Below are positions 1-64,000 of a stretch of DNA of 64,000 bases, in pieces (position 1 is the stretch's first letter; each line of letters opens with the position of its first letter). This DNA is from Geodermatophilus obscurus DSM 43160 (GTDB lineage Bacteria > Actinomycetota > Actinomycetes > Mycobacteriales > Geodermatophilaceae): contig NC_013757.1 of assembly GCF_000025345.1 (NCBI RefSeq), positions 5,146,001-5,210,000 of the forward strand, read 5' to 3'. A program made the translations under genes and the position numbers. The notes beneath the pieces were generated by a model. It was not told the DNA's origin. It did no database searches and saw nothing but the letters and a program-made list of their open reading frames with translations.

Positions 1-89
1 ACGGCGAAGTTCGTCAGGTGGGCGGGGAAGACGATGCGGTTGGGCAGCGTGACCGGCCCGACCCGCAGCGGCACGGACAGGTGTCGCAC
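1..89 (-). CDS. OYE/FadH-family oxidoreductase, N-terminal fragment (cut by window edge)
   Basis: Only the first 29 codons are inside the window; the rest lies to the left. A GTG start at 89 follows a good GGAGGG ribosome site. The peptide reads LRVGPVTLPNRIVFPAH near residues 8-24, the usual opening strand of the old-yellow-enzyme TIM barrel (FMN site) in 2,4-dienoyl-CoA reductase/OYE-like proteins. Mycofactocin loci often carry one or two such OYE-family genes, and a second, full-length one lies at 2539-4392. The promoter-like motif at 121-140 matches the one before mftA, which supports co-regulation with the mycofactocin locus. Family assignment from so few residues is good for the fold but cannot give a substrate. 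Confidence 0.7.
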   Translation of the reverse strand, partial: MRHLSVPLRVGPVTLPNRIVFPAHLTNFA

Positions 90-120
90 GTGTTCTCCCT
101 CCGCGGTCGGCCGGCTCCCG

Positions 121-140
121 GGACGGTAGAGACTCCCAGG
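121..140 (-). promoter_or_regulatory. promoter-like motif shared with the mftA promoter
   Basis: The plus-strand 20-mer GGACGGTAGAGACTCCCAGG matches the one at 6101-6120 in 17 of 20 positions. Read on the minus strand it holds TACCGT (128-123), a fair -10 hexamer, placed 34 nt before the GTG of the OYE gene at 89. In the mftA copy the equivalent TAACGT lies 37 nt before the ATG. No good -35 hexamer is seen here, so the conserved flank CTGGGnGTCTC may be an activator or regulator site. It also lies just ahead of the plus-strand YchJ-like gene at 142. Confidence 0.45.
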
Positions 141-141
141 C

Positions 142-519
142 ATGGCCCCTCGACGCTGCCCCTGCGGGACCGGGCTGCCCTACGCCGAGTGCTGCGGCCG
201 GCTGCACGACGGCGCCGCGACGGCGGGGACGGCCGAGCAGCTGATGCGCTCGCGGTTCAGCGCCTTCGCCGTGGGCGACCCGGCGTACCTGCTCGCCACC
301 TGGCACCCCTCGACCCGCCCGCCGTCGCTGGAACTCGACCCGACCGTGCGCTGGGCCGGCCTGGACGTGCTCGCCACGACCGACGGCGGGCTGCTCGCGG
401 CGGAGGGCACGGTCGAGTTCCGGGCCTGGTACCGGCACGAGGCCGAGACCGGCAGCCAGCACGAGACGAGCCGGTTCGTCCGCGAGGACGGCGCCTGGCG
501 GTACCTCGACGGCCGGTGA
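142..519 (+). CDS. YchJ/UPF0225-like SEC-C motif protein
   Basis: A 125-residue protein whose N-terminus holds the zinc-binding SEC-C-type signature CPCGTGLPYAECC (cysteines 7, 9, 17 and 18). The rest has the tryptophan-rich beta-strand pattern of the UPF0225/YchJ family (NTF2-like fold). The length fits the family. Its role is not established; YchJ proteins are thought to bind metal through the cysteine motif. It starts with ATG directly after the shared promoter-like motif at 121-140, without a convincing Shine-Dalgarno, so translation may be leaderless or weak. It is divergent from the OYE gene at the window edge. Confidence 0.85.
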   Translation: MAPRRCPCGTGLPYAECCGRLHDGAATAGTAEQLMRSRFSAFAVGDPAYLLATWHPSTRPPSLELDPTVRWAGLDVLATTDGGLLAAEGTVEFRAWYRHEAETGSQHETSRFVREDGAWRYLDGR

Positions 520-607
520 TCCCCGACCCCGCTGCGCGCCGGCAGTCGGCAGCTGACCGGCGCCCGTCGTGGGGCGTCGGCCAGCTGCCGGCATCAGGTG
601 TATCTGC

Positions 608-1831
608 TCAGGCGGCGGTGCGCAGCGGCTCGGTGAGGTGCGGTCCGGTGCGGATCTCGGTGCCGTCGGGGCGCCAGGTGCGCCATCGGCCGTCGGGTTG
701 TCGCTCGACCCGGAAGCCGTGGTGGACCTTCGTGTGGTGCCGTTCGCACAGCAGCGCGGAGTTGGCCAGGCTGGTCTCGCCGCCGTCGATCCAGGCGAGC
801 AGGTGGTGGACGTCGCACCAGAAGGTCGGCGTCCCGCAGCCGGTGAACACGCAGCCGCCGTCGCGAACCTCCGCGGCCCGGCGGACGTGCGGTGGCACCA
901 GGCGCAGGCTGCGGCCGTGCTCCAGCGGCAGCCCGTCGGGGCCCAGCACGATCCGGGTGACGGCCCCGTCGCAGGCGATCCAGCGGGCCCGGGCCGCGGA
1001 GATCGTCGCGCCGAAGCCCGTCTCGGCGGCACCGCGCCCGACCGCGGGGTCGACCAGGTCCTCGATGCCGATCTTCACGATGACCTGCGGCTTGTGGCCG
1101 CGCAGCGTCGGCAGACCACCGGCGGCCAGGGCGGTGTCGCACAGCTGCACCAGCCCATCGGCCAGCTGCTGGGCGCGGGTCCGCTCATCGGCGGCGCACC
1201 GCCCGGCCTGCACCACGGCTTCCAGCGCCGTCTGCAGCTTCTCCCCGCCTACGGCGTCCAGGTCGAACCGGCCGGAGATCGACCCGTCGGCGTGCCGGGC
1301 GATCACCAGCCGCCGGCCCTCGGTGGGGTCGGGCTCCGGGCCGTCGGCGTCGAGCCGGTCCAGGTAGTGGTGCACCGCCGTGGCGGTGTCGGCGTAAGGG
1401 CGGGTCACGGCCACCTCGGTCAGTACCGCGTCCACCTCGGCCACATCGACGTGCTGGTCTGCGGCAGCCGCCAGGTGTTCGGGCTCGGCGACCCGGCCGA
1501 TCACCGCGGCCTGCTCGCCGGTGAGCTGCCCGGCGGCGCACGCCGCGGCCATCACCGGCAGCTGCGCCAGCGCCCGCCCGGTACGCACCACCCGCGCGGC
1601 CTCGGACGCCGACAGGTGCCCGTGGCTGCGCAGCCAGGAGGCCATCGTCTTCAGCCCGTCGACCTCCGCGGCACCGGACACCTCGGCCTCGCGCACGGTG
1701 CGGGCCACCTCGGCGGCCAGCCGGTTCTGCGCCACCAGCAGCGGACGCAGCCGGTCGAGCAGGGCCGGGCCGAACAGCGGGGTGAGGTCCTCGGCGGCCA
1801 GGGCGTCGAGGGAGGCCAGCAGCTGCTCCAC
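608..1831 (-). CDS. DUF222 / HNH endonuclease-domain protein (13E12-type)
   Basis: A 407-residue protein with a long alpha-helical DUF222 region (about residues 10-290) followed by an HNH module at about 320-368. That module has the CxxxxC pair, DVHHLLAWIDGG and CERHHTKVHH, which contain the histidines and asparagine expected for beta-beta-alpha-metal nucleases. This is the large 13E12 repeat family of actinobacteria, present in many copies per genome. Some members respond to DNA damage, but the natural substrate is unknown. The start is GTG. A plausible sigma-A promoter lies at 1863-1891. No toxin or mobile partner is seen next to it. Confidence 0.9.
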   Translation of the reverse strand: MEQLLASLDALAAEDLTPLFGPALLDRLRPLLVAQNRLAAEVARTVREAEVSGAAEVDGLKTMASWLRSHGHLSASEAARVVRTGRALAQLPVMAAACAAGQLTGEQAAVIGRVAEPEHLAAAADQHVDVAEVDAVLTEVAVTRPYADTATAVHHYLDRLDADGPEPDPTEGRRLVIARHADGSISGRFDLDAVGGEKLQTALEAVVQAGRCAADERTRAQQLADGLVQLCDTALAAGGLPTLRGHKPQVIVKIGIEDLVDPAVGRGAAETGFGATISAARARWIACDGAVTRIVLGPDGLPLEHGRSLRLVPPHVRRAAEVRDGGCVFTGCGTPTFWCDVHHLLAWIDGGETSLANSALLCERHHTKVHHGFRVERQPDGRWRTWRPDGTEIRTGPHLTEPLRTAA

Positions 1832-1844
1832 GACACCCCCACCG

Positions 1845-1891
1845 GTTCGATCAGGTGTTCGAAGTCTAGCTCAACCGAGACAACTGATCAA
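1845..1891 (-). promoter_or_regulatory. candidate promoter of the DUF222/HNH gene with repeated TCGAAC boxes
   Basis: On the minus strand TTGATC (1891-1886) and TAGACT (1868-1863) are separated by 17 nt, a good actinobacterial sigma-A spacing, 32-37 nt before the GTG at 1831. Just downstream of the -10 are two direct TCGAAC boxes (1862-1857 and 1850-1845) 6 nt apart. They look like LexA half sites but are direct, not inverted. A PafBC-type motif (TTGTCnGTG-N8-TAnnnT) is not met, because the TTGTC is 2 nt too close. Confidence 0.4.
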
Positions 1892-2055
1892 CGCGAATTG
1901 CCAGCTCAGAGGCTTGTCCACAGATCCACGGAGAGCATTGACGACCTGGCAACGGCGACTCCGCAACGGCGACCACACCGCTGAGCGTGTGTCAGTACCG
2001 ACGGCCGTGGGCAGGAGTCGTGCGACACCTGGTCGCGCACTGCCGAGAGGACGAC

Positions 2056-2535
2056 ATGAGCGCCGAGGACACCCGCAAGGTCGCCGAACTGCTCAAGGGC
2101 GAGAGGTTCGGCTTCCTGACCACCACGACGCCCGAGGGCAAGCTGACCAGCCGGCCGATGGCGCTGCAGGAGGTCGAGTTCGACGGCGACCTGTGGTTCT
2201 TCGCCGAGCAGAGCGCGCCGTGGCTGGGCCACATCTCGCACTCGCCGCAGGTGAACGTCGGCGCCGGCTCGGGCGGCAGCTGGGTCTCCCTGACCGGTGA
2301 GGCCGTCATCGTCGGCGACGTCGCCAAGAAGAAGGAGCTGTGGAACAGCGGGGTCGAGGCCTGGCTGCCGCAGGGCCCCGAGGACCCGTCGGTCGTCCTG
2401 GTCAAGGTCGACGGCGACTCCGCGGAGTACTGGGACAGCCCCGGCAACCGGCTGGCGACCGCGTTCAGCTTCGTGAAGGCCAAGGCCACCGGCGACAAGC
2501 CCGACACCGGCGACCACAAGAAGGTCGACCTCTGA
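2056..2535 (+). CDS. pyridoxamine 5'-phosphate oxidase-fold protein (general stress protein 26-like)
   Basis: A 159-residue split-barrel flavin-binding-type protein. The opening KVAELLKGERFGFLTTTT and SRPMALQEVEFDGDLWFF are the typical first beta strands of the pyridoxamine-oxidase-like general stress family, and VNVGAGSGGSWVSLTGEAV is the next strand pair. Members bind FMN, F420 or heme and often act as flavin-linked reductases or stress proteins; which one cannot be told here. The ATG at 2056 follows GAGAGG. It converges with the OYE gene at 2539-4392, with only 3 nt between the stops, so the two transcripts probably overlap at their ends. Confidence 0.85.
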   Translation: MSAEDTRKVAELLKGERFGFLTTTTPEGKLTSRPMALQEVEFDGDLWFFAEQSAPWLGHISHSPQVNVGAGSGGSWVSLTGEAVIVGDVAKKKELWNSGVEAWLPQGPEDPSVVLVKVDGDSAEYWDSPGNRLATAFSFVKAKATGDKPDTGDHKKVDL

Positions 2536-2538
2536 CCG

Positions 2539-4392
2539 TCACCCGCTGAGCAGCGCCCGCGCCGCGCGCCGCCCCTCGAGCACCGCCTCGAGCACGGTGC
2601 GCGGCGCGACGACGTCGCCCGCGGCCACCGCCGCCTGCGGGACGTCGCCCGGTAGCAGCGGGCCGGCGTTCACCAGGACGGCGCACGGCACCCACCGCTC
2701 CTCCCCCGTCCAGCGGCCGGCCAGGACCGCGACCCCGTCGCCGGCCGAGCACAGCACGGACGACGTCGCCCGCCGCACCCCTGCCCGCGCCAGCCGCGCG
2801 TTGGCCGGGCCCAGGTCACCGCCGAGCCGCTCGCCGGCCACCGCGTCCGGGGTCACCAGCGTGACCTCCCGGCCTGCCGCAGCGAGCAGTTCGGCGACCC
2901 CCACACCCACCGGGCCGCCCACCGGGTCGTGCACCACAACCGGGCCGGGCGGCAGCTCCGCGCCGGCCAGGGCGTCGGCGGCGGTCAGGCCCTCGCGCCG
3001 TTGGGCGCCGGTCGCGACGACGTCGCCGCCCTCCGCGGTCTTCCCCAGCTTGACCCGGACCCCCAGCCGCGCCACCTCCCCGGCCAGCCAGTCGGCGAGG
3101 TCGGCGAAGCGCGAACGCCCGGGCAGCGCGGCGACCAGCCGCAGCGCCCCACCGAGCCGGTCCGAGCGCTCCACAAGCCGGACGTCGGCCCCCGCGGTCG
3201 CCAGCACCCGCGCGGCCTCCAGGCCCGCCGGCCCGCCGCCGACCACCGTCACCCGCCGCCCGGCGCCGTCCGGGAGGCCCGCTCCGTCGGCCGGGTCGGC
3301 GACGCAGCTGACCAGCGGGTTGCGCACCCCGCGCACCTGGCAGGCCTGGTTGCACAGGGTGCAGGGCCGCACCGGGACGCCGGCCCGCGCCTTCCGCACC
3401 AGGTCGGCGTCGGCGATCTGCGCGCGGGTCATCTCCACCGCGTCGGCGACCCCCTCGTCCAGCGCCCGCTGCGCGGCGGTGACGTCGACGACCGAGCCCT
3501 GCAGCACCACCGGCGTCCCGCCCGCGGCCGCCCGCACCCGGCGGGTGAGGTCGGCGTTGAAGCCGGGCCGGGTGTGCCCGTCGGGCCGGTACGCCGAGGC
3601 CGCCAGGCCGCTGCCGCGGACGACGACGAGCAGGTCGACCAGCGGGGCCAGCTCGCGCACGCGCTCCACGGCGAGGTCGGGCGTGATCCCGGCCCAGGGC
3701 GCCTCCTCGTCGCAGGACAGCCGCAGCGACAGCACCCGCCCGGACCCGAGCTCCGCGCGGACGGCGGCCAGCACCTCGCGCAGCAGCCGCGGCCGGTCGG
3801 CGCCGTACGCATCCCCCCGGTGGTTGGTCAGCCCGGACGCGAACTGGCGCAGCAGCGAGCGCGCACCGGCGTCGACCTCCACGCCGTCGACGCCGGCGCC
3901 GACCGCGATGCGGGCGCCGGCCGCGAAGCCGGCGACCAGCGCGTCGATCTCCGGCTGCTCCATCGCCACCGGCACCTCGCGGGTGGCGACGTCGGGTACG
4001 GCCGACGGCGCCCACAGCGCGCTCTGCGCGTACGCCGACGTGCCCTGCGCGCCGGTGTGCCCGAGCGAGGCCAGCACCAGCGCGCCGTGCGGGCGGCAGG
4101 CGGCGACGACGTCGGCCCAGCCGGGTCCGCAGTCAGCCGCGAGGGGCGACCGCTCGTAGGGGTGGTCGCCCCCGTGCACCGACGCGGTCTCGGTCACGAC
4201 GATCCCGCAGCCGCCGGCTGCACGGCGGGCGTAGTACGCGACGTGCCGCTCGGACAGCGCCCGCCCGCGGCCCAGGTTGGTCTCGTGCGGGCCGAACAGC
4301 ACCCGCGAGGGCGCCGTCCGGCCCGCCAGGACCAGCGGGTCGAGGAGCGAGGTCAGCGCAGCTCGAGCCCCGCCAGGGGGGACTCGTTGCAC
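2539..4392 (-). CDS. mycofactocin-associated OYE/FadH-family oxidoreductase
   Basis: A 617-residue multidomain flavoprotein. Residues about 15-340 form the OYE TIM barrel. Cysteines 344, 347, 351 and 363 (C-x2-C-x3-C-x11-C) make the [4Fe-4S] site known in 2,4-dienoyl-CoA reductase. GGGPAG at 385-390 opens the FAD/NAD(P)-binding domain that feeds electrons to the barrel. Such FadH/OYE proteins recur beside mycofactocin genes, where the role is unproven but probably redox coupling. The best start is a GTG at 4392, inside the end of mftC (40-nt overlap), so the gene is translationally coupled to mftC. It is the last gene of the mftA-B-C-OYE operon. A substrate cannot be named. Confidence 0.88.
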   Translation of the reverse strand: MQRVPPGGARAALTSLLDPLVLAGRTAPSRVLFGPHETNLGRGRALSERHVAYYARRAAGGCGIVVTETASVHGGDHPYERSPLAADCGPGWADVVAACRPHGALVLASLGHTGAQGTSAYAQSALWAPSAVPDVATREVPVAMEQPEIDALVAGFAAGARIAVGAGVDGVEVDAGARSLLRQFASGLTNHRGDAYGADRPRLLREVLAAVRAELGSGRVLSLRLSCDEEAPWAGITPDLAVERVRELAPLVDLLVVVRGSGLAASAYRPDGHTRPGFNADLTRRVRAAAGGTPVVLQGSVVDVTAAQRALDEGVADAVEMTRAQIADADLVRKARAGVPVRPCTLCNQACQVRGVRNPLVSCVADPADGAGLPDGAGRRVTVVGGGPAGLEAARVLATAGADVRLVERSDRLGGALRLVAALPGRSRFADLADWLAGEVARLGVRVKLGKTAEGGDVVATGAQRREGLTAADALAGAELPPGPVVVHDPVGGPVGVGVAELLAAAGREVTLVTPDAVAGERLGGDLGPANARLARAGVRRATSSVLCSAGDGVAVLAGRWTGEERWVPCAVLVNAGPLLPGDVPQAAVAAGDVVAPRTVLEAVLEGRRAARALLSG

Positions 4393-5585
4393 GGCTTGGC
4401 CGGTATCGAGGGCATGCCGAGCAGCGTCGGCTGGCCGCGGACCGGACCGGTGTGCGAGTGGTCAACGGAGCTGCGCGGCGTGGCCAGCTCCAGGTCGCGG
4501 GCGGCCAGCGCGGTCTCGCCGTAGCCCTGCACGCATTCAGGGTCGGGCCCGTCGAGCGGCAGGCCGGTGAAGAACTTGGCCGCCATGCAGCCGCCCCGGC
4601 AGGCGTCGAAGTGCGCGCACTTCGTGCAGGCGCCGCCGGTCTGGGGGCTGCGCAGGTCGGCGAACAGCTCGCTGTGCTGCCAGACCCGCTGGAAGCCGCC
4701 CTCGTCGCGCACGTTGCCGGCGAGGAACTGCTCGTGGATGGCGAACGGGCAGGCGTAGACGTCGCCGACCGGGTCGATCAGGCACACCACCCGGCCGGCG
4801 CCGCAGAGGTTGAGGCCGGGCAGCGCCTCGCCGAACGCCGACAGGTGGAAGAACGAGTCCCCGGTCAGCACCTCCGCCTCGTTGGCCAGCAGCCACGAGT
4901 ACAGCTCGCGCTGCTGGGCCTGGGTGGGGTGCAGCTGGTCCCAGACGTCGGCGCCACGGCCGGACGGGCGCAGCCGGGTGATCCGCAGCTGGGCGCCGTA
5001 GCGGTCGGTGAGCGCCTTGAACTCGTCCAGCTGTCCCGCGTTCTCCCGCGTGACGACGACGGAGACCTTGAAGTCCTTCATCCCGGCCTCGGCCAGGTTC
5101 TCCAGCGCCCGGACGGCGATGGCGTACGAGCCGGTGCCGCGGACCCGGTCGTTGACCTCGGCGGTGGCCCCGTCGAGGGAGATCTGCACGTCGACGTAGT
5201 CGGTGCGCGCCAGCTGCTGGGCACGGGCCTTGTCCAGCTTGACGCCGTTGGTGGAGAACTTGACCCCGACGTCGTGGCCGATGGCGTAGTCGAGGAGGTG
5301 CCAGAAGTCCGGGCGGACGGTCGGCTCGCCGCCGCCGACGTTGACGTAGAAGACCTGCATCCGCTGCAGCTCGTCGATGACCGCCTCGGCCTCGGCGGTG
5401 GACAGCTCGCGCGGGTCCCGCCGTCCCGAGGAGGAAAGGCAGTGCGCGCACGCCAGGTTGCAGGCGTAGGTGAGCTCCCAGGTCAGGCAGATCGGCGCGT
5501 CCAGCCCGTACTCGAACTGGTCGATCAGCCGCCCGCCGGTCGGGCGGGGCGGTGCGTCGGGTCGGGTCGGCAGGACGGCGGTCAT
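4353..5585 (-). CDS. mftC: mycofactocin radical SAM maturase MftC
   Basis: A 410-residue radical SAM/SPASM enzyme. C42, C46 and C49 form the CNLACAHC cluster motif; VGGGEPTVRPDF is the SAM-binding GGE-type motif. A C-terminal run of cysteines (LNLCGAGRVVC, YACPFA, GGACTKCAHFDACRGGC, DPEC) supplies the two SPASM iron-sulfur clusters. MftC is known to decarboxylate the C-terminal tyrosine of MftA and then crosslink it to the penultimate valine. The ATG at 5585 overlaps the mftB stop by 4 nt (ATGA), so the two are translationally coupled. The final 40 nt overlap the OYE gene. Identity is secure from motifs plus mftA and mftB next to it. Confidence 0.96.
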   Translation of the reverse strand: MTAVLPTRPDAPPRPTGGRLIDQFEYGLDAPICLTWELTYACNLACAHCLSSSGRRDPRELSTAEAEAVIDELQRMQVFYVNVGGGEPTVRPDFWHLLDYAIGHDVGVKFSTNGVKLDKARAQQLARTDYVDVQISLDGATAEVNDRVRGTGSYAIAVRALENLAEAGMKDFKVSVVVTRENAGQLDEFKALTDRYGAQLRITRLRPSGRGADVWDQLHPTQAQQRELYSWLLANEAEVLTGDSFFHLSAFGEALPGLNLCGAGRVVCLIDPVGDVYACPFAIHEQFLAGNVRDEGGFQRVWQHSELFADLRSPQTGGACTKCAHFDACRGGCMAAKFFTGLPLDGPDPECVQGYGETALAARDLELATPRSSVDHSHTGPVRGQPTLLGMPSIPAKPCNESPLAGLELR

Positions 5586-5968
5586 GCGGGCAACTCCCGG
5601 AGCTCGATCATGTGTGAACGCGCGAGGTCGGCCAGTGCCCGGCGGTAGGCGGGGAGCTGGGCGTCGGGGACCCCGCACGCGGCGAGGGTGGCGTCGGCGC
5701 TGGGGTGCTCGGCCAGCGTCTCGACGACGGCGACCAGCGTCTTCGACTTCAAGAAGGAGAGCTTCCGGTTGCCGAAGTGGTAGACCAGAGCGCCGAAGGG
5801 CTCCGGGCGCAGCGCCACGGTACGGGCCCGCCGCCAGGGCAGCGACGGGTCGAAGTCAGCGGTGGAGGCGGGCGCGGGAGCGCCGGAGCCCGGGAGTGGT
5901 GCGGCGCCGGCCTCGCGGGAGGGCTCGGCCGGCGCCGCGACGGGCGCGTCGATCAGTACACCCCGCAC
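5582..5968 (-). CDS. mftB: mycofactocin biosynthesis chaperone MftB
   Basis: The C-terminal part (about residues 45-128) has the PqqD-like RRE peptide-binding fold of MftB: WRRARTVALRPEPFGALVYH, then GNRKLSFLKSK. It presents the MftA precursor to MftC. The start is uncertain. There is no ATG in the region, and the best candidate is GTG at 5968, which overlaps the mftA stop by 16 nt and gives 128 residues with an alanine/proline-rich N-terminal extension. Family members are commonly near 100 residues, so translation may instead begin later at an unusual codon. Its stop overlaps mftC. Confidence 0.85.
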   Translation of the reverse strand: MRGVLIDAPVAAPAEPSREAGAAPLPGSGAPAPASTADFDPSLPWRRARTVALRPEPFGALVYHFGNRKLSFLKSKTLVAVVETLAEHPSADATLAACGVPDAQLPAYRRALADLARSHMIELRELPA

Positions 5969-6066
5969 ATGCCGTCGATCGAGACCTCCTCGACGAGGGA
6001 CTCCTCGACCAGGGCCTCCTCGACCGCGGGGGGCTCGACGGCCTGTGTGTCGTCGCTCTCGGGCAT
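5953..6066 (-). CDS. mftA: mycofactocin precursor peptide MftA
   Basis: A 37-residue ribosomal precursor too short for ordinary gene calls. The leader is acidic and valine/glutamate-rich (residues 11-28), and the core ends in VSIDGMCGVY, the invariant MftA C-terminus. The terminal Val-Tyr pair is what MftC decarboxylates and crosslinks. AGGAGG lies 4 nt before the ATG at 6066. It is the first gene of the mftA-mftB-mftC-OYE operon. The promoter-like motif at 6101-6120 lies 37 nt upstream, and mftR is divergent. The peptide is a little longer than the roughly 30 residues common in mycobacteria; the extra residues are in the leader. Confidence 0.96.
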   Translation of the reverse strand: MPESDDTQAVEPPAVEEALVEESLVEEVSIDGMCGVY

Positions 6067-6100
6067 GGCGCCTCCTGTGATCTGGGTTACGCGGTGGCGG

Positions 6101-6132
6101 GGACGTTAGAGACACCCAGTGCCAACCGGCAA
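6101..6132 (-). promoter_or_regulatory. candidate mftA promoter and possible regulator site
   Basis: On the minus strand TTGCCG (6132-6127) and TAACGT (6108-6103) are 18 nt apart, giving a 5' leader of about 30 nt before mftA. The flank CTGGGTGTCTC overlaps the -10 and is repeated almost exactly before the OYE gene at the left edge (121-140). This is the mftA/mftR divergent region, so the motif is a reasonable candidate for MftR or another mycofactocin-linked regulator. Binding is inference. Confidence 0.45.
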
Positions 6133-6191
6133 CACCCGGCCCTGTGTCGCGGCGCGCCGTCCCCGGCAGGCCGGTGGCGGAAGATGGGGTC

Positions 6192-6818
6192 GTGACCGAG
6201 GCACCCGTGGACGTGCGTGCCGACACCCGCGCCCGGGTCCAGCAGGCGGCGCTGGAGTTGTTCACTCTGAACGGCTTCGAGCAGGTCACCGCCGATGACA
6301 TCGCCGAGGCCGCCGGGATCAGCCGCCGCACGTTCTTCCGCTGCTTCGCCACCAAGGCCGACGCGGTGTGGGGCGAGTTCGGCGCGCACGTGGACCGCCT
6401 GGAGCGGCTGCTGGCGGCCACCCGCGACGACCAGCCCGTCCTGGCCTCGATCTGCGGGGCCTACGTCGAGGTCAACGACTACGCCGCCGAGGACCTGCCG
6501 ATCCTGCGGCAGCGGATGGCGCTCATCCTCGGTGAACCGGCGCTGCAGGCCCACTCGCAGGTGCGCTACGCCGACGTCGACCGGGTGGTCGCCGAGCACG
6601 TCGCCCGCCGCACCGGCCAGTCCCCCGCCGCGCTGCTCCCACGGCTGGTCGCCACCAGCACGCGAGCGGCGGCGACGACGGCCTTCGAGGTGTGGCTGGC
6701 CGACGGGACGACGACACTCGCCGCCGACCTGCACGCGGCCTTCGACCAGCTCGCCCTCGGCTTCCCGGGCCTGCGCACGCCGCCGTCCCGCCCTGACGCC
6801 GTCTCGATGATCAGGTGA
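6192..6818 (+). CDS. mftR: mycofactocin system TetR-family regulator MftR
   Basis: A 208-residue TetR protein. Residues about 12-58 hold the helix-turn-helix (TADDIAEAAGISRRTFFRCF), and the rest is the ligand-binding helical domain. It is divergent from mftA with a 125-nt shared control region, the standard position of mftR. In mycobacteria MftR represses the mft operon and is released by acyl-CoA; whether this copy senses the same ligand is not visible. The GTG at 6192 is preferred over upstream in-frame codons because homologues begin shortly before the HTH. A palindrome of repeat family B follows the stop directly and probably ends transcription. Confidence 0.93.
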   Translation: MTEAPVDVRADTRARVQQAALELFTLNGFEQVTADDIAEAAGISRRTFFRCFATKADAVWGEFGAHVDRLERLLAATRDDQPVLASICGAYVEVNDYAAEDLPILRQRMALILGEPALQAHSQVRYADVDRVVAEHVARRTGQSPAALLPRLVATSTRAAATTAFEVWLADGTTTLAADLHAAFDQLALGFPGLRTPPSRPDAVSMIR

Positions 6819-6880
6819 GCTGATCGCCGCGGGTCCTGGCTCACGACTGGTGGTGAGCCAGGAGCCCGGACGGTGAATCC
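6819..6880. repeat. family B palindromic repeat, copy 1
   Basis: An inverted repeat with perfect 11-bp inner arms TCCTGGCTCAC (6834-6844) and GTGAGCCAGGA (6853-6863) and a weaker outer stem GATCGCCG / CGGTGAATC. It lies directly after the mftR stop. The left arm from CTGATC to CACGAC is 27 of 28 identical to the copy at 33692-33754. It is likely a bidirectional terminator or a mobile palindrome. Confidence 0.7.
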
Positions 6881-6904
6881 GGACGCGCTGGACCTGGAGT
6901 TTCG

Positions 6905-7408
6905 GTGGCCCAGCAGCAGGCACTGCGCGACTGGCTGACCGACCCCGCGGGCGACCTGGACCCCGAGGTGGCCGAGGCGCTGCGCCGCCAGCTCGCCGGC
7001 GTGATCGAGGACCTCACCGACCTGTTCGACGAGCACCTGCTGGAGCACGCGCTGGGCCTGGTCTTCGGCGGCGACGTCATCGACGTGGACGCCTCCAGCG
7101 ACTACGGCACGGTGTTCGCCACGCTCGCCGCGGACCACTCCGGGGCCTTCACCCGCCGCTCCACGCTGCTGGTGCTCGGCGACGGCCGGGGCAACGGCAA
7201 CGCCCCGCGTCTCGACGTCTTCGCCGACCTCACCCGGCGGGTGCGCGAGACCATCTGGCTGACCCCCGAGCCGAAGTACTCCTGGGCGCTGGGCGGCTGC
7301 GACCTGCCCGCCTACGCGGAGAGCTGCGACCGGGTGGAGGTCATCCGCGACCACTCGGGGCTGGAGAGCTGGGCGACCGACGTCATCACCCGCGCCGCCT
7401 CCCGCTGA
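6905..7408 (+). pseudogene. truncated VWA/CoxE-like protein fragment
   Basis: A 167-residue open frame whose second half matches the end of VWA-domain CoxE-like proteins: LVLGDGRGNGNAPRLDVF, RVRETIWLTPEPKYSW and CDRVEVIRDHSGLE. The first half of the VWA domain with the metal-binding DxSxS motif is missing, and full proteins are near 380-450 residues. The first 45 residues may come from the N-terminal part, so an in-frame internal deletion is possible. It starts at a GTG with little ribosome-site support. No MoxR ATPase partner is adjacent. I read it as a relic, though the frame is intact and could still be expressed. A full CoxE-like gene is at 20162-21301. Confidence 0.6.
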
Positions 7409-7475
7409 AGGAGGACCCCGTCCTCCCCACCCTTCGCAAGCTCAGGGCGGGACCGGGACGGGGCCACCGTCCCGG
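7409..7475. repeat. family A palindrome (GGACCCCGTCC type)
   Basis: After the CoxE-like fragment, GGACCCCGTCCTCCCC (7413-7428) pairs with the right arm GGGACGGGGCC (7454-7464) around the central word CGCAAGCTCAGGG. It sits between convergent genes and could end both transcripts. Confidence 0.75.
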
Positions 7476-7485
7476 GGCACTCCGC

Positions 7486-8454
7486 TCAGCGACCGCTCCA
7501 CGTGGGCGGGCCGCCCGGGCCGCCACCGCCCCACGCCGGCACGCCGCCGGTCGGTGGTCCGGCCATGGTCACGATGCGGTCCAGCTCCTCGAGGTCGGCG
7601 GGCCGGAGCGCCACCTCGCTCGCCTCGAGGAGCTCCTCCAGCTGAGCCACCGAGGTCGCGCTCGGGATGACGAGCACGTTCGGCGAGCGGACGAGCAGCC
7701 ACGCGATGGCCACCTGCACCGGGCTCGCCCCCACCCGCTGCGCGACGGTGTCCAGCACCGCCGACTGCTCCGGCGTCATCTCGCCCATGGGGAAGAACGA
7801 CGTGTAGGAGATCCCCTCCAGCGCCGTGTAGGCGATCCCGTCCCGGGCCAGCTCCTCGACCAGGTCGTCGTCGGTGCGGTGGATCAGGTTGTAGTGGTTC
7901 TGCACGCAGGCGAGGGGGGCGATGCTCCGCGCCTCGGCGACCTGCCGGCCGGTGATGTGGCTGACCCCGAGCTGGCGGACCAGCCCCTCCTGCTGCAGCT
8001 GGGCCAGCGCCTCGAGCGGCTCGCCGAGGGAGCGCTCCGCGGGCTCCCCCAGGCCCGGCATCCGCAGGTTGGCGACGTGCAGCGCGTCCAGCCCGAGGTG
8101 CTCCAGGTCCTCCTCCACCGACCGGCGCAGCCCGTCAGGCGTCAGCGCCTCGTCCCAGCCGCCCTCCGGCGTCCGGCGGGCGCCGACCCGGGTGACGATG
8201 ACCAGGTCCTCGGGATAGGGGTCCAGCGCCTCGCGGATCAGGTCGTTCACCACGTGCGGGCCGTAGAGGCCGCTGGTGTCGACGTGGTCCACCCCCAGCT
8301 CCACGGCCCGGTGCAGGACGGCGAGCGCGGCCTCCCGATCGGCCGGTGGCCCGGTGACCCGGGGTCCGGTGAGTTTCATGCCGCCGTAGCCCATGCGGTG
8401 CACGGTCCGGTTGCCGAGGGTGACCCGTCCGGATCCCGTCGCGGTGGTCGTCAT
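7486..8454 (-). CDS. aldo/keto reductase with altered catalytic residues
   Basis: A 322-residue TIM-barrel aldo/keto reductase. VDHVDTSGLYGPH gives the catalytic Asp59 and Tyr64. The usual catalytic Lys position reads VTRVGARR, so it is Arg89, and the usual His position reads VANLR, so it is Asn129. Asn at the latter is seen in some subfamilies (VVNLR-type); Arg for Lys is less usual and may change or slow hydride transfer. The NADPH end is recognisable (LVIPSATSVAQLEELLEA). The start is the ATG at 8454. It is a single gene, convergent with the CoxE-like fragment and divided from it by a palindrome. A substrate cannot be inferred. Confidence 0.88.
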   Translation of the reverse strand: MTTTATGSGRVTLGNRTVHRMGYGGMKLTGPRVTGPPADREAALAVLHRAVELGVDHVDTSGLYGPHVVNDLIREALDPYPEDLVIVTRVGARRTPEGGWDEALTPDGLRRSVEEDLEHLGLDALHVANLRMPGLGEPAERSLGEPLEALAQLQQEGLVRQLGVSHITGRQVAEARSIAPLACVQNHYNLIHRTDDDLVEELARDGIAYTALEGISYTSFFPMGEMTPEQSAVLDTVAQRVGASPVQVAIAWLLVRSPNVLVIPSATSVAQLEELLEASEVALRPADLEELDRIVTMAGPPTGGVPAWGGGGPGGPPTWSGR

Positions 8455-8594
8455 GCCGGGCGAAGCTAGGGCCGGGCGGACCCCGGCCGACACCTCCGAT
8501 CGGCAGAGCGCGGCGCGGCCGTCACAGGCCGTGCGGTCGACGCCAGCGTGTCATTGACCGCCTCCAGCGTGTCGTGGGCGTGTCGCCGCGGCGC

Positions 8595-9263
8595 CTAGAT
8601 CAGCCCGAGTTTCGAGCCGGCGTAGACGGCCTCGGCGCGGCGGGACACCGCCATTTTCCGCATGACGTTTCCGACGTGGAACTTCGCCGTCGTCGCCGAG
8701 ATGTACAGCTCCCGGCCGATCGCCTCGTTGGACAGCCCGCGCGCCAGCAGGGTGAGCACCTCGCGCTCGCGGGCGGTCAGGTCCGGCCCGGTGGCCGCCA
8801 CGGGGGACGGCGCGGGTGCGGCCAGCGAGCGCACCACCATCGTCGCGCTGTGGCTGTCGAAGGCGCTCTCCCCGCGGCGCACCGCCCGGATCGCGGCGAC
8901 CAGCGCCACGGCGTCGACGTCCTTGAGCACGTAGCCGCGGGCGCCGCGCCGGATGGCCTCGAGCACCAGCTGCTGGTCGAGGAAGGTCGTCACCACCAGG
9001 ACGCCGGGCGCGGGGGTCGTGGCGGTGAGCTGGCCGCACAGGGTCAGGCCGGCGACGTCGGAGCCGGCCGAGAGCTTGAGGTCGAGCAGCACGATGTGCG
9101 GGCGGCTGGCGGCCACCAGGTCCAGCGCCTCGCCCGCGGACGCCGCCTCGCCGACCACCTCGATGTCGGGTTCGCGCTCCAGGATCGAGCGCAGCCCCTG
9201 CCGGACGATCGCGTGGTCGTCGACGATGACCAGCCGGATGGTCCCAGTGGCGCTCTCATCCAT
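8595..9263 (-). CDS. LuxR/NarL-family response regulator (MnoR/MadR-like)
   Basis: A 222-residue regulator. The receiver has the acidic pair at D15-D16, the phospho-acceptor D61 in LLDLK and the conserved Lys in GYVLKD; the C-terminal LuxR helix-turn-helix is LTAREREVLTLLARGLSNEAI. Its ATG at 9263 overlaps the stop of the histidine kinase gene by 8 nt, so the pair is cotranscribed and translationally coupled. Both follow the iron-type alcohol dehydrogenase. In Mycobacterium smegmatis a two-component system (MnoSR) beside the mno methanol dehydrogenase controls methanol oxidation, and this has the same arrangement. The specific name is inference. Confidence 0.92.
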   Translation of the reverse strand: MDESATGTIRLVIVDDHAIVRQGLRSILEREPDIEVVGEAASAGEALDLVAASRPHIVLLDLKLSAGSDVAGLTLCGQLTATTPAPGVLVVTTFLDQQLVLEAIRRGARGYVLKDVDAVALVAAIRAVRRGESAFDSHSATMVVRSLAAPAPSPVAATGPDLTAREREVLTLLARGLSNEAIGRELYISATTAKFHVGNVMRKMAVSRRAEAVYAGSKLGLI

Positions 9264-10575
9264 CGACGGCGTCCCACGGCATCCGGACCTCCACCCGCAC
9301 CCCGCCCATCCGCGCCCGCGTGAAGCGCACCGTCGCCCCCATCTCCGCGCAGCGGGAGGCGATGTTGCCCAGCCCGCGGTGGTACCCGTCGTCCTGCCGC
9401 CCGGAGGCCCGCAGCGCCCGGCGCAGCACGTCGGGGTCGCCGCACCCGTCGTCGGCGACCGACAGCCGCAGCTCGTCGGGCCGGTAGGCCAGCCGCACCG
9501 TGCTCCGGGTGGCCTCGGCGTGCCGGGCGGTGTTGAACAGGCACTCCGACGCGATCCGGAAGAGCGAGTGCTCCACCTCGGCGGGCAGCTCGCGCGGGCG
9601 CCCCTCCACCCGGACGGCGACCGCCAGGCCGGGCACGGGGGCGACGTCGGAGAGCCGGGCGAGCAGCGCGGGCAACCCGTCGCCGTCGCCGTGCCCGTCG
9701 GAGGAGAGCGCGTGGATCGCGCCGCGCAGCCGCTCCACCGCCTCCCGGGTCAGCGCCTTGGCGTGTCCGAGCCGCTCGTAGACCTCGCCGTGGTGGGCCA
9801 CCTCCGGCCGGCACCACTCGATCGTCATCCCGGCCGAGAGCACGTGCTGGGCCACGCTGTCGTGCAGCTCGCGGGCGATCCGGTGCCGCTCGGCGTCCAC
9901 CGCCTCGCGCTGCGCGGCGACGTCGAGCCGGCGCTCGGCCTCGGCCAGCTGTTCGTGCCGCTCGGCGAGGTCGAGGGCACGCTGCTGGGCCTGCGCGTAG
10001 AGCTCCTCGGTCTGCCGGCGCAGCCCCTCCGACCGCGCGAGGAGGTGGTCGGAGAGCAGCGCGACGGCCGACTGGTTGGCCGCGATCCGCAGGATGGCCA
10101 GGTCCGCGGCGGTCGCCCTCCGCCGGGGCCCGCCGCAGGCCACCAGCGCGCCGACCGGCTCGCCGTCCACCACCAGGGGGACGACGACCGCGCCGTCCGC
10201 GGTCTGCCACGGCTCCACGGCGTCGGCGGCCAGCGCCTCGGCGACCGGGCGGCGCACCACCTCGGGCAGCAGCGCCAGGTGCTCCACGCCGACCCCGGAG
10301 GGACCGCGGCCGAGCATCCGCGGGCGGGCCAGCGGCAGCGCCGTCCCGGACAGCGCGAGCACCGCCCACGGCTCCCCCAGGTGCTCGGCGGTGGCGTCGA
10401 CGACCGCCCGGCAGAGCGCGTCGGCGCCCTGCCCGGTGGCCGACAGCACGCCCGCGATGTGTTCGAGTGAGCCCAGCGCGCGGTCCAGGTCGTCGACGGT
10501 CTGCCGGTACTCGGCGTACCAGCTGGGCTTGGACGAGCGCAGCCCGGTGAGCTGGGAGATGTCCGGTGCGCGCAT
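9256..10575 (-). CDS. sensor histidine kinase, GAF-HisKA_3-HATPase (MnoS/MadS-like)
   Basis: A 439-residue cytosolic sensor kinase without membrane segments. Order: a short N-terminal region (1-40, SSKPSWYAEYRQTVDDLDRA), a GAF-like sensor domain (about 45-175), a coiled coil (185-225), HisKA_3 with the phosphoacceptor His238 in RIARELHDS, and a HATPase with SLFRIASECLFNTARHA and VADDGCG. NarL-type kinases of this layout pair with LuxR regulators like the one just downstream. It begins 11 nt after the stop of the iron-type alcohol dehydrogenase, so all three form one operon. The ligand of the GAF domain is unknown; by context it could be an alcohol or an aldehyde. Confidence 0.92.
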   Translation of the reverse strand: MRAPDISQLTGLRSSKPSWYAEYRQTVDDLDRALGSLEHIAGVLSATGQGADALCRAVVDATAEHLGEPWAVLALSGTALPLARPRMLGRGPSGVGVEHLALLPEVVRRPVAEALAADAVEPWQTADGAVVVPLVVDGEPVGALVACGGPRRRATAADLAILRIAANQSAVALLSDHLLARSEGLRRQTEELYAQAQQRALDLAERHEQLAEAERRLDVAAQREAVDAERHRIARELHDSVAQHVLSAGMTIEWCRPEVAHHGEVYERLGHAKALTREAVERLRGAIHALSSDGHGDGDGLPALLARLSDVAPVPGLAVAVRVEGRPRELPAEVEHSLFRIASECLFNTARHAEATRSTVRLAYRPDELRLSVADDGCGDPDVLRRALRASGRQDDGYHRGLGNIASRCAEMGATVRFTRARMGGVRVEVRMPWDAVDG

Positions 10576-10585
10576 CAGCGGCGGG

Positions 10586-11818
10586 TCACAGGGCGCCGCG
10601 GAACAGCGCCGCGACGTCGGCGTGGTCGGCGTCGCGGGGGTTGGTCGACAGGCAGGCGTCGCCGAGCGTGGTGGTGGCCAGGGTGTCGATGTCGGCCTCC
10701 CGCACCCCCAGCTCGGCCAGCCCGCGCGGGCAGCCCAGGTCCGCGGCCAGCCGGCCGACGGCCTCGGCGGCCTCCTCGGCGGCGACGTCGGCGGGCAGCC
10801 CGGTGACGTCGATGCCCATGGCTCGGGCGACGGGTGTGAACCGGTCCGGCTCGCTGCGGGCGTTGAACCGGATGACGTGCGGCAGCAGGACGCCGTTGAC
10901 GACGCCGTGGGGCAGGTCGAGCAGGCCGCCGACCTGGTGGCTCATGGCGTGCGTGGCGCCGAGGATCGCGTTGGTGAAGGCCAGCCCCGCCTCGAGGCTG
11001 GCCTGGGCCATCGCGGTGCGCCCGGCGGGGTCCTCCGGCCGGTCGAGGGTGCCGCGCAGCGAGGCGCAGATCAGCTCGATGGCGTGCAGCGCGTGCACGT
11101 CGGTGAGCGGGCCGGACGCCCGGGACACGAACGCCTCGATGCCGTGGGTGAGGGCGTCCAGGCCGGTGGCGGCGGCGAGGTCGTCGGGCATCGTGGTGAG
11201 CAGCCGCGGATCGGTGATCGAGATGTCGGGGACCAGTGCCCGGCCGATCAGGGTGGCCTTGAGCCGGCGGGTGGTGTCGGTGATGACGGCGAACTGCGAG
11301 ACGTCGGCGCCGGTGCCCGCCGTGCTGGGGCACATGACGGTCGGCGGGATCGCGGCGGTGACCTTGTCGACGCCCTCGTAGTCCAGGATCTGCCCGCCGT
11401 TGCCGGCCACGACCGCGATCGCCTTGGCCGCGTCGATCACCGACCCGCCGCCGAGGCCGACGATGACGTCGCAGCCGCTCTCCAGGTAGCGCTCGGTGCC
11501 CGCCGCGACCTCGTGGTCCTTGGGGTTGGGCGTCAGCTCCTGCCACACCGTCCCCCGCAGCCCCGCCTCGGCGAGGTGCCCGGCGAGCTCGCTCCACCAG
11601 CCGGCCTGCACCAGCCCGGCGTCGGTGACGACGAACGGCCGCTGCGCACCCAGCCGGCGGGCCGCCCAGCCCGCCTCGGACAGCGCGCCCCAGCCGAAGA
11701 CCACCTCGGGCACCAGGTACTTGCTGAACGGGGCGACCGTCGGCGCCGGCCGCGGTTGGGCGGCCCGTACCGCGAGGCCGGCCGGGCGCGCGGGCCGGGC
11801 CGGGGCCGCGGCGGTCAT
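10586..11818 (-). CDS. iron-containing alcohol dehydrogenase, NDMA-dependent methanol dehydrogenase-like
   Basis: A 410-residue group III alcohol dehydrogenase. GGGS at 123-126 binds the nicotinamide cofactor. Metal ligands are Asp221 and His225 (LDALTHGIEAF), His290 (GATHAMSH) and His304 (LPHGVVN). Length and the proline-rich N-terminus resemble the actinobacterial Mno/Mdo methanol dehydrogenases, which keep their NAD tightly bound and need mycofactocin to turn over. Being first in an operon with a two-component system, near mftABC and a second NDMA-type dehydrogenase, supports that reading. ATG at 11818 is chosen over a GTG at 11842 that lacks a ribosome site. Other alcohols are possible substrates. 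Confidence 0.9.
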   Translation of the reverse strand: MTAAAPARPARPAGLAVRAAQPRPAPTVAPFSKYLVPEVVFGWGALSEAGWAARRLGAQRPFVVTDAGLVQAGWWSELAGHLAEAGLRGTVWQELTPNPKDHEVAAGTERYLESGCDVIVGLGGGSVIDAAKAIAVVAGNGGQILDYEGVDKVTAAIPPTVMCPSTAGTGADVSQFAVITDTTRRLKATLIGRALVPDISITDPRLLTTMPDDLAAATGLDALTHGIEAFVSRASGPLTDVHALHAIELICASLRGTLDRPEDPAGRTAMAQASLEAGLAFTNAILGATHAMSHQVGGLLDLPHGVVNGVLLPHVIRFNARSEPDRFTPVARAMGIDVTGLPADVAAEEAAEAVGRLAADLGCPRGLAELGVREADIDTLATTTLGDACLSTNPRDADHADVAALFRGAL

Positions 11819-11887
11819 CGTCGCCCCGCTCGGGGAGCGCACGCGGCAGCGGACACGAGGACCTCCGGGGGTCTCGGCGGTGCGGTC

Positions 11888-11915
11888 AGACTAACCCGAC
11901 CGTGACCGCTGTCAC
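11888..11915 (-). promoter_or_regulatory. promoter and overlapping dyad of the alcohol dehydrogenase/two-component operon
   Basis: On the minus strand GTGACA (11915-11910) and TAGTCT (11893-11888) are 16 nt apart. The -35 lies inside the dyad GTGAC-AGCG-GTCAC (11902-11915). The 5' leader would be about 65-70 nt before the ATG at 11818. A dyad over the -35 suits a response-regulator or repressor site. The regulator encoded at 8595-9263 is an obvious candidate, but binding is inference. Confidence 0.45.
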
Positions 11916-11944
11916 ACACTTGGATCGCGCACGACCTTCCGCCC

Positions 11945-13147
11945 TCAGTCGTCCAGCCACTCCCCCAGCCCGGCGAGCAGCCGGTCCACGTCCTCGTCGT
12001 CGTTGTACGGCGCGAGCCCGACCCGCAGGCCGCCGGCGTCGCCCAGGCCGAGCCACCGGGAGGCCTCGATCGCGTAGAAGGACCCGGCGGGCGCGTTGAC
12101 CCCGCGTCCGGCGAGGAACCGGTACGCGTCGGCGGCGTCGCGCCCCCCGAAGGTGAGCAGCAGGGTGGGCGTGCGCCGGGCGGCGCGGGACCACACGGTG
12201 ACGCCGGGCAGCGCGCGGACGCCGTCCTCGATGCGCTCCCGCAGCCGGTCCTCGTGCGCCTCCAGCGCCGCCATCCCGACCTCGAGCCGGGCGCGGCGGT
12301 CGCCCTCCGGGCCGCCGAGCCCGGCGAGGAAGTCGACCGCCGCGGTGGTGCCGGCCAGCAGCTCGTAGGGCAGCGTGCCGAGCTCGAACCGCTCGGGGAC
12401 GGCGTCGGTGGAGGGCAGCAGCTTGTCCGGGTGCAGCGTCTCCAGCAGGCCGGGGCTCGCGACGACGCAGCCGCAGTGCGGGCCGAGGAACTTGTACGGG
12501 GAGCAGGCGTAGAGGTCGGCGCCGAGCGCGGCGACGTCCACCGCGGCGTGCGCGGTCAGGTGCACGCCGTCGACGTAGGTGAGGGCGCCGGCGTCGTGTG
12601 CCAGGGCGCTGATCGCGGCGACGTCCGGCCGGGTGCCGATGAGGTTGGAGGCACCGGTCACGGCGACCAGCCGCGTGCGGTCGGAGAGCAGCCCGCCGAC
12701 CGCCTCGGGCGCCAGCTCGCCGGTGGCCGGGTCGAACCCCGCCCACCGCACGGTGACCCCGCGGGCGCGTGCGGCCTGCACCCACGGGCGGACGTTCGCG
12801 TCGTGGTCCAGCCGGGTCACCACGACCTCGTCGCCCGGGCCCCAGCCGGCGGACAGCACACGGGAGAGGTCGTAGGTCAGCTGGGTCGCGCTGCGGCCGA
12901 ACACCACCCCGCCCGGGTCTCCGGCGACGAGGTCCGCGACCGCCTGCCGCGCGGCGAGGACGACGTCGTCGGCGTTGCGCTCTGCCCGGGTGACCCGCCC
13001 GCGGTTGGCGATCGGCGAGGTGAGGGTGGCCGCCACCGCGGCGGCCACCGACTCGGGCACCTGGGAGCCGCCCGGACCGTCGAAGTGGGCGGCCCCGGCG
13101 CGCAGGGCGGGGAAGCAGGCGCGGACGGCGGCGACGTCGTAGCTCAC
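11945..13147 (-). CDS. cysteine desulfurase-like aminotransferase class V protein
   Basis: A 400-residue PLP enzyme. Lys219 in CSPYKFLGPHCG is the Schiff-base lysine, with Asp193 and His196 in YVDGVHLTAH and the opening HFDGPGGSQVP typical of the cysteine desulfurase-like subgroup. Motifs RSATQLTYDLSR and VTRLDHDANV complete the fold. This subgroup is annotated from similarity to SufS/NifS, but many members lack proven desulfurase activity. No iron-sulfur assembly genes are adjacent. GTG at 13147 is preferred because the upstream in-frame extension is compositionally odd and runs into the palindrome-rich gap. Not obviously part of an operon. Confidence 0.88.
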   Translation of the reverse strand: MSYDVAAVRACFPALRAGAAHFDGPGGSQVPESVAAAVAATLTSPIANRGRVTRAERNADDVVLAARQAVADLVAGDPGGVVFGRSATQLTYDLSRVLSAGWGPGDEVVVTRLDHDANVRPWVQAARARGVTVRWAGFDPATGELAPEAVGGLLSDRTRLVAVTGASNLIGTRPDVAAISALAHDAGALTYVDGVHLTAHAAVDVAALGADLYACSPYKFLGPHCGCVVASPGLLETLHPDKLLPSTDAVPERFELGTLPYELLAGTTAAVDFLAGLGGPEGDRRARLEVGMAALEAHEDRLRERIEDGVRALPGVTVWSRAARRTPTLLLTFGGRDAADAYRFLAGRGVNAPAGSFYAIEASRWLGLGDAGGLRVGLAPYNDDEDVDRLLAGLGEWLDD

Positions 13148-13171
13148 CCGGGCAGCATGCCGCGTCGCGGG

Positions 13172-13316
13172 GTGTGCACACACCGCGGTCTCCGGGCGGG
13201 CGCGTTCGCGGTCCGTGCACACACCGCGAACGGCCCCCGTCGCCGCGCCGGGAGCTGCGGTTGCGCGGAGGACGACGCATCCGGGTCACGGACGGGGCGT
13301 TCTGCGCGCAACCGCA
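13172..13316. repeat. palindrome-rich intergenic block
   Basis: Three structures lie between the cysteine desulfurase-like gene and the small protein gene. GTGCACACACCGCG occurs twice as a direct repeat (13174-13187 and 13215-13228). CGTTCGCGGT / ACCGCGAACG (13203-13212 / 13223-13232) is a perfect 10-bp hairpin. TGCGGTTGCGCG / CGCGCAACCGCA (13256-13267 / 13305-13316) is a perfect 12-bp stem around 37 nt. No reading frame explains it. A structured RNA, a REP-like element or protein-binding sites are all possible. Confidence 0.6.
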
Positions 13317-13330
13317 CGAACGGGGGTCGG

Positions 13331-13540
13331 TCAGCGGCCGAGGAGACCGCCCAGCCCGCCGCCCCCACCGCCGCCGAGCTTGCTGATCAGGTCCATCGGG
13401 CTCAGGCCCAGCTTCTCGAGGATGCCGGCGTGCTGGTCGGTGTCGACGGTGCCCGGCAGCTCCTGGTCGGCCTGTTGCGCCTTGGCGTCGTCGCCCTGGT
13501 TGCGCAGGAGTTCGAGGATCTGGTTCTTGTCGATCTGCAT
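13331..13540 (-). CDS. small conserved hypothetical protein (DKNQILELL / LPGTVDTD type)
   Basis: A 69-residue protein: an N-terminal helix (MQIDKNQILELLRNQGD), an A/Q-rich middle, the segment ELPGTVDTDQHAGILEKLGL, and a glycine-rich tail ending in GGLLGR. It is a clear paralogue of the 66-residue protein at 46748-46948, which shares DK-(N/Q)-(Q/E)-(I/E)LL, GD, LP-x2-(V/I)DTD and (L/M)-x-(S/A)KL with a Gly-rich end. Such proteins are widespread in actinobacteria, with no function known to me. No partner gene is obvious. Confidence 0.75.
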   Translation of the reverse strand: MQIDKNQILELLRNQGDDAKAQQADQELPGTVDTDQHAGILEKLGLSPMDLISKLGGGGGGGLGGLLGR

Positions 13541-13577
13541 GGACCGCCCCTACCCGGGAGCCGGCCGCCCACGCGGC

Positions 13578-15023
13578 TCAGGACGCCGAGAGCACGATCC
13601 GGTCGGGCCGGACGACGACCGCGGCCGCTCCGGCCCCCCGCAGCCACGCCGTGAGCACACCGTCGACGTCGGCCACCTCGACCTCGCGCCCTCCGGACGG
13701 ACGCACTGCCAGCCGGCCGGGGGCGAGCAACCGCAGCCGCGCCGTCCACGGGCCGAGGACGTCGTCCACCGGCCCCCGGCGGCCCTGGCACACGACGGCT
13801 GCACGCGGCAGCAGCGTGCCCGCGAGCCGCCGGCCGGCACGCCCCCGGCGCACCACCAGCGGCCCGCGGCGCAGCGGCGGGGTGCGGCTGTCGGTGGCGA
13901 AGCGGGCGACGGCGGGCACCCGCCCCACCCCCGCGAGCACCGCCCGGCGCAGCACCGCGGCTCCCCGGCCGCCGCCGGTCATCAGCCGGCCCAGCAGCAG
14001 CGCCAGCCGCACCATCGCCCGTGCGTGCGGCTCGCGCTCGGCCTGGTGGGTGTCGAGCAGCCGTTCGGGCGCCGTCCCGGCCAGGACCGCGGCCAGCTTC
14101 CAGACCAGCTGGTGGACGTCGCGCAACCCCAGCCCCAACCCCTGCCCGATGAACGGCGGGGTCAGGTGCGCGGCGTCCCCGGCCAGCAGCACCCGACCGG
14201 TCCGCCAGCGGTCGGCCACCTGCGCCCGGTAGACGTACTCGGCGACCCGCACCACCTCGGCGCCCGCGGCGCCCCACGGCGCGAGCAGCCCGGGCAGCCG
14301 GGCGGCCAGGTCGTCGCGGGTCTCCCCGGGCAGCAGGCGGAACTCGAAGCGGTAGCGGTCGCCGGCCACCGGCATGGCGGTCGCCGCCCGGTGCGGGTCG
14401 CACACCTGGTGCACCCCCGGCCACAGCGGCAGCGGCTCCGGTGAGCGCAGGTCGGCCACCAGCCAGCGGTCGGGCCGGCCCAGGTCGCGCATGCGCGCCC
14501 CGATCAGCGTGCGGACCGTGCTGTTCGCGCCGTCGCAGCCGAGCACCGCCGCGGCCCGCACCCGGGACCGCGCGCCGGAGGCCCGGTCGCGCACGGTCAG
14601 CGTGACGCCGTCGTCCTGGGTCAGGTCCACCAGCTCGCAGCCGGGGCGCAGCTCCACGGCGGGCTCCCCGCGGACGGCCGCCAGCAGCAGCTCCTCCAGA
14701 TCGGGCTGGGAGAACATCGACCCCTGCGGCCAGCCGTGCAGCCCCGACGAGGACGAGCGGGCGAAACCGGCGAGCACCCGGTGGCGGCCGTCGAGCAGCC
14801 GCAGCCCGCCCATCGGGCAGCTGACCTGCAGGAAGCCGTCGGCGACGCCGGCGTCGGCCAGCGCCCGCAGCGCCTCGTCGTCCAGGTGCACCGCGCGCGG
14901 CAGGCCGTAGGACGCCGGCTGCCGCTCGAGGACGACGACCGCGAGTCCGCGGCGGGCCAGCAGCAGCGCCGCCGTCAGCCCCACCGGCCCGGCGCCGACC
15001 ACGACCACCGGGCGCCCCGTCAC
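13578..15023 (-). CDS. FAD-dependent aromatic hydroxylase-like monooxygenase (MhpA/PheA group)
   Basis: A 481-residue class A flavoprotein monooxygenase. GAGPVG at 10-15 binds FAD. The middle DG motif reads LGCDGANSTVR, and the second FAD motif is GDAAHLTPPFIGQGLGLGLRD. The C-terminal region is a thioredoxin-like remnant, as in 3-(3-hydroxyphenyl)propionate hydroxylase. Family members add one oxygen to phenolic or polyketide substrates using NAD(P)H. GTG at 15023 is chosen; the preceding in-frame 26 codons have no ribosome site. Nearby genes do not form an aromatic catabolic cluster, so the substrate stays open. It is divergent from the NDMA-type alcohol dehydrogenase. Confidence 0.87.
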   Translation of the reverse strand: MTGRPVVVVGAGPVGLTAALLLARRGLAVVVLERQPASYGLPRAVHLDDEALRALADAGVADGFLQVSCPMGGLRLLDGRHRVLAGFARSSSSGLHGWPQGSMFSQPDLEELLLAAVRGEPAVELRPGCELVDLTQDDGVTLTVRDRASGARSRVRAAAVLGCDGANSTVRTLIGARMRDLGRPDRWLVADLRSPEPLPLWPGVHQVCDPHRAATAMPVAGDRYRFEFRLLPGETRDDLAARLPGLLAPWGAAGAEVVRVAEYVYRAQVADRWRTGRVLLAGDAAHLTPPFIGQGLGLGLRDVHQLVWKLAAVLAGTAPERLLDTHQAEREPHARAMVRLALLLGRLMTGGGRGAAVLRRAVLAGVGRVPAVARFATDSRTPPLRRGPLVVRRGRAGRRLAGTLLPRAAVVCQGRRGPVDDVLGPWTARLRLLAPGRLAVRPSGGREVEVADVDGVLTAWLRGAGAAAVVVRPDRIVLSAS

Positions 15024-15152
15024 GGCCTCACCCTGCCACCCGGCGCACCGGGGGGTAGCGCGGACGTTGCACCGGGCTTCCCCTGCTGTGACCTGGGCCA
15101 TACGGTGCCCGGCAGGTCATGCGCTGTGCATGCCACAGACGAGGAGGTCTCC

Positions 15153-16280
15153 GTGCCCGTCAACACCCGCGGCGCGATCCTGCGCTCCGCCCCCGGCAAG
15201 TACGAGGTCGTGGACCTGGTCGCCGACGACCCGCGCCAGGGCGAACTCCAGGTCAAGCTGGCGGCGTCCGGCATGTGCCACTCGGACGACCACATCGCCA
15301 CCGGTGACATGCCGGTCGGCCACTACCCCTTCCTGGGCGGCCACGAGGGCGCCGGCGTCGTGACGGCGGTCGGTCCCGGCACCCCCGGCTTCAAGGAGGG
15401 CGACCACGTCGTCTTCTCGTTCCTCCCCGGCTGCGGCCGGTGCCGCTACTGCGCCAACGGTCAGCAGTACATCTGCGACTCGGGCGCCAACCTGCTGATC
15501 GGCTCGCGCTGGGACGACGCGGAGAGCTTCCGCTTCAGCACCACGGACGGCACGCCGGTCGGCCAGATGTGCGGCCTGGGCACCTTCGCCGAGGTGACCA
15601 CGGTCGACGTCCGGTCGACGGTGAAGATCCCCGACGACATCCCGCTGGACGTGGCCTGCCTCGTCGGCTGCGGCGTCGGCACCGGCTGGGGGACGGCGGT
15701 GCAGGCCGGCGAGGTCAAGGCCGGTGACACGGTGATCGTCATGGGCATCGGCGGCATCGGCATCAACGCGGTCCAGGGTGCCGCGCACGCCGGGGCGAGC
15801 CACGTGATCGCGGTCGACCCGGTGGCGTTCAAGCGGGAGAAGGCCATGGAGCTGGGCGCGACGCACGCCTTCGAGAGCATCGAGGAGGCCGCCGAGTTCA
15901 GCCGCAGCGTCACCAACGGCCAGGGTGCCGACAAGGCACTGGTCACCGTGGGCATCCTGAAGGGCGAGCACGTCGCCCAGGCGTTCGAGGCGATCGGCAA
16001 GGGAGGGCGGGTGGTGATCACCGGCCTCGGCGACCTCACCGACGTGGGCATCCCGATCAACCCCAGCATGCTGGCGTTGTTCACCAAGGAGATCCGCGGC
16101 GCCCTGTTCGGCGACCAGAACCCCAGCGCCGACATGCTGAAGATGCTGCGGCTCTACCAGGAGGGGAAGATCAAGCTCGACGAGCTGATCACCAAGCGGT
16201 ACAAGCTCGACGACATCCAGCAGGGCTACGAGGACATGCACGCCGGCAAGAACATCCGCGGCGTCATCGTCTACGACTGA
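15153..16280 (+). CDS. NDMA-dependent zinc alcohol dehydrogenase, mycofactocin-associated
   Basis: A 375-residue zinc-type alcohol dehydrogenase. Catalytic zinc ligands are Cys42 and the GHE pair around His64-Glu65. The structural zinc site is Cys94, 97, 100 and 108 (CGRCRYC plus CDS). The Rossmann motif is VMGIGGIGINAVQ. The insert LIGSRWDDAESFRFSTTDGT is typical of the actinobacterial NDMA-dependent branch, in which nicotinamide stays bound and mycofactocin is the electron acceptor. GAGGAGG lies 6 nt before the GTG at 15153. It sits about 9 kb from mftABC on the other strand and ends in a nested palindrome. Primary alcohols or aldehydes are likely substrates. Confidence 0.93.
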   Translation: MPVNTRGAILRSAPGKYEVVDLVADDPRQGELQVKLAASGMCHSDDHIATGDMPVGHYPFLGGHEGAGVVTAVGPGTPGFKEGDHVVFSFLPGCGRCRYCANGQQYICDSGANLLIGSRWDDAESFRFSTTDGTPVGQMCGLGTFAEVTTVDVRSTVKIPDDIPLDVACLVGCGVGTGWGTAVQAGEVKAGDTVIVMGIGGIGINAVQGAAHAGASHVIAVDPVAFKREKAMELGATHAFESIEEAAEFSRSVTNGQGADKALVTVGILKGEHVAQAFEAIGKGGRVVITGLGDLTDVGIPINPSMLALFTKEIRGALFGDQNPSADMLKMLRLYQEGKIKLDELITKRYKLDDIQQGYEDMHAGKNIRGVIVYD

Positions 16281-16443
16281 CGGGGGACCACCCTCCCCCA
16301 CGCCTCGTAGAAGGGCCCCGTCCTCCCCACCCCTCGAAAGAGGACCCCCTGCTCCCCGTCGCTCGCAAGCTCGCGGCGGGACCCTGCAGGGGGCCGGCGG
16401 GACCCGGGACGGGGCCGGCGGGGCCCTGGAGGGTGGCCGTTCC
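16281..16443. repeat. nested triple family A palindrome
   Basis: Three left arms occur in order (CCACCCTCCCC near 16288, GCCCCGTCCTCCCC near 16315, GACCCCCTGCTCCCC near 16343). After the centre CTCGCAAGCTCGCGG come three right arms in reverse order (GACCCTGCAGGGGGCC to 16395, GACCCGGGACGGGGCC to 16416, GCCCTGGAGGGTGGCC to 16438). Each right arm carries the complement of its own left word. This is one element inside another inside a third, at the end of the NDMA-dehydrogenase gene. Confidence 0.8.
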
Positions 16444-16512
16444 ACCACGTCACCGGGGCCGGGGCGCTCCTCGCCGAGGGGCGCCCCGGTCGCGCGTCTC
16501 GCGAGGAGCACC

Positions 16513-17406
16513 GTGAGCACACCCATCCAGGCCCGGCGCCTGGACGTCACCGGCATGGTCCGGGTCGCCCGCGAGCGGGTCGTCGCCCGCATCCGGGAGG
16601 CCGAGGTCGTCGCCGCCGCGCTGTCGGCGGGCCGGAACGTGCTGCTCGAGGGGCCCCCGGGCACCGGGAAGACGACACTGCTGCGGGCGCTGGCCGACGG
16701 TGCGGGCGTGCCCCTGGTGCTGGTCGAGGGCAACGCCGAGCTGACCCCCACCCGGCTGGTCGGGCACCACGACGCCTCGCGGGTGCTCAGCGAGGACTAC
16801 CGGCCGGAGAACTTCGTGCCCGGCCCGCTGACCCGGGCGATGACCGACGGGGCCATCCTCTACGTCGAGGAGTTCAACCGGGTGCCCGAGGAGACGATGA
16901 ACGTCCTGCTCGGCGTGCTGTCCGAGCGGGAGATGCACGTGCCCCGCTTCGGCCGGGTGACCGCCCGGCCCACGTTCCGGCTGGTGGCGGCCATGAACCC
17001 GTTCGACGCCGTCGGCACCGCGCGGGTCACCCCCGCGCTCTACGACCGGTCCTGCCGCGTCGCCATGGGCTACCAGGACGAGGACGCCGAGCTCGCCGTC
17101 GTCGCCGCCGCGACCGGTGGCCCCGGGCCGCTGGTGGGGCGGTCGGTGCGCTCGGTGCGGATCACCCGGGACCACCCCGAGCTGCGGATCGGCTCCTCGG
17201 TGCGCGGGGCGATCGACACCGTGCTCATCGCGGTGGAGCTGGCCACCGTCCGGGGGCACGGCGCCGACGAGGACAGCACCGGCCTGGACGCCGCGCTCGC
17301 CGCCCTGACCGGCAAGGTCACCCTCGCCGACGGCGCGACGCGACCGGTGGAGGACGTCGTCGCCGACATCTGGCGCCGGGCGGGTGAGGAGCTGGGAAAA
17401 GGCTGA
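16513..17406 (+). CDS. MoxR-family AAA+ ATPase
   Basis: A 297-residue AAA+ ATPase of the MoxR/RavA group. Walker A GPPGTGKTT is at about 46-54, Walker B reads ILYVEEFNRVPEE, and sensor-1 is LVAAMNPFDAVG. Such proteins act with VWA-domain partners as metal-insertion or assembly chaperones, and a VWA protein follows directly at 17403. The GTG at 16513 has GAGGAG upstream. The target complex is not in the window. It begins just after the nested palindrome, so transcription probably starts locally. Confidence 0.92.
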   Translation: MSTPIQARRLDVTGMVRVARERVVARIREAEVVAAALSAGRNVLLEGPPGTGKTTLLRALADGAGVPLVLVEGNAELTPTRLVGHHDASRVLSEDYRPENFVPGPLTRAMTDGAILYVEEFNRVPEETMNVLLGVLSEREMHVPRFGRVTARPTFRLVAAMNPFDAVGTARVTPALYDRSCRVAMGYQDEDAELAVVAAATGGPGPLVGRSVRSVRITRDHPELRIGSSVRGAIDTVLIAVELATVRGHGADEDSTGLDAALAALTGKVTLADGATRPVEDVVADIWRRAGEELGKG

Positions 17407-18419
17407 CCGCCGACGAGGCGGAGCAGGCCCCTTCCGGCGCACCGGCGCCACCGCCGGGCGGGCGCCCGCCGCAGCCGGCCGCGGTCGAGGACCCCGCCGA
17501 CGTCGAGCAGCTCCTCCGCGCCCACGCCGCCCGCCGGGCCGGCCGGGACGAGCTGAGCCGGGCGCACCCGGACTTCCAGCAGGTCTCCCCGCAAGCCGGG
17601 CAGCTCGACGAGCAGGCGCTCAGCGACCTGGTCGCCCGGGACCCCGAGGCGGCCTCCCGCCTGCTGACCGCGATGGGCCGGGCCTTCGACCCCGGGCTGC
17701 GCGCGGCCGCCCGGTCGCTGGCCTCCCGGCTGCCGGTGGGCGCCCCGCGCGCCGGCGTCCCCGACCGGCCGGGCACCCGGCGAGTGGTGACCCGGCGGGA
17801 CGATACCGGCAGCGACGTCGACCTGGACGCGACCCTGGCCGCCCGCGGCGCCGAGCCGCACTGGCGGGCCGACCACCTGCACACCCGCGGCTGGCGGTCC
17901 ACCGGGCGGGCCTGCGTGCTGCTGGTCGACGCGTCCGGGTCGGTCGCCGGGGACGAGCTCGCGGTCGCCGTCCTGACCGCCTCGGCGCTGGCCCAGCGGA
18001 TGCGGCCGGGCGACGAGCTGGCCGTCGTCGCGTTCTGGTCGAAGGCGGTGGTGCTGCGGCCGCTGTCGGCCGACCCGCGCAGCGACCTCGTCGTCGACCG
18101 GTTGTTCGACCTGCGCGGCGGTGGGACCACCGACCTCGACCTGGGGCTGCGGACCGCCGCCGCGCAGCTGACCCGCACGCGCGCGGCCGCCCGCGACGTC
18201 CTGCTGCTCTCCGACGGGCTGGCCACCGAGAGCCCCGACCCGCTGCCGGCGGCGGCCGCGCTGGCCCGCGCCGGTGGCCGCCTGCACGTGCTGTCGCTGT
18301 CGGCCGAACCGGACTCGGAGGCCGGCTGCGCCGCCCTGGCCGCGGCCGGGGGCGGCCGGGTCGCGCCGCTGCGGCGGCCGACGGACGCGCCGGTCGCCGT
18401 CCGCGCCGTCCTCGGCTGA
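17403..18419 (+). CDS. VWA-domain protein, partner of the MoxR ATPase (apparent CTG start)
   Basis: About 338 residues. A charged N-terminal region is followed by a VWA domain whose MIDAS motif DASGSVAG lies near residue 176; VVAFWSKAVV, GGGTTDLDLGL and LLLSDGLATE are later VWA elements. The frame is bounded by a stop at 17385, and no ATG, GTG or TTG occurs before Met at 17673, which would discard a conserved-looking N-terminus. CTG at 17403 overlaps the MoxR stop as CTGA, mimicking the usual ATGA coupling, so it is the best start. The MoxR-VWA pair is a common assembly module; its client is unknown. Confidence 0.82.
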   Translation: MTADEAEQAPSGAPAPPPGGRPPQPAAVEDPADVEQLLRAHAARRAGRDELSRAHPDFQQVSPQAGQLDEQALSDLVARDPEAASRLLTAMGRAFDPGLRAAARSLASRLPVGAPRAGVPDRPGTRRVVTRRDDTGSDVDLDATLAARGAEPHWRADHLHTRGWRSTGRACVLLVDASGSVAGDELAVAVLTASALAQRMRPGDELAVVAFWSKAVVLRPLSADPRSDLVVDRLFDLRGGGTTDLDLGLRTAAAQLTRTRAAARDVLLLSDGLATESPDPLPAAAALARAGGRLHVLSLSAEPDSEAGCAALAAAGGGRVAPLRRPTDAPVAVRAVLG

Positions 18420-18531
18420 ACGACGGCGGGCGGAGTCGCTCGCGTCTCCCGAGCCACCGCGTATCAGCAGGCCCCGGCCGGCCCTCTGAGAGGACGCCGG
18501 AACACCCGGCACCGCACGGACCGGAGGACCG

Positions 18532-18984
18532 ATGATGACCGCGACCGAGGACGGCCTGGAACTGCGGTACGACGACCCCCACCTGCTCCCCACGGCCAAG
18601 GAGGCCCTGACCGCGCGGCAGCGGGTCGTCGTGCGCCTCACCGGCCCGAGCGCCAAGCGGGCGGCCAACGTCTTCCTGGGCGGGGACCACCGGCTCTACG
18701 ACGGAGTGCGGACCGTCCTCTCCCCCGGCCCGATGACCGGAATCCTCTCCTACACGGGACTGTCCGATCTCGCGCGGGTCATCGCCCTGGGCCGGCTCCG
18801 GGGTCACCGGGTCGACGTGGAGTACGTCGACCCCACCCGGGAGTTCCGGCTCAGCCTCGTCCCGCCGCCCGCCTCCGCTCGTCCGGGCGACGGGCAGGCC
18901 CGGGTGCCGCGTCCCCGGCGGCCGAGCGACCTGCCGCACCGGCCGCCCGTCGCCCTCGACGGAGGCGACGCGCTGAGCGGGTGA
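18532..18984 (+). CDS. hypothetical protein
   Basis: A 150-residue protein I do not recognise. Residues 25-115 look like a compact alpha/beta domain (RQRVVVRLTGPSAKRAANVF, GPMTGILSYTGLSDLARVI, GHRVDVEYVDPTREFRL). The tail is proline/arginine-rich and probably disordered. ATG-ATG at 18532 follows GGAGGA, a strong ribosome site. It lies downstream of the MoxR-VWA pair with a 112-nt gap and converges with xdhC, ending 37 nt from its stop. No signal peptide or membrane segment is visible. Confidence 0.7.
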   Translation: MMTATEDGLELRYDDPHLLPTAKEALTARQRVVVRLTGPSAKRAANVFLGGDHRLYDGVRTVLSPGPMTGILSYTGLSDLARVIALGRLRGHRVDVEYVDPTREFRLSLVPPPASARPGDGQARVPRPRRPSDLPHRPPVALDGGDALSG

Positions 18985-19021
18985 CGGCGCCCAGGGCACC
19001 GGTCACCGCGCGTCGGACCGC

Positions 19022-20143
19022 TCAGCGGTCGGCGGTGCGGTGGATCGGCCCCTCGGTGCCGGTCAGCCGCTCCCCCGAGCCGCCCCAGCGGCCGGCGATG
19101 ACCTCCGCGGCGATCGAGATGGCCGTCTCCTCGGGGGTGCGGGCGCCGAGGTCCAGCCCGATCGGCGACGACAGCCGGGCCAGCTCCTCCTTCGACAGCC
19201 CGGCCTCCTCCAGCCGGGCGAGCCGCTCCTCGTGCGTGCGCCTGGACCCCATCGCGCCGACGTAGGCGACCGGCAGCCGCAGCGCGACCTCCAGCAGCGG
19301 GACGTCGAACTTGGGGTCGTGGGTGAGCACGCACAGCACGGTGCGCTCGTCGATCCGGCCGGCGTCGACCTCGCCCTGCAGGTAGCGGTGCGGCCACTCG
19401 ACGACCACCTCGTGCGCGTCGGGGAAGCGCTTGGGCGTCGCGAACACCGGGCGGGCGTCGCACACGGTGACCCGGTAGCCCAGGAAGGCGCCGACCCGGG
19501 CGACGGCGGCGGCGAAGTCGATGGCGCCGAAGACGACCATCCGGGCGGCCGGCGCGAAGGCGTTGACGAACAGCGACAGGTCGTCGCCGCGGCGCTCGCC
19601 GTCGTGCCCGACGTGCAGCATCCCGGTGCGGCCGGCGGCCAGCATGCCGCGCGCGTCGTCGGCGACGGCGTCGTCCAGCCGCTGCAGGCCCAGGGTGCCC
19701 GAGCTGCGGTCCGGCCAGACGACCAGCCGCCGGCCCACCCGGTCCTCCGGGCCGGCCACGCAGGTGACGACGGCGACCGGCTCGTGCCGGTCCACGGACT
19801 CGGCGATCTCGCCGAGCTCGGGGAAGGACTCCCGCGACACCGGCTCGACGAAGACGTCGAGGATCCCGCCGCAGGTCAGCCCCACGGCGAAGGCGTCGTC
19901 GTCGCTGACCCCGTACCGCTCGAGGGTGGGGACGCCGGACTCCACGACGTCCCTGGCCTCCTCGTACACCGCGCCCTCGACGCAGCCGCCGGAGACGCTG
20001 CCCACCGCGGTGCCGTCGGGGCCGACGAGCATCGACGCGCCGGCCGGGCGCGGGGCGGAGCGCCAGGTGGCCACCACCGTGCCCATGCCGACGGTCTCGC
20101 CCGCCTGCCACCAGCCGATCAGGTCCTCGAGCACGTCACGCAC
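19022..20143 (-). CDS. XdhC/CoxI-family molybdoenzyme maturation protein
   Basis: A 373-residue protein with the N-terminal XdhC_CoxI domain (VATWRSAPRPAGASM, VGSVSGGCVEGAV, GLTCGG) and the C-terminal XdhC Rossmann domain (VVFGAIDFAAAVARVGAFLG, THDPKFDVPLL, YVGAMGSRRTHEERL). XdhC proteins bind the molybdenum cofactor and help sulfurate and insert it into xanthine-dehydrogenase or CO-dehydrogenase-type hydroxylases. It is the third gene of a minus-strand set CoxD-like ATPase, CoxE-like VWA protein, XdhC. No hydroxylase subunit genes are in the window, although Mo cofactor genes lie 9-17 kb away. Confidence 0.93.
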   Translation of the reverse strand: MRDVLEDLIGWWQAGETVGMGTVVATWRSAPRPAGASMLVGPDGTAVGSVSGGCVEGAVYEEARDVVESGVPTLERYGVSDDDAFAVGLTCGGILDVFVEPVSRESFPELGEIAESVDRHEPVAVVTCVAGPEDRVGRRLVVWPDRSSGTLGLQRLDDAVADDARGMLAAGRTGMLHVGHDGERRGDDLSLFVNAFAPAARMVVFGAIDFAAAVARVGAFLGYRVTVCDARPVFATPKRFPDAHEVVVEWPHRYLQGEVDAGRIDERTVLCVLTHDPKFDVPLLEVALRLPVAYVGAMGSRRTHEERLARLEEAGLSKEELARLSSPIGLDLGARTPEETAISIAAEVIAGRWGGSGERLTGTEGPIHRTADR

Positions 20144-20161
20144 GACTGCCCTCCTCTGGGC

Positions 20162-21301
20162 TCAGGCACGGGAGATGACCCCCGCGAGCTCCTGGAACGC
20201 CGCCAGGCTGTGCCCGGCGACGAAGTGGTCGACCGACGGCAGCGCCGCCTGCATGCCGCCGGTGAGCGGCTCGTAGCCCTCGCGGCCCTTGTGCGGGTTG
20301 ACCCACACGACCGCGTGCGCCAGCCGCTGCAGCCGGGCCATCTGCTCGGCGAGCACGTCGGTGCCGCCGCGCTCCCAACCGTCGCTGCACACGACGACGA
20401 CCGCGCCGCGGGCGGTGCCGCGCTGCCCCCACCGGTCGAGGAACGCCTTGAGCACCTCACCGAGCCGGGTGCCGCCGGACCAGTCCGGGATCGCCGAGCC
20501 GCTGGCGGCCAGCGCCTTGTCGGGGTCGCGCATCCGCAGCTCCCGGGTGACCCGGGTCAGCCGCGTGCCGACGGTGAAGACCTCCGTCGCGGCCGGGCGC
20601 GCCCGGACGGCGGCGTGCGCGAAGCGCAGCAGCGAGTCGGCGTAGGGACTCATCGAGCCGGACACGTCGACGAGCAGGACGACGCGGCGCGGGCGGGGCC
20701 GGGCACGCCGGTGCAGCAGCCGGGTGACCTCGCCGCCGTCGTGCAGGGCGTGGCGGACCGTGCGGGAGGCGTGGACGGCGCCGTGCGGGCTGGGCCGCCG
20801 GCGGCGCGAGAGCCGCATCGGCGCGGCCGGGACCAGCAGCGCGAACAGCCGGCGCAGCTGCTCGCGCTCGGCGCCGGTCAACTCCGAGACGTCGCGGTGG
20901 CGCAGCACCTCGTCGGCGCTGGCCTGCCCGGCGAGGTCCGGCGGCGAGTCGCCGTCCCCCTCGCCGTCTCCGGGGTCCATCGGGGCCGTGGTGAGCGTCC
21001 GCTGCCGCTGCTGGGCCGCGGGCGGCACCGGCCGCGGCGACTCGCCACCGAAGTACGCGGCGAACGCGGCGTCGTAGCGCTCCAGGTCGTCCGGCCCGGC
21101 ACAGAGGGTCAGCCGGCCGCTCCAGTAGACGGCGGTGGCGTCGAGGACGTCGAGCGCGGCGACGGCGGCCAGCATCGCCTCGACCCGGTCCGGGGAGGCG
21201 CCCACCCCAGCGACCCGGAGGGTGCGGGCGAAGCCCAGCACGGTGTCGACGACGTCACGGGGTGGACGGGCGGCCTCCTCCCGTGGCCCCCTGCCGGGCA
21301 C
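20162..21301 (-). CDS. CoxE-like VWA-domain protein
   Basis: About 379 residues. The N-terminal part begins DVVDTVLGFARTLRVAGV, as in CoxE relatives. A glycine/proline linker follows, then a VWA domain with MIDAS DVSGSM near residue 210 and the late motifs DWSGGTRLGEVLKAFL, CSDGWERGG and AHAVVWVNPHKG. CoxE acts with the CoxD ATPase in building the CuSMo site of CO dehydrogenase; related pairs serve other Mo hydroxylases. The start is uncertain: GTG at 21301 or 21241. An in-frame extension to 21442 is built of repeat sequence and is unlikely. Family A repeats fill the gap to the upstream ATPase. Confidence 0.85.
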   Translation of the reverse strand: MPGRGPREEAARPPRDVVDTVLGFARTLRVAGVGASPDRVEAMLAAVAALDVLDATAVYWSGRLTLCAGPDDLERYDAAFAAYFGGESPRPVPPAAQQRQRTLTTAPMDPGDGEGDGDSPPDLAGQASADEVLRHRDVSELTGAEREQLRRLFALLVPAAPMRLSRRRRPSPHGAVHASRTVRHALHDGGEVTRLLHRRARPRPRRVVLLVDVSGSMSPYADSLLRFAHAAVRARPAATEVFTVGTRLTRVTRELRMRDPDKALAASGSAIPDWSGGTRLGEVLKAFLDRWGQRGTARGAVVVVCSDGWERGGTDVLAEQMARLQRLAHAVVWVNPHKGREGYEPLTGGMQAALPSVDHFVAGHSLAAFQELAGVISRA

Positions 21302-21431
21302 CGCCCCGAGCTCGCGAGGGGTGGGGGGCAGGGGGTTCTTCGGCCGAGCCTGCGAGGGGTGGGGAGAACGGGCGGCCTCGTCCCGGGTCCCGCCCCGAGC
21401 CTGCGAGGGGTGGGGAGGACGAGGTCCTTTC
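21285..21431. repeat. tandem family A palindromes between coxD-like and coxE-like genes
   Basis: Two or more units lie side by side. One is GGCCCCCTGCCGGGCACCG ... GAGGGGTGGGGGGCAGGGGG (about 21288-21335). A second is GCCTCGTCCCGGGTCCCG ... GGGTGGGGAGGACGAGGTCC (about 21373-21427). They contain the central words CGAGCTCGCGAG and CGAGCCTGCGAG. The block interrupts an apparent operon, so it could reduce transcription into coxE and xdhC. Confidence 0.72.
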
Positions 21432-22349
21432 TCAGCCGCCACCGAAGAGCGCCCCCCGGGCCAGGGCGTGCACGCGGTCGGTGTCCTCCCGGTACTTGAG
21501 GACCGCGCCCAGCGTCCGCGCGGCGACGTCGGGGTCCAGCTCGCGGGCGCCGAGGGTGTACAGCGCGGTCGCCCAGTCCATCGCCTCGGCGACCCCGGGC
21601 GGCTTGAGCAGGTCCAGGGTGCGCAGCTTCGCCGTCGCGCGGGCCACCTCGCGGGCCAGCTGCTCGGTCACGTCGGGCAGCCGGCGACGCAGGATCGCCA
21701 CTTCGCGGTCGAAGTCCGGGTGCTGCAGCCAGTGGTAGAGGCAGCGCCGCTTGAGGGCGTCGTGCACCTCGCGGGTGCGGTTGGAGGTCAGCACCACCAG
21801 CGGCGGGGTGGTGGCGCGGATGGTGCCGAGCTCGGGGATGGAGATGGTGAAGTCGGACAGGACCTCCAGCAGGAAGGCCTCGAACTCGTCGTCGGCGCGG
21901 TCGACCTCGTCGACCAGCAGCACGCTCGGGGAGTCCTCCAGCGCCTGCAGCAGCGGCCGGGCCAGCAGGAACCGACGGTCGTAGAGCGAGGCCTCCAGCG
22001 TCTCGGTGTCGCCGGTGGCGTGCGCGGCCTCGGCGGCGCGCAGGTGCAGCAGCTGCCGGCCGAAGTCCCAGTCGTAGAGCGCCTGGCTGGCCTCCAGGCC
22101 CTCGTAGCACTGCAGCCGGTAGATCGGCCGGCCGGTGACCCGGGCCAGCGCCTGGGCCAGCGCGGTCTTGCCGACGCCGGCCTCGCCCTCGAGGAACAGC
22201 GGGCGGTGCATGGCCAGCGCCAGGTACGCGGCCGTCGCCAGGCCCTCGTCGGGCAGGTAACCGGTCGCCTCGAGGGCCGCGGCCAGCTCGTCGGGTCCGT
22301 TGATCCCGCCGTCCGCGCCGGGCAACGGCCGCACCGTGGTCTCGCTCAC
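21432..22349 (-). CDS. CoxD-like MoxR-family AAA+ ATPase
   Basis: A 305-residue ATPase. Walker A GEAGVGKT is at 55-62, Walker B is VLLVDEVDRADDEFEAFLL, and the substrate-type motif YRLQCYEGLEASQALYDWDF marks the CoxD branch of MoxR proteins. LTSNRTREVHDALKRRCLYHW holds sensor-1 and the arginine finger. CoxD is a chaperone for copper-sulfur loading of CO-dehydrogenase-type enzymes; close homologues work on other molybdenum hydroxylases. GTG at 22349 is chosen; the 43 in-frame codons before it are arginine/proline-rich and without a ribosome site. It is the first gene of the CoxD-CoxE-XdhC set. Confidence 0.92.
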   Translation of the reverse strand: MSETTVRPLPGADGGINGPDELAAALEATGYLPDEGLATAAYLALAMHRPLFLEGEAGVGKTALAQALARVTGRPIYRLQCYEGLEASQALYDWDFGRQLLHLRAAEAAHATGDTETLEASLYDRRFLLARPLLQALEDSPSVLLVDEVDRADDEFEAFLLEVLSDFTISIPELGTIRATTPPLVVLTSNRTREVHDALKRRCLYHWLQHPDFDREVAILRRRLPDVTEQLAREVARATAKLRTLDLLKPPGVAEAMDWATALYTLGARELDPDVAARTLGAVLKYREDTDRVHALARGALFGGG

Positions 22350-22508
22350 GTCCCGAGCATCCCACCTGCCGGGCCGGCACGGCCTGCCCGGTCGGGCGAT
22401 CCCGCGCCCGGGACGGCAGATGGCCGGCCGGGAGCTGGGTCCTCGGCCGGCCACCGCCGTGTGGTCCCCCCGGGTCACGCCCAGGGAGGGACCGTCAGGT
22501 GCCCGCGA

Positions 22509-23609
22509 TCAGCGGCCGATCCTGCCGTCGTTGTCGCGGTCGAGGGCGTTCCCGGCGACCCCGGTCCCGTCGTCGACCTCGACCTGCTCCTTGCGGACGT
22601 CCTCCGACACCCGCTCCTGGTCGGTGACGGTCTGCTTGTCCAGGCGGACCCGCTCGACCGGCACGGCCTCCTTCTCCACCACCGGACGCTCGGCGTGCAG
22701 GGTGACCTCGTGCTCCTCCTCGGAGATCGCCGGCCCGTCCATCGCGTTGCCCACGTTGGCGTCGGTGATCGGCTCGCGCTCGACCCGGACCTCCTCGCGG
22801 GAGACCGGCACCGTCTCGGTCACGTTCTCGGTGACCACGTACTTGCGCAGCCGGGCCCGGCCGACCTCCTCCGAGCGGGTGCCCACGTCCAGCCGCTCCT
22901 CCGAGCGGGTCATCGCGTTGTCGGTGGTCGGCCCGGAGACGTCTCGGCCGACGATGCCGGCCTCGCCGGTGTGGTCAGCTCGCCCGTCCCGGTCGCGGTC
23001 CGTGCGGCCCGATGTCCCCGCGGCCATCCCGGCCCCCGCGGCGCCGGCGGACATCCCGGCCGTTCCGGTGGTTCCGGTCGTCGTCGTGGGGTCGATGACG
23101 TCACGGTCGCGGTCGGTGCCGGACCCTCCGCTGGTCTCGGTCGTCGTCGTGGGGTCGATGACGTCACGGTCGCCGCCGCTGCCGGTCATCCCGGCGGTGC
23201 CCGTCGTCGTCGAGGGGTCCATGACCGCCTGCTGGTCGCGGTCGACCCGGCCCACGGTGGTGTCGGTCTGCGTCCCCTGACCGACCTGCCCCTGACCGAC
23301 CTGCATGCCGTAGTAGCGGTAGAGCTCCTGCTCCTCCTGCGGCGACAGGTGCCCGTCGGTGTCGACCTTCGGGGCGTCCTTGACCTGGCTCTTGCTCACC
23401 GGTACGCGGAGACCGTCGTCGGTGAGGTCGGCGTCCCGGATCGGGACGAAGGACTCCTTGGTGCCGAACAGGCCGGTACGCACCGTGACCCACTCGGGCT
23501 GACCGCTCTCGTCGTCGAGGTAGACCTCCGAGGCCGAGCCGATCTTGTCACCGCTCTGGTCGTAGACGTCCTTGCCGATCACGCGGCTGATGGCTTCGGT
23601 GCCGATCAT
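22509..23609 (-). CDS. PRC-barrel plus DUF2382 stress protein
   Basis: A 366-residue protein. The N-terminal PRC-barrel (residues about 3-75, GKDVYDQSGDKIGSASEVYL) is followed by a low-complexity linker (about 110-225). There DRDVIDPTTTT occurs twice, a degenerate MDPSTTTGT also appears, and a Gly/Ala/Met stretch follows. Then comes the C-terminal DUF2382 domain (about 240-350, LRKYVVTENVTETVPVSREEV and VEKEAVPVERVRL). This architecture is common in Geodermatophilaceae and other desiccation-tolerant actinobacteria and is usually linked to general stress. The linker repeats are also clear at DNA level and may vary in copy number. No operon partner. Confidence 0.92.
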   Translation of the reverse strand: MIGTEAISRVIGKDVYDQSGDKIGSASEVYLDDESGQPEWVTVRTGLFGTKESFVPIRDADLTDDGLRVPVSKSQVKDAPKVDTDGHLSPQEEQELYRYYGMQVGQGQVGQGTQTDTTVGRVDRDQQAVMDPSTTTGTAGMTGSGGDRDVIDPTTTTETSGGSGTDRDRDVIDPTTTTGTTGTAGMSAGAAGAGMAAGTSGRTDRDRDGRADHTGEAGIVGRDVSGPTTDNAMTRSEERLDVGTRSEEVGRARLRKYVVTENVTETVPVSREEVRVEREPITDANVGNAMDGPAISEEEHEVTLHAERPVVEKEAVPVERVRLDKQTVTDQERVSEDVRKEQVEVDDGTGVAGNALDRDNDGRIGR

Positions 23610-23925
23610 CGTGGCTTCGCTCCCATCTGAGCAGGGGGTTGCTCCCGTCAGGGACGGGGGTGTCCGCCGAACGGATCACGAAACGGCCTCGGTCGATCCG
23701 ACACGCCCAAGCGGGCTGGACATCGGCGTGTCGACCCGCTCCGAGGACGGATCGGTACCGCGAATCCGCTGCTCGGAGTGGCGCGACAGGGGTGTCGTCC
23801 CGCTCTGCGACGAGGGGACGAACGGTGACCCGGGGTCATGGTCGACTGCCCGGGCGTGTCGCAGATGGTGCGGCACCGGCGCGTCGCCTCCGCCGTCCGG
23901 CCCCCGCCTGCTCATCCTGGGAGGC
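23610..23925. other. intergenic stretch of 316 nt, nothing assigned
   Basis: This gap separates the divergent PRC-barrel and DUF3097 genes. I see GAACGGATCACGAAACGG and several CGATCC/GGATCG words but no convincing promoter hexamer pair, hairpin, small frame with a ribosome site, or member of the repeat families. It should hold two divergent promoters. Confidence 0.5.
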
Positions 23926-24735
23926 GTGCCTCCCCGCTCGCCGTACGACAACCTGGTGCACCCGCGCACCGTCAAGAAGCCCAGCCCCCAGGTCGAGGCC
24001 CAGCGCGACCTGGTCGTCGAGGACCCGAGCTCGGGGTTCGTGGGCGCCGTGGTGCGCTGCGAGAAGGCCGTCGTCCACCTCGAGGACCGGTTCGGGAAGG
24101 TGCGCGCCTACCCGCTCGGCCCCGGGTTCTGGGTCGACGGCCGCCCGGTCGTCCTCGTGCGCCCGAGGCCGCAGGCGCCGGTGGCCCCGACCCGCAGCGC
24201 GTCCGGCTCGACCTACGTGGCCGGCGCCCGAGCCCGGGTCGCCCGCGAGGGCCGGATCTACGTCGAGGGCAAGCACGACGCCGAGCTCGTCGAGAAGGTC
24301 TGGGGCCACGACCTGCGCATCGAGGGCGTCGTCGTGGAGCCGCTGCACGGCGTCGACGACCTGCCCGGCATCGTGCGCGACTTCCGCCCGGCGTCCGGAC
24401 GGCGGCTCGGGGTGCTGGTCGACCACCTGGTGACCGGCTCCAAGGAGTCCCGCATCGCCGCTCAGGTGACCGGGGACCACGCCCTGGTGGTCGGGCACCC
24501 GTTCATCGACATCTGGCAGGCCGTCAAGCCGTCGGTCGTCGGGATCAGGGCGTGGCCGGTGGTGCCCAAGGGCGAGTCCTGGAAGGACGGCGTCTGCCGC
24601 CGGCTGGGCTGGGAGGACGACACCGGCTACGTCTGGGCGCAGCGGATCCTCGCCCGGGTGCGCACCTGGACCGACCTGGAGCCGGCGCTGATCGGCCGGG
24701 TCGAAGAGCTCATCGACTTCGTGACGACGGACTGA
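23926..24735 (+). CDS. DUF3097 family protein
   Basis: A 269-residue actinobacterial protein of the DUF3097 family. The N-terminus YDNLVHPRTVKKPSPQVEAQ and the body segments SGFVGAVVRCEKAVVHLEDR, GPGFWVDGRPVVL, REGRIYVEGKHDAELVEKVWG and LGVLVDHLVTGSKESRIAAQV are highly typical. The EGKHDAELVEKVWG and DHLVTGSKESRIA segments look like a Toprim-like acidic fold, suggesting nucleic-acid or nucleotide chemistry, but no function is proven. GTG at 23926 is chosen by homology; the GGGAGG before it is only one nucleotide away, so the real start could differ by a few codons. It ends in a family A palindrome. Confidence 0.88.
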   Translation: MPPRSPYDNLVHPRTVKKPSPQVEAQRDLVVEDPSSGFVGAVVRCEKAVVHLEDRFGKVRAYPLGPGFWVDGRPVVLVRPRPQAPVAPTRSASGSTYVAGARARVAREGRIYVEGKHDAELVEKVWGHDLRIEGVVVEPLHGVDDLPGIVRDFRPASGRRLGVLVDHLVTGSKESRIAAQVTGDHALVVGHPFIDIWQAVKPSVVGIRAWPVVPKGESWKDGVCRRLGWEDDTGYVWAQRILARVRTWTDLEPALIGRVEELIDFVTTD

Positions 24736-24809
24736 GGAAGGACCCCCGCCCCCCACCGTCGCAGGACCCTGCAGGGGGCCGCACGAGCGGTGGAGGACGG
24801 GGTCGTCCC
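24736..24809. repeat. family A palindrome between convergent genes
   Basis: An outer pair GGACCCCCGCCCCCC (24742-24756) against GGAGGACGGGGTCGTCC (about 24792-24808) encloses GGACCCTGCAGGGGGCC (24763-24780), itself partly self-complementary. It divides the convergent DUF3097 and aldo/keto reductase genes. Confidence 0.65.
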
Positions 24810-25649
24810 TCAGCCCGGGATGTAGTTGAAGGTGTCCGGGTCGGGACCGGTGCGCTCGCCGCGGTCCAGACCGGTGAGCGTGGCCATGTCACCGGTGCCG
24901 AGCTCGAAGTCGAACAGCTCGAAGTTCTCCTGCATGCGCTGGCGGGAGACCGACTTCGGGAAGACGACGTCACCGCGCTGCACGTGCCACCGCAGCACGA
25001 CCTGGGCCGGGGTGCGGTCCAGCCGCTCGGCGATGGCCACGATCGCCGGGTCGTCGAGCACCTTGCCCTGCGCGATCGGCGACCAGGCCTCGGTGACGAT
25101 CTCGTGGTCGGCGTCGAAGGCCCGCAGCTCCTCCTGCGTGAGGTAGGGGTGCACCTCGATCTGGTTGACCGCGGGGCGCACCTGGGTCTCGCTGAACAGC
25201 CGGCGCAGGTGGTGGGCCTGGAAGTTCGAGACGCCGATCGCGCGGCAGCGGCCGCCGGCGTAGATCTCCTCCATCGCCTTCCAGGTCTCGATGTAGTCCA
25301 CGTCGATCCCCGGCAGCGGCCAGTGGACGAGGAAGAGGTCGAGGTACTCGAGGCCGAGGTCGCCCAGCGACTGGTCGAAGGCGCGCAGCGCGTCGTCGCG
25401 GCGGTGGAAGCCGTTGTTCAGCTTGCTGGTCACGAAGACCTCACCGCGGTCGATGCCGGAGCGTGCGACGGCCTCACCGACGCCCTTCTCGTTGCCGTAC
25501 ATCTCGGCGGTGTCGATGTGCCGGTAGCCGATCTCCAGGGCCGTGGAGACGGCGTCGGCGGTGTCCTCCGGCGGGACCTGGTAGACGCCGAACCCCAGCT
25601 GGGGGATCTCGACGCCGTTGTTGAGTCGGATCGCGGGCACGGTGGCCAC
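24810..25649 (-). CDS. aldo/keto reductase (2,5-diketo-D-gluconate reductase-like)
   Basis: A 279-residue AKR5-type enzyme with an intact tetrad: Asp and Tyr in YRHIDTAEMYGNEKG, Lys in FVTSKLNN and His in LFLVHWPLPG. The NADPH-binding end is FPKSVSRQRMQENFELFDFEL. Homologues reduce small aldehydes, methylglyoxal and 2,5-diketo-D-gluconate. In this setting a detoxifying role is likely, but the substrate is unproven. GTG at 25649 has GAGGAG 5 nt upstream. Compare the other AKR at 7486-8454, which has substitutions at two catalytic positions. Confidence 0.93.
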   Translation of the reverse strand: MATVPAIRLNNGVEIPQLGFGVYQVPPEDTADAVSTALEIGYRHIDTAEMYGNEKGVGEAVARSGIDRGEVFVTSKLNNGFHRRDDALRAFDQSLGDLGLEYLDLFLVHWPLPGIDVDYIETWKAMEEIYAGGRCRAIGVSNFQAHHLRRLFSETQVRPAVNQIEVHPYLTQEELRAFDADHEIVTEAWSPIAQGKVLDDPAIVAIAERLDRTPAQVVLRWHVQRGDVVFPKSVSRQRMQENFELFDFELGTGDMATLTGLDRGERTGPDPDTFNYIPG

Positions 25650-25747
25650 GAGGGCTCCTCTCGCTGACGGATGGGGGCGCCGCGCACACACGTGGGCGCA
25701 GCCTGCCTACCGACCGCCTACCCGGTCGACCGGCCCTCAACCCGTCG

Positions 25748-26929
25748 TCAGAAGTAGTCGAGCAACTGGACCGGCGGGCCGGACGCGAGCAGGTCCAGCG
25801 CGGCCGGGTCGTCCGGGCCGGAGACCAGCCCGGCCAGCGCCGCCACCCGTCCGCTGGTGATCCCGCAGTAGAGCTGCGCGAACCCGCGGACGTCGAGGGT
25901 CAGCCCCGGCTCGCGGCCGGGGCGGCGCAGCTCCCCGGCGCCGTCGGCGAGCTCCAGCTCCCACGGCCCGGTGTTCTCCGTCACGACCGGGTCGAGCAGC
26001 GTGAACGCCACCCGCCCGCGCACGTGCGCCGGCCAGCCGCGGTCGGCGACGGCGCGCACCACGTCGACCGGCCGGTGCATGAACGCCGCTCCAGGGCCCT
26101 CGGGTGAACGCTCGAGCGGGAGCACCCCGGCCACCGCGTCGCCGGTCAGCAGCGGCACCCGCACGGTGCGGGTCACGGTGCGCCAGCCGGCCAGCACCCC
26201 GACCAGCGCCCGCGCCGCCTCGGCGGTGACCGCGACCAGGTCGTGCACGGTCAGCCGCGCCTCGGGCCCGTAGCCGGTGCCGCGCTCGTACACCAGGGCC
26301 CCGGTCGGGACGCCGTCCTGCTCGACCACCGTGACGCCGTCCACCCCGTCGGGCCAGCGCCCCTCGTGCGGCAGGGCGAACGCGCCGCCGCGGCGGGTGA
26401 GCAGCCCGGTGCGGGGCCGGGCGAGGGCCTCGTACAGCGCGTCGACCACCGCGAGGTCGGCCGGCTCGCCCGGGCGCACCGCGACGCCGGGCACCGGGAC
26501 CGACGGCAGCGAGGCGGTGTCCAGGTCGGCCCGCTGCAGCGCGCCCACGACCTCCCACCCCAGCCGCCGGTAGACCGCCGAGACGGTCGGGTACAGCGCG
26601 CTGACCGCGGCCCCCCGCTCCCGGCCGCGGGCGAGCAGGTCGGCGAGCAGCGCCCGGGCCACCCCGCCGCCGCGGTGCTCGGGCAGCACGGCGACGCCGC
26701 CGACGTCGACCGTGGCCAGCGCGCGGCCGCCCCACCACTGCTCGTGGCCGGTGTCGGTGGCCTTGCCGACCAGCCGGCCGCGCTCGTCGAAGGCCCCGAT
26801 CCGCAGCAGCCCGGGGACCGGCCGCAGCGCCCGCTCCGGCGCCGTGGCCGGCCCGCCGAAGGCCAGCCGGCCCAGCTCCCAGGCGGCGGGCAGCTCGTCG
26901 TCGGCCAGCGGCCGCACGGTGAGGCTCAT
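25748..26929 (-). CDS. GNAT acetyltransferase, Eis-like
   Basis: A 393-residue enhanced-intracellular-survival type N-acetyltransferase. The N-terminal GNAT domain has VDVGGVAVLPEHRGGGVARALL, the acetyl-CoA loop, and the second GNAT-like lobe is followed by an SCP2-like C-terminal domain (GRVAFTLLDPVVTENTGPWEL, LTLDVRGFAQLYCGITS). The terminal carboxylate in LLDYF fits the Eis active site, where the C-terminal Phe acts as general base. Eis proteins acetylate amines on antibiotics, proteins or peptides. The ATG at 26929 overlaps the stop of the MFS transporter as ATGA, so the two are cotranscribed. Confidence 0.9.
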   Translation of the reverse strand: MSLTVRPLADDELPAAWELGRLAFGGPATAPERALRPVPGLLRIGAFDERGRLVGKATDTGHEQWWGGRALATVDVGGVAVLPEHRGGGVARALLADLLARGRERGAAVSALYPTVSAVYRRLGWEVVGALQRADLDTASLPSVPVPGVAVRPGEPADLAVVDALYEALARPRTGLLTRRGGAFALPHEGRWPDGVDGVTVVEQDGVPTGALVYERGTGYGPEARLTVHDLVAVTAEAARALVGVLAGWRTVTRTVRVPLLTGDAVAGVLPLERSPEGPGAAFMHRPVDVVRAVADRGWPAHVRGRVAFTLLDPVVTENTGPWELELADGAGELRRPGREPGLTLDVRGFAQLYCGITSGRVAALAGLVSGPDDPAALDLLASGPPVQLLDYF

Positions 26930-28149
26930 GCCGCCGGCACCGGCACCGGGCGGCTGCGCAACAGCGGTGCGCCGGCCAGCGCCACGAGCGCCGCCGCCGC
27001 CGCCGCTCCTGCCGGGACGGCGAACGCGGCCTCCGCGCCCCAGGCGTCGACGGCGGCCCCGGCCAGCGCGGAGCCGGCGGTGACACCCAGGGTGAGCCCG
27101 GTGGTGGTCCACGACAGCGCCTCGGTGAGCGCGGTCCGGGGCACCCGGGACTCGACCAGCGAGGTCCCCGAGACCAGCACCGGCGCGATCGCCGTGCCGG
27201 CGAGGAAGCCCGCGGGCACCAGCACCGCCAGCGACCCCACCCCCCACAGCAGTTGCGCGGCCACACCGAAGGCGACGGCGGTGACCAGGAAGCGGGCGGC
27301 CAGCGTCCCGGGCAGCCGGGCCACGCCGTAGAGCAGGCCCGCCACGAGGCTGCCGAAGGCGTAGACGGCCAGCGCCAGGCCGGCGAGCGCGGGCGCGCCC
27401 TGCTCGTCGGCGAACCCGACCACGACGACGTCCATCGCGCCGAAGACCGTGCCGACCGCCGCGTAGGTGACCGCCACGACGAGCACCGTCGCGTTCAGTG
27501 CGGCCCACCGCCGGGACGGCCCGCCGGGATCGGGCGGTGAGACGGCCGGCTCGGTGGCATGCTGCCGGGCCAGCCAGAGGCCGCCGATCGCCCCGAGCGT
27601 GATGCCGGTGAGGAAGCCGACGGGTGGGGCGAGCAGCGTGGCCAGCAGCGTCACCAGCGGCGGACCGACGACGAAGACGACCTCGTCGACGACGGCCTCC
27701 AGCGCGAAGGCGGTCTGTCGGCGGCCCGGCTCGGCCAGCGCCTCCGCCCACCGGGCCCGCACCAGCGACCCGATGTTGGGCCCGCTGGCGCCGCACAGCG
27801 CGGCGAGCGCGAACCAGGTCCACAGCGGCCCGCCGGCCGTCACCGCCGCGACGAAGCCGTAGCCGCAGAGCAGGTAGCCGGTCATGGCCACGCGCAGGAC
27901 GGCGCCCTGCCCGCGGCGGTCCATGGCGCGCGCCCACTGCGGGCTGGCGATCGAGAAGCTCAGCGCGAGCGTGCCCGACACCGCGCCGGCCAGGCCGTAG
28001 CTGCCGGTCTCGCCGGCGACGAGCAGGACGGCGCCCAGGCCGAGCATGGGGATGGGCAGCCGGGCGACCCACCCGGCGAAGGAGAACGCGACCGAGCCGG
28101 GGACGGCGAACAGGCGGGCGTAGGGACTGAACACGGTGCGGGGTGACAC
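26926..28149 (-). CDS. MFS transporter
   Basis: A 407-residue major facilitator with about 12 hydrophobic segments (for example SYGLAGAVSGTLALSF, FALAALCGASGPNIGSLV, VVFVVGPPLVTLLATLLA, LGVTAGSALAGAAVDAWG). WARAMDRRGQGAVLR is the conserved loop 2-3 motif. The nearest type is the small drug or sugar efflux branch of actinobacteria; the cargo is unknown. Two GTG starts are possible, 28149 and 28134, neither with a strong ribosome site. It is the first gene of a two-gene operon with the Eis-like acetyltransferase, a pairing that could modify and export the same compound (inference). Confidence 0.9.
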   Translation of the reverse strand: MSPRTVFSPYARLFAVPGSVAFSFAGWVARLPIPMLGLGAVLLVAGETGSYGLAGAVSGTLALSFSIASPQWARAMDRRGQGAVLRVAMTGYLLCGYGFVAAVTAGGPLWTWFALAALCGASGPNIGSLVRARWAEALAEPGRRQTAFALEAVVDEVVFVVGPPLVTLLATLLAPPVGFLTGITLGAIGGLWLARQHATEPAVSPPDPGGPSRRWAALNATVLVVAVTYAAVGTVFGAMDVVVVGFADEQGAPALAGLALAVYAFGSLVAGLLYGVARLPGTLAARFLVTAVAFGVAAQLLWGVGSLAVLVPAGFLAGTAIAPVLVSGTSLVESRVPRTALTEALSWTTTGLTLGVTAGSALAGAAVDAWGAEAAFAVPAGAAAAAALVALAGAPLLRSRPVPVPAA

Positions 28150-28350
28150 GGGACGTCTCGCGCTTCCTGGCCACAGGCGAGTGCGGGGATGCCCGCCGGT
28201 CTCTCGGGTGGCCCCGCGACGGTAGCAACGCGCCCCTGTGGCCCGCCGCCGCGATTCCGCCGCCCGGCGCGCCGCCCGATGGTTGCTTGACGTTTCATTC
28301 ACTCTTAGTGAGCGACCGCACACGCGCCGCACCCCTGCCGAAGGAGCCCC

Positions 28351-29229
28351 GTGTCCGCGAACTCCCGCCCGCGCCTGCTGCCGGCCGTCGTCCTCGGTCT
28401 CGCCGTCCTGCTCGCCCCGGGGACCGCCGCCGCCAAGGGCGGCGACGACCCGGTCGCCTCCGCCGAGGACGGCGGCTCGACGACGACCACCGCGACGGCT
28501 GGCGACTTCGCCGTCACCGTCAACGGCCGCACGACGAACCCGGCCGCCGGTCAGGAGGCCCGGCTGCGCGACGTGACCCCGACCGGCCCGATCGCCGTCC
28601 GCGGACAGCACGTCGGGTTCACGATCGACCCCGCGACGCTCGGCGTCCTGGACTACACGCTGACCGGCGCGCCGGACCCGCAGCGGATGGTGACCACCCC
28701 GACCGTCGTCTTCGCCTCGAAGGTGCCGCAGCTGACCGCCGCCCAGCTGCGCGGCGTGCGGCTCGGCGAGCTGCGGCTGCGCGACGGCGTCCTCGTCGCG
28801 GAGTTCACCACCGCCGCCGGCAAGCTCAAGGTGCAGGCCAAGGACGCCCCGCAGGGCGGCATCTTCCAGATGGAGCAGGAGTTCGGCGGCCCGGTCGAGT
28901 ACCTGCACACCCTCGGCCCGACGCTCTTCTACTTCGTCAACGAGTACACCGGGAAGATCAATTTCGGGAACGGCGTCCCCGGCGACGCGACGCACCAGAT
29001 GCTGCTCGGCAAGGACAGCCCGCAGGTGGCCACCAAGCTCGCCCAGGACGGGACGACGACCCGCTGGTCGGTCGCCCCGGGCGGCCGGATGGGCGGCGTG
29101 CTCGGCGAGGACTCGATCGAGCTGTCGGCCGGCGCGACCAACTGCACCACCGACTGCCAGGCCCGCAACCGGATCCAGGGCTCGGTGCCGGTGCCGCCGG
29201 AGCCGGTGTCGCCGACGCCCATCGGCTGA
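28351..29229 (+). CDS. secreted hypothetical protein
   Basis: A 292-residue protein with a clear signal peptide: basic MSANSRPR, hydrophobic LLPAVVLGLAVLLAPGTAAA and a likely cut near residue 28. A Thr/Ala-rich linker (about 40-50) is followed by a mostly beta domain with PTVVFASKVPQLTAAQLRGV and GGPVEYLHTLGPTLFYFVNEY. A Cys pair in NCTTDCQARN near the C-terminus may form a disulfide. I do not recognise the family. GTG at 28351 follows AAGGAG. The 200-nt upstream gap has a TCACT-CTT-AGTGA dyad near 28298. It is followed by the Mo-cofactor gene moaA, but a common transcript is unproven. Confidence 0.8.
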   Translation: MSANSRPRLLPAVVLGLAVLLAPGTAAAKGGDDPVASAEDGGSTTTTATAGDFAVTVNGRTTNPAAGQEARLRDVTPTGPIAVRGQHVGFTIDPATLGVLDYTLTGAPDPQRMVTTPTVVFASKVPQLTAAQLRGVRLGELRLRDGVLVAEFTTAAGKLKVQAKDAPQGGIFQMEQEFGGPVEYLHTLGPTLFYFVNEYTGKINFGNGVPGDATHQMLLGKDSPQVATKLAQDGTTTRWSVAPGGRMGGVLGEDSIELSAGATNCTTDCQARNRIQGSVPVPPEPVSPTPIG

Positions 29230-29329
29230 CCCCGGCAGTCCCGGTGGGGGGCGACCGGAGCTCCGGTCGCCCCCCACCACCCGCTCGGGGAGCGGCACAG
29301 CGTCGTCCTCCCGCACTACATTCGCAGGC

Positions 29330-30382
29330 GTGACCTCGACCAGCCCGCTCCCGGACCCGGTGGTCCGCCGTCCGGACCCCGCCCCCGGCACCGGTGGGCT
29401 CGTGGACCGGCACGGCCGGGTCGCGACCGACCTGCGGGTGTCGCTGACCGACCGGTGCAACCTGCGCTGCACGTACTGCATGCCACCCGAGGGCCTGGAC
29501 TGGCTGCCCAAGGTCGAGGTGCTCACCGACGAGGAGATCGCCCGGCTGGTCCGCATCGGCGTCGAGCAGCTCGGCATCCGCGAGGTCCGCTTCACCGGCG
29601 GCGAGCCGCTGCTGCGTCCCGGCCTCGTCGGCATCGTCGCAGCCGCCACCGCGCTGCAGCCGCGCCCCGAGGTCAGCCTGACCACCAACGCGATCGGCCT
29701 GGCCCGGGTCGCCCCGGCGCTGGCCGCCGCCGGGCTGGACCGGATCAACGTCAGCCTCGACACCCTCGACCGCGACCGCTTCAAGCAGCTCACCCACCGC
29801 GACCGGCTCGACGACGTCCTCGCCGGACTGGCCGCCGCGCAGCGGGCCGGGCTCACGCCGGTCAAGGTCAACGCCGTCCTGCTGCGGGGGATGAACGAGG
29901 AGGACGCCGTCCCGCTGCTGGACTTCTGCCTCGAGCACGGCTACCAGCTGCGCTTCATCGAGCAGATGCCGCTGGACGCCCACCACGCCTGGACCCGCGG
30001 CGAGATGGTCACCGCCGAGGACATCCTCGAGCGGCTGTCAGCGGCGCACACCCTGACCCCGGATACCGAGGAGCGCGGCTCGGCCCCGGCCGAGCGCTGG
30101 CTGGTCGACGGCGGCCCGGCGACCGTCGGTGTCATCGCCTCGGTGACCCGCTCCTTCTGCGGCAGCTGCGACCGCACCCGGCTGACCGCCGACGGGCAGG
30201 TCCGCAACTGTCTGTTCGCCCGCGAGGAGTCCGACCTGCGGACGGCGCTGCGCGACGGCGCCACCGACGCCGAGCTGGCCGACCGCTGGCGGATCGCCAC
30301 CCTCGGCAAGCTGCCCGGGCACGGCATCGACGACCCGAGCTTCCTGCAGCCCGCGCGGCCCATGTCGGCGATCGGGGGCTGA
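29330..30382 (+). CDS. moaA: GTP 3',8-cyclase MoaA
   Basis: A 350-residue radical SAM enzyme for the first step of molybdopterin synthesis, GTP to cyclic 3',8-dihydro-GTP. The N-terminal cluster is C43, C47 and C50 (CNLRCTYC). The C-terminal cluster is FCGSCDRTRLTADGQVRNC (C-x2-C-x13-C). RFTGGEPLLRPG is the SAM motif. The chain ends in the catalytically needed MSAIGG double glycine. GTG at 29330. It is followed by moaD with a 2-nt gap. The other Mo-cofactor genes (moaE, MobA/MocA-like) lie 2.3 kb away on the opposite strand. Confidence 0.97.
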   Translation: MTSTSPLPDPVVRRPDPAPGTGGLVDRHGRVATDLRVSLTDRCNLRCTYCMPPEGLDWLPKVEVLTDEEIARLVRIGVEQLGIREVRFTGGEPLLRPGLVGIVAAATALQPRPEVSLTTNAIGLARVAPALAAAGLDRINVSLDTLDRDRFKQLTHRDRLDDVLAGLAAAQRAGLTPVKVNAVLLRGMNEEDAVPLLDFCLEHGYQLRFIEQMPLDAHHAWTRGEMVTAEDILERLSAAHTLTPDTEERGSAPAERWLVDGGPATVGVIASVTRSFCGSCDRTRLTADGQVRNCLFAREESDLRTALRDGATDAELADRWRIATLGKLPGHGIDDPSFLQPARPMSAIGG

Positions 30383-30384
30383 CC

Positions 30385-30633
30385 ATGGCAGCGAGCGTCA
30401 CCGTCCGGTACTTCGCCGGGGCCCGCGCGGCCGCCGGCGTGGAGACCGAGACCCGGGACGCCGGCACGCTCGACGAGCTCGTCGGCCAGATCGTCGAGAC
30501 GCACGGGGAGCGGCTGGAGAAGGTGCTCACCGCCTGCTCGTTCCTCGTCGACGGCACCCAGACCCGGGACCGGTCGCTGGCGCTGGCGCCCGGCGCGGTC
30601 GTCGACGTGCTGCCGCCCTTCGCCGGAGGCTGA
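30385..30633 (+). CDS. moaD: molybdopterin synthase sulfur carrier MoaD
   Basis: An 82-residue ubiquitin-fold protein ending in FAGG, the C-terminal Gly-Gly that is adenylated and thiocarboxylated before sulfur transfer to precursor Z. The beta-grasp pattern VTVRYFAGARAAAGVETETR and VVDVLPPFAGG is typical. ATG at 30385 follows the moaA stop by 2 nt, so it is translationally coupled. Its partner subunit MoaE is at 32678-33088 on the other strand. A family A palindrome follows directly. Confidence 0.93.
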   Translation: MAASVTVRYFAGARAAAGVETETRDAGTLDELVGQIVETHGERLEKVLTACSFLVDGTQTRDRSLALAPGAVVDVLPPFAGG

Positions 30634-30709
30634 AGAAGAATCCCGACCCCGGCCCCGGCCCGAGGCTCGCCCCGAGCTTGCGAGGGTGAGGAGGACGGGG
30701 TCCTTCTCC
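30634..30709. repeat. family A palindrome after moaD
   Basis: GAATCCCGACCCCGGCC (30640-30656) and GAGGACGGGGTCCTTC (about 30691-30706) flank CGAGGCTCGCCCCGAGCTTGCGAGG, which holds the family's central word. The pairing is weaker than in other copies. It probably ends the moaA-moaD transcript. Confidence 0.6.
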
Positions 30710-30756
30710 TGCCCGGGGGCCGCCCGGCCGTCTCGCCGTCGGCGGAGAATGGGCCC

Positions 30757-30978
30757 ATGAGCATCTGGGGCAGGGCGAAGGCCAGGGTCGAGGAACTCGT
30801 CGGCCGCGCCGAGGAGGTGTACGGCGAGTCCCACGGGGACGCCGCCGCGCAGCTGCACGGAGAGGCCCACCGGCTGGAGGGCGAGGCCGAGGAGGAGGCC
30901 GCGCTGCACGAGGAGGGCGCACAGCGCGACGACGCCGTCCGGCGGAACCCGGACGACGGAGCTGCCCCGGTCCGCTGA
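30757..30978 (+). CDS. small acidic CsbD-like hypothetical protein
   Basis: A 73-residue very hydrophilic protein: GRAKARVEELVGRAEEVYGE, then E/A/H-rich helix repeats (QLHGEAHRLEGEAEEEAALH) and an acidic/proline tail. It resembles the CsbD/YjbJ stress-protein pattern in its first 30 residues, but the match is weak. It is likely one long helix or disordered. ATG at 30757, with no strong ribosome site. It lies between the moaD palindrome and the GAF-domain gene. Confidence 0.6.
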   Translation: MSIWGRAKARVEELVGRAEEVYGESHGDAAAQLHGEAHRLEGEAEEEAALHEEGAQRDDAVRRNPDDGAAPVR

Positions 30979-31024
30979 TCTGCGCACGATCCAGTACCGG
31001 AATGCTGACCGACCGAGGACGATC

Positions 31025-31561
31025 GTGGGCATGACCGTTCCCGCCGTCCTGGACGTCGCCCCCTGGCGCGACTTCCCGGCCGCGGCTTGCGGAGCGATCG
31101 CGGCACTGCACGAGCGCCTGGGCTGGGACGTGTGGGTGGTGACCCGCGTCGTGGACGACCGGCAGGTCGTGCTGCACGCCCATCCACCCGACGTGGTCCG
31201 ACCCGGGACCTGGCTCCCGTGGGCGGACACCTTCTGTCGTGCCATGGTCGCCGGGGAGGCCCCACGGGCCGCTACGGTCACCGCCGCCGTCCCGGCCTTC
31301 GCCAAGCGCATGACCGGGCCGACCTCGCGGATCGCCGCCTACATCGGCGTCCCGCTCGTCAGCCCGGAGGGGGAACTGTTCGGCACGCTGTGCGCCTGGG
31401 GGTTCCGTGCCCGGCCGCGCAGTGCCGCGCGTGACCTGCCCCTGGTCGAGACGGTGGCACGCCTGCTGAGCACGCTCCTCGCCGCCGGCATGACGCCGCC
31501 GGACCCGGTCGAGGGGAGCATGCGACTCCGAGCCGGAGGCCCGGACCAGTCGGCGGTCTGA
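31025..31561 (+). CDS. GAF-domain sensor protein
   Basis: A 178-residue single GAF domain protein. WDVWVVTRVVDDRQVVLHAHP, WADTFCRAMVAGEAPRAATV and IAAYIGVPLVSPEGELFGTLCAW are the standard GAF strands, the last being very typical. The C-terminal 25 residues are basic and may be disordered. There is no output domain, so it must act with another protein, for example as a sensor in signal transduction. GTG at 31025 follows GAGGA; an ATG two codons later is an alternative. Ligand unknown. Confidence 0.8.
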   Translation: MGMTVPAVLDVAPWRDFPAAACGAIAALHERLGWDVWVVTRVVDDRQVVLHAHPPDVVRPGTWLPWADTFCRAMVAGEAPRAATVTAAVPAFAKRMTGPTSRIAAYIGVPLVSPEGELFGTLCAWGFRARPRSAARDLPLVETVARLLSTLLAAGMTPPDPVEGSMRLRAGGPDQSAV

Positions 31562-31686
31562 GGACCCTTCTCGTGCAGCGCGTCCAGGTCCACAGTGGGC
31601 ACCGGCGGTGAGCCCACGCCCGTCCTGATGCGTCCGAGCCCCTGCCCGTGCGCGGGCTCGGACGCGGCCCGACCAGGAGGCCCTCG

Positions 31687-32664
31687 ATGGCCAGGTCCGC
31701 CCGGTACACGCCCGCGAACCGGACCCGCAGGGCGGCGCTGCTCCTCGCTCCGGTGGTGGGAGTGCTGGCCGTCACCGCCGCCCCGGCCGCGGCGCAGCCG
31801 GAGGGCGACGACGTCATCGTCCTCCCCGGCGCGAGCTCCGCGGAGGGCATCGCCGAGGGCCGCGGTGACACCTTCTACGCCGGGGACCTGTTCCGGGGGG
31901 ACGTCTTCCGGGGAGACCTCGGGCGCAGGACTGCGGAGCTGTTCATCGACGCCCCCGACGGCCGGATGGCCATCGGCATGTTCGCCGACCTCGAGCACGA
32001 CCTTCTCTTCGTGGCAGGCGGCGGCGCCTTCCCCGGCGCCCCCGGCACCTCTCCGGGCCGGGCGTACGTGTACGACCTGTGCACGGGCGCCGCGGTCGCC
32101 ACCTACGAGCTCGGCGACCCCGGCGGGTCGTTCGTCAACGACGTCACCGTCACCCCGGACGGCGCCTGGTTCACCGACAGCCGTCAGCCCCGGCTGTACC
32201 TCGTCCCCGTCCACGACCGCGAGCCCGGGACGGCGCGGACCCTGGAGCTGACGGGCGGGGCGGCCGAGCGGCCCGCGGACATCAACCTCAACGGGATCGC
32301 CGCCACCCCCGACGGCGGGACGCTCGTGGTCGCGCACTCGGCCAACGGCGCTGTCTACACCGTGGACCCGGAGACCGGGTCCAGCACCCGGATCGCCGGG
32401 GTCGACGTGCCGAGCGTGGACGGCATCCAGGTCGAGGGCAACGACCTCTGGGCGGTGCAGAACCAGCTGAACCAGGTGGTCCGGGTCCGGCTGAGCGCCG
32501 ACCTGACCTCCGGGGCGGTCGAGGAGACGATCCACGACGAGGACTTCCAGGTCCCGACGACGCTGATCGTGTCGGACGGCGACCTGGCCGTGGTGAACGC
32601 CAAGTTCGACACCGGCATCCCGCCGACCGCGGATCGCTTCGAGGTGGTTCTGGTCGACCGCTGA
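31687..32664 (+). CDS. secreted SMP-30/gluconolactonase-like beta-propeller protein
   Basis: A 325-residue protein with a signal peptide (RTRRAALLLAPVVGVLAVTA, cut near APAAAQ) and a six-bladed-propeller repeat pattern: SSAEGIAEGRGDTFYAGDLF, NDVTVTPDGAWFTDS, DINLNGIAATPDGGTLVVAH, VDGIQVEGNDLWAVQ. Homologues are annotated as SMP-30 or superoxide-dismutase-like secreted proteins; enzymatic activity is not proven. A single Cys occurs in the mature part. ATG at 31687 has AGGAGG upstream. It converges with moaE, with only 13 nt between the stops. Confidence 0.85.
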   Translation: MARSARYTPANRTRRAALLLAPVVGVLAVTAAPAAAQPEGDDVIVLPGASSAEGIAEGRGDTFYAGDLFRGDVFRGDLGRRTAELFIDAPDGRMAIGMFADLEHDLLFVAGGGAFPGAPGTSPGRAYVYDLCTGAAVATYELGDPGGSFVNDVTVTPDGAWFTDSRQPRLYLVPVHDREPGTARTLELTGGAAERPADINLNGIAATPDGGTLVVAHSANGAVYTVDPETGSSTRIAGVDVPSVDGIQVEGNDLWAVQNQLNQVVRVRLSADLTSGAVEETIHDEDFQVPTTLIVSDGDLAVVNAKFDTGIPPTADRFEVVLVDR

Positions 32665-32677
32665 CGGGGCAGACGCG

Positions 32678-33088
32678 TCAGGGGCAGGCGACCCACTCCT
32701 CGTCACCGTCGGTGAAGACCTGCCGCTTCCAGATCGGCAGCCGCTCCTTCACCAGGTCGACGAGCTCGGCGCAGGCGGCGAAGGCATCCCCGCGGTGCGA
32801 GGTGCTGACCGCGCAGGCCAGCGCGACGTCACCGATGCCGAGCATGCCCACCCGGTGGGAGACGGCGACGGCGTGCACCTCGGGTCGCGCCGCGAACTCC
32901 TGCGCCAGCTCGACGATGACCTGCTCGGCGCTCGGGTGGCCCACGTACTCCAGCTCGGTCACCGACCGGCCACCGTCGTGGTCGCGGACCACGCCGGCGA
33001 AGGAGACGACCGCACCGGCCGCCTTGTCGGCGACGGCGTCCTCGTGCTCGGCGACGGACAGGGGCGCGTCGACGACCCGGGCGATCAC
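32678..33088 (-). CDS. moaE: molybdopterin synthase catalytic subunit MoaE
   Basis: A 136-residue protein. AGAVVSFAGVVRDHDGGRSV is the core of the MoaE alpha/beta hammerhead; RVGMLGIGDVALACAVST and KERLPIWKRQVF carry the active-site lysines and arginine of the family. It forms a heterotetramer with MoaD to insert the dithiolene sulfurs. GTG at 33088 overlaps the stop of the MobA-like gene as GTGA, so these two are one operon. It ends next to the SMP-30-like gene (convergent). Confidence 0.95.
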   Translation of the reverse strand: MIARVVDAPLSVAEHEDAVADKAAGAVVSFAGVVRDHDGGRSVTELEYVGHPSAEQVIVELAQEFAARPEVHAVAVSHRVGMLGIGDVALACAVSTSHRGDAFAACAELVDLVKERLPIWKRQVFTDGDEEWVACP

Positions 33089-33666
33089 GGCGCCGACGGT
33101 ACCCCGCCGGGCGGCACGTCGAGGTCGGTCGGATCGGCCAGGCCGGTGCAGTCGACCTCGGTGACGTCGGCGCCGGCGAGGTACCGGCGGGCGCCCTCGT
33201 CGCCGGTCGCGGTCGCGGCCACGCCGGCCCAGTGCTCGCGGCCGAGCAGCACCGGGTGCCCGCGGACGCCGTCGTAGGTGGCGATCGCCAGCGCGTCGGG
33301 GGCGGCGTGCGCGGCGAGTGCGCGCAGCGCCTCGGGCGTCATCCCCGGCATGTCGACCAGCGTGACCAGCACGGCGTCGACGCGACCGGGCCAGCCGCGC
33401 AGCCCGTCCAGGCCGGTGCGCAGCGAGGAGGCCATGCCGGTCTCCCAGTCGCGATTGGCCAGCACGGTGGCGCCGTCGAGGTCCGCCGTCCGCCAGACGT
33501 CGACCGCCTGCGCCCCGAGGACGACGAGCACCGGGTCGCACACCGCCCGCGCCGTCCGCACCGCCCGCTCCACCAGCAGGCTGCCCTCGTACTCGACCAG
33601 CGCCTTGGGCATGCCGTAGCGGCGCCCGCCGCCCGCGGCGAGGACCAGCCCCGCGACCGTGCTCAT
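33085..33666 (-). CDS. MobA/MocA-like molybdenum cofactor nucleotidyltransferase
   Basis: A 193-residue NTP transferase. AGLVLAAGGGRRYGMPKAL is the nucleotide-binding loop, VDAVLVTLVDMPGMTPEAL holds the metal-binding Asp, and RGHPVLLGREHW is the late conserved motif. This is the branch used for molybdopterin cytosine dinucleotide (MocA) or related CO-dehydrogenase accessory transferases rather than the guanylyl-transferring MobA of E. coli. MCD cofactor goes into xanthine-dehydrogenase/CO-dehydrogenase-type enzymes, which fits the XdhC/CoxDE genes in this window. CTP versus GTP preference cannot be told from sequence alone. Confidence 0.88.
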   Translation of the reverse strand: MSTVAGLVLAAGGGRRYGMPKALVEYEGSLLVERAVRTARAVCDPVLVVLGAQAVDVWRTADLDGATVLANRDWETGMASSLRTGLDGLRGWPGRVDAVLVTLVDMPGMTPEALRALAAHAAPDALAIATYDGVRGHPVLLGREHWAGVAATATGDEGARRYLAGADVTEVDCTGLADPTDLDVPPGGVPSAP

Positions 33667-33691
33667 CCGGCCACCCTCCCCGATGACCAGC

Positions 33692-33755
33692 TGACCTGAT
33701 CACCGCGGGTCCTGGCTCACGACCGGGAGAGAGCCAGGACCCGCCACGGTGATCC
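33692..33755. repeat. family B palindromic repeat, copy 2
   Basis: Near-perfect inverted repeat: left GATCACCGCGGGTCCTGGCTC (33698-33718) against right GAGCCAGGACCCGC-CA-CGGTGATC (33731-33754), interrupted only by a 2-nt bulge. It lies between modC and the MobA/MocA-like gene, both on the minus strand, and could end modABC transcription. Its left half is 27 of 28 identical to the copy after mftR. Confidence 0.8.
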
Positions 33756-33781
33756 CCGGTGGTCGTCGCGGCCCGGGCCTC

Positions 33782-34834
33782 TCAGCGCGCGTAGACGGCG
33801 ACGTCGGAGGCCTTGACCGACGCCCACACCGGCGTGCCGGGGGCCAGGCCCAGCTCGGCGAAGGCGGTCGCGGTGACGTCGGCGACCAGCGGCACCTCGC
33901 CGTCGAGCTCGCAGCGCACCGTCGACCCGTGCGGCGTGGCCGAGACCAGCCGGGCCGGCCACACGTTGCGCGGGCTGCCCTCGGGCCGCGCGGGCCACAG
34001 CGCCACCGACTCGGGGCGGACGGCGACGAACACCGGCCCCGCCGCCTCCTCGGCCACCGCCACGCGGCCGCCGCCGTCGAGCCGCACCGTCGTCCCCTCG
34101 CCGGTGCCCGGCAGCAGCGCCAGGCCGACCAGCCGGGCGACGTAGTCGGTACGGGGGTGGCGGCTGACGTCGGCCGGCGTCCCGGCCTGCACGACGCGGC
34201 CCTCCTCCACCACGACCACCCGGTCGGCCAGCGCCATCGCGTCGACCGGGTCGTGCGTGACGAGCACCGTGCTGCCGGGGAACTCGCCGAGGTGGCGGCG
34301 CAGCTCGGCGCGGACGGTGAGCCGGGTGCGGGCGTCCAGCGCCGAGAGCGGCTCGTCGAGCAGCAGCAGCGCCGGCTCCCCCACCAGGGCGCGGGCCAGC
34401 GCCGCCCGCTGCGCCTGCCCGCCGGAGAGCCGGCCGGGCCGCCGGTCCCCGAGCTCGGCGATGCCCACGCGCGCGAGCCAGTCGCGGGCCGCGGCGCGGG
34501 CGGCGGGCTTGCCGAGGCCGCGGGTGCGCAGGCCGAAGGCGACGTTGTCGGTGACCGACAGGTGCGGGAAGAGCAGGTGGTCCTGGAAGACCATGCCGAG
34601 GCGGCGCTCGTGGGCGGGGACGTGCACACCGGCGGGGACGTCGTCCCACGTCTCGGAGCCGACGACGACCCGGCCGTCGTCGGGCGGCAGCAGCCCGGCG
34701 AGCACGCGCAGCAGCGTGGACTTGCCGGCGCCGTTGGGCCCGAGGACGGCGAGCACCTCCCCGTCGGCCACCTCGAGGTCGAGCTCGACGGTCAGCGGAC
34801 CCCGGTCGACCCGGACGTCCGCGGTGAGGCTCAC
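33782..34834 (-). CDS. modC: molybdate ABC transporter ATP-binding protein ModC
   Basis: A 350-residue ATPase. Walker A GPNGAGKST is at 32-40, the Q-loop is VFQDHLLFPHL, the signature LSGGQAQR, Walker B ALLLLDEPLSALD, and the switch His is in LVTHDP. The C-terminus (about 290-348) is a TOBE/Mop-like oxyanion domain (NVWPARLVSATPHGSTVRCEL, VWASVKASDVAVY), the feature of ModC. It energises molybdate uptake by ModB. It is the third gene of modA-modB-modC; 55 nt separate it from modB. Confidence 0.95.
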   Translation of the reverse strand: MSLTADVRVDRGPLTVELDLEVADGEVLAVLGPNGAGKSTLLRVLAGLLPPDDGRVVVGSETWDDVPAGVHVPAHERRLGMVFQDHLLFPHLSVTDNVAFGLRTRGLGKPAARAAARDWLARVGIAELGDRRPGRLSGGQAQRAALARALVGEPALLLLDEPLSALDARTRLTVRAELRRHLGEFPGSTVLVTHDPVDAMALADRVVVVEEGRVVQAGTPADVSRHPRTDYVARLVGLALLPGTGEGTTVRLDGGGRVAVAEEAAGPVFVAVRPESVALWPARPEGSPRNVWPARLVSATPHGSTVRCELDGEVPLVADVTATAFAELGLAPGTPVWASVKASDVAVYAR

Positions 34835-34889
34835 CGCACCGCCCGGGTGAGCCAGCGGTCACGAGCAGTCCACGTGCCCACCGCGGACC

Positions 34890-35705
34890 TCACGCCGCGG
34901 CTCCTGGTCGGGACAGCCAGCGGTCGCGCAGGAGGAGCAGCGTGGCGACGGAGACGGCGAGCAGCACGAGGGAGAGCACGATCGCCGCGTCGGGGTCCTG
35001 CTGGAGCGCCAGGTAGACCGCGAGCGGCATCGTCTGCGTCGTCCCCGGGAAGTTGCCCGCGAAGGTGATGGTGGCGCCGAACTCGCCGAGCGCACGGGCC
35101 CAGCACAGCACCGCGCCGGCGGCGATCCCGGGCGCGACCAGCGGCAGGGTGACCCGGCGGAACGTCGTCCACCGGTCGGCGCCCAGGGTGGCGGCGGCGT
35201 CCTCGAAGCGGGCGTCGGCGGCGCGCAGCGCGCCCTCGACGCTGATCACGAGGAACGGCATGGCCACGAAGGTCTCGGCGATGACGACCGCGGTGGTGGT
35301 GAACGGGATCGTCACGTCGAGGGCCTGGTCCAGCCAGCGACCGACGATGCCCTGCCGGCCCAGCACCAGGAACAGCGCGACACCGCCGACGACCGGGGGC
35401 AGCACCAGCGGCACGGTGACCAGCGCGCGCAGCACCGACCGGCCGCGGGCCTGGGACCGGGCGAGCACCCAGGCCAGCGGGACGCCGAGCACGAGGGACA
35501 GCGCGGTCGCGGCCGTGGCGGAGACCAGGCTCAGGCGCAGCGCCTGGCCGACCGCCGGGCCGGCCAGCTGCGGGCCCAGCTCACCCCAGGGCGCGCGGAG
35601 GACGAGGCCGGCCAGCGGCAGGACCAGGAAGGCGACGGCGAGGACCGCCGGGACGAGCAGCGGGAGCGGGACGCCGGGTTCCCGCCTGCGCCTCACGGTG
35701 CCCAC
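34890..35705 (-). CDS. modB: molybdate ABC transporter permease ModB
   Basis: A 271-residue inner-membrane permease with about 5-6 membrane segments (PLPLLVPAVLAVAFLVLPLA, ALVTVPLVLPPVVGGVALFL, AAIVLSLVLLAVSVATLLLL). The EAA loop DAAATLGADRWTTFRRVTLP contacts ModC. ALGEFGATITFAGNFPGTTQT is highly typical of ModB. GTG at 35705 is used, with another GTG 9 nt later. It lies 25 nt downstream of modA in one operon. Confidence 0.95.
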   Translation of the reverse strand: MGTVRRRREPGVPLPLLVPAVLAVAFLVLPLAGLVLRAPWGELGPQLAGPAVGQALRLSLVSATAATALSLVLGVPLAWVLARSQARGRSVLRALVTVPLVLPPVVGGVALFLVLGRQGIVGRWLDQALDVTIPFTTTAVVIAETFVAMPFLVISVEGALRAADARFEDAAATLGADRWTTFRRVTLPLVAPGIAAGAVLCWARALGEFGATITFAGNFPGTTQTMPLAVYLALQQDPDAAIVLSLVLLAVSVATLLLLRDRWLSRPGAAA

Positions 35706-35730
35706 GGTTCGCTCCCGCGCGGCGCTCCGC

Positions 35731-36528
35731 TCACGGGATCCGGAAGCCGGCGGCGGCGAGCGCCTGCTGCCCCTCCTCCGAGCGCACCAGCTCGACGAAG
35801 GCGGCGGCCGCCTGCGGGTTGGGTGCGTCGGCGAGCACCGCGACCGGGTAGTCGTTGACCGCCCGCTCGGCCTCCGGGACGTCGATGCCCTCGACGGCGT
35901 CCCCGGCCGCGGTGACGTCGGTCGTGTAGACCAGCGCGGCGTCGACCTCGCCGATCTCGACCTTGGTCAGCGCGGCCCGCACGTCCTCCTCGAGCGTGTC
36001 GGGCGCCGCCTCGACGCCGGCCGCGGCGAAGACGTCCTCGGCGGCCGCGCCGCACGGCACCTGCGGAGCGCATACCGCGAGCGCGAGCTCCTCCCGGGCG
36101 AGGTCGGCGAGCCCCGTGACGCCGGCCGGGTTGCCCGCCGGGACGGCGATCTGCAACACGTTGGCGGCGAAGACCTGCGGCTCGCCGTCGGCCAGCCCGG
36201 CCTCGGTGACGACGGCCATCTGCGACTCGTTGGCGCTGGCGAAGACGTCGGCCGGGGCGCCCTGGGTGACCTGGGTGGCCAGCGCCGAGCTGCCGGCGAA
36301 GGTGAACCGCACGTCCAGGCCGGGGTGGCCGGCCTCGAGCTGCTCGCCGAGGTCGGTGAAGACGTCGGTGAGCGAGGCGGCGGCGAAGACGGTCAGCGTG
36401 CCGCCGAGCCCGCCGTCGTCGGACGTCGCCGTCGTGGTCGTCGCGGCCACGCCGTCGTCCCCGCCGCCGCAGGCGCTCAGCGCGCCCAGGGCCATCGCCA
36501 CCAGCACCACCGAGCTCCGGACCCGCAT
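35731..36528 (-). CDS. modA: molybdate-binding lipoprotein ModA
   Basis: A 265-residue substrate-binding lipoprotein. The signal peptide MRVRSSVVLVAMALGALSAC ends in a lipobox with the lipidated Cys near residue 20. The mature domain has FAAASLTDVFTDLGEQLE and FAGSSALATQVTQGAPADVFA, the oxyanion pocket of ModA, and DAALVYTTDVTAAG. It binds molybdate or tungstate for ModB/ModC. The ATG at 36528 has GGAGGAG upstream. A minus-strand TATGGT (36580-36575) may be the -10. It is divergent from the Mop gene at 36674. Confidence 0.95.
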   Translation of the reverse strand: MRVRSSVVLVAMALGALSACGGGDDGVAATTTTATSDDGGLGGTLTVFAAASLTDVFTDLGEQLEAGHPGLDVRFTFAGSSALATQVTQGAPADVFASANESQMAVVTEAGLADGEPQVFAANVLQIAVPAGNPAGVTGLADLAREELALAVCAPQVPCGAAAEDVFAAAGVEAAPDTLEEDVRAALTKVEIGEVDAALVYTTDVTAAGDAVEGIDVPEAERAVNDYPVAVLADAPNPQAAAAFVELVRSEEGQQALAAAGFRIP

Positions 36529-36673
36529 CGGGACTCCTCCCTGCCGAGCGGACCAACCGATCCGCGCCTGCGGGACCATAACCGAGATGGCTCCGGATCC
36601 GCGGCGCCCAGGATGCGTGGAGGGTCCGCAGGGCCGAACGGCCGGCCCCTCGCCGCCGACCCGAGGAGCCTCG

Positions 36674-37330
36674 ATGCCCCTGTCCAGCAGCAACCAGCTG
36701 TCCGGCACGGTCACCGCGGTCACGCCCGGGTCGGTGATGGCGACGGTCGAGGTCGAGGTCGGCGGTCCGGGGATGACCGCGTCGATCACCGAGGAGGCGG
36801 TGGAGGACCTCGGGCCGTCGGTGGGCTCGGCGGTCGTCGTCCTGGTGGAGTCGACCGAGGTGGTGCTCGCCGTCGAGGACCGGAAGAGGACTCCCTCGCC
36901 CCCACCCCCGCGCTCCGCTCGGGCGGGACCCTGCGAGGGCCGCCGTCAGGGGACGTCGACGCTGACCTGGGTGGCCTTGACCGTGGCCACGGCCCGCACG
37001 CCGACGTCCAGGCCGAGCTCGTCGGCCGCCTCGCGCGACATCAGCGAGACCAGACGGAACGGCCCCGCCTGGATCTCCACCTGCGCCATCACCGTGTCGC
37101 GGACCACGCGGGTGACGATGCCGGTCAGCCGGTTGCGGGCCGAGGAGCCGCGGGTGGTGCCCGGCTCGGGAGCCTCGTGCAGCTGCGTGGCCAGCCGGGC
37201 GAGGTCGGCGCCGTCGACGTGCGCAGGACCGCCGCCGTCGCGGGAGGCCGGCAACCGGCCGCTGTCGATCCAGCGGCGCACCGTGTCGTCGCTGACGCCG
37301 AGCAGGGCCGCGGCCTCGGCGATCCGGTAG
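36674..37330 (+). CDS. Mop molybdate-binding protein with abnormal C-terminal run-on
   Basis: Residues 1-70 are a complete Mop (molbindin) domain: SSNQLSGTVTAVTPGSVMATV, MTASITEEAVEDLGPSVGS and VVVLVESTEVVLAVED. A normal protein would stop here (about 36883). Instead the frame runs into a family A repeat at 36886 and stays open to 37330, adding about 148 residues antisense to the TOBE/HTH gene, with no resemblance to a domain. Either the palindrome removed the stop codon and the protein is now extended, or the sequence has an error near 36884. GAGGAG precedes the ATG. It stores or buffers molybdate beside modABC. Confidence 0.75.
   Translation: MPLSSSNQLSGTVTAVTPGSVMATVEVEVGGPGMTASITEEAVEDLGPSVGSAVVVLVESTEVVLAVEDRKRTPSPPPPRSARAGPCEGRRQGTSTLTWVALTVATARTPTSRPSSSAASRDISETRRNGPAWISTCAITVSRTTRVTMPVSRLRAEEPRVVPGSGASCSCVASRARSAPSTCAGPPPSREAGNRPLSIQRRTVSSLTPSRAAASAIR
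36886..36946. repeat. family A palindrome at the end of the Mop domain
   Basis: GGACTCCCTCGCCCCCACC (36891-36909) pairs with GGACCCTGCGAGGGCC (36928-36943) around CGCGCTCCGCTCGGGCG. It falls where the Mop stop codon should be, and the frame reads through it. Confidence 0.7.
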
Positions 37331-37341
37331 GCGGTCGTCAC
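36946..37341 (-). CDS. HTH plus TOBE-domain molybdenum-responsive regulator
   Basis: A 131-residue protein. The N-terminal 45 residues form a MerR/excisionase-type helix-turn-helix (YRIAEAAALLGVSDDTVRRWI). The C-terminal 65 residues are a TOBE/Mop-type oxyanion-binding domain (SARNRLTGIVTRVVRDTVMAQ, GPFRLVSLMSREAADELGLD, VRAVATVKATQVSVDVP). This is the compact ModE-like arrangement common in actinobacteria. Next to modABC and the Mop gene it is a likely molybdate-sensing regulator of uptake; the operator is not identified. Its end touches the repeat at the close of the Mop domain. Confidence 0.9.
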   Translation of the reverse strand: MTTAYRIAEAAALLGVSDDTVRRWIDSGRLPASRDGGGPAHVDGADLARLATQLHEAPEPGTTRGSSARNRLTGIVTRVVRDTVMAQVEIQAGPFRLVSLMSREAADELGLDVGVRAVATVKATQVSVDVP

Positions 37342-37675
37342 CGGAGCAGGCTAAAGAAAGGACCCCGTCCTCCCCGCCCTTCGCAGGCTCAGGGCGGGAC
37401 CCGGGACGGGGCCGCCCCTGCCCCCCACCGCTCGCAGGCTCAGGGCAGGACCCGGGACGGGGCCGCCGTTCCAGCACGCGGCGGGACCCTGCAGGGGCCG
37501 CCGTCCCGCGCGGGTCCACAGTCCTCCTGGATCCTCCGCGTGCTCGGAGTCCACGCTGCGATCCGGGCCGCCGGCCGTCGGTGGACCGGCTCCAGCGGGG
37601 TAGGACACCCGGACCCGGGACGAGGTGGGGTGCAGCCGGCGCCCGATCGCCCGCCGGGGAGAGCAGGAGGGCCGG
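37342..37675. other. 334-nt gap holding tandem family A repeats (37352-37515)
   Basis: It contains at least three repeat units: GGACCCCGTCCTCCCC ... GGGACCCGGGACGGGGCC (37358-37412), a CCCCTGCCCCCCACC ... CAGGACCCGGGACGGGGCC unit (37414-37466), and a shorter GGGACCCTGCAGGGGCC arm (about 37485-37500). The central word CGCAGGCTCAGGG occurs twice. The remaining 160 nt before the GGDEF/EAL gene has no assigned promoter. Confidence 0.7.
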
Positions 37676-40003
37676 ATGCGCCGCTGGTGGCGCCCGCTGA
37701 TCGTCTCGGTGGTGTACCTGGGGCTCTGGTTGGGGCTGGACGCCATCGCCAGCGTCTTCCAGGCGCGCCAGGAGGTGTCGCTGTGGTACCCCCCGACCGG
37801 GCTGAGCTTCGCCCTGTTGCTGGTGTTCGGGCTGCGCTACGCCCCGCTCCTCGTGCTGACCGACCCGCTGCACGGACTGGTGGTGAGCGGTCCGGACGTC
37901 AGCTGGGTCAGCGTCTGGCTCGGCGGCGTGCTGAGCACCGTCGTGTACACGGCCGTGGCCTGGCTCCTGCTCCGGCGGCTGCGGATCGACCCTCGCCTCC
38001 CCGGCCAGCGTGACGTCGTCTGGCTGCTGGGGCTGGCCGCCGTCGCCGGGCCGTTCGTCGTCGCGGTCGCCCAGGTCCTGCAGTACACCGTCGCCGGGCT
38101 GCTGACCTGGGGGGAGTTCTTCCGCGGCGTCCTCGGCTTCTGGTCCGGCCGGGCCACGGGCGTCGGGATGCTGACCCCCGCGCTGCTCGTCGCGAGCCGG
38201 CGGGTACCCGCGCTCTGGCGCGACCGGCCGGCGCTCACCGACCCGCTCCAGCTGGGACGGGGAGACGAGCACCCGTCCTGGCCGAGCCGGGTCCGGCCAC
38301 GGTGGCTGGGCAGGCTCGCCGACCGCGTGCTGGACCAGCCGCTGGAGCTCGTCGGGCAGACCACCCTGCTGCTCGCGACGGTCTACCTGGCCTACGGCGA
38401 GCCGGCGGTCGGCGGGCTGGACCTGGCCTACCTGGTGTACGTGCCCCTCATCTGGATCGCCGTCCGTGGTGGGTTACCCCGGGTGGCGTTCGCCGTCCTC
38501 GTCGCCAACACCCTCGCCGTGGCACTGGTCGGCCGGGACGTCGTGGAGAGCCCGCTGCGGCTGCAGCTCGGCCTGGTGACCCTCACCCTGGCCGGGTTGA
38601 CGCTCGGTGCGCTGGTCACCGGCCGGCAGGCCAGCATCGCGGCCGCCGAGCACGCTGCAGTGCACGACTCGCTCACCGGGCTGGCCAACCGGGTCCTGCT
38701 CATGGACCGCCTGGACGCCGCGGCGCACCGGGCCGAGCGCAGACCCGACGCCAGGTTCGCGGTGCTCTACTGCGACCTCGACGGCTTCAAGGGGGTCAAC
38801 GACCAACTCGGGCACGACGCCGGCGACGAGCTGCTCGTGGGGGTCGCGCGCCGGCTGGAGAGGGCCGTGCGGCCCGGCGACCTGGTCAGCCGGCTCGGCG
38901 GGGACGAGATGGCCGTCCTGCTCGACGGCGTGACCGGCGTCGAGGAGGCAGCCGGGGTCGCCGAGCGGCTGCTCGCCGCGCTGGCCGAGCCGTACGCCAT
39001 CGACGGCCGGGAGGTCGTCGTCACGGTCAGCGTCGGGGTGGCGGTCGCCGACGCCGAGGGGCTGGCCCGGCCGCGGCTCCGCGGGGAGCGGGAGGGCCTG
39101 ACCGGGTCGGACGAGAGCGGGCACGCCGAGGAGGTCCTCCGGGCAGCCGACCTGGCCCTGCAGCGGGCCAAGGCGACCGGAGGCCACCGCTACGAGCTGT
39201 TCAACGAACCCCTGCGCCAGCGCACCCGGGACCGGCTGGGGCTGCGCGCCGCGCTGCGCCGGGCGGTCGGAGCCGGAGCGGTGACCGTCGCCTACCAGCC
39301 GATCGTGCGGGTGACCGACGGCCGGCTCGTGGCCGTGGAGACGCTCGCCCGGTGGCACGACGCCGAGCGCGGGGACGTGCCGGCGGCGGAGTTCATCGCC
39401 CTGGCCGAGGAGACCGGGCTGATCCACGACCTCGGCATGCAGGTCCTCGAGCAGGCCTGCACCCAGGCCGTGCAGTGGCGACGGGTCTTCGGCCCGACCT
39501 CCACCCCGCGCGTGGCGGTCAACGTCTCGACCCGCCAGCTGCTCCCTGCGGACTTCGCCCCCCGCGTGCTCGAGCTGCTCGACCGCGTCGGGCTGCCCGC
39601 GGACGCCCTCGAGCTGGAGATGACGGAGTCCTGCGCGATGGAGCCGGGGGCGCGGGCAGCCCTGGAACGCTTCACCGCCGCGGGCGTCACGCTGGCCGTG
39701 GACGACTTCGGCACCGGCTACTCCAGCTTCGCGGCGCTGCGCGAACGGACGCCGCAGGCGTTCAAGCTCGACCGCTCCTTCGTCGCGCGGCTGCCCGACG
39801 ACCGCCCGACCGACGCGATCGTCTCCGCCGTGCTCGCGCTCGCCCAGCACCTCGGCGCCACCGTCACCGCCGAGGGCGTGGAGACGGACGAGCAGCTCCA
39901 GCGCCTGCGGGAGCTGGGGTGCCCCCAGGTCCAGGGCTTCCTCCTGGGCAGCCCGGCGACCGCGCAGCAGATCGAGCGGGACTGGCTCAGCCGTCCGAGG
40001 TGA
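37676..40003 (+). CDS. MASE1-GGDEF-EAL cyclic-di-GMP enzyme
   Basis: A 775-residue membrane protein. Residues 1-325 form a MASE1-type sensor with about eight membrane segments. A GGDEF domain (about 330-500) has RLGGDEM in place of GGDEF and an I-site RPGD 5 residues upstream. The EAL domain (about 520-770) has ETLARW in place of EAL/ExLxR, but keeps VNVSTRQL, ELEMTES, DDFGTGYSSF, KLDRSF, TAEGVET and QGFLLG, the metal and base residues. So phosphodiesterase activity is likely; cyclase activity is less sure with GGDEM. ATG at 37676 follows AGGAGG. It sets cyclic-di-GMP in response to an unknown signal. Confidence 0.92.
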   Translation: MRRWWRPLIVSVVYLGLWLGLDAIASVFQARQEVSLWYPPTGLSFALLLVFGLRYAPLLVLTDPLHGLVVSGPDVSWVSVWLGGVLSTVVYTAVAWLLLRRLRIDPRLPGQRDVVWLLGLAAVAGPFVVAVAQVLQYTVAGLLTWGEFFRGVLGFWSGRATGVGMLTPALLVASRRVPALWRDRPALTDPLQLGRGDEHPSWPSRVRPRWLGRLADRVLDQPLELVGQTTLLLATVYLAYGEPAVGGLDLAYLVYVPLIWIAVRGGLPRVAFAVLVANTLAVALVGRDVVESPLRLQLGLVTLTLAGLTLGALVTGRQASIAAAEHAAVHDSLTGLANRVLLMDRLDAAAHRAERRPDARFAVLYCDLDGFKGVNDQLGHDAGDELLVGVARRLERAVRPGDLVSRLGGDEMAVLLDGVTGVEEAAGVAERLLAALAEPYAIDGREVVVTVSVGVAVADAEGLARPRLRGEREGLTGSDESGHAEEVLRAADLALQRAKATGGHRYELFNEPLRQRTRDRLGLRAALRRAVGAGAVTVAYQPIVRVTDGRLVAVETLARWHDAERGDVPAAEFIALAEETGLIHDLGMQVLEQACTQAVQWRRVFGPTSTPRVAVNVSTRQLLPADFAPRVLELLDRVGLPADALELEMTESCAMEPGARAALERFTAAGVTLAVDDFGTGYSSFAALRERTPQAFKLDRSFVARLPDDRPTDAIVSAVLALAQHLGATVTAEGVETDEQLQRLRELGCPQVQGFLLGSPATAQQIERDWLSRPR

Positions 40004-40030
40004 CCGTTCCCCGGAGCGTCGTCCGGCGGC

Positions 40031-40044
40031 GTTCCACGTGGAAC
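40031..40044. promoter_or_regulatory. perfect 14-bp palindrome GTTCCACGTGGAAC, parS-like, copy 1
   Basis: The palindrome lies between the GGDEF/EAL and recQ genes. Its CACGTG core and flanks resemble ParB-binding parS sites (consensus around GTTTCACGTGAAAC), with a C/G swap in each arm. An exact second copy is at 54320-54333. It may instead be an operator. Confidence 0.5.
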
Positions 40045-40077
40045 CCCAGGGCCCACCCGACCGTCCCGGGGACCTGA

Positions 40078-40182
40078 GCGTTCCCCCGGGAACGCCGGCG
40101 CCGGCACACCAGGGGTCGACGAGATCGGAGCGATCCGCGACGTCTCCGCAGGAACGCCCGGGTGGCACACCACCAGCGTTCC
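40078..40182. promoter_or_regulatory. two GGAACGC/GCGTTCC dyads upstream of recQ
   Basis: GCGTTCCC-CC-GGGAACGC (40078-40095) is an 8-bp-arm hairpin. GGAACGC (40151-40157) and GCGTTCC (40176-40182) form a wider dyad. With the GTTCCACGTGGAAC site they make three GGAAC-based palindromes in 152 nt. They do not match the LexA consensus TCGAAC-N4-GTTCGA. Confidence 0.4.
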
Positions 40183-40217
40183 GTTTGCCGATCGGCGACG
40201 CCGGGCAGCCGGTGCCG

Positions 40218-41918
40218 GTGCCCCGCAAGAAGCAGGACCCCGCAGGGGCGTCCGCCTCCGTCCGCACCCGCCGCATCCGGGAGACTGCGCGAGAGCTGCT
40301 CGGCTACGAGGACTTCCGGCCGGGCCAGGAGGAGGCGATGGAGTCCGTGGTCAGCGGCCAGGACACCCTGGCGGTGCTGCCCTCGGGCGCCGGGAAGTCC
40401 GCCGTCTACCAGATCGCCGGGCAGCTGGTCGACGGTCCGGTGCTCGTCGTCTCCCCCCTCATCGCGCTGCAGCGCGACCAGGTCGGCCGGCTCGACGATC
40501 TCGACGGACTCGACGGCCGGGCCGCCCAGCTGAACTCCGCGCTCTCGGTCGGCGACCAGCGCGCCGCGCTCGAAGGACTCGCGGACGGAACGGTCCGCCA
40601 CCTCTTCCTCGCTCCCGAGCAGCTGACCAAGCCCGAGGTCGTGGAGGCCATCGCGAAGGCGCAGCCGGCGCTGTTCGTCGTCGACGAGGCCCACTGCGTC
40701 TCCGCCTGGGGTCACGACTTCCGCCCCGACTACCTGCGCCTCGGCGGGGTGATCGAGCAGCTCGGTCACCCGACGGTGCTCGCCCTCACCGCCACCGCCG
40801 CGCCCCCGGTGCGCGCGGAGATCGTCGAGCGCCTGGGCATGCACGACGCCCGGGTCGTCGTGGCCGGGTTCGACCGGCCGGAGATCCGGCTGGAGGTCGA
40901 GCAGCACGCCGACGCCCACGGCAAGGACCAGGCCGTGCTCGACCGGGTCACCGAGCTGATCGGTGACGGGCGGCTCCCCGGGATCGTCTACAGCGCCACC
41001 CGCAAGGGCACCGAGGGGATCTCCGCCGAGCTCGCCGAGCGCGGGCTGCGGGTGCGGCCGTACCACGCCGGGCTGAAGAAGTCCGAGCGCGAGGACACCC
41101 AGCGCGCGTTCATGGACGACGAGCTGGACGTCGTCGTCGCCACGACCGCCTTCGGGATGGGCATCGACAAGCCCGACACCCGCTTCGTCGTCCACGCCGA
41201 GCCCGCCGACTCCGTCGACAGCTACTACCAGGAGATCGGCCGCGCCGGCCGGGACGGGCAGCCCGCGCTCGCCCTGCTCGTGTACCGCCAGGAGGACCTC
41301 GGCCTGCGGAAGTTCTTCGCCGCCGGCATCCCGCCGGAGGAGGAGCTGCAGCAGGTCGCCGGCCTGGTCGCCGCCGCGGAGGCCGCCGGCATCGAGGACG
41401 GCGTCGACGTCAGGCAGCTGCGCGAGGAGACCGGCCGGCCCGCCACCCCGCTGGCCCGCGACCTCAACCTGCTCGAGCAGGTGTCGGCGGTCGCGCTCGA
41501 CGAGGAGGGCGCCGCCCACCCCGTGGAGGGGGCACCCAGCCCCGGCGACGCCGCGGCCGCCGCCCGCGAGCTGGCCGAGCACCACGAGCAGGTCGACCAG
41601 AGCCGGGTGGAGATGATGCGCGGCTACGCCGACACCACCGAGTGCCGGCGGCAGTTCCTGCTCGGTTACTTCGGCGAGCAGCTGGAGCAGCCGTGCGGGA
41701 ACTGCGACAACTGCGACGCCGGCCTGTCCCAGGAGCAGCCCGACGACGACGAGACCCCGTTCCCGGCGCAGACCCCGGTGCAGCACACCGAGTGGGGGCC
41801 CGGCGTGGTCATGCGCGTCGAGGACGACCGGCTCGTCGTCCTGTTCGAGGAGGTCGGCTACAAGACGCTGGCGCTGGCCGCCGTCCTGGACAACGACTTG
41901 CTCGAGCGCCGCGACTGA
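40218..41918 (+). CDS. ATP-dependent DNA helicase RecQ
   Basis: About 566 residues. FRPGQEEAM is motif 0, LPSGAGKSAVYQ motif I, VVDEAHCVSAWGHDFRPDY motif II plus the RecQ aromatic loop, ALTATAAPPV motif III, TTAFGMGIDKPDTRFVVH motif V and YYQEIGRAGRDG motif VI. The C-terminal zinc site is ECRRQFLLGYFGE plus CGNCDNC. The last 60 residues carry a short beta domain (HTEWGPGVVMRVEDDRLVVL). It unwinds DNA 3' to 5' in repair. Start is uncertain: GTG at 40218 or 40212, or an ATG at 40038 that would add 60 low-complexity residues and overlap the palindromes. It ends in a nested repeat. Confidence 0.9.
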   Translation: MPRKKQDPAGASASVRTRRIRETARELLGYEDFRPGQEEAMESVVSGQDTLAVLPSGAGKSAVYQIAGQLVDGPVLVVSPLIALQRDQVGRLDDLDGLDGRAAQLNSALSVGDQRAALEGLADGTVRHLFLAPEQLTKPEVVEAIAKAQPALFVVDEAHCVSAWGHDFRPDYLRLGGVIEQLGHPTVLALTATAAPPVRAEIVERLGMHDARVVVAGFDRPEIRLEVEQHADAHGKDQAVLDRVTELIGDGRLPGIVYSATRKGTEGISAELAERGLRVRPYHAGLKKSEREDTQRAFMDDELDVVVATTAFGMGIDKPDTRFVVHAEPADSVDSYYQEIGRAGRDGQPALALLVYRQEDLGLRKFFAAGIPPEEELQQVAGLVAAAEAAGIEDGVDVRQLREETGRPATPLARDLNLLEQVSAVALDEEGAAHPVEGAPSPGDAAAAARELAEHHEQVDQSRVEMMRGYADTTECRRQFLLGYFGEQLEQPCGNCDNCDAGLSQEQPDDDETPFPAQTPVQHTEWGPGVVMRVEDDRLVVLFEEVGYKTLALAAVLDNDLLERRD

Positions 41919-42050
41919 AGAAGGACCCCGTCCTCCCCTCGAAGGATCCCCTTGCCCCCCGCCACTCGCCACTCGCAGGCTCGCGGCGGGACCCTGCAAG
42001 GGGGCCGTCGGAGCTCAGGGCGGGACCCGGGACGGGGCCACGGCGGGACG
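41919..42050. repeat. nested double family A palindrome after recQ
   Basis: Outer left GGACCCCGTCCTCCCC (41922-41937), inner left GGATCCCCTTGCCCCCC (41943-41959), centre CACTCGCAGGCTCGCGG, inner right GGGACCCTGCAAGGGGGCC (41988-42006), outer right GGGACCCGGGACGGGGCC (42022-42039). As at 16281-16443, each right arm carries the complement of its own left word (CCCCTTGC with GCAAGGGG), so changes are compensated. Confidence 0.8.
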
Positions 42051-42135
42051 CGTTCGTCCTGCGAAGTGCGGGCGGCGGCTCGATGATCACCACGGAGACC
42101 GGGCGACCCGCGTGCCCGGCGGAAGGAGTACACGG

Positions 42136-43779
42136 GTGAAGGTCCTGGGCATCAACGCCATCTACCACGACCCGTCGGCGGCCCTGGTCATCGACGGCAG
42201 GGTCGTGGCCGCGGCCGAGGAGGAGCGGTTCAGCCGGCGCAAGCACGGCAAGCGCCCACTGCCGTGGAGCGCCTGGGAGCTGCCCGAGCTGTCGGCGGCC
42301 TGGTGCCTGGCCGAGGCCGGCATCCGCCCCGAGGAACTGGACGCCGTCGCCTACTCCTTCGACCCCGCGCTGATGGGGACCCCGGAGGAGTCCGGCCTGT
42401 TCGACGACGGCGACGTCATGCGCAGGATGTACGCCGAGAAGGCCCCTGACTTCCTGGCCCACGCCCTCCCCGGCCTCGACCCGGCCAAGGTCCGGTTCGT
42501 CAAGCACCACGTGGCGCACGCCGCCTCCGCCGGGCTGGCCGCGCCGCAGCGGGACAACTCCGTGCTGGTGCTCGACGGCCGCGGCGAGGCGCACAGCCAT
42601 CTCGCCGGCCGCTACACCGACGGTTCCCTGGAGGTCCTCGCCGGCCAGACGCTCCCCCACTCGCTGGGCCTGATGTACGAGGACCTCACCGACCACCTGG
42701 GGTTCCTGCGCAGCTCCGACGAGTTCAAGGTCATGGCGATGGCCTCCTACGGCAAGCCGCGGTTCGTCGGCGAGCTGTCCGAGCTGATCCGGGCCACCGG
42801 CGACGGCGGCTTCCGAACCGAGAAGATCGACTTCACCGAGTTCGCCCCACGGCTGGGCAAGGGCGACGAGTGGACCGAGGCGCACGCCGACCTGGCCGCC
42901 AGCGTCCAGCAGCGGCTGGAGGAGGTGCTCGTCGACCTGGCCCGCTGGGTGCACGAGCAGACCGGCGACCGCGTCCTCACCCTCGCCGGGGGCACCGCGC
43001 TCAACTGCGTGGCCAACACCCGCATCCTGGCCGAGAGCCCCTTCGAGGAGGTCTGGGTGCAGCCCGCCGCCGGCGACGCCGGGACGGCGCTGGGGGCGGC
43101 CCTGCACGTCGCCGCCGAGCTCGGCGAGCGCACCGAGCCGATGCCGGGCGCCGCGCTCGGCCGCGGCTGGAGCGACGAGGAGATCCAGCGGTGGCTGGAG
43201 ACGGCGGCGATCGACTACGAGCGGCCGGACGACGTCGCCGAGGCCGTGGCCGAGGTGCTGGCCGACAACGGCATCGTCGCGTGGTTCCAGGGCCGGTCGG
43301 AGTTCGGCCCGCGCGCGCTGGGCCACCGCTCGCTGCTGGCCCACCCCGGGTTCGAGGCCAACCTGGAGCGGATGAACGACGTCAAGGGCCGGGAGCAGTT
43401 CCGCCCGGTGGCGCCGATGGTGCTGCTGGAGCGGGCCCCCGAGATCTTCAGCCGGGGTCCGATCCCCTCGCCGTACATGCTCTTCGTGCACGACGTCGCG
43501 CCGGAGTGGGGTGACCGCATCCCGACGGTCACGCACGTCGACGGCACCGCCCGCATCCAGACCATCGATCGGGAGACCGAGCCGCTGGTGCACCGCATGA
43601 TCGCGGCCTTCGAGCGGCGCACCGGCATCCCGGTGGTGGTCAACACCAGCCTGAACACCGCCGGGCGGCCGATGGTCGACGACCCGCGCGACGCGCTCGA
43701 GTGCTTCGGGTCGGCGCCGGTGGACCTGCTCGCCATCGGCCCGTTCGTCGTCCGCCGGCCGAGGCCCACCCCGCGCTGA
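42136..43779 (+). CDS. NodU/CmcH-type carbamoyltransferase
   Basis: A 547-residue protein. The N-terminal ASKHA-like domain opens GINAIYHDPSAALVIDG and AAEEERFSRRKHGKRP; KHHVAHAAS gives the histidines that handle carbamoyl-adenylate. The C-terminal YrdC-like domain has GRSEFGPRALGHRSLLAHP and GIPVVVNTSLNTAGRPMVDDP. Relatives carbamoylate sugars, antibiotics or nodulation factors from carbamoyl phosphate and ATP. GTG at 42136 follows GGAAGGAG. It stands alone, with no glycosyltransferase or biosynthetic cluster beside it, so the acceptor is unknown. Confidence 0.93.
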   Translation: MKVLGINAIYHDPSAALVIDGRVVAAAEEERFSRRKHGKRPLPWSAWELPELSAAWCLAEAGIRPEELDAVAYSFDPALMGTPEESGLFDDGDVMRRMYAEKAPDFLAHALPGLDPAKVRFVKHHVAHAASAGLAAPQRDNSVLVLDGRGEAHSHLAGRYTDGSLEVLAGQTLPHSLGLMYEDLTDHLGFLRSSDEFKVMAMASYGKPRFVGELSELIRATGDGGFRTEKIDFTEFAPRLGKGDEWTEAHADLAASVQQRLEEVLVDLARWVHEQTGDRVLTLAGGTALNCVANTRILAESPFEEVWVQPAAGDAGTALGAALHVAAELGERTEPMPGAALGRGWSDEEIQRWLETAAIDYERPDDVAEAVAEVLADNGIVAWFQGRSEFGPRALGHRSLLAHPGFEANLERMNDVKGREQFRPVAPMVLLERAPEIFSRGPIPSPYMLFVHDVAPEWGDRIPTVTHVDGTARIQTIDRETEPLVHRMIAAFERRTGIPVVVNTSLNTAGRPMVDDPRDALECFGSAPVDLLAIGPFVVRRPRPTPR

Positions 43780-43890
43780 CCCGGGGTCCGACGGGCTCCG
43801 ATCACCCTTCAGGAGGAGCGACCTGGCGGGGGTGAACCGCGCGGCCGCTGTCCGGCGAACTCCCTGGTGACGGGCCCCGCCCCGCAGGTA

Positions 43891-43932
43891 ACGGTCGGGC
43901 AACGGTCGTCCCCCGATCAGGGGACGACCGTT
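43891..43932. promoter_or_regulatory. 13-bp perfect hairpin with repeated AACGGTCG words
   Basis: AACGGTCGTCCCC (43902-43914) and GGGGACGACCGTT (43920-43932) form a perfect stem with a 5-nt loop, and a further direct AACGGTCG lies at 43891. It is 110-150 nt after the carbamoyltransferase stop and about 80 nt before the DUF4383 gene. There is no T-run, so either a GC-type terminator or an operator is possible. Confidence 0.6.
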
Positions 43933-44013
43933 ACCGGCCGTCCCCCCGGGGTAATCCGGACCCGGACCGTCCAAGACAGGGCGGACCACGCAAGGCACAT
44001 CGGGAGGACCCCC

Positions 44014-44463
44014 ATGTCCGCAACATCCGGCAACACCGGCACCGGCCGCGGCGCCATGACCTGGCCCCAGATGCTGGCGCTCGCCTTCGGTGCGATCTAC
44101 CTCCTGGTCGGAGTCGTCGGCTTCTTCATCACCGGTTTCGGGAACTTCTTCGCCCACGACACCAACCAGACGCTGCTGGGCTTCGAGATCAACGGCATGC
44201 ACAACGTCGTCCACATCGTCGTCGGTGTGGCCGGCCTGCTGCTGGGCCGCACCTTGGCCGGCGCGCGCACGTACGGCTGGCTGCTGGCCATCGGCTACGG
44301 CGCCGCGTTCGTCTACGGGCTGATCGCGATCAACAAGCCGTGGGACTTCCTCAGCATCAACGCCGCTGACAACGTCCTGCACCTCCTCACCGCGATCGTC
44401 GGTCTGGCCATCGCGCTGGGCCCGGTGCGCAACGCCGTCACCCACCGCGGTACGCGCGTCTGA
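44014..44463 (+). CDS. DUF4383 four-helix membrane protein
   Basis: A 149-residue integral membrane protein with four hydrophobic segments (MLALAFGAIYLLVGVVGFFI, VVHIVVGVAGLLLGRTLA, YGWLLAIGYGAAFVYGLIAI, NVLHLLTAIVGLAIALGP). The motif LLGFEINGMHNVVHIVVG is the signature of DUF4383. The family is common in actinobacteria, often stress-induced, without a known role. ATG at 44014 after GGGAGGA. The 234-nt upstream region carries a strong hairpin. A family A repeat follows. Confidence 0.9.
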   Translation: MSATSGNTGTGRGAMTWPQMLALAFGAIYLLVGVVGFFITGFGNFFAHDTNQTLLGFEINGMHNVVHIVVGVAGLLLGRTLAGARTYGWLLAIGYGAAFVYGLIAINKPWDFLSINAADNVLHLLTAIVGLAIALGPVRNAVTHRGTRV

Positions 44464-44580
44464 GAGAGGACCCCGTCCTCCTCACCGCTCGCAAGCTCGC
44501 GGCGAGCCTCTGGACGGGGCCGGGACCCTGCAGAGGGGCCACCCGGAGGCCGGGTCCCGCACGGGGCCCGGCCTCCGGCG
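44464..44580. repeat. family A palindromes after the DUF4383 gene
   Basis: GAGGACCCCGTCCTCCTC (44465-44482) against CTCTGGACGGGGCC (44508-44521) around CTCGCAAGCTCGCGG; then GACCCTGCAGAGGGGCC and GCCGGGTCCCGCACGGGGCCCGGC (about 44553-44577), itself a hairpin. The rest of the gap to 44729 shows no gene or clear promoter. Confidence 0.65.
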
Positions 44581-44729
44581 CGTCCGGGGCCGGACGCGCG
44601 CATGAGGGTCTGGCGGCACGGCCGCCGGCGGCGGAGGCTGGTCGCGGGGCGCGCCCGGGGACGACGCCGACCGCGCCCCGGTCGCGCCCGAGCCCAAGGC
44701 GCCGCACGTGCCGAACCGGAGGCCGTGCC

Positions 44730-45044
44730 GTGGACGACGACGCCGTCCTGCGCGCCCTGGGCGAGGACCTCGCCCGGACCGACCCCGACCTGGCCGCCCG
44801 CCTCACCGCCGGCCCCGGCGTGCGCCTGCGGCCGCCCTGCCGCGGTGTGCTCTGGGTGCTGGTACTCGGTGCGCTGGTGGCCGTGGGCGTGCCCTTCCTG
44901 GTCGGCCCGGCCGTCTTCGGCGTGATGGCCCTGGTGGTGCTGGTCGGTTGCCCGTTCGTGATCAGTCACTGCCTGCCGTCCACCCCGGACCAGCCGGACG
45001 ACGACCCCCCGTCCTGGTCGCCCGGCCGCGGAGCCGACCCCTGA
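44730..45044 (+). CDS. DUF3040-like small membrane protein
   Basis: A 104-residue protein: an N-terminal amphipathic segment (DDDAVLRALGEDLARTDPDLA), two membrane segments (GVLWVLVLGALVAVGVPFLV, FGVMALVVLVGCPFVIS), and a Pro/Asp tail. The ALGEDLARTDPDLAARL opening resembles DUF3040 proteins of actinobacteria (xxLxxIExxLxxxDPxxA). Function unknown. GTG at 44730. It precedes the acyl-CoA dehydrogenase with a 36-nt gap, so cotranscription is possible. Confidence 0.7.
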   Translation: MDDDAVLRALGEDLARTDPDLAARLTAGPGVRLRPPCRGVLWVLVLGALVAVGVPFLVGPAVFGVMALVVLVGCPFVISHCLPSTPDQPDDDPPSWSPGRGADP

Positions 45045-45080
45045 CGAGACGGTCGTCCCGCCAGGCTCTACGTTGCGCTC

Positions 45081-46292
45081 ATGGACTTCGCTCTCTCCGC
45101 CAAGGCCGAGGATGTCTGCGCACGCGCGTGGGACTTCATGCGCGAGCACGTGTTCCCCGCGGAGCCGGTCTACGAGCAGTGGCGGGCCGAACGCGGCCAC
45201 GACAACCACGAGCACCCGCCGGTCCTCGAGGAGCTCAAGGCCGAGGCGCGCAAGCGCGGACTGTGGAACCTCTTCCACCACGAGCTGGGCGGCCTCTCCA
45301 ACCTCGAGTACGCCTCGGTCGCCGAGATCACCGGCTGGTCGCCGGTCATCGCGCCCGAGGCGATGAACGTGGGTGCGCCGGACACCGGCAACATGGAGAC
45401 GCTCATGCTGTTCGGCACCGACGAGCAGAAGCGGCGCTGGCTGGACCCGCTGCTCGAGGGTGAGATCCGGTCGGGCTTCGCGATGACCGAGCCCGACGTC
45501 GCGTCGTCCGACGCCCGCAACGTCCAGACGTCGATCGTCCGCGACGGCGACGAGTACGTGATCAACGGCCGCAAGTGGTGGATCACCGGCACCGCCGACG
45601 AGCGCTGCCAGATCTTCATCGTGATGGGCAAGACCGACCCGGACGGGCCGCCGCACCGCCAGCAGTCGATGGTGCTCGTCCCCCGGGACACCCCGGGCTT
45701 CGAGATCGTCCGGCACCTGCCGGTCTTCGGCTACCAGGACCAGCACGGCCACTCCGAGCTGCGGTTCACCGACGTGCGCGTGCCCGCGTCGAACATCCTG
45801 GCCGGCGAGGGCGACGGCTTCATGATCGCCCAGGCGCGGCTCGGCCCCGGCCGCATCCACCACTGCATGCGCGCGATCGGCATGGCCGAGCGGGCGCTCG
45901 CGCTGATGGTCGAACGGGCCAAGGCACGCGTGGCCTTCGGCCGCCCGCTGGCCGAGCAGGGGACGGTGCGCGAGAGCATCGCGCTCTCGCGGATGGAGAT
46001 CGACCAGGCGCGGCTCTACGTGCTGCAGACGGCCGACCTGATCGACAAGTTCGGAGCCAAGGGCGCCAAGACCGAGATCTCCGCCATCAAGGTGGCCGCG
46101 CCGCGGGTGGCGCTCGCCGTCATCGACCGCGCGATCCAGCTGCACGGTGGCGCCGGGGTCAGCAACGACACCGTGCTGGCGCGCTTCTACGCGAGCGCCC
46201 GCACGCTGCGGATCGTCGACGGCCCGGACGCCGTGCACATCCGCGGGGTCGCCAAGGAGGAGCTGGCGCGCGAGCGCCCGTACGCCGGCTGA
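45081..46292 (+). CDS. acyl-CoA dehydrogenase (ACAD11-like)
   Basis: A 403-residue flavoprotein of the acyl-CoA dehydrogenase superfamily. The FAD-binding motif is [17 protein letters not shown], followed by [19 protein letters not shown] and the C-terminal [22 protein letters not shown] with [18 protein letters not shown]. This subgroup matches vertebrate ACAD11 and bacterial YdiO-like long-chain enzymes; some use 4-hydroxyacyl-CoA. It oxidises an acyl-CoA to the enoyl-CoA and passes electrons to ETF. ATG at 45081. No other beta-oxidation genes are adjacent. Confidence 0.93.
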
Positions 46293-46359
46293 GAGAAGGA
46301 CCCTGGCCGGGCACCGGGCACCGCCGCGGGATGTCGGTGCCCGGTGCCAAGCTGCCCGC

Positions 46360-46734
46360 GTGCCCACGGACCCCGAGGCCGACGACCTGCTGAGCGAGCA
46401 CCCCGAGGCGGTCGCGGCCACCGCCCAGCGGCTGCGCACGGTGCTGCTCGAGGCGCACCCGCAGCTCGAGGAGCGGGTGCGCCGCGGCTGGCACTCGATC
46501 AACTACCGCGACCCGGTGGCGGGTTTCGTCTGCGCGATCTTCCCGACGGCGGACCGGGTGCAGCTGGTGTTCGAGCACGGCGCCCGGCTGCCCGATCCCG
46601 AGGGCCGGTTGTCCGGCACCGGCAAGCAGGTGCGCACGCTCGACCTCACCACTCCCGAGGAGGTCGACGCCGCCGTCGTCGCGACGTTCCTCGACCACGC
46701 CGTCGAACTGGGCGCCGCGCTCCGCAGCCGCTGA
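46360..46734 (+). CDS. DUF1801 (YdhG-like) protein
   Basis: A 124-residue alpha/beta protein. VRRGWHSINYRDPVAGFVCAI is the DUF1801 core, followed by DRVQLVFEHGARLPDPEGRL and a C-terminal helix. GTG at 46360. It lies 67 nt after the acyl-CoA dehydrogenase and converges with the small protein at 46748, with 13 nt between the stops. The function of the family is unknown. Confidence 0.8.
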   Translation: MPTDPEADDLLSEHPEAVAATAQRLRTVLLEAHPQLEERVRRGWHSINYRDPVAGFVCAIFPTADRVQLVFEHGARLPDPEGRLSGTGKQVRTLDLTTPEEVDAAVVATFLDHAVELGAALRSR

Positions 46735-46747
46735 GGCGGCCGGGACG

Positions 46748-46948
46748 TCAGGGGGCGATCGTCCCGCCGAAGCCGCCGCCGGCCAGCTTGGCCATCAGCT
46801 GCGTGCGGTCCAGACCCGCGGCCTCCAGCGCGTCGCCGTCCCGGTCGGTGTCGATCTCGTCGGGCAACTGGGCGGCGACCCTGTCGGCGGTGTCGTTGTC
46901 GCCCTCGGTGTGCAGCACTCGCAGCAGCTCCTGCTTGTCCAGCTTCAC
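46748..46948 (-). CDS. small conserved hypothetical protein, paralogue of the one at 13331-13540
   Basis: A 66-residue protein: helix MKLDKQELLRVLHTEGDND, then RVAAQLPDEIDTDRDGDALE, then AGLDRTQLMAKLAGGGFGG. Compared with the 69-residue paralogue it keeps DK, LL, GD, LP-x2-IDTD, LE, GL and KL-x-GGG. GTG at 46948 has GGAGG upstream. Two such genes within 33 kb suggest a family with a real role. The pattern looks like a small helical protein with a conserved acidic DTD loop. No partner gene is constant between the two sites. Confidence 0.75.
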   Translation of the reverse strand: MKLDKQELLRVLHTEGDNDTADRVAAQLPDEIDTDRDGDALEAAGLDRTQLMAKLAGGGFGGTIAP

Positions 46949-47174
46949 GCCCGACCTCCGCTCGGTCCGCCTCCAGGGGGCTCCAGCGTGGTGCGCGTCA
47001 CCCGGGCGCGCAACGGGAGGGCCCACGGTCACGACCGGGGACGACGGCGTTCACCCGTCGTCTCCCCGGACGTCCTCGGGGGTGACGACGGGGGGACGGG
47101 TGGGAGCGGGGGAAGAGACGGCCCCCCAGGCGTTCGTCGCCGCACGGTCGGAGGCCCGGGCCCGGGCGCGCCGG

Positions 47175-47369
47175 TCAGCGGTGCTGCGCGCGCCGGTACA
47201 GGAAGGCCGCCACCGCCGCGAGGACCGCGCCGAGGAACAGCTGCGCGACCCCGACGACGGTCCGGTCGCTGGCGAACCACGTCACCGACGACACCAGCAG
47301 GACGACGGCGACGCCGGCCACGAGCAGGGCGACGAGACGCTCGCGGCGGTCCCCCGCGGGTGAGGTCAT
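47175..47369 (-). CDS. small two-helix membrane protein
   Basis: A 64-residue protein with two hydrophobic segments (LVALLVAGVAVVLLVSSVTWF and VVGVAQLFLGAVLAAVAAFLY) and basic ends (GDRRERL, RRAQHR). No family is recognised. ATG at 47369. It lies between the small protein at 46748 and a repeat block; the 226-nt gap before it (46949-47174) shows no other feature apart from G-rich runs. Confidence 0.6.
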   Translation of the reverse strand: MTSPAGDRRERLVALLVAGVAVVLLVSSVTWFASDRTVVGVAQLFLGAVLAAVAAFLYRRAQHR

Positions 47370-47404
47370 GCGGCCGACCCTAGGCGGCCCCGTCCCGGCG
47401 CCGT

Positions 47405-47525
47405 CGCGAGCCCGGCGAGGTGCTGGGACAGCCCCCTGCAGGGTCCCGCCGTGAGCCTGCGAGGTGCTGGAACGGCCACCCTTCAGGGCCGCGCCGAGCC
47501 TGCGAGGCGTGGGGGGAAGGGTGGT
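47405..47525. repeat. family A repeat fragments between the membrane-protein and LCP genes
   Basis: GCCCCCTGCAGGGTCCCGCC (47415-47434), GGCCACCCTTCAGGGCCGCG (47475-47494) and GGGGGGAAGGGTGGTCC (about 47511-47527) surround two central words GAGCCTGCGAGG. Left and right arms of different word types (CCCTGCAGG and CACCCTTC) are present, as in the nested copies, but one element looks incomplete. Confidence 0.65.
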
Positions 47526-47531
47526 CCTGCT

Positions 47532-49103
47532 TCAGTCGGCCCGGTTCGGCGGCTCGCCGGCGGCGCGCGCCTCGGCGGCCCGGACGGGGTCGTAGGCGCA
47601 GGCGTCGGTCACGTCGGTCGCCGCCACGGGGTCCTCCGCGGGCTCGCCGGGCGCCGGGGTCGCCGAGCCGGGAGCCGGGGTGGGGGCGCCGTCCGCGGCG
47701 TCGTCGTCCGCCGGGACCGGGGAGATGGCGTCCTCGACGATCGTGCGCATCCGGTCGTAGTCGGGGTAGGCCGGGTCGATCACGGTGTTGTCGAAGACGA
47801 CGCTGCGCACCTCCGAGTTCTTGACCAGGAACGCCAGGTCGACGAAGTCGTCGAGGGCCGAGCGCGGGATGTCGGTGCTCACGATGTCCTGCGTGGTGGC
47901 GGCCAGCTCCTGGTAGCGCCGCAGCAGGGTGACCGGGTCGGCGGCGTCGATGATCGCGCTGATCGTGCAGCGCTGGCGGGCCATCCGGTCGTAGTCGGTC
48001 AGCCCGTAGCGGCCGCGGGCGAACTGCAGCGCCGTCCAGCCGTCCATGTGCTGGGCCGGTCCCGGCTCGATGTAGTCGTCCGGCAGTTCCTGGCCGGAGA
48101 TGCCGTTGATCGGCACGTAGTAGTTGACGTTCACGGTGATGCCGCCGAGGGCGTCGACCAACCGGGCGAAGCCGTCGAGGTTGACCAGCACGAAGTAGTC
48201 GATGTCCAGGCCCAACGCCTCACCGACGCCGAGCTTGAGGAAGTCCGCGCCCGGGTCGTCGGTGCGCCCGAGGATGTCGGGGTACCAGGCCGGTCCGGTG
48301 CGGTAGACGGCGTTGAGCAGGCTGTCGGCCTCGTTGGCGCCCTCGAAGCCGTCCGGGTAGACCTCGGCCAGCGGGCTGTCCGAGGGGAAGGGCAGGTCCT
48401 GGAGGTTGCGCGGCAGGCTGAACAGCATCGTGTCGCCTGTCTCGGTGTCGATGCTGGCCACGATGACCGTGTCGGTGCGCACGCCCTCGCGCCCCTCTCC
48501 ACCGTCCCCGCCGAGCAGGAGCACGTTGACCCGCTCCTGGTCGCCGAAGGGGTCGGGGTGGTCGCCGTCGTCCACCGTCGCCGACTCGCGGTCGGCGAAG
48601 AGGCCGTCGAGGAGCCCCTGCTGGGCGAGTGCCACCTGGCCGACGGTGACCACCGGGTACGCGATGCCGGCGACCAGCGCGGCGACGAGGAGGCCGCCCA
48701 GCAGGTGCTTGCCGCGGGAGGTCCGGGGTGGCAACAGCGCGCGGTAGCCCGCCACGACGACGGCGACCCAGAGCAACCCGAGGACGAGGACACCGCCGAG
48801 GACCCAGGTCAGCGCGGTCGGGTCGACCGCGACCCGCGCCGCGGTCCGCTGTCCCACGGTGGCCAGCCAGGCGGCGCCGCCGACGAGCGCGAGGAAGGTC
48901 ACGAGGACCAGGGCGCCGAGCCGGCGTCGCCCGGCCGCGAGGAACGCCGTCCCCGGGAGGACGGCGTTCAGCACGGTCAGGCCCAGCGCCGCGGGGAAGC
49001 CGCGGCCGCGGGCGTGCGACCGGGACCGCGGGCCCTCCGGTGGCGGGGGCAGGGGCCGCGACGGGCCGATGGGACGCGTCACGTCCCACTCGTGCTCGCT
49101 CAC
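47532..49103 (-). CDS. LytR-CpsA-Psr (LCP) family cell-wall transferase
   Basis: A 523-residue membrane protein. A cytosolic Pro/Arg-rich N-terminus (1-35) is followed by three or four membrane segments (about 40-180) and an extracytoplasmic LCP domain (about 200-390) with RTDTVIVASIDTETGDTMLF, SLPRNL and FARGRYGLTDYDRMARQR, the arginines that hold the pyrophosphate-lipid donor. The tail has a Pro/Ala/Asp linker and CAYDPVRAAEARAAGE. LCP enzymes attach teichoic acids, arabinogalactan or capsules to peptidoglycan. GTG at 49103 with GAGGAG. The extra N-terminal membrane segments are unusual, as most LCP proteins have one. Confidence 0.92.
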   Translation of the reverse strand: MSEHEWDVTRPIGPSRPLPPPPEGPRSRSHARGRGFPAALGLTVLNAVLPGTAFLAAGRRRLGALVLVTFLALVGGAAWLATVGQRTAARVAVDPTALTWVLGGVLVLGLLWVAVVVAGYRALLPPRTSRGKHLLGGLLVAALVAGIAYPVVTVGQVALAQQGLLDGLFADRESATVDDGDHPDPFGDQERVNVLLLGGDGGEGREGVRTDTVIVASIDTETGDTMLFSLPRNLQDLPFPSDSPLAEVYPDGFEGANEADSLLNAVYRTGPAWYPDILGRTDDPGADFLKLGVGEALGLDIDYFVLVNLDGFARLVDALGGITVNVNYYVPINGISGQELPDDYIEPGPAQHMDGWTALQFARGRYGLTDYDRMARQRCTISAIIDAADPVTLLRRYQELAATTQDIVSTDIPRSALDDFVDLAFLVKNSEVRSVVFDNTVIDPAYPDYDRMRTIVEDAISPVPADDDAADGAPTPAPGSATPAPGEPAEDPVAATDVTDACAYDPVRAAEARAAGEPPNRAD

Positions 49104-49297
49104 GTGGTCTCCTCGCTGTCCTCGACCGGGCCCGTCTCGCGGCCCATGCTCCCACTGACCGCGTCGCCGTTCCGGCGTTCCGCCGCCCACCTGCGCGAAC
49201 ACCCGTCCAGGTACCCCGCCGGTGGGCGGACTCACCCCCGACCGGGTGCCCGGAGCCGGGACGCCGCACGCGGAGGCATTCCGTAAGGTCGGTCCCC

Positions 49298-50092
49298 GTG
49301 CGCATCGCGACCTGGAACGTCAACTCGATCCGCACCCGGGCCGACCGCGTCGTCGCCTGGCTGCAGCGCTCTGACGTCGACGTCCTGGCTCTCCAGGAGA
49401 CGAAGTGCCGGGACGACCAGTTCCCCGAGTCCTGCTTCACCGACCTCGGCTACCAGGTCGCCCACGTGGGCCACTCGCAGTGGAACGGGGTGGCGCTGCT
49501 GTCCCGCGTCGGCCTCGAGGACGTCGAGGTGGCCTTTCCCGGCCAGCCCGGCTTCGGCAACCCCGAGCCGGCGGTCGAGGCCCGCGCCCTGGCTGCCACC
49601 TGCGGCGGGGTGCGGGTGTGGAGCCTGTACGTCCCCAACGGGCGCACGCTGACCGACCCGCACTACGAGTACAAGCTGCGGTGGCTCGGGGCGCTGCGGA
49701 CGGCGGCCGCCGGCTGGCTGGCCGAGGACGGCGGCGCGCAGGTCGCCCTCGTCGGCGACTGGAACATCGCCCCGCAGGACGACGACGTGTGGGACGTGCG
49801 GGTCTTCGCGCACTCCACGCACGTCTCCGAGCCCGAGCGCGCTGCCTTCCGCGCGATCGTCGACGCCGGTTACGCGGACGTCGTCCGGCCGCACACCCCT
49901 GGCCCCGGGGTCTTCACCTACTGGGACTACACCCAGCTGCGCTTCGCCCGCCGCGAGGGCATGCGGATCGACTTCGTCCTCGGCTCCCCGGCGCTGGCCG
50001 TCCGGGTGACGAACGCCCTGATAGACCGGCAGGAGCGCAAGGGCAAGGGCGCCAGCGACCACGCGCCCGTGGTGGTCGACCTCCACGACTGA
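49298..50092 (+). CDS. exodeoxyribonuclease III
   Basis: A 264-residue endonuclease/exonuclease/phosphatase-fold AP endonuclease. IATWNVNSIR has the first Asn, LQETKCRDDQFP the catalytic Glu, VGDWNIAPQDDD the metal Asp and Asn, and KGASDHAPVVVDL the final Asp-His pair. It cleaves abasic sites and degrades 3' ends in repair. GTG at 49298 directly before the conserved start RIATWNV; longer in-frame starts upstream are arginine-rich shadow sequence. It converges with the TSUP gene, 11 nt apart. Confidence 0.94.
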   Translation: MRIATWNVNSIRTRADRVVAWLQRSDVDVLALQETKCRDDQFPESCFTDLGYQVAHVGHSQWNGVALLSRVGLEDVEVAFPGQPGFGNPEPAVEARALAATCGGVRVWSLYVPNGRTLTDPHYEYKLRWLGALRTAAAGWLAEDGGAQVALVGDWNIAPQDDDVWDVRVFAHSTHVSEPERAAFRAIVDAGYADVVRPHTPGPGVFTYWDYTQLRFARREGMRIDFVLGSPALAVRVTNALIDRQERKGKGASDHAPVVVDLHD

Positions 50093-50103
50093 CTGGCCAG
50101 CGC

Positions 50104-50850
50104 TCAGCCGCCGAGGACGCCGTCGACCACGGTCGCGACGCCCCCGACCAGCGCCAGGGACAGCGCGGCGGTGCGCGCGCGCGTCGGTGACACGTGCGCG
50201 GCCAGCGCGGTGCCGGCCACGAGGCCGACGCCCAGGGCGGCGGCCGCGACTGCCCAGTCCGCGACGGGCAGGGACGGCAGGCCCTTGGCCGCCACCGTGG
50301 CCGACCCGACAACGGTGAAGCACAGCTGCGCCGTCGCCGCGAACGCGCGCTGCGGCCACCGCGTGGCGACCGCGTAAACCGTCAGCGCGGGCCCCCCGAC
50401 CCCTGCGGTCGCGTTCATGAAGCCCGACGCGGCCCCGGCGAGCAGCGCGGGCGCCGTCCCCGTCCCGGACGCGGGGCCCGCGCCGGTCCGCCGGCCGGCC
50501 GCGAGGACGGCGAGCAGCGCCACGACGACGCAGCCGCCCACGAGGACCTGCAGGACGGCGGGTGCCGTGTGGCGGGCGACCCAGGCACCCGGGACGACCG
50601 CCACCAGTGCGGGCGCGGAGAGCAGCAGGCCCCGGCGCAGCTCCACGTCCCGCCGCACCTGCACCAGGACCAGCACCGAGGCCGCGACCCCCAGCACGTT
50701 GACCACGAGGACCCCGGCGAAGGGCCCGAGCAGCAGCACCAGGAACGGGGCGGCGACCAGGGCGAAACCGAGCCCGGTGATGCGCTGGGTCCCGGCGCCG
50801 ACCGCCACGGCGGCCGCAAGTCCGAGCGCGGGCAGCCAGCCTGCGTCCAC
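50104..50850 (-). CDS. TSUP (TauE/SafE) family membrane permease
   Basis: A 248-residue permease with about eight hydrophobic segments (LGLAAAVAVGAGTQRITGLGF, LVAAPFLVLLLGPFAGVLVV, VLQVLVGGCVVVALLAVLAA). GFMNATAGVGGPALTVYAV is the TSUP motif. Family members export or import sulfite, sulfoacetate or other organosulfur anions. GTG at 50850 is preferred; the longer ATG-type start at 50940 adds a Pro/Arg-rich tail not expected before the first helix. No sulfur metabolism genes are adjacent. Confidence 0.85.
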   Translation of the reverse strand: MDAGWLPALGLAAAVAVGAGTQRITGLGFALVAAPFLVLLLGPFAGVLVVNVLGVAASVLVLVQVRRDVELRRGLLLSAPALVAVVPGAWVARHTAPAVLQVLVGGCVVVALLAVLAAGRRTGAGPASGTGTAPALLAGAASGFMNATAGVGGPALTVYAVATRWPQRAFAATAQLCFTVVGSATVAAKGLPSLPVADWAVAAAALGVGLVAGTALAAHVSPTRARTAALSLALVGGVATVVDGVLGG

Positions 50851-51020
50851 GTCAGCGGGCCCGGCCCGGGCGGGCCGCCGCCGGGTCGGGGGCGGGGACG
50901 CGGGGACGGCGAGCGGGCACCCACCGACCCTGACCGACACCTGCGCCGACGGCGACCGGGGGAACGCGACGAGCCGCTGACGAGGGCATCAGCGGGCCGC
51001 CGCCGGTGTTGTACCCGGCG

Positions 51021-52142
51021 ATGACCGCGCAGCTCGCACCGCTCGTCCCCGCCGCTCCCCCGCCTACCACTCCCCCGTCCACCCGCCTCTGGACGCCGTC
51101 GCGCGTCCTGGTCACCCGCTCGGCCGCGGAGCGGCCGCACGGGCAGCGCATCCTGGCCCGGCTCGAGGCCGCCGGGGTGTCCGACGTCGAGCTGCTGCCC
51201 GGCGACCGGCTGCCCAACCTGCGCGGGGACGGCGACCGCGCGGCGTTCATGCGCGCCAAGGACACCCTCGCCGTCGTCGTCCCGCCGCCGTCCAAGCGCA
51301 AGCTGCAGCCGATCCCGCCGTCCGCCGACTGGCGCGTCGACCTGGCCGAGGGCTGCCCCGCGCACTGCCAGTACTGCTACCTCGCCGGCTCCCTGGGCGG
51401 CCCGCCGATCACCCGCGTGTGGGCCGACCTCGACGAGGTGCTCGACGAGCTCGACGCCTACGTCGGCCGAGGCGCCATAACCTCCGGCACGCTCGAGCGC
51501 GGCGGGGAGGGGACGACGTTCGAGGCCTCCTGCTACACCGACCCGCTGGCCATCGAGCACCTGACCGGCGGTCTGTCGCGGATGGTCGAGCACTTCGGCA
51601 CACACGACTGGCCCGGCCCGGTGCAGCTGCGGGCGACCACCAAGTTCGACGGCGTCGCCGGCCTGCTGGACCTGCCGCACGGCGGCCGCACCCGGCTGCG
51701 GTTCTCGGTCAACGCGACGTCGGTCGACCGGCGCTTCGAGGGCGCCACGGCGAAGGTGCCCGCGCGGCTGCGGGCGCTGTCGGCGATCGCGGCGGCCGGC
51801 TACCCGGTCGGCCTGACCATCGCGCCGATCATGCCGGTCGAGGGGTGGCGGGAGGAGTACGGCGCCCTGCTGGACGCCGTGGCCGCCGCGCTGCCGGCCG
51901 GCGCCGACCTCACCGTCGAGTGCATCACGCACCGGTTCACGCCCGGCAGCAAGGAGACGCTGCTGGACTGGTACCCGCGCACGAAGCTCGACATGGACGA
52001 GGCCCGCCGCACCACCAAGCGCGGGAGGTACGGCTCGGTCAAGCACGTCTACCCGAAGGAGACGATGGCCGAGCTGCGCGGCTGGTTCGAGGCCGCGCTG
52101 GCCGAGCGGCTGCCCCGGGCCCAGCTCCTGTACTGGACCTAG
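51021..52142 (+). CDS. spore photoproduct lyase-family radical SAM protein
   Basis: A 373-residue radical SAM enzyme. AEGCPAHCQYCYLAGSLGG carries the C-x3-C-x2-C cluster; TFEASCYTDPLAIEHLTG and LRFSVNATSVDRRFEG are typical of the SplB-like group, and LDWYPRTKLDMDEARRTTKRG lies near the C-terminus. In spore-formers SplB repairs UV spore photoproduct in DNA. This organism is not expected to make endospores, so the substrate of the actinobacterial branch is open; UV or desiccation damage is a reasonable guess. ATG at 51021. A family A palindrome follows the stop. Confidence 0.88.
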   Translation: MTAQLAPLVPAAPPPTTPPSTRLWTPSRVLVTRSAAERPHGQRILARLEAAGVSDVELLPGDRLPNLRGDGDRAAFMRAKDTLAVVVPPPSKRKLQPIPPSADWRVDLAEGCPAHCQYCYLAGSLGGPPITRVWADLDEVLDELDAYVGRGAITSGTLERGGEGTTFEASCYTDPLAIEHLTGGLSRMVEHFGTHDWPGPVQLRATTKFDGVAGLLDLPHGGRTRLRFSVNATSVDRRFEGATAKVPARLRALSAIAAAGYPVGLTIAPIMPVEGWREEYGALLDAVAAALPAGADLTVECITHRFTPGSKETLLDWYPRTKLDMDEARRTTKRGRYGSVKHVYPKETMAELRGWFEAALAERLPRAQLLYWT

Positions 52143-52150
52143 GGCAGCCG

Positions 52151-52197
52151 CCGCGGCCGTGGCCCCGTCCCGAGACTCGGAACGGGGTCCTCTCTCA
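52151..52197. repeat. family A palindrome between convergent genes
   Basis: GTGGCCCCGTCCCGAGAC (52159-52176) pairs with CGGAACGGGGTCC (52178-52190). It is the shortest copy, with almost no central loop, and makes a strong hairpin between the SplB-like and formaldehyde dehydrogenase genes. Confidence 0.7.
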
Positions 52198-53415
52198 GGC
52201 GGCCGGGATCATCCCGTTCGGGTCGAGGATGTACTTCTTCGCCGCGCCCCGGTCGAACTCCTGGTAGCCGCGCGGCGCATCCTCCAGCGGGATCACCTCG
52301 GCGTTCACCGCCTTCGCGATCTGCACCCGGTCGTGGAGGATCGCCATCATCAACTGGCGGTTGTAGCGCATGACCGGGCACTGGCCGGTGGTGAACGCGT
52401 GCGACTTCGCCCAGCCCAGGCCCAGCCGGATGGACAGCGACCCCGTCTTCGCCGCCTCGTCGGCCGCGCCCGGGTCACCGGTCACGTAGAGGCCCGGGAT
52501 GCCGAGCGCGCCGCCGGCCCGGGTGATGTCCATCAGCGAGTTGAGCACCGTGGCCGGCGCCTCACGCTCGGCGTCCTTCCCGTGCCCGCGGGCCTCGAAG
52601 CCGACCGCGTCGACGCCGCAGTCGACCTCGGGCTCGCCGAGGATCTGCTCGATCTGGTCCTTGGGGTCGCCCTGGGAGACGTCGACGGTCTCGCAGCCGA
52701 AGCTGCGGGCCTGGGCCAGCCGGTCGGCGTTGAGGTCACCGACGATGACGACGGCGGCGCCGAGCAGGTGCGCCGAGGCCGCGGCCGCCAGCCCCACCGG
52801 GCCGGCCCCGGCGATGTAGACAGTCGAGCCGGTACCCACCCCGGCGGTGACGCAGCCGTGGTAACCCGTCGGGAAGATGTCCGACAGCATCGTCAGGTCG
52901 CGGATCTTCGCCAGCGCCTGGTCCCGGTCCGGGAACTTGAGGCAGTTCCAGTCCGCGTACGGGACCATCACGTACTCGGCCTGGCCGCCGGTCCAGCCGC
53001 CCATGTCGACGTAGCCGTAGGCCGAGCCGGGGCGCTCGGGGTTGACGTTCAGGCAGATGCCGGTCTTGCCCTCCTTGCAGTTGCGACAGCGGCCGCAGGC
53101 GATGTTGAAGGGCACGCTGACGATGTCACCGACCTCGAGGAACTCGACGTCGGCACCCTTCTCGATGATCTCGCCGGTGATCTCGTGGCCGAGGACCAGG
53201 CCCTCGGGCGCCGTCGTCCGCCCGCGGACCATGTGCTGGTCACTGCCGCAGATGTTGGTGCTGACCGTCTTCAGGATGACCCCGTGCGGGGTCTTGCGAC
53301 CGACGTTGGCCGGGTTGACCCCCGGACCCTCCTTGAGCTCCAACCCGGGGTAGTCCAGGTCCGCGACCTCGACCTTGCCGGGCCCCATGTACATGACTGC
53401 TTTGTTGCCTGCCAC
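52195..53415 (-). CDS. glutathione-independent formaldehyde dehydrogenase
   Basis: A 406-residue zinc-type dehydrogenase of the Pseudomonas-putida FdhA group. KAVMYMGPGKVEVADLDYP opens the chain; TNICGSDQHMVRGRT gives the catalytic Cys and Asp, GHEITGEI the His-Glu, CGRCRNCKEGKTGIC the structural zinc, and GAGPVGLAAAASAHLLG the NAD site. The long insert AYGYVDMGGWTGGQAEYVMVPYADWN is typical and keeps NAD bound. It oxidises formaldehyde, or dismutates aldehydes, without a thiol cofactor. GTG at 53415 with AGAGG. It would complete a methanol-to-formate route with the dehydrogenase at 10586, though 40 kb apart. Confidence 0.93.
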   Translation of the reverse strand: MAGNKAVMYMGPGKVEVADLDYPGLELKEGPGVNPANVGRKTPHGVILKTVSTNICGSDQHMVRGRTTAPEGLVLGHEITGEIIEKGADVEFLEVGDIVSVPFNIACGRCRNCKEGKTGICLNVNPERPGSAYGYVDMGGWTGGQAEYVMVPYADWNCLKFPDRDQALAKIRDLTMLSDIFPTGYHGCVTAGVGTGSTVYIAGAGPVGLAAAASAHLLGAAVVIVGDLNADRLAQARSFGCETVDVSQGDPKDQIEQILGEPEVDCGVDAVGFEARGHGKDAEREAPATVLNSLMDITRAGGALGIPGLYVTGDPGAADEAAKTGSLSIRLGLGWAKSHAFTTGQCPVMRYNRQLMMAILHDRVQIAKAVNAEVIPLEDAPRGYQEFDRGAAKKYILDPNGMIPAA

Positions 53416-53630
53416 GGACGATCCTCTCGTCGGCGCCGGCACGCCTCTGTGCCGGCCGGGGTGCCCACCGCCCGGACGCCCCGGTGGCCGGTCCCCTCTG
53501 TCCGCGACGGTCCTCCGGGGCTCGGGGGCGGCAGGGGTCCGAGTGTGGTCCCCGCCACCCCCGGTGCGGCGCGGCGGAGTGCGGGACCGGGACCCGACAC
53601 ACCGACCGCGGACACGTAGCGTGGCCTGTC

Positions 53631-54389
53631 GTGCTCGTCCTGCTGCCGCCGTCGGAGACCAAGGCCCCCGGTGGGGACGGCGACCCGCTGGACCTCGCCG
53701 CACTCTCCTGGCCCGAGCTGACCGACGTCCGCGCCGGCCTGGTCGAGGCGCTGGTCGAGCTCGCCGGGGACCTCCCCGCCGCACGGGCCGCGCTGGGCCT
53801 GTCGCCGACGCAGGACGACGAGGTGGCGCGCAACGCCGAGCTGCTCGGCGCCCCGACGATGCCGGCCCTGGCGCGCTACACCGGCGTCCTCTACGACGCC
53901 CTGGATGTGCGTTCGCTGACCCGCGCCCAGCGCGCCCGGGCCGACCGGCGGCTGGCGGTCGGGTCCGCGTTGTTCGGCGTGGTCCGCGCCACCGACCGCA
54001 TCCCGGCCTACCGGCTGTCGGCCGGTTCCGCCCTGCCCGGCCGGCCGACGCTGCGGGCCCTGTGGCGGCCGACGCTGGGACCGCTGCTCGCGGCCGTCGA
54101 CGAGCTGGTGGTCGACCTGCGCAGCAGCGCCTACGCCGCGCTCGCACCGGTGCCCGGCGCGGTGACCCTCGACGTGCTGTGCGAGCGCCCGGACGGCACG
54201 CGGGTAGTGGTCAGCCACTCCAACAAGGCGCACAAGGGCCGCGTCGCGCGGCTGCTCGCCACCACGACGGGAGAGCCGGGGGACGTCGTCCGGCTGCGGG
54301 CGCTGCTGCGCCGGGCCGGGTTCCACGTGGAACACCCCGGCGGCACGGCACTGACACTCGTCGTCCCCGCGGATTGGGCCACCCGCTGA
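53631..54389 (+). CDS. YaaA-family peroxide stress protein
   Basis: A 252-residue protein. LLPPSETKAPGGDG opens the YaaA/DUF328 fold; ALARYTGVLYDALDV, YRLSAGSALPG and VSHSNKAHKGRVARLLA are the other conserved blocks. In E. coli YaaA lowers free iron and limits peroxide damage, and the fold binds DNA. GTG at 53631. The coding segment near the C-terminus (FHVEHPG) contains a perfect copy of the GTTCCACGTGGAAC palindrome. It is divergent from the formaldehyde dehydrogenase. Confidence 0.9.
   Translation: MLVLLPPSETKAPGGDGDPLDLAALSWPELTDVRAGLVEALVELAGDLPAARAALGLSPTQDDEVARNAELLGAPTMPALARYTGVLYDALDVRSLTRAQRARADRRLAVGSALFGVVRATDRIPAYRLSAGSALPGRPTLRALWRPTLGPLLAAVDELVVDLRSSAYAALAPVPGAVTLDVLCERPDGTRVVVSHSNKAHKGRVARLLATTTGEPGDVVRLRALLRRAGFHVEHPGGTALTLVVPADWATR
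54320..54333. promoter_or_regulatory. perfect 14-bp palindrome GTTCCACGTGGAAC, parS-like, copy 2
   Basis: This exact repeat of the site at 40031-40044 lies inside the 3' part of the YaaA coding region. A location inside a gene suits a chromosome-partition site better than a transcription operator. Chance occurrence of the same 14-mer twice in 64 kb is very unlikely even in GC-rich DNA. Confidence 0.5.
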
Positions 54390-54549
54390 CCCGGCACGCG
54401 GCGTCGCCGCCGAAGTGATCTGCGTCAGGATCGTTGCACCCAACCGGTGGCGCATGGCATAACTGCGGGGACGCGCGCAGCTCGAGCAGTCGTGGCCGCC
54501 GGTGGGCTCGGACCACCCGGCACGGGGCGTCGACAACGGAGAGGTACCG

Positions 54550-57150
54550 GTGGAGGGATCCCCGCGGCAGCGCGGCGCTGTGCGCACGTCCGACCTCGAG
54601 TCGGCGGCCGAGGTGCTGCGCGACGACCCCGCGCGCACCCGCGCGGCCCGTCGCCTCCGCATCGCCCAGCACGGCTCCCTCGCCGTCGACCGGCTGGTGG
54701 AGCTGGCCGCGCGGCTGCTCGGCGCGCAGGCCGGCCAGATCTCGCTGCTCGACGACGTCCAGTCGGTCGCCGCTGTCGCCGGGCTGCCGCCGGGTGCCGC
54801 GACCAGGGAGACCGGCCTCGCCGACACGCCCTGCACGCTCGCCGCGGCCGGCAACGAGGTGCTCGCCATCTCCGACGCCCGGGCCGACGAGCGGGTCGGC
54901 CGGCTGCCGCAGGTGACCGGCGGACAGGTCGTCGCCTACCTCGGCGCCCCGCTGACCGACGGGGAGGGCCACGTCGTCGGGACGCTGTGCGTGTTCGACC
55001 CGCTGTCCCGGGAGTGGTCGGAGACCGACGCCGCCACGCTGCAGCAGCTCGCCGCCTCGGTGGTGACCGAGCTCGAGTACGCGGCGCTGACCGGCGAGTA
55101 CGAGCGTCAGCACCTGCGCTGGCGGCTGGCGATGGACGCCGGCGGGGTGGGCACCTTCGACTGGGACCTGCGGTCCGGCGAGCTGGTGTGGGACGACCCG
55201 CTGATGGCGATGTTCGGCTACACCCTCGACGACTTCGACGGCACCATCACCGCCTTCAACCGGCGGCTGCACCCCGACGACCTGCCCCGCGTCAGCGAGG
55301 CGCTGCGCGCCTGCATCGACCTCGTCGGCGACTTCGAGGCGGAGTACCGCGTCGTCCGCCCCGACGGCGAGACCCGCTGGGTGCAGGCCCGCGGCCGGGC
55401 GCTGGCGGGCGCGGACGGCAGCACCATCCGCGTGCTCGGCGCCGCGTACGACACCACCGAGGACCGCACCGGCGACGTCCGCGTCGCGCGCGTCCTCGAG
55501 GCGATGCCGGCCGGCTTCTACTCGCTCGACCACGAGTGGCGCTTCACGCACGTCAACGCCGAGGCCGAGCGGCTGCTCGGCCGCAGCCGCGAGGAGCTGC
55601 TCGGCCAGGTCATCTGGACGGCGTTCCCGGCGACGGTGAACAGCGACTTCGAGAAGTACTACCGCAGCGCGGTGCGGAGCGGGGAGCCGGTCAACTTCGA
55701 CGCGCACTACCCCGCGCCGCTCGACGGCTGGTACGAGCTGCGCGCCTGGCCCAGCCCCGAGGGCCTGTCGGTCTACTTCATCGAGGTCACCGAACGGAAG
55801 CAGGCCCGCGAGCACGCCGAGCGCTCGGCGCAGCGGCTGGCCCTGCTCGCGCAGGTCAGCGCGGAGCTGGCCGGGACGCTGGACGCCCAGGCCGCCACCA
55901 GCCGCCTCCCCCGGCTGGTCGTCCCCGGACTGGCGCAGTGGGGCATCGTCACCGTGGTCGACGCCGACGGACGCCCGCGCGACGTCGGCTGGTGGCACGC
56001 GGAGCCGTCGTCGCGCGCGCTGGTCGAGCGCTACGCCGCCGTCCGGCTGGACGCGATGCCGGCCACCTCGCCCGTGGCGCGGGCCCTGCTGGCCGGTGAG
56101 GCGGTGCGGGCGAACGCCGACGAGGTGGTCGCCCTCCTGGCCGACGGCGAGGCGCGCGACCTGCTGACCGCGCTGGCACCGGGCGCGGCGGTCTGCCTGC
56201 CGCTGCGCGGGCGGGGACGCACCCTGGGCGTGCTGACCCTCTACTTCGGCCGCGGCGACATGCTGTCGCGGGAGGACCTCGCCACCGCGCAGGACGTCGC
56301 CGACCGCGCCGGCCTGGCCCTGGACAACACCCGGCTCTACACCCAGCAGCAGCAGCTGGCCGAGGGACTGCAGCGCAGCCTGCTCACCGAGCCGCCGGAG
56401 CCCGACCACGCCGAGATCGCCGTCCGCTACCTGCCCGCCATCGAGGCAGCGCGGGTCGGCGGCGACTGGTACGACGCGTTCCTGCAGCCCAGCGGCGCGA
56501 CGATGCTGGTCATCGGCGACGTCGTGGGGCACGACACGGAGGCGGCCGCGGCCATGGGCCAGCTGCGCGGGCTGCTGCGCGGCATCGCCACCTACAGCGA
56601 CGCGTCACCCGTGGAGGTGCTCCGCGGGCTGGACGCCTCGATGGCGGTGCTGCAGACCCACGTGCTGGCCACGGCCGCGCTGGCCCGCTTCGAGCAGACC
56701 GACGACGAGCGCCGGCGCGGCATCACCCGCATGCGCTGGGCGAACGCCGGACACCTGCCGCCGCTGGTTATCAACCCCGACGGCAGTGTGGCCGAGCTCG
56801 CCGCCTGGAGGGGCGACCTGCTGCTGGGCGTCGACCACGAGGTCGAGCGCCGGGAGTCGGTGGTGACCCTCGACCGCGGGTCCACGGTGCTGCTGTTCAC
56901 CGACGGGCTCGTCGAGCGGCGCGACGCCGACCTGGACGCCGGCCTGGTGCGGTTGCGGGAGGCGCTCGCCGAGGTGTCCCACCTGCCGCTCCAGCAGCTG
57001 CTCGACGAGGTGCTCGAACGGCTGGTCGACGGCCGGCCCGAGGACGACGTCGCGCTGGTCGCCGTCCGCCTGCACCGCCAGGACCGCCCGCGCCCGGTCG
57101 AGGCCGGCCCCAACGAGGTCCCGGACGTCGTCCCGCCGGACCCGGCCTGA
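54550..57150 (+). CDS. GAF-PAS-PAS-GAF-PP2C (SpoIIE) signalling phosphatase
   Basis: An 866-residue soluble protein. A GAF domain (about 35-175) is followed by two PAS domains (about 190-305 with WDLRSGELVWDDPLMAMFGY, and 310-425 with EWRFTHVNAEAERLLGRS), a second GAF (about 435-595), and the SpoIIE phosphatase (about 610-840). The phosphatase has GGDWYDAF, VIGDVVGHD, LLFTDGLVERR and EDDVALVAV, the metal aspartates of PP2C. Such RsbU/RsbP-type phosphatases dephosphorylate anti-anti-sigma factors to release a stress sigma factor. GTG at 54550 after GGAGAGG. No Rsb partner or sigma gene is adjacent. Confidence 0.93.
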   Translation: MEGSPRQRGAVRTSDLESAAEVLRDDPARTRAARRLRIAQHGSLAVDRLVELAARLLGAQAGQISLLDDVQSVAAVAGLPPGAATRETGLADTPCTLAAAGNEVLAISDARADERVGRLPQVTGGQVVAYLGAPLTDGEGHVVGTLCVFDPLSREWSETDAATLQQLAASVVTELEYAALTGEYERQHLRWRLAMDAGGVGTFDWDLRSGELVWDDPLMAMFGYTLDDFDGTITAFNRRLHPDDLPRVSEALRACIDLVGDFEAEYRVVRPDGETRWVQARGRALAGADGSTIRVLGAAYDTTEDRTGDVRVARVLEAMPAGFYSLDHEWRFTHVNAEAERLLGRSREELLGQVIWTAFPATVNSDFEKYYRSAVRSGEPVNFDAHYPAPLDGWYELRAWPSPEGLSVYFIEVTERKQAREHAERSAQRLALLAQVSAELAGTLDAQAATSRLPRLVVPGLAQWGIVTVVDADGRPRDVGWWHAEPSSRALVERYAAVRLDAMPATSPVARALLAGEAVRANADEVVALLADGEARDLLTALAPGAAVCLPLRGRGRTLGVLTLYFGRGDMLSREDLATAQDVADRAGLALDNTRLYTQQQQLAEGLQRSLLTEPPEPDHAEIAVRYLPAIEAARVGGDWYDAFLQPSGATMLVIGDVVGHDTEAAAAMGQLRGLLRGIATYSDASPVEVLRGLDASMAVLQTHVLATAALARFEQTDDERRRGITRMRWANAGHLPPLVINPDGSVAELAAWRGDLLLGVDHEVERRESVVTLDRGSTVLLFTDGLVERRDADLDAGLVRLREALAEVSHLPLQQLLDEVLERLVDGRPEDDVALVAVRLHRQDRPRPVEAGPNEVPDVVPPDPA

Positions 57151-57232
57151 TCCCCCCACTGCCGGTGTTCCTCGTGCTCTGCGCGTCCTGCAGGACCCGG
57201 AGAGCACCCGCAGTGCGTGTCAGAGTTCCCGG

Positions 57233-58651
57233 GTGACGACTTCCACCGACGAGCTGTGCCTGCGACCGGCGACCGAGCTGGCGGCGCTGATCCGCTGCCA
57301 GCAGCTGTCCGCCCGTGAGCTGACCGACGCCTGCCTGGAGCGCATCGAGCGGCTCGACGGCCAGGTCAACGCGGTGGTCACGCTGGACGCCGAGGGCGCC
57401 CGGGCCGCGGCCGACGCCGCCGACGCCGCACTGGCCGCCGGCGAGGACGTCGGCCCGCTGCACGGGCTGCCGGTGGCGCACAAGGACACCCACGTCACCG
57501 GCGGCATGCGGACCACCTGGGGCTCACCGCTCGCCGATACGGTGCCGGCGGACGACGAACTGGTGGTCGCCCGGCTGCGTGCGGCCGGGACGGTGCGCAT
57601 CGGCAAGACCAACGTGCCGGAGTTCGCGGCCGGCTCGCACACCTTCAACCCGCTGTTCGGCGTCACCCACAACCCGTACCGGCACGGGCTGTCGGCCGGC
57701 GGGTCGAGCGGCGGTGCGGCCGCGGCACTGGCCGCCGGTCTCGTCCCGGTGGCCGAGGGCAGCGACTTCGGTGGCTCCCTGCGCAACCCGGCGGCGTTCT
57801 GCAACGTCGTCGGGCTGCGGCCCACGCCGGGGCGGGTACCGACCTGGCCGGCCGCGATGGCCTGGTCGCAGCTGTCGGTGCAGGGCCCGATGGGGCGCAC
57901 GGTGGCCGACGTCGCGCTGGTGCTCTCGGCGATCGCCGGGCCGGACCGTCGCGTGCCGATCTCCCTCGACGACCCCGGCGCCCCCTTCGCCGCGCCGCTG
58001 CCCGAGCGCCTCGACGGGCTGCGCGTGGCCTGGGCGCCGGACCTGGGCGGGCGGGTGCGGGTGGACCCGGCCATCACGGCGGTGCTGGCGGAGAGCGTGG
58101 CGGTGTTCGAGGAGCTCGGCGCCACTGTCGAGACCGACTGCCCCGACCTCTCCGGCGCCGACGACGTCTTCGGCACGCTGCGGGCCTGGGTGTTCGACGC
58201 GACCTTCAGCGACCTGGACCGGCGGCACCCGGACCAGCTCAAGGAGTCGATCCGCTGGAACGCCGCGCTGGGCGCGGAGCTCACCGGTGCCGACATCGCC
58301 CGCGCCGAGATGGCCCACACGGCCCTCTACGAGCGCGTCGTGGCCTTCTTCGACCGCTACGACGTCCTGCTGGCGCCGACGACGCAGGTGCTGCCCTTCC
58401 CGGTGGAGGCCGAGTACCCCACCGAGATCGACGGGGAGCCGCTGGCGGACTACCTGGCCTGGATGCGCTCCTGCACGCTGATCACGCCGACCGGCTGTCC
58501 CGCGCTCTCGGTGCCGGGCGGGTTCACCCCCGACGGGCTGCCGGTGGGCCTGCAGGTGGTCGCCCCGCCGCGGGCCGATCGGCGGGTGCTGGAGGTCGGG
58601 CACGCCTTCGAGCAGGCGACCCGCTTCGGCGAGCGCCGTCCGTCCCTCTGA
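57233..58651 (+). CDS. amidase signature family hydrolase
   Basis: A 472-residue amidase with an intact Ser-Ser-Lys triad: Lys in GLPVAHKDTH, the Ser pair in SAGGSSGGAAAALAAG and the nucleophile in GSDFGGSLRNPAAF. CPALSVPGGFTPDGLPVGLQVV is the late conserved block. It may hydrolyse an amide, nitrile-derived amide or acylated amino group; GatA is excluded because the GatB/GatC context and signature differ. GTG at 57233. It converges with the mycothiol-dependent isomerase-like gene, separated by a long stem. Confidence 0.93.
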   Translation: MTTSTDELCLRPATELAALIRCQQLSARELTDACLERIERLDGQVNAVVTLDAEGARAAADAADAALAAGEDVGPLHGLPVAHKDTHVTGGMRTTWGSPLADTVPADDELVVARLRAAGTVRIGKTNVPEFAAGSHTFNPLFGVTHNPYRHGLSAGGSSGGAAAALAAGLVPVAEGSDFGGSLRNPAAFCNVVGLRPTPGRVPTWPAAMAWSQLSVQGPMGRTVADVALVLSAIAGPDRRVPISLDDPGAPFAAPLPERLDGLRVAWAPDLGGRVRVDPAITAVLAESVAVFEELGATVETDCPDLSGADDVFGTLRAWVFDATFSDLDRRHPDQLKESIRWNAALGAELTGADIARAEMAHTALYERVVAFFDRYDVLLAPTTQVLPFPVEAEYPTEIDGEPLADYLAWMRSCTLITPTGCPALSVPGGFTPDGLPVGLQVVAPPRADRRVLEVGHAFEQATRFGERRPSL

Positions 58652-58655
58652 CGTC

Positions 58656-58762
58656 GTCTGCCGCTGTCTAGCGCTTGGTCTAGATGACGGCAGACTACTC
58701 GATGATCCGGGTCTCGACCGAGGTATGCGGTTCTCTCGGGCTGGCGCTAGACAGCTGTAGAC
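58656..58762. repeat. long inverted repeat between convergent genes
   Basis: The 19-nt left arm GTCTGCCGCTGTCTAGCGC (58656-58674) matches the reverse complement of 58744-58762 in 17 positions, with a perfect 10-bp inner part TGTCTAGCGC / GCGCTAGACA. A competing hairpin GTCTGCCG / CGGCAGAC (58656-58663 / 58688-58695) lies in its left half. The right arm supplies the TAG stop of the minus-strand gene. It is not related by sequence to families A or B. Confidence 0.65.
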
Positions 58763-59409
58763 GGCGCTCGACCCGACGGGTCCACCACCCGGGCGGCGAA
58801 CGTCGGCAGTCCGGGACCCTCGAGGTGGTCGAGTGCGACGGGCCGGCCGGCCATGGCGAGCACCAGGTCGACGGTCCGCCCCTGCACCAGCGGCCCCTCC
58901 CCCACGGCGAAGGACCCGTCGGAGGCCTCGAGCCGCAGACCGGCCGACCGCCGCTTCGACGGGACCGTGAAGTCGCGCGCGGCGAAGAAGCGCGCCACGC
59001 GCTCCAGGGCCGCCGGCGCGTACGCGTGGGAGATCCCCAGCGGACGGCGGACGTCCTCGCCGTGCACGACGACCTCCCCCAGCCACGCGTCGACGTGCCC
59101 ACTCGGCGCCGTCCTGCTGTCGACGACTCCCCGGAACCGCCGGAGCGTCTCCTCCGGCCTGCCGCCCAGCTGCTCGCGCAGCCGCATGTCGACCATCCGA
59201 TCGACGTCGAACCGGCAGCGGGCGAGGCCGGCCAGCCAGCGGAGGGGACCCGAGCTCGCCCCTGCGGTCAGGTGCGCGACGACCTCCTCGACGTCGAGTC
59301 CCGCGCACAGCGACGGCGTCCGCCAGTCGTCCTCGCCGAGGTCCTCGAGGTCTGCCACCAACGCGGTCCGCTCTGCCGCGACCGCCTGCCATCCGTCCGT
59401 CACGCCCAT
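58747..59409 (-). CDS. DinB/maleylpyruvate isomerase-family mycothiol-dependent protein
   Basis: A 220-residue four-helix-bundle protein of the MDMPI_N/DinB family. WQAVAAERTALVADLEDLGEDDW and LCAGLDVEEVVAHLTAG are the opening helices, and VDAWLGEVVVHGEDVRRPLG carries the metal-ligand histidine pattern. Members use mycothiol for isomerisation or conjugation; the substrate is unknown. ATG at 59409 is used; a GTG two codons later is an alternative. The stop codon lies inside the right arm of the inverted repeat. Confidence 0.87.
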   Translation of the reverse strand: MGVTDGWQAVAAERTALVADLEDLGEDDWRTPSLCAGLDVEEVVAHLTAGASSGPLRWLAGLARCRFDVDRMVDMRLREQLGGRPEETLRRFRGVVDSRTAPSGHVDAWLGEVVVHGEDVRRPLGISHAYAPAALERVARFFAARDFTVPSKRRSAGLRLEASDGSFAVGEGPLVQGRTVDLVLAMAGRPVALDHLEGPGLPTFAARVVDPSGRAPSTAV

Positions 59410-59473
59410 CGGACCGGCGCCCCCCTCCGGACTCATCGGTCGCACTCGGCGGGGGGCTCAGCCGGGGCGGGGC

Positions 59474-62400
59474 TCAGCCGGGTCGGCGCAGGCCGCGCAG
59501 GGTCCGGACGGCGACCAGCAACTCGGCCAGCTCCTGCCGGTCCCCCGCCGCGATGTCGACCAGCTGGGCCGCCGCCCGCTGCTGCGTGCCGTCCCAGCAG
59601 GTCACCCAGCGCTCCACGAGCTCCGCGGCGTCCTCGGTGGTGCCCGTCCGTCCGCTGAGCACCTCGGCGGTGAGCGCGGCCTGCTCACCGGTCAGGTCGT
59701 CGCGCAGCGAGGCGCGGGCCATCGCCGGCCAGCGGCGATCGCGGGGCAGCGCCACCACGAGCTCACGCAGCGGCACCAGCGCCAGCCGCTCGGCCACCGC
59801 CTGGTGCACCCGGCCGGCCAGCTCGATGGGCGCGCCGGTGCGCTCGGCGACGAGCGCCAGGTCCAGCGCGGCCGGCAGCAGGGGTGCGGCGGCCACCTCC
59901 GCGGCCAGCGTCTCGGGCACCCCCGCCCGCCGCAGCCGCTCGGTGCGGTCGGCGTGGGCGGCTGCCTCGGCACCCAGCAGCCACGACGGCAGCCCGGCGC
60001 GCACCGCGGCCACCGGGGCGGCGAACCGGTCCGTCACGTCGCCCAGCGGTGCGGCCTCCTCCGCGGCCAGCTCGGGGAGCCGCAGCAGCCAGCGCGCGGC
60101 CCGCTCGGCCAGCCGGGTCGCCTCGGTCCGCAGCTCCACCTGGGTGGTCGCCGGGACGCGGTTGTCCAGCGGGCGGACGGCGTCCCAGAGCCGGTCCACC
60201 TCGAACACCGCCCGGGCCACCGCGTGGGCCCGCACCACCCCGGCCAGCGGCACGCCGGTCTCCTCGACCAGCCGGAACAGCCCGGTCACGCCGGCGACGT
60301 TGACCGCGCGGTTGGTCAGCGCGGTGGCGATGATCTCCCGCCGCAGCGGGTGTCCGCTGACCGCGGCGGGGAAGCGACGGCGCAGCTCGGCGGGGAAGTA
60401 GCCGACGAGCAGCGCCTCCAGCGCCGGGTCGTCGGGCAGGCCGGAGGCCAGCACGGCGTCCCCGGTCCCCAGCTTGGCGTAGGCCAGCAGCACCGACAGC
60501 TCCGGGCCCGTCAGCGCCTGCCCGTCGCGCCGCCGCTCGGCCAGCTGCCGGTCGTCGGGGAGGAACTCGACGCTGCGCACCAGCCGGCCGGAGCGCTCCA
60601 GCGCCCTCAGGAAGCGCTGGTGCGCGTCGAGCAAGCTCCGCGCGGACGTCGTCTCGACAGCCAGCGTCGCGTTCTGGGCGTGGTTGTCGTTGAGGACGGC
60701 GGCGGCGACCTCGTCGGTCATCTCGCCGAGCAGCGCCGCGCGGCCCTCGGCGTCCAGCTCGCCGGCCTCGACCACCCGGTCCAGCGCGATCTTGATGTTG
60801 ACCTCGTGGTCGGAGGTGTCGACGCCCGCGGAGTTGTCGATGGCGTCGGTGTTCACCCGCCCGCCGGCCAGCGCGTACTCCACGCGGCCGCGCTGGGTGA
60901 GGCCGAGGTTGCCGCCCTCCCCCACCACGCGCACCCGCAGGTCGTGGCCGTCGACCCGGACGGCGTCGTTGGCCTTGTCACCCACGTCGAGCGCGCTCTC
61001 GGTGGAGGCCTTGACGTAGGTGCCGATGCCGCCGTTGAACAGCAGGTCCACCGGCGCCAGCAGCACCGCGCGGATCAGCTCCACCGGGGGGAGGGTGTCG
61101 ACGTCCTCGGCCAGGCCCAGCGCCGCCCGCATCGGCTCGCTGACCGGGATGGCCTTCGCCGTCCGCGGCCACACCCCGCCGCCCGGGCTGATCAGCGCGG
61201 GGTCGTAGTCGGCCCAGGAGGAGCGCGGCAGGTCGAACAGCCGGCGTCGCTCGGCAAAGGAGGTCGCGGCGTCCGGCGTGGGGTCGACGAAGACGTGCCG
61301 GTGGTCGAAGGCGGCCACCAGCCGGATGTGCTCGGACAGGAGCATCCCGTTGCCGAACACGTCGCCGGACATGTCGCCGACGCCCACGACGGTGAAGTCC
61401 TGCGACTGGACGTCGAGGTCGAGCTCGCGGAAGTGCCGGGTCACCGACTCCCAGGCGCCGCGGGCGGTGATGCCCATGGCCTTGTGGTCGTAGCCGACCG
61501 AGCCACCGGAGGCGAAGGCGTCGCCCAGCCAGAAGCCGCGCTCCAGGGCCACCGCGTTGGCCAGGTCGGAGAAGGTCGCCGTCCCCTTGTCGGCGGCGAC
61601 GACGAGGTAGGTGTCATCGGCGTCGTGCCGGACCACCCGCTCGGGCGGGACGACCTTCCCGTCCACGAGGTTGTCGGTCAGGGACAGCAGCGCACCGATG
61701 AAGAGCCGGTAGCAGGCCTGCCCCTCGGCGAGCCACGCGTCGCGACCCGCGCTCTCCGGCGGCGGCTTCCGGACGACGAACCCGCCCTTGGCACCGGTGG
61801 GCACGATGACGGTGTTCTTCACCATCTGCGCCTTGACCAGGCCCAGCACCTCGGTGCGCAGGTCCTCGTGCCGGTCGGACCAGCGCAGCCCGCCGCGCGC
61901 GACCGCCCCGAAGCGCAGGTGCACGCCCATGACCCGCGGCGAGCTGACCCACACCTCGCGGGCCGGGCGCGGCTCCGGGACGTCGGGCACCTCGGCGGGG
62001 TGCAGCTTCAGCGCCAGCGGGCCGCCCGCGTAGTACGTCGTCCGCTGGGTGGCCAGGACGGCGGCGAGCATCGCGGTCAGCACCCGGTCGGCGTCCAGCG
62101 ACTCCACCGCGCCGATCGCCTGCCGCAGCGAGGCGACCAGCTCGTCGGTGCGCCGGGCCCGTCCGCCGTCCCGGCCCGGGGAGAAGCGGGTCTCGAACAG
62201 CGCCACCAGCCGGGCGACGACGTCGGGGTGGGCGGCCAGCGTCGTCTCCACGTACCGCTGGCCGAAGGGCAGCCCGGCCTGCCGCAGCCACTGCACGTAG
62301 GCGCGGACGACGGTGACCTGCCGCCAGTTCAGCCCGGCCAGCAGCACCAGCGCGCCCAGGCCGTCGTCCTCGGCGTCGCCGCGCCAGACCGCCGACAGCG

Positions 62401-64000
62401 CCTCGGTGAACCGCTCGGGCAGCGAGCCGGGGAAGGGCAGCTCCCCGGCCGGCGCGGTCAGCCCGAAGTCGTAGATCCAGGCCAGCGGGGCGCCGATCCG
62501 GTCGATCTCGTAGGGCCGCTCGTCGACGACGTCGACGCCCAGGTGCTGCAGCATCGGCAGCACGTCGGACAGCAGCAGCCGCTGCCCCACCCGGTAGACC
62601 GCCAGCCGCGGCTCGGACACCGACGTCCCGGCCGCGCGGCGCAGCACCAGGCCGAGCTCGCCCTCGGCCAGCCCGTCGAGCCGCTCGAGGTCCTCGACGG
62701 CGGTCGTGGCGGGGAAGTCCTCCTGGTAGGCGGCCGGGAACGCGTCGGCGACCCGGGCGAACCGGCGCTCGGCGTCCGCGCCGTAGCGCGCCTTGAGGGC
62801 GTCGGCCAGCTCGTCGGTCCAGCTGCGGACGACGGCGGTCAGCGCGTCCTGCAGGCCCGCGACGTCGACCTCGAGCAGCGTGGACCGCCCGCCCCGCGCC
62901 ACCGGCGGGCGGACGACGAAGTGCAGCCGGGCCAGCACCGACTCGGTGACCCGGGCGGTGTACTCGATGCTGGAGCCGCCGAGCCGCTCGAGCAGCAGCT
63001 GCTGCACCGCCAGCCGGACCTGGGTGGTGTACCGGTCGCGGGGCAGGTAGACGATCGCCGACCAGAACCGGTCGCCGGGGTCCCGCCGCAGGAACAGCCG
63101 GGTCTGCCGGCGCTCCTGCAGGTGCAGCACGGCCAGCGCGACCGGCAGCAGCTCGTCGGTGCCGACCTGGAACAGCTCGTCGCGGGGGTAGGTCTCCAGG
63201 ACGTCGAGCAGCTCCTTGCCGGTGTGGCTGTCGGCGGGGACGCCCGAGCGCTCCACCACCTCGGCCGCCCGGCGGCGCACCAGCGGCACCTCGCGGACGG
63301 TGTGCGCTGCCGCGGCCGACGGGAAGAGGCCGACCAGCCGGTGCTGGCGGGCCGGGTCGCCGTCCGCGCCGGGCAGGGTGACCGTCACCTGGTCCAGCCA
63401 GGTGCGGCGGTGCACGGTCGAGCGGGCGTCGGCCTTGCTCACCGCGATCAGCGTCGCGCCCGGGGTGGCCTCGGGGGTGGTGGCGGTGTCGGCGTCGCTG
63501 CGCAGCACGCCCAGCCCGCTGCCGGCGACCGGACGGGCCGTCGTGCGGCCCCGGGTGCTCACCAGGTCGACGTCCCTCGCGCCGAGGAGCACGAAGTTGC
63601 CGTCGGTGAGCCAGCGCAGCAGCGCCGCCGCCTCCGCGGGGTCGTCCGCCGGGTCCGCGGACCCGCTCGCCGGCGCCCGGTCGAGCCGGTCGGCGAGCTC
63701 CAGGGTGCGGGTCCGCATCCGGGCGGCGTCCTCGTCGACGGCCCGGACGTCGGCCAGGACGGTGCGCAGCCCGGCGACCAGGTCGCCGGTCGCCTCGTCG
63801 TCCAGCGGCCCGTCGAGGACGACGGCCATCCAGGACTCGGCGAGCGCGTCGGCGCCGCACGCGCCGGGCTCGGCGCTGTCGCAGAAGGCGCGGATCCGGC
63901 CGGTCACGTCGCGGCGGACCACCAGCACCGGGTGCACGACGTGGTCGATGCGGAAGCCCTGCCGGACCACCTCGGCGGTGACCGAGTCGACGAGGAAGGG
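59474..64000 (-). CDS. NAD-specific glutamate dehydrogenase (large, 5' end beyond window)
   Basis: 1508 residues are present, and the frame continues past the right edge. The first visible residues PFLVDSVTAEVVRQGF are internal to the N-terminal regulatory region of the about 1600-residue NAD-GDH family. The catalytic core holds GVHLRFGAVARGGLRWSDRHED, VLGLVKAQMVKNTVIVPTGAKGGFVV with the catalytic Lys, and VGVGDMSGDVFGNGMLLS, followed by the Rossmann and helical C-terminal regions. It oxidises glutamate to 2-oxoglutarate with NAD, mainly in amino-acid breakdown, and is allosterically controlled. Its transcript ends about 64 nt before the start of the neighbouring isomerase-like gene. Confidence 0.96.
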   Translation of the reverse strand, partial: PFLVDSVTAEVVRQGFRIDHVVHPVLVVRRDVTGRIRAFCDSAEPGACGADALAESWMAVVLDGPLDDEATGDLVAGLRTVLADVRAVDEDAARMRTRTLELADRLDRAPASGSADPADDPAEAAALLRWLTDGNFVLLGARDVDLVSTRGRTTARPVAGSGLGVLRSDADTATTPEATPGATLIAVSKADARSTVHRRTWLDQVTVTLPGADGDPARQHRLVGLFPSAAAAHTVREVPLVRRRAAEVVERSGVPADSHTGKELLDVLETYPRDELFQVGTDELLPVALAVLHLQERRQTRLFLRRDPGDRFWSAIVYLPRDRYTTQVRLAVQQLLLERLGGSSIEYTARVTESVLARLHFVVRPPVARGGRSTLLEVDVAGLQDALTAVVRSWTDELADALKARYGADAERRFARVADAFPAAYQEDFPATTAVEDLERLDGLAEGELGLVLRRAAGTSVSEPRLAVYRVGQRLLLSDVLPMLQHLGVDVVDERPYEIDRIGAPLAWIYDFGLTAPAGELPFPGSLPERFTEALSAVWRGDAEDDGLGALVLLAGLNWRQVTVVRAYVQWLRQAGLPFGQRYVETTLAAHPDVVARLVALFETRFSPGRDGGRARRTDELVASLRQAIGAVESLDADRVLTAMLAAVLATQRTTYYAGGPLALKLHPAEVPDVPEPRPAREVWVSSPRVMGVHLRFGAVARGGLRWSDRHEDLRTEVLGLVKAQMVKNTVIVPTGAKGGFVVRKPPPESAGRDAWLAEGQACYRLFIGALLSLTDNLVDGKVVPPERVVRHDADDTYLVVAADKGTATFSDLANAVALERGFWLGDAFASGGSVGYDHKAMGITARGAWESVTRHFRELDLDVQSQDFTVVGVGDMSGDVFGNGMLLSEHIRLVAAFDHRHVFVDPTPDAATSFAERRRLFDLPRSSWADYDPALISPGGGVWPRTAKAIPVSEPMRAALGLAEDVDTLPPVELIRAVLLAPVDLLFNGGIGTYVKASTESALDVGDKANDAVRVDGHDLRVRVVGEGGNLGLTQRGRVEYALAGGRVNTDAIDNSAGVDTSDHEVNIKIALDRVVEAGELDAEGRAALLGEMTDEVAAAVLNDNHAQNATLAVETTSARSLLDAHQRFLRALERSGRLVRSVEFLPDDRQLAERRRDGQALTGPELSVLLAYAKLGTGDAVLASGLPDDPALEALLVGYFPAELRRRFPAAVSGHPLRREIIATALTNRAVNVAGVTGLFRLVEETGVPLAGVVRAHAVARAVFEVDRLWDAVRPLDNRVPATTQVELRTEATRLAERAARWLLRLPELAAEEAAPLGDVTDRFAAPVAAVRAGLPSWLLGAEAAAHADRTERLRRAGVPETLAAEVAAAPLLPAALDLALVAERTGAPIELAGRVHQAVAERLALVPLRELVVALPRDRRWPAMARASLRDDLTGEQAALTAEVLSGRTGTTEDAAELVERWVTCWDGTQQRAAAQLVDIAAGDRQELAELLVAVRTLRGLRRPG

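Follow-up and report, generated by a model that had tools for sequence, protein, structure and literature searches.

Dispersed palindromic repeats with complementary arms beside TGA stop codons in Geodermatophilus obscurus and related Geodermatophilaceae

The chromosome of Geodermatophilus obscurus contains a family of dispersed palindromic repeats, the unit of which is a two-part hairpin of ~57 nt with arms that are variable yet complementary. The repeats are present in high copy number, the complementarity of their arms exceeds chance, they start at a near-exact offset from stop codons, they are nested within one another, and their presence, absence and replacement are seen between congeneric species. 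They probably represent a non-autonomous REP/MITE-like mobile palindromic element of the Geodermatophilaceae that inserts beside stop codons. Nesting and turnover point to transposition, and the hairpin, perhaps as single-stranded DNA, may be recognised by a putative enzyme, a recognition that would keep the arms complementary. The folded unit would be copied by some enzyme. One landing place would be directly 3' of a native stop, preferably (C)TGA, which the purine-rich RGAAGGA of the left end would then adjoin; the other would be the loop or an arm of a copy already present, entered either way round. The post-stop slot would tolerate the unit, so that copies would persist, be overwritten by new ones and be lost. 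Counting against mobility, no Y1 transposase, split-half element or clean target-site duplication was found in the searches described below.

The starting point was a window of 64 kb (positions 5,146,001-5,210,000 of the 5,322,497-bp single-contig chromosome), in which Rfam gave no match above the gathering score. Genes were called with a simple codon-usage caller, and stops and genes are accordingly predicted ones throughout. A sequence-only reading of the window had reported at least eleven dispersed palindrome sites, nearly always just after a stop codon. Ten of the eleven are matched at E<=0.01 (7410, 16339, 21285/21374, 24737, 30651, 36885, 37357/37415, 41942, 44465 and 47475) by a covariance model built from 44 units, among them window units 7410, 16339, 21374 and 37357; the eleventh, at 52.2 kb, was recognised by eye. 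The gene-end location is borne out at 9 of the 11 sites, where a unit or its outer left half lies directly 3' of a predicted stop, the exceptions being 36.9 and 37.4 kb. Pairs of units are present at 21.3-21.4 and at 37.4 kb, and the site at 16.3 kb contains three, nested. The nesting, the near-exact adjacency to TGA and the turnover among species were no part of the sequence-only reading.

A simple, model-matched unit with arms CCCCGTCC/GGACGGGG lies at 7409..7465 (+), directly after the stop at 7406-7408. The three-layer nest (16281..16454, +) directly follows the stop at 16278-16280 and consists of an outer unit CACCCTCC/GGAGGGTG, a middle unit CCCCGTCC/GGACGGGG (16308..16416, +) and, enclosed by it, a model-matched innermost unit CCCCCTGC/GCAGGGGG (16339..16395, +), followed by the tail GTTCCACCACGTCACC. 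On the minus strand, a simple unit CCTCGTCC/GGACGAGG (21374..21431) follows the minus-strand stop at 21432 and is accompanied on the same strand by a second one, CCCCCTGC/GCAGGGGG (21285..21341), both matching the model. A short unit with imperfect arms (24736..24780, +; E=0.0027) lies between convergent genes after the stop at 24733-24735, and a probable diverged outer element (30634..30721, +), placed after the stop at 30631-30633, encloses an inverted, model-matched unit (30651..30706, -). No predicted stop precedes the weak unit at 36884..36941 (+; E=0.0075) or the unit between divergent genes at 37355..37413 (+), which matches the model and is adjoined by a partial unit with its left end missing (37414..37464, +; model match). 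The nested pair at 41919..42039 (+), with outer arms CCCCGTCC/GGACGGGG and inner arms CCCCTTGC/GCAAGGGG, comes after the stop at 41916-41918. The model-matched unit at 44464..44521 (+), with arms CCCCGTCC/GGACGGGG and centre CTCGCAAGCTCGCGG, follows the stop at 44461-44463 and is succeeded by an extra right half-module (44522..44540, +). After the minus-strand stop at 47532 comes the model-matched unit CACCCTTC/GAAGGGTG (47474..47531, -) with two further tail and right half-modules (GTTCCAGCACCTCGC...; 47386..47473, -). The short unit at 52161..52194 (-), recognised by eye, lies after the minus-strand stop at 52195.

The simple unit can be written as RGAAGGA-CCCCGTCC-TCCCCA-CCCT-TCGCAAGCTC-AGGG-CGGGACCC-GGGACGGGGCC. 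In an alignment (A1) of 44 of 52 units, from which 3 untrimmable and 5 odd ones were left out, variation with pairing is seen both in the outer arms and in another stem on the loop side. The main types of arm word are CCCCGTCC, CCCnCTGC and CACCCTTC, and a further type has the right half GAGCCTCTGG. A search of 864 kb with the covariance model returned 113 matches at E<=1. The best 103, with E values no higher than 0.016, were kept; the model had been built from 44 of these. By proportion this corresponds to about 600-630 units per 5.3-Mb genome. In 9 of these 103 units a tail beginning with GTTCC starts no more than 2 nt beyond the end of the unit. A whole-genome model search, with 150 of 15,033 candidates scored, gave at least 156 units, and the centre motif occurs 371 times genome-wide vs 39 for the reversed control. 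Of the genome stretches examined, 12 of 40 sampled from this genome hold no unit, and 5 of those 12 are among the six sampled at 2.39-3.0 Mb. A link between copy density and GC content was considered and found to be weak (rho 0.26, p=0.10).

Among the genomes searched, the motif is above background in the Geodermatophilaceae only. The right-half motif, searched with 3 mismatches allowed in 112 genomes of the family, was found 255 times in G. obscurus (control 1), 10-315 times in 25 congeners, 2-125 times in genera g2, g3, g4 and g9-g12, and 0-9 times, near the control, in g5-g8; in the rest of the 298 genomes of the order the maximum was 10 (G183; control 3), and counts resemble the control. 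In the named contigs, the 80 of 118 stretches that were listed come from Geodermatophilus, Blastococcus, Modestobacter and a single 'Geodermatophilaceae bacterium', apart from a record labelled 'Bacillus sp. AZ43' that carries an unverified flag. The contigs from relatives (L069-L148) were chosen for holding a unit. Among the literature matches listed, no title describes these or similar repeats, and the excerpts available from PMC9686282, PMC2817692, PMC5378121 and PMC3035280 make no mention of them.

Of the 103 units, 96 are intergenic by the gene predictions, 5 fall within a predicted gene and 2 are at locus edges. As to strand and gene end, 70 of the 96 intergenic units are downstream of a gene in the same direction (41/58 in tandem gaps and 29/29 in convergent gaps, in which a unit on either strand qualifies), while divergent gaps, which make up 30% of the length of gaps >=50 nt, contain 9 units. 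Left-end motifs were applied in different forms (strict, broader and a third for the comparison of slot occupancy across congeners). The strict motif starts exactly at +2 at 50 of 755 predicted stops and at -2..+3 at 11 more, and a second small peak at +27/28 corresponds to nested inner units. The same offset recurs in congeners (20/377 stops) and in other contigs (48/569), and with the broader motif it is found within Blastococcus (9/151) and Modestobacter (12/81) contigs.

The offset is tied to TGA. With the broader motif, 63/673 TGA stops of G. obscurus are occupied at +2 vs 0/77 TAG stops, and in this genome and its relatives together 148/1511 vs 2/180 (p=1e-5); with the strict motif, stops followed by a free gap are filled at 50/512 TGA, 0/63 TAG and 0/5 TAA. 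Non-stop intergenic triplets are nearly free of the strict motif (TGA 4/2045, two of the four being units by eye; TAG 0/650). Within convergent gaps it is present at 27/172 stop TGAs vs 0/262 non-stop TGAs, and a looser motif at 31/172 vs 5/262. A C precedes the stop at 51/61 filled vs 415/694 other stops. The two bases after the stop are purine-rich at 145 filled sites, unlike at 836 empty ones; they thus look like part of the element, which would leave no gap between unit and stop. An element supplying its own TGA was considered and rejected, as most copies away from stops (nested or inverted) have no TGA and empty sites retain theirs: among 16 empty orthologous places read by eye, remnant, inverted and unclear ones left aside, 15 end in TGA and 1 in TAG.

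Nesting and the comparisons between species were read site by site by eye. Inner units replace the loop of the outer unit in 9 sense cases (of 11 printed by the nest-finding script) and 6 antisense cases (of 8), the script also printing false cases and missing GAGCCTC-type nests. The sister species G050 (~97% identity at two genes) can be compared at 10 of the 11 window sites: the unit is kept at 24.7, 36.9, 37.4 and 47.5 kb, another occupant is found at 16.3, 30.6 and 44.5 kb, probably the same outer unit with another one nested inside at 52.2 kb, and the sites at 7.4 and 41.9 kb are empty. The nest at 41.9 kb is common to G. obscurus and G056, so the empty site in G050 is likely a loss rather than a place never filled. 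The slot at 16.28 kb holds three layers in G. obscurus, single units in G050, G056 and G054, two layers in G062, another type in G053 and none in G061 and G058, and a GGGGCG.../...CGCCCC hairpin downstream of it is kept in all eight genomes. Several unit types occupy the 44.46-kb slot across congeners, with an inverted copy in G050, and the slot is empty or near-empty in G048 (a tail remnant), G053 and G059. At both slots the empty relatives retain the stop position and the downstream hairpin. Congeners are occupied at 14/36 slots filled in G. obscurus vs 16/252 otherwise (p=7e-7), these being lower counts since the motif misses the CACCC and CCTCC types; the left arm is identical in 3 of the 14 slots filled in both. 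Hot spots would explain this, but so would common descent or a function favoured by the host. Empty sites showed no clean target-site duplication, their flanks being too diverged to define one.

The main rival to a mobile element is that these are host-selected 3'-UTR hairpins, terminators or protectors of mRNA 3' ends that spread once and were then kept, the stem after UGA putatively serving termination, ribosome recycling or an exonuclease block. It is a rather unlikely alternative. The near-exact +2 offset at real TGA stops, the 0/262 non-stop TGAs carrying the strict motif in the same convergent gaps, the slots re-filled across congeners and the covariation of the arms would all suit it; filled stops are also more frequent in convergent (34/270) than in tandem (27/481) settings, and at 24.7 kb the unit occupies the place of an ordinary terminator-like hairpin in G061. 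Host selection would likewise account for the sense orientation of units at gene ends. Against a terminator, there is no U-tract, since the 10 nt downstream contain at most 3 T in all 103 units, and at two loci (16.46 and 44.54 kb) a conserved hairpin lies further downstream, beyond the units. Nested and inverted copies, and sites empty at ~97% gene identity, would be unexpected of a needed terminator. Selection on a sense-RNA stem should have left an excess of wobble pairs, and the trend is opposite: mismatches in the outer arms are AC/CA in 22 cases vs GU in 6 (p=0.004, a rough value because the copies are related, with at least one copy misregistered), and in the inner stem 25 vs 12, with 16 of the 25 at one position. 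Wobble is thus not favoured on the sense strand, and the mismatch pattern gives no support for a sense-RNA stem; AC/CA equals G-T on the antisense strand, which weakly fits a bottom-strand hairpin.

A further possibility, also rather unlikely, is that insertion is coupled to translation termination: the unit would enter directly after the UGA of translated genes, via an undescribed enzyme or an RNA-level route, and other occurrences of the triplet in that intergenic gap would be spared. A preference for (C)TGA at the DNA level would explain the excess of TGA over TAG and the C bias, but not the spared TGAs of the same gaps. Copies elsewhere may be eliminated, or never retained, under selection; alternatively, genuine stops may be sensed during insertion.

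Complementarity of the arms within each site, proposed from the window alone, is beyond chance and clearly kept; selection on structure or hairpin copying, put forward in the same reading, may account for it. In a test set defined by 54 matches to the centre alone, reduced to 52 units after 2 non-family ones were dropped by eye, the mean length of the longest Watson-Crick run is 7.25 within units vs 5.59 between units, and 0 of 10,000 permutations reach 7.25. In alignment A1, changes on both sides of a pair occupy 79 cells vs 30.2 in shuffles and 4-23 with slid partners, and they affect 12/18 pairs (shuffled mean 7.5). The result was repeated in relatives with 112 held-out units, collapsing to 50 distinct arm pairs, and with offsets fixed beforehand from A1: pairing was 5.74/8 within units vs 4.30 permuted (maximum 4.98). 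As the left arm CCCCGTCC was fixed in the pattern that retrieved many of these units, pairs with it were also removed, leaving 5.54 vs 3.96 permuted (maximum 4.72; n=39). The statement that arms always pair holds for most units and is slightly too strong, 104/185 centre-defined units from G. obscurus and relatives (85 with CCCCGTCC) pairing at 8/8 and 132/185 at >=7/8.

Palindrome self-correction, that is, template switching at quasi-palindromes, might keep the arms complementary in place of selection on structure. The perfect pairing of most units (104/185) despite many arm words would agree with this, as would the compensated change of the inner arm in the 41.9-kb nest (CCCCTTGC/GCAAGGGG in G. 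obscurus vs CCCCGTGC/GCACGGGG in G056). It leaves dispersal, nesting and the stop-codon offset unexplained and would work beside another mechanism, and as the explanation of the family it is improbable.

A RAYT- or IS200-like driver, suggested in the sequence-only reading, found no counterpart: the Y1_Tnp profile has no match at E<=0.001 in the G. obscurus genome or in any of 108 family genomes, and 5/14 control genomes were positive. It is accordingly very unlikely that these are REP elements whose movement depends on a RAYT (Y1) enzyme; they do form an intergenic palindrome in high copy number, and GTAG or GGAG precedes some left ends away from stops (10 each of 125), whereas gene-end copies carry no constant tag. 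A reverse transcriptase was rejected as driver, since the presence of RVT_1, found in 48/108 family genomes including this one and absent from the element-rich G044, G056 and G057, does not track copy number. An autonomous copy, its two halves separated by an ORF, was sought in ~1.86 Mb using exact 8-nt arms; the search gave two rows from one spurious place and none real.

Compared with known systems, the repeats resemble REP/BIME sequences with RAYT (GTAG and CGTC superfamilies) in being short, intergenic and palindromic, in their high copy number and variable stems, and in lying close to the ends of genes or overlapping them; according to PMC3733652, CGTC REPs likewise lack a dedicated transposase and GTAG REPs often supply a TAG stop codon. 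As in REPs, the palindromes are high-copy and extragenic (96/103 intergenic). Unlike in REP/RAYT systems, the units are ~57 nt long, with a two-part stem with bulges, and nest in their own kind; no Y1 enzyme was matched, gene-end copies begin with TGA and variable, mostly purine bases in place of a GTAG/CGTC tag, and the stop, unlike that of GTAG REPs, is TGA and native. As neither hallmark tested, tag or Y1 enzyme, was found, they are not filed under REP/RAYT. MIRU are actinobacterial repeats inserted at stop/start overlaps of the DTGA type, and are tandem minisatellites without a long stem; unlike them, the present repeats are hairpins at gene ends with C preferred before TGA. No paper on the MIRU insertion site is among the literature matches listed. 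MITEs are likewise small, non-coding, high-copy inverted repeats with nested insertions and presence/absence between relatives; unlike in MITEs, the arms vary from copy to copy. No parent transposon was found in the ~1.86 Mb sampled with exact 8-nt arms, and no target-site duplication between the diverged flanks of empty sites. Integron attC sites share with the present units a hairpin fold with bulged bases, complementary arms that differ from copy to copy, and a place at the 3' end of a gene; unlike attC, the units are dispersed after chromosomal genes and, as far as seen, not in cassette arrays. The family is regarded here as a variant among dispersed bacterial palindromes, REP- and MITE-like in its working.

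Chance complementarity in GC-rich intergenic DNA, which a genome GC of ~75% and the modest fold z-scores of single window hairpins (-2.99 to +0.23, n=7; the 52.2-kb one folded incomplete) might suggest, is refuted by the permutation and slide controls, the motif controls and the order-wide background.

In the DNA sampled from G. obscurus, roughly a tenth of TGA stops have a strong hairpin whose distance from the stop is nearly fixed, and hundreds of genes thus have 3' ends shaped by the repeats. The family offers a natural test of how palindromic repeats spread without RAYT, and of whether stop codons can serve a mobile element as a safe harbour, through targeting or selection.

CTAA, CTAG or CCCTA adjoins some copies of the element that do not lie at a predicted gene stop, as at 37355 and ~47370-47386 in the window, near 6240 in the sampled stretch L028 and, on the minus strand, near 4640 in L036. 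Read on the opposite strand, these motifs can resemble an actinobacterial -10 box (TAGGGT). Half-modules, in which a right half lacking the left arm is joined to the tail GTTCCAGCACnTC(A)CC, are found at 47386-47473 in the window and downstream of L036:3452, L037:9089 and L021:16423, the tail and right-half module being repeated in some cases. Strong hairpins conserved in congeners lie downstream of units at 16455-16493 and 44543-44578 in the window, and these are probably the native terminators.

A single match to the reverse-transcriptase domain RVT_1 was found in the G. obscurus genome (G000:C1:1836374-1836961). Between 2.39 and 3.0 Mb of this genome, units are absent from five of the six sampled 20-kb stretches (L018, L019, L020, L038, L039 and L040), and this region is possibly variable or recently gained. 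The element is also present in contig SPQJ01000011.1 (L104), whose record bears the title 'UNVERIFIED_ORG: Bacillus sp. AZ43' but which probably represents a Geodermatophilaceae genome under a wrong label.
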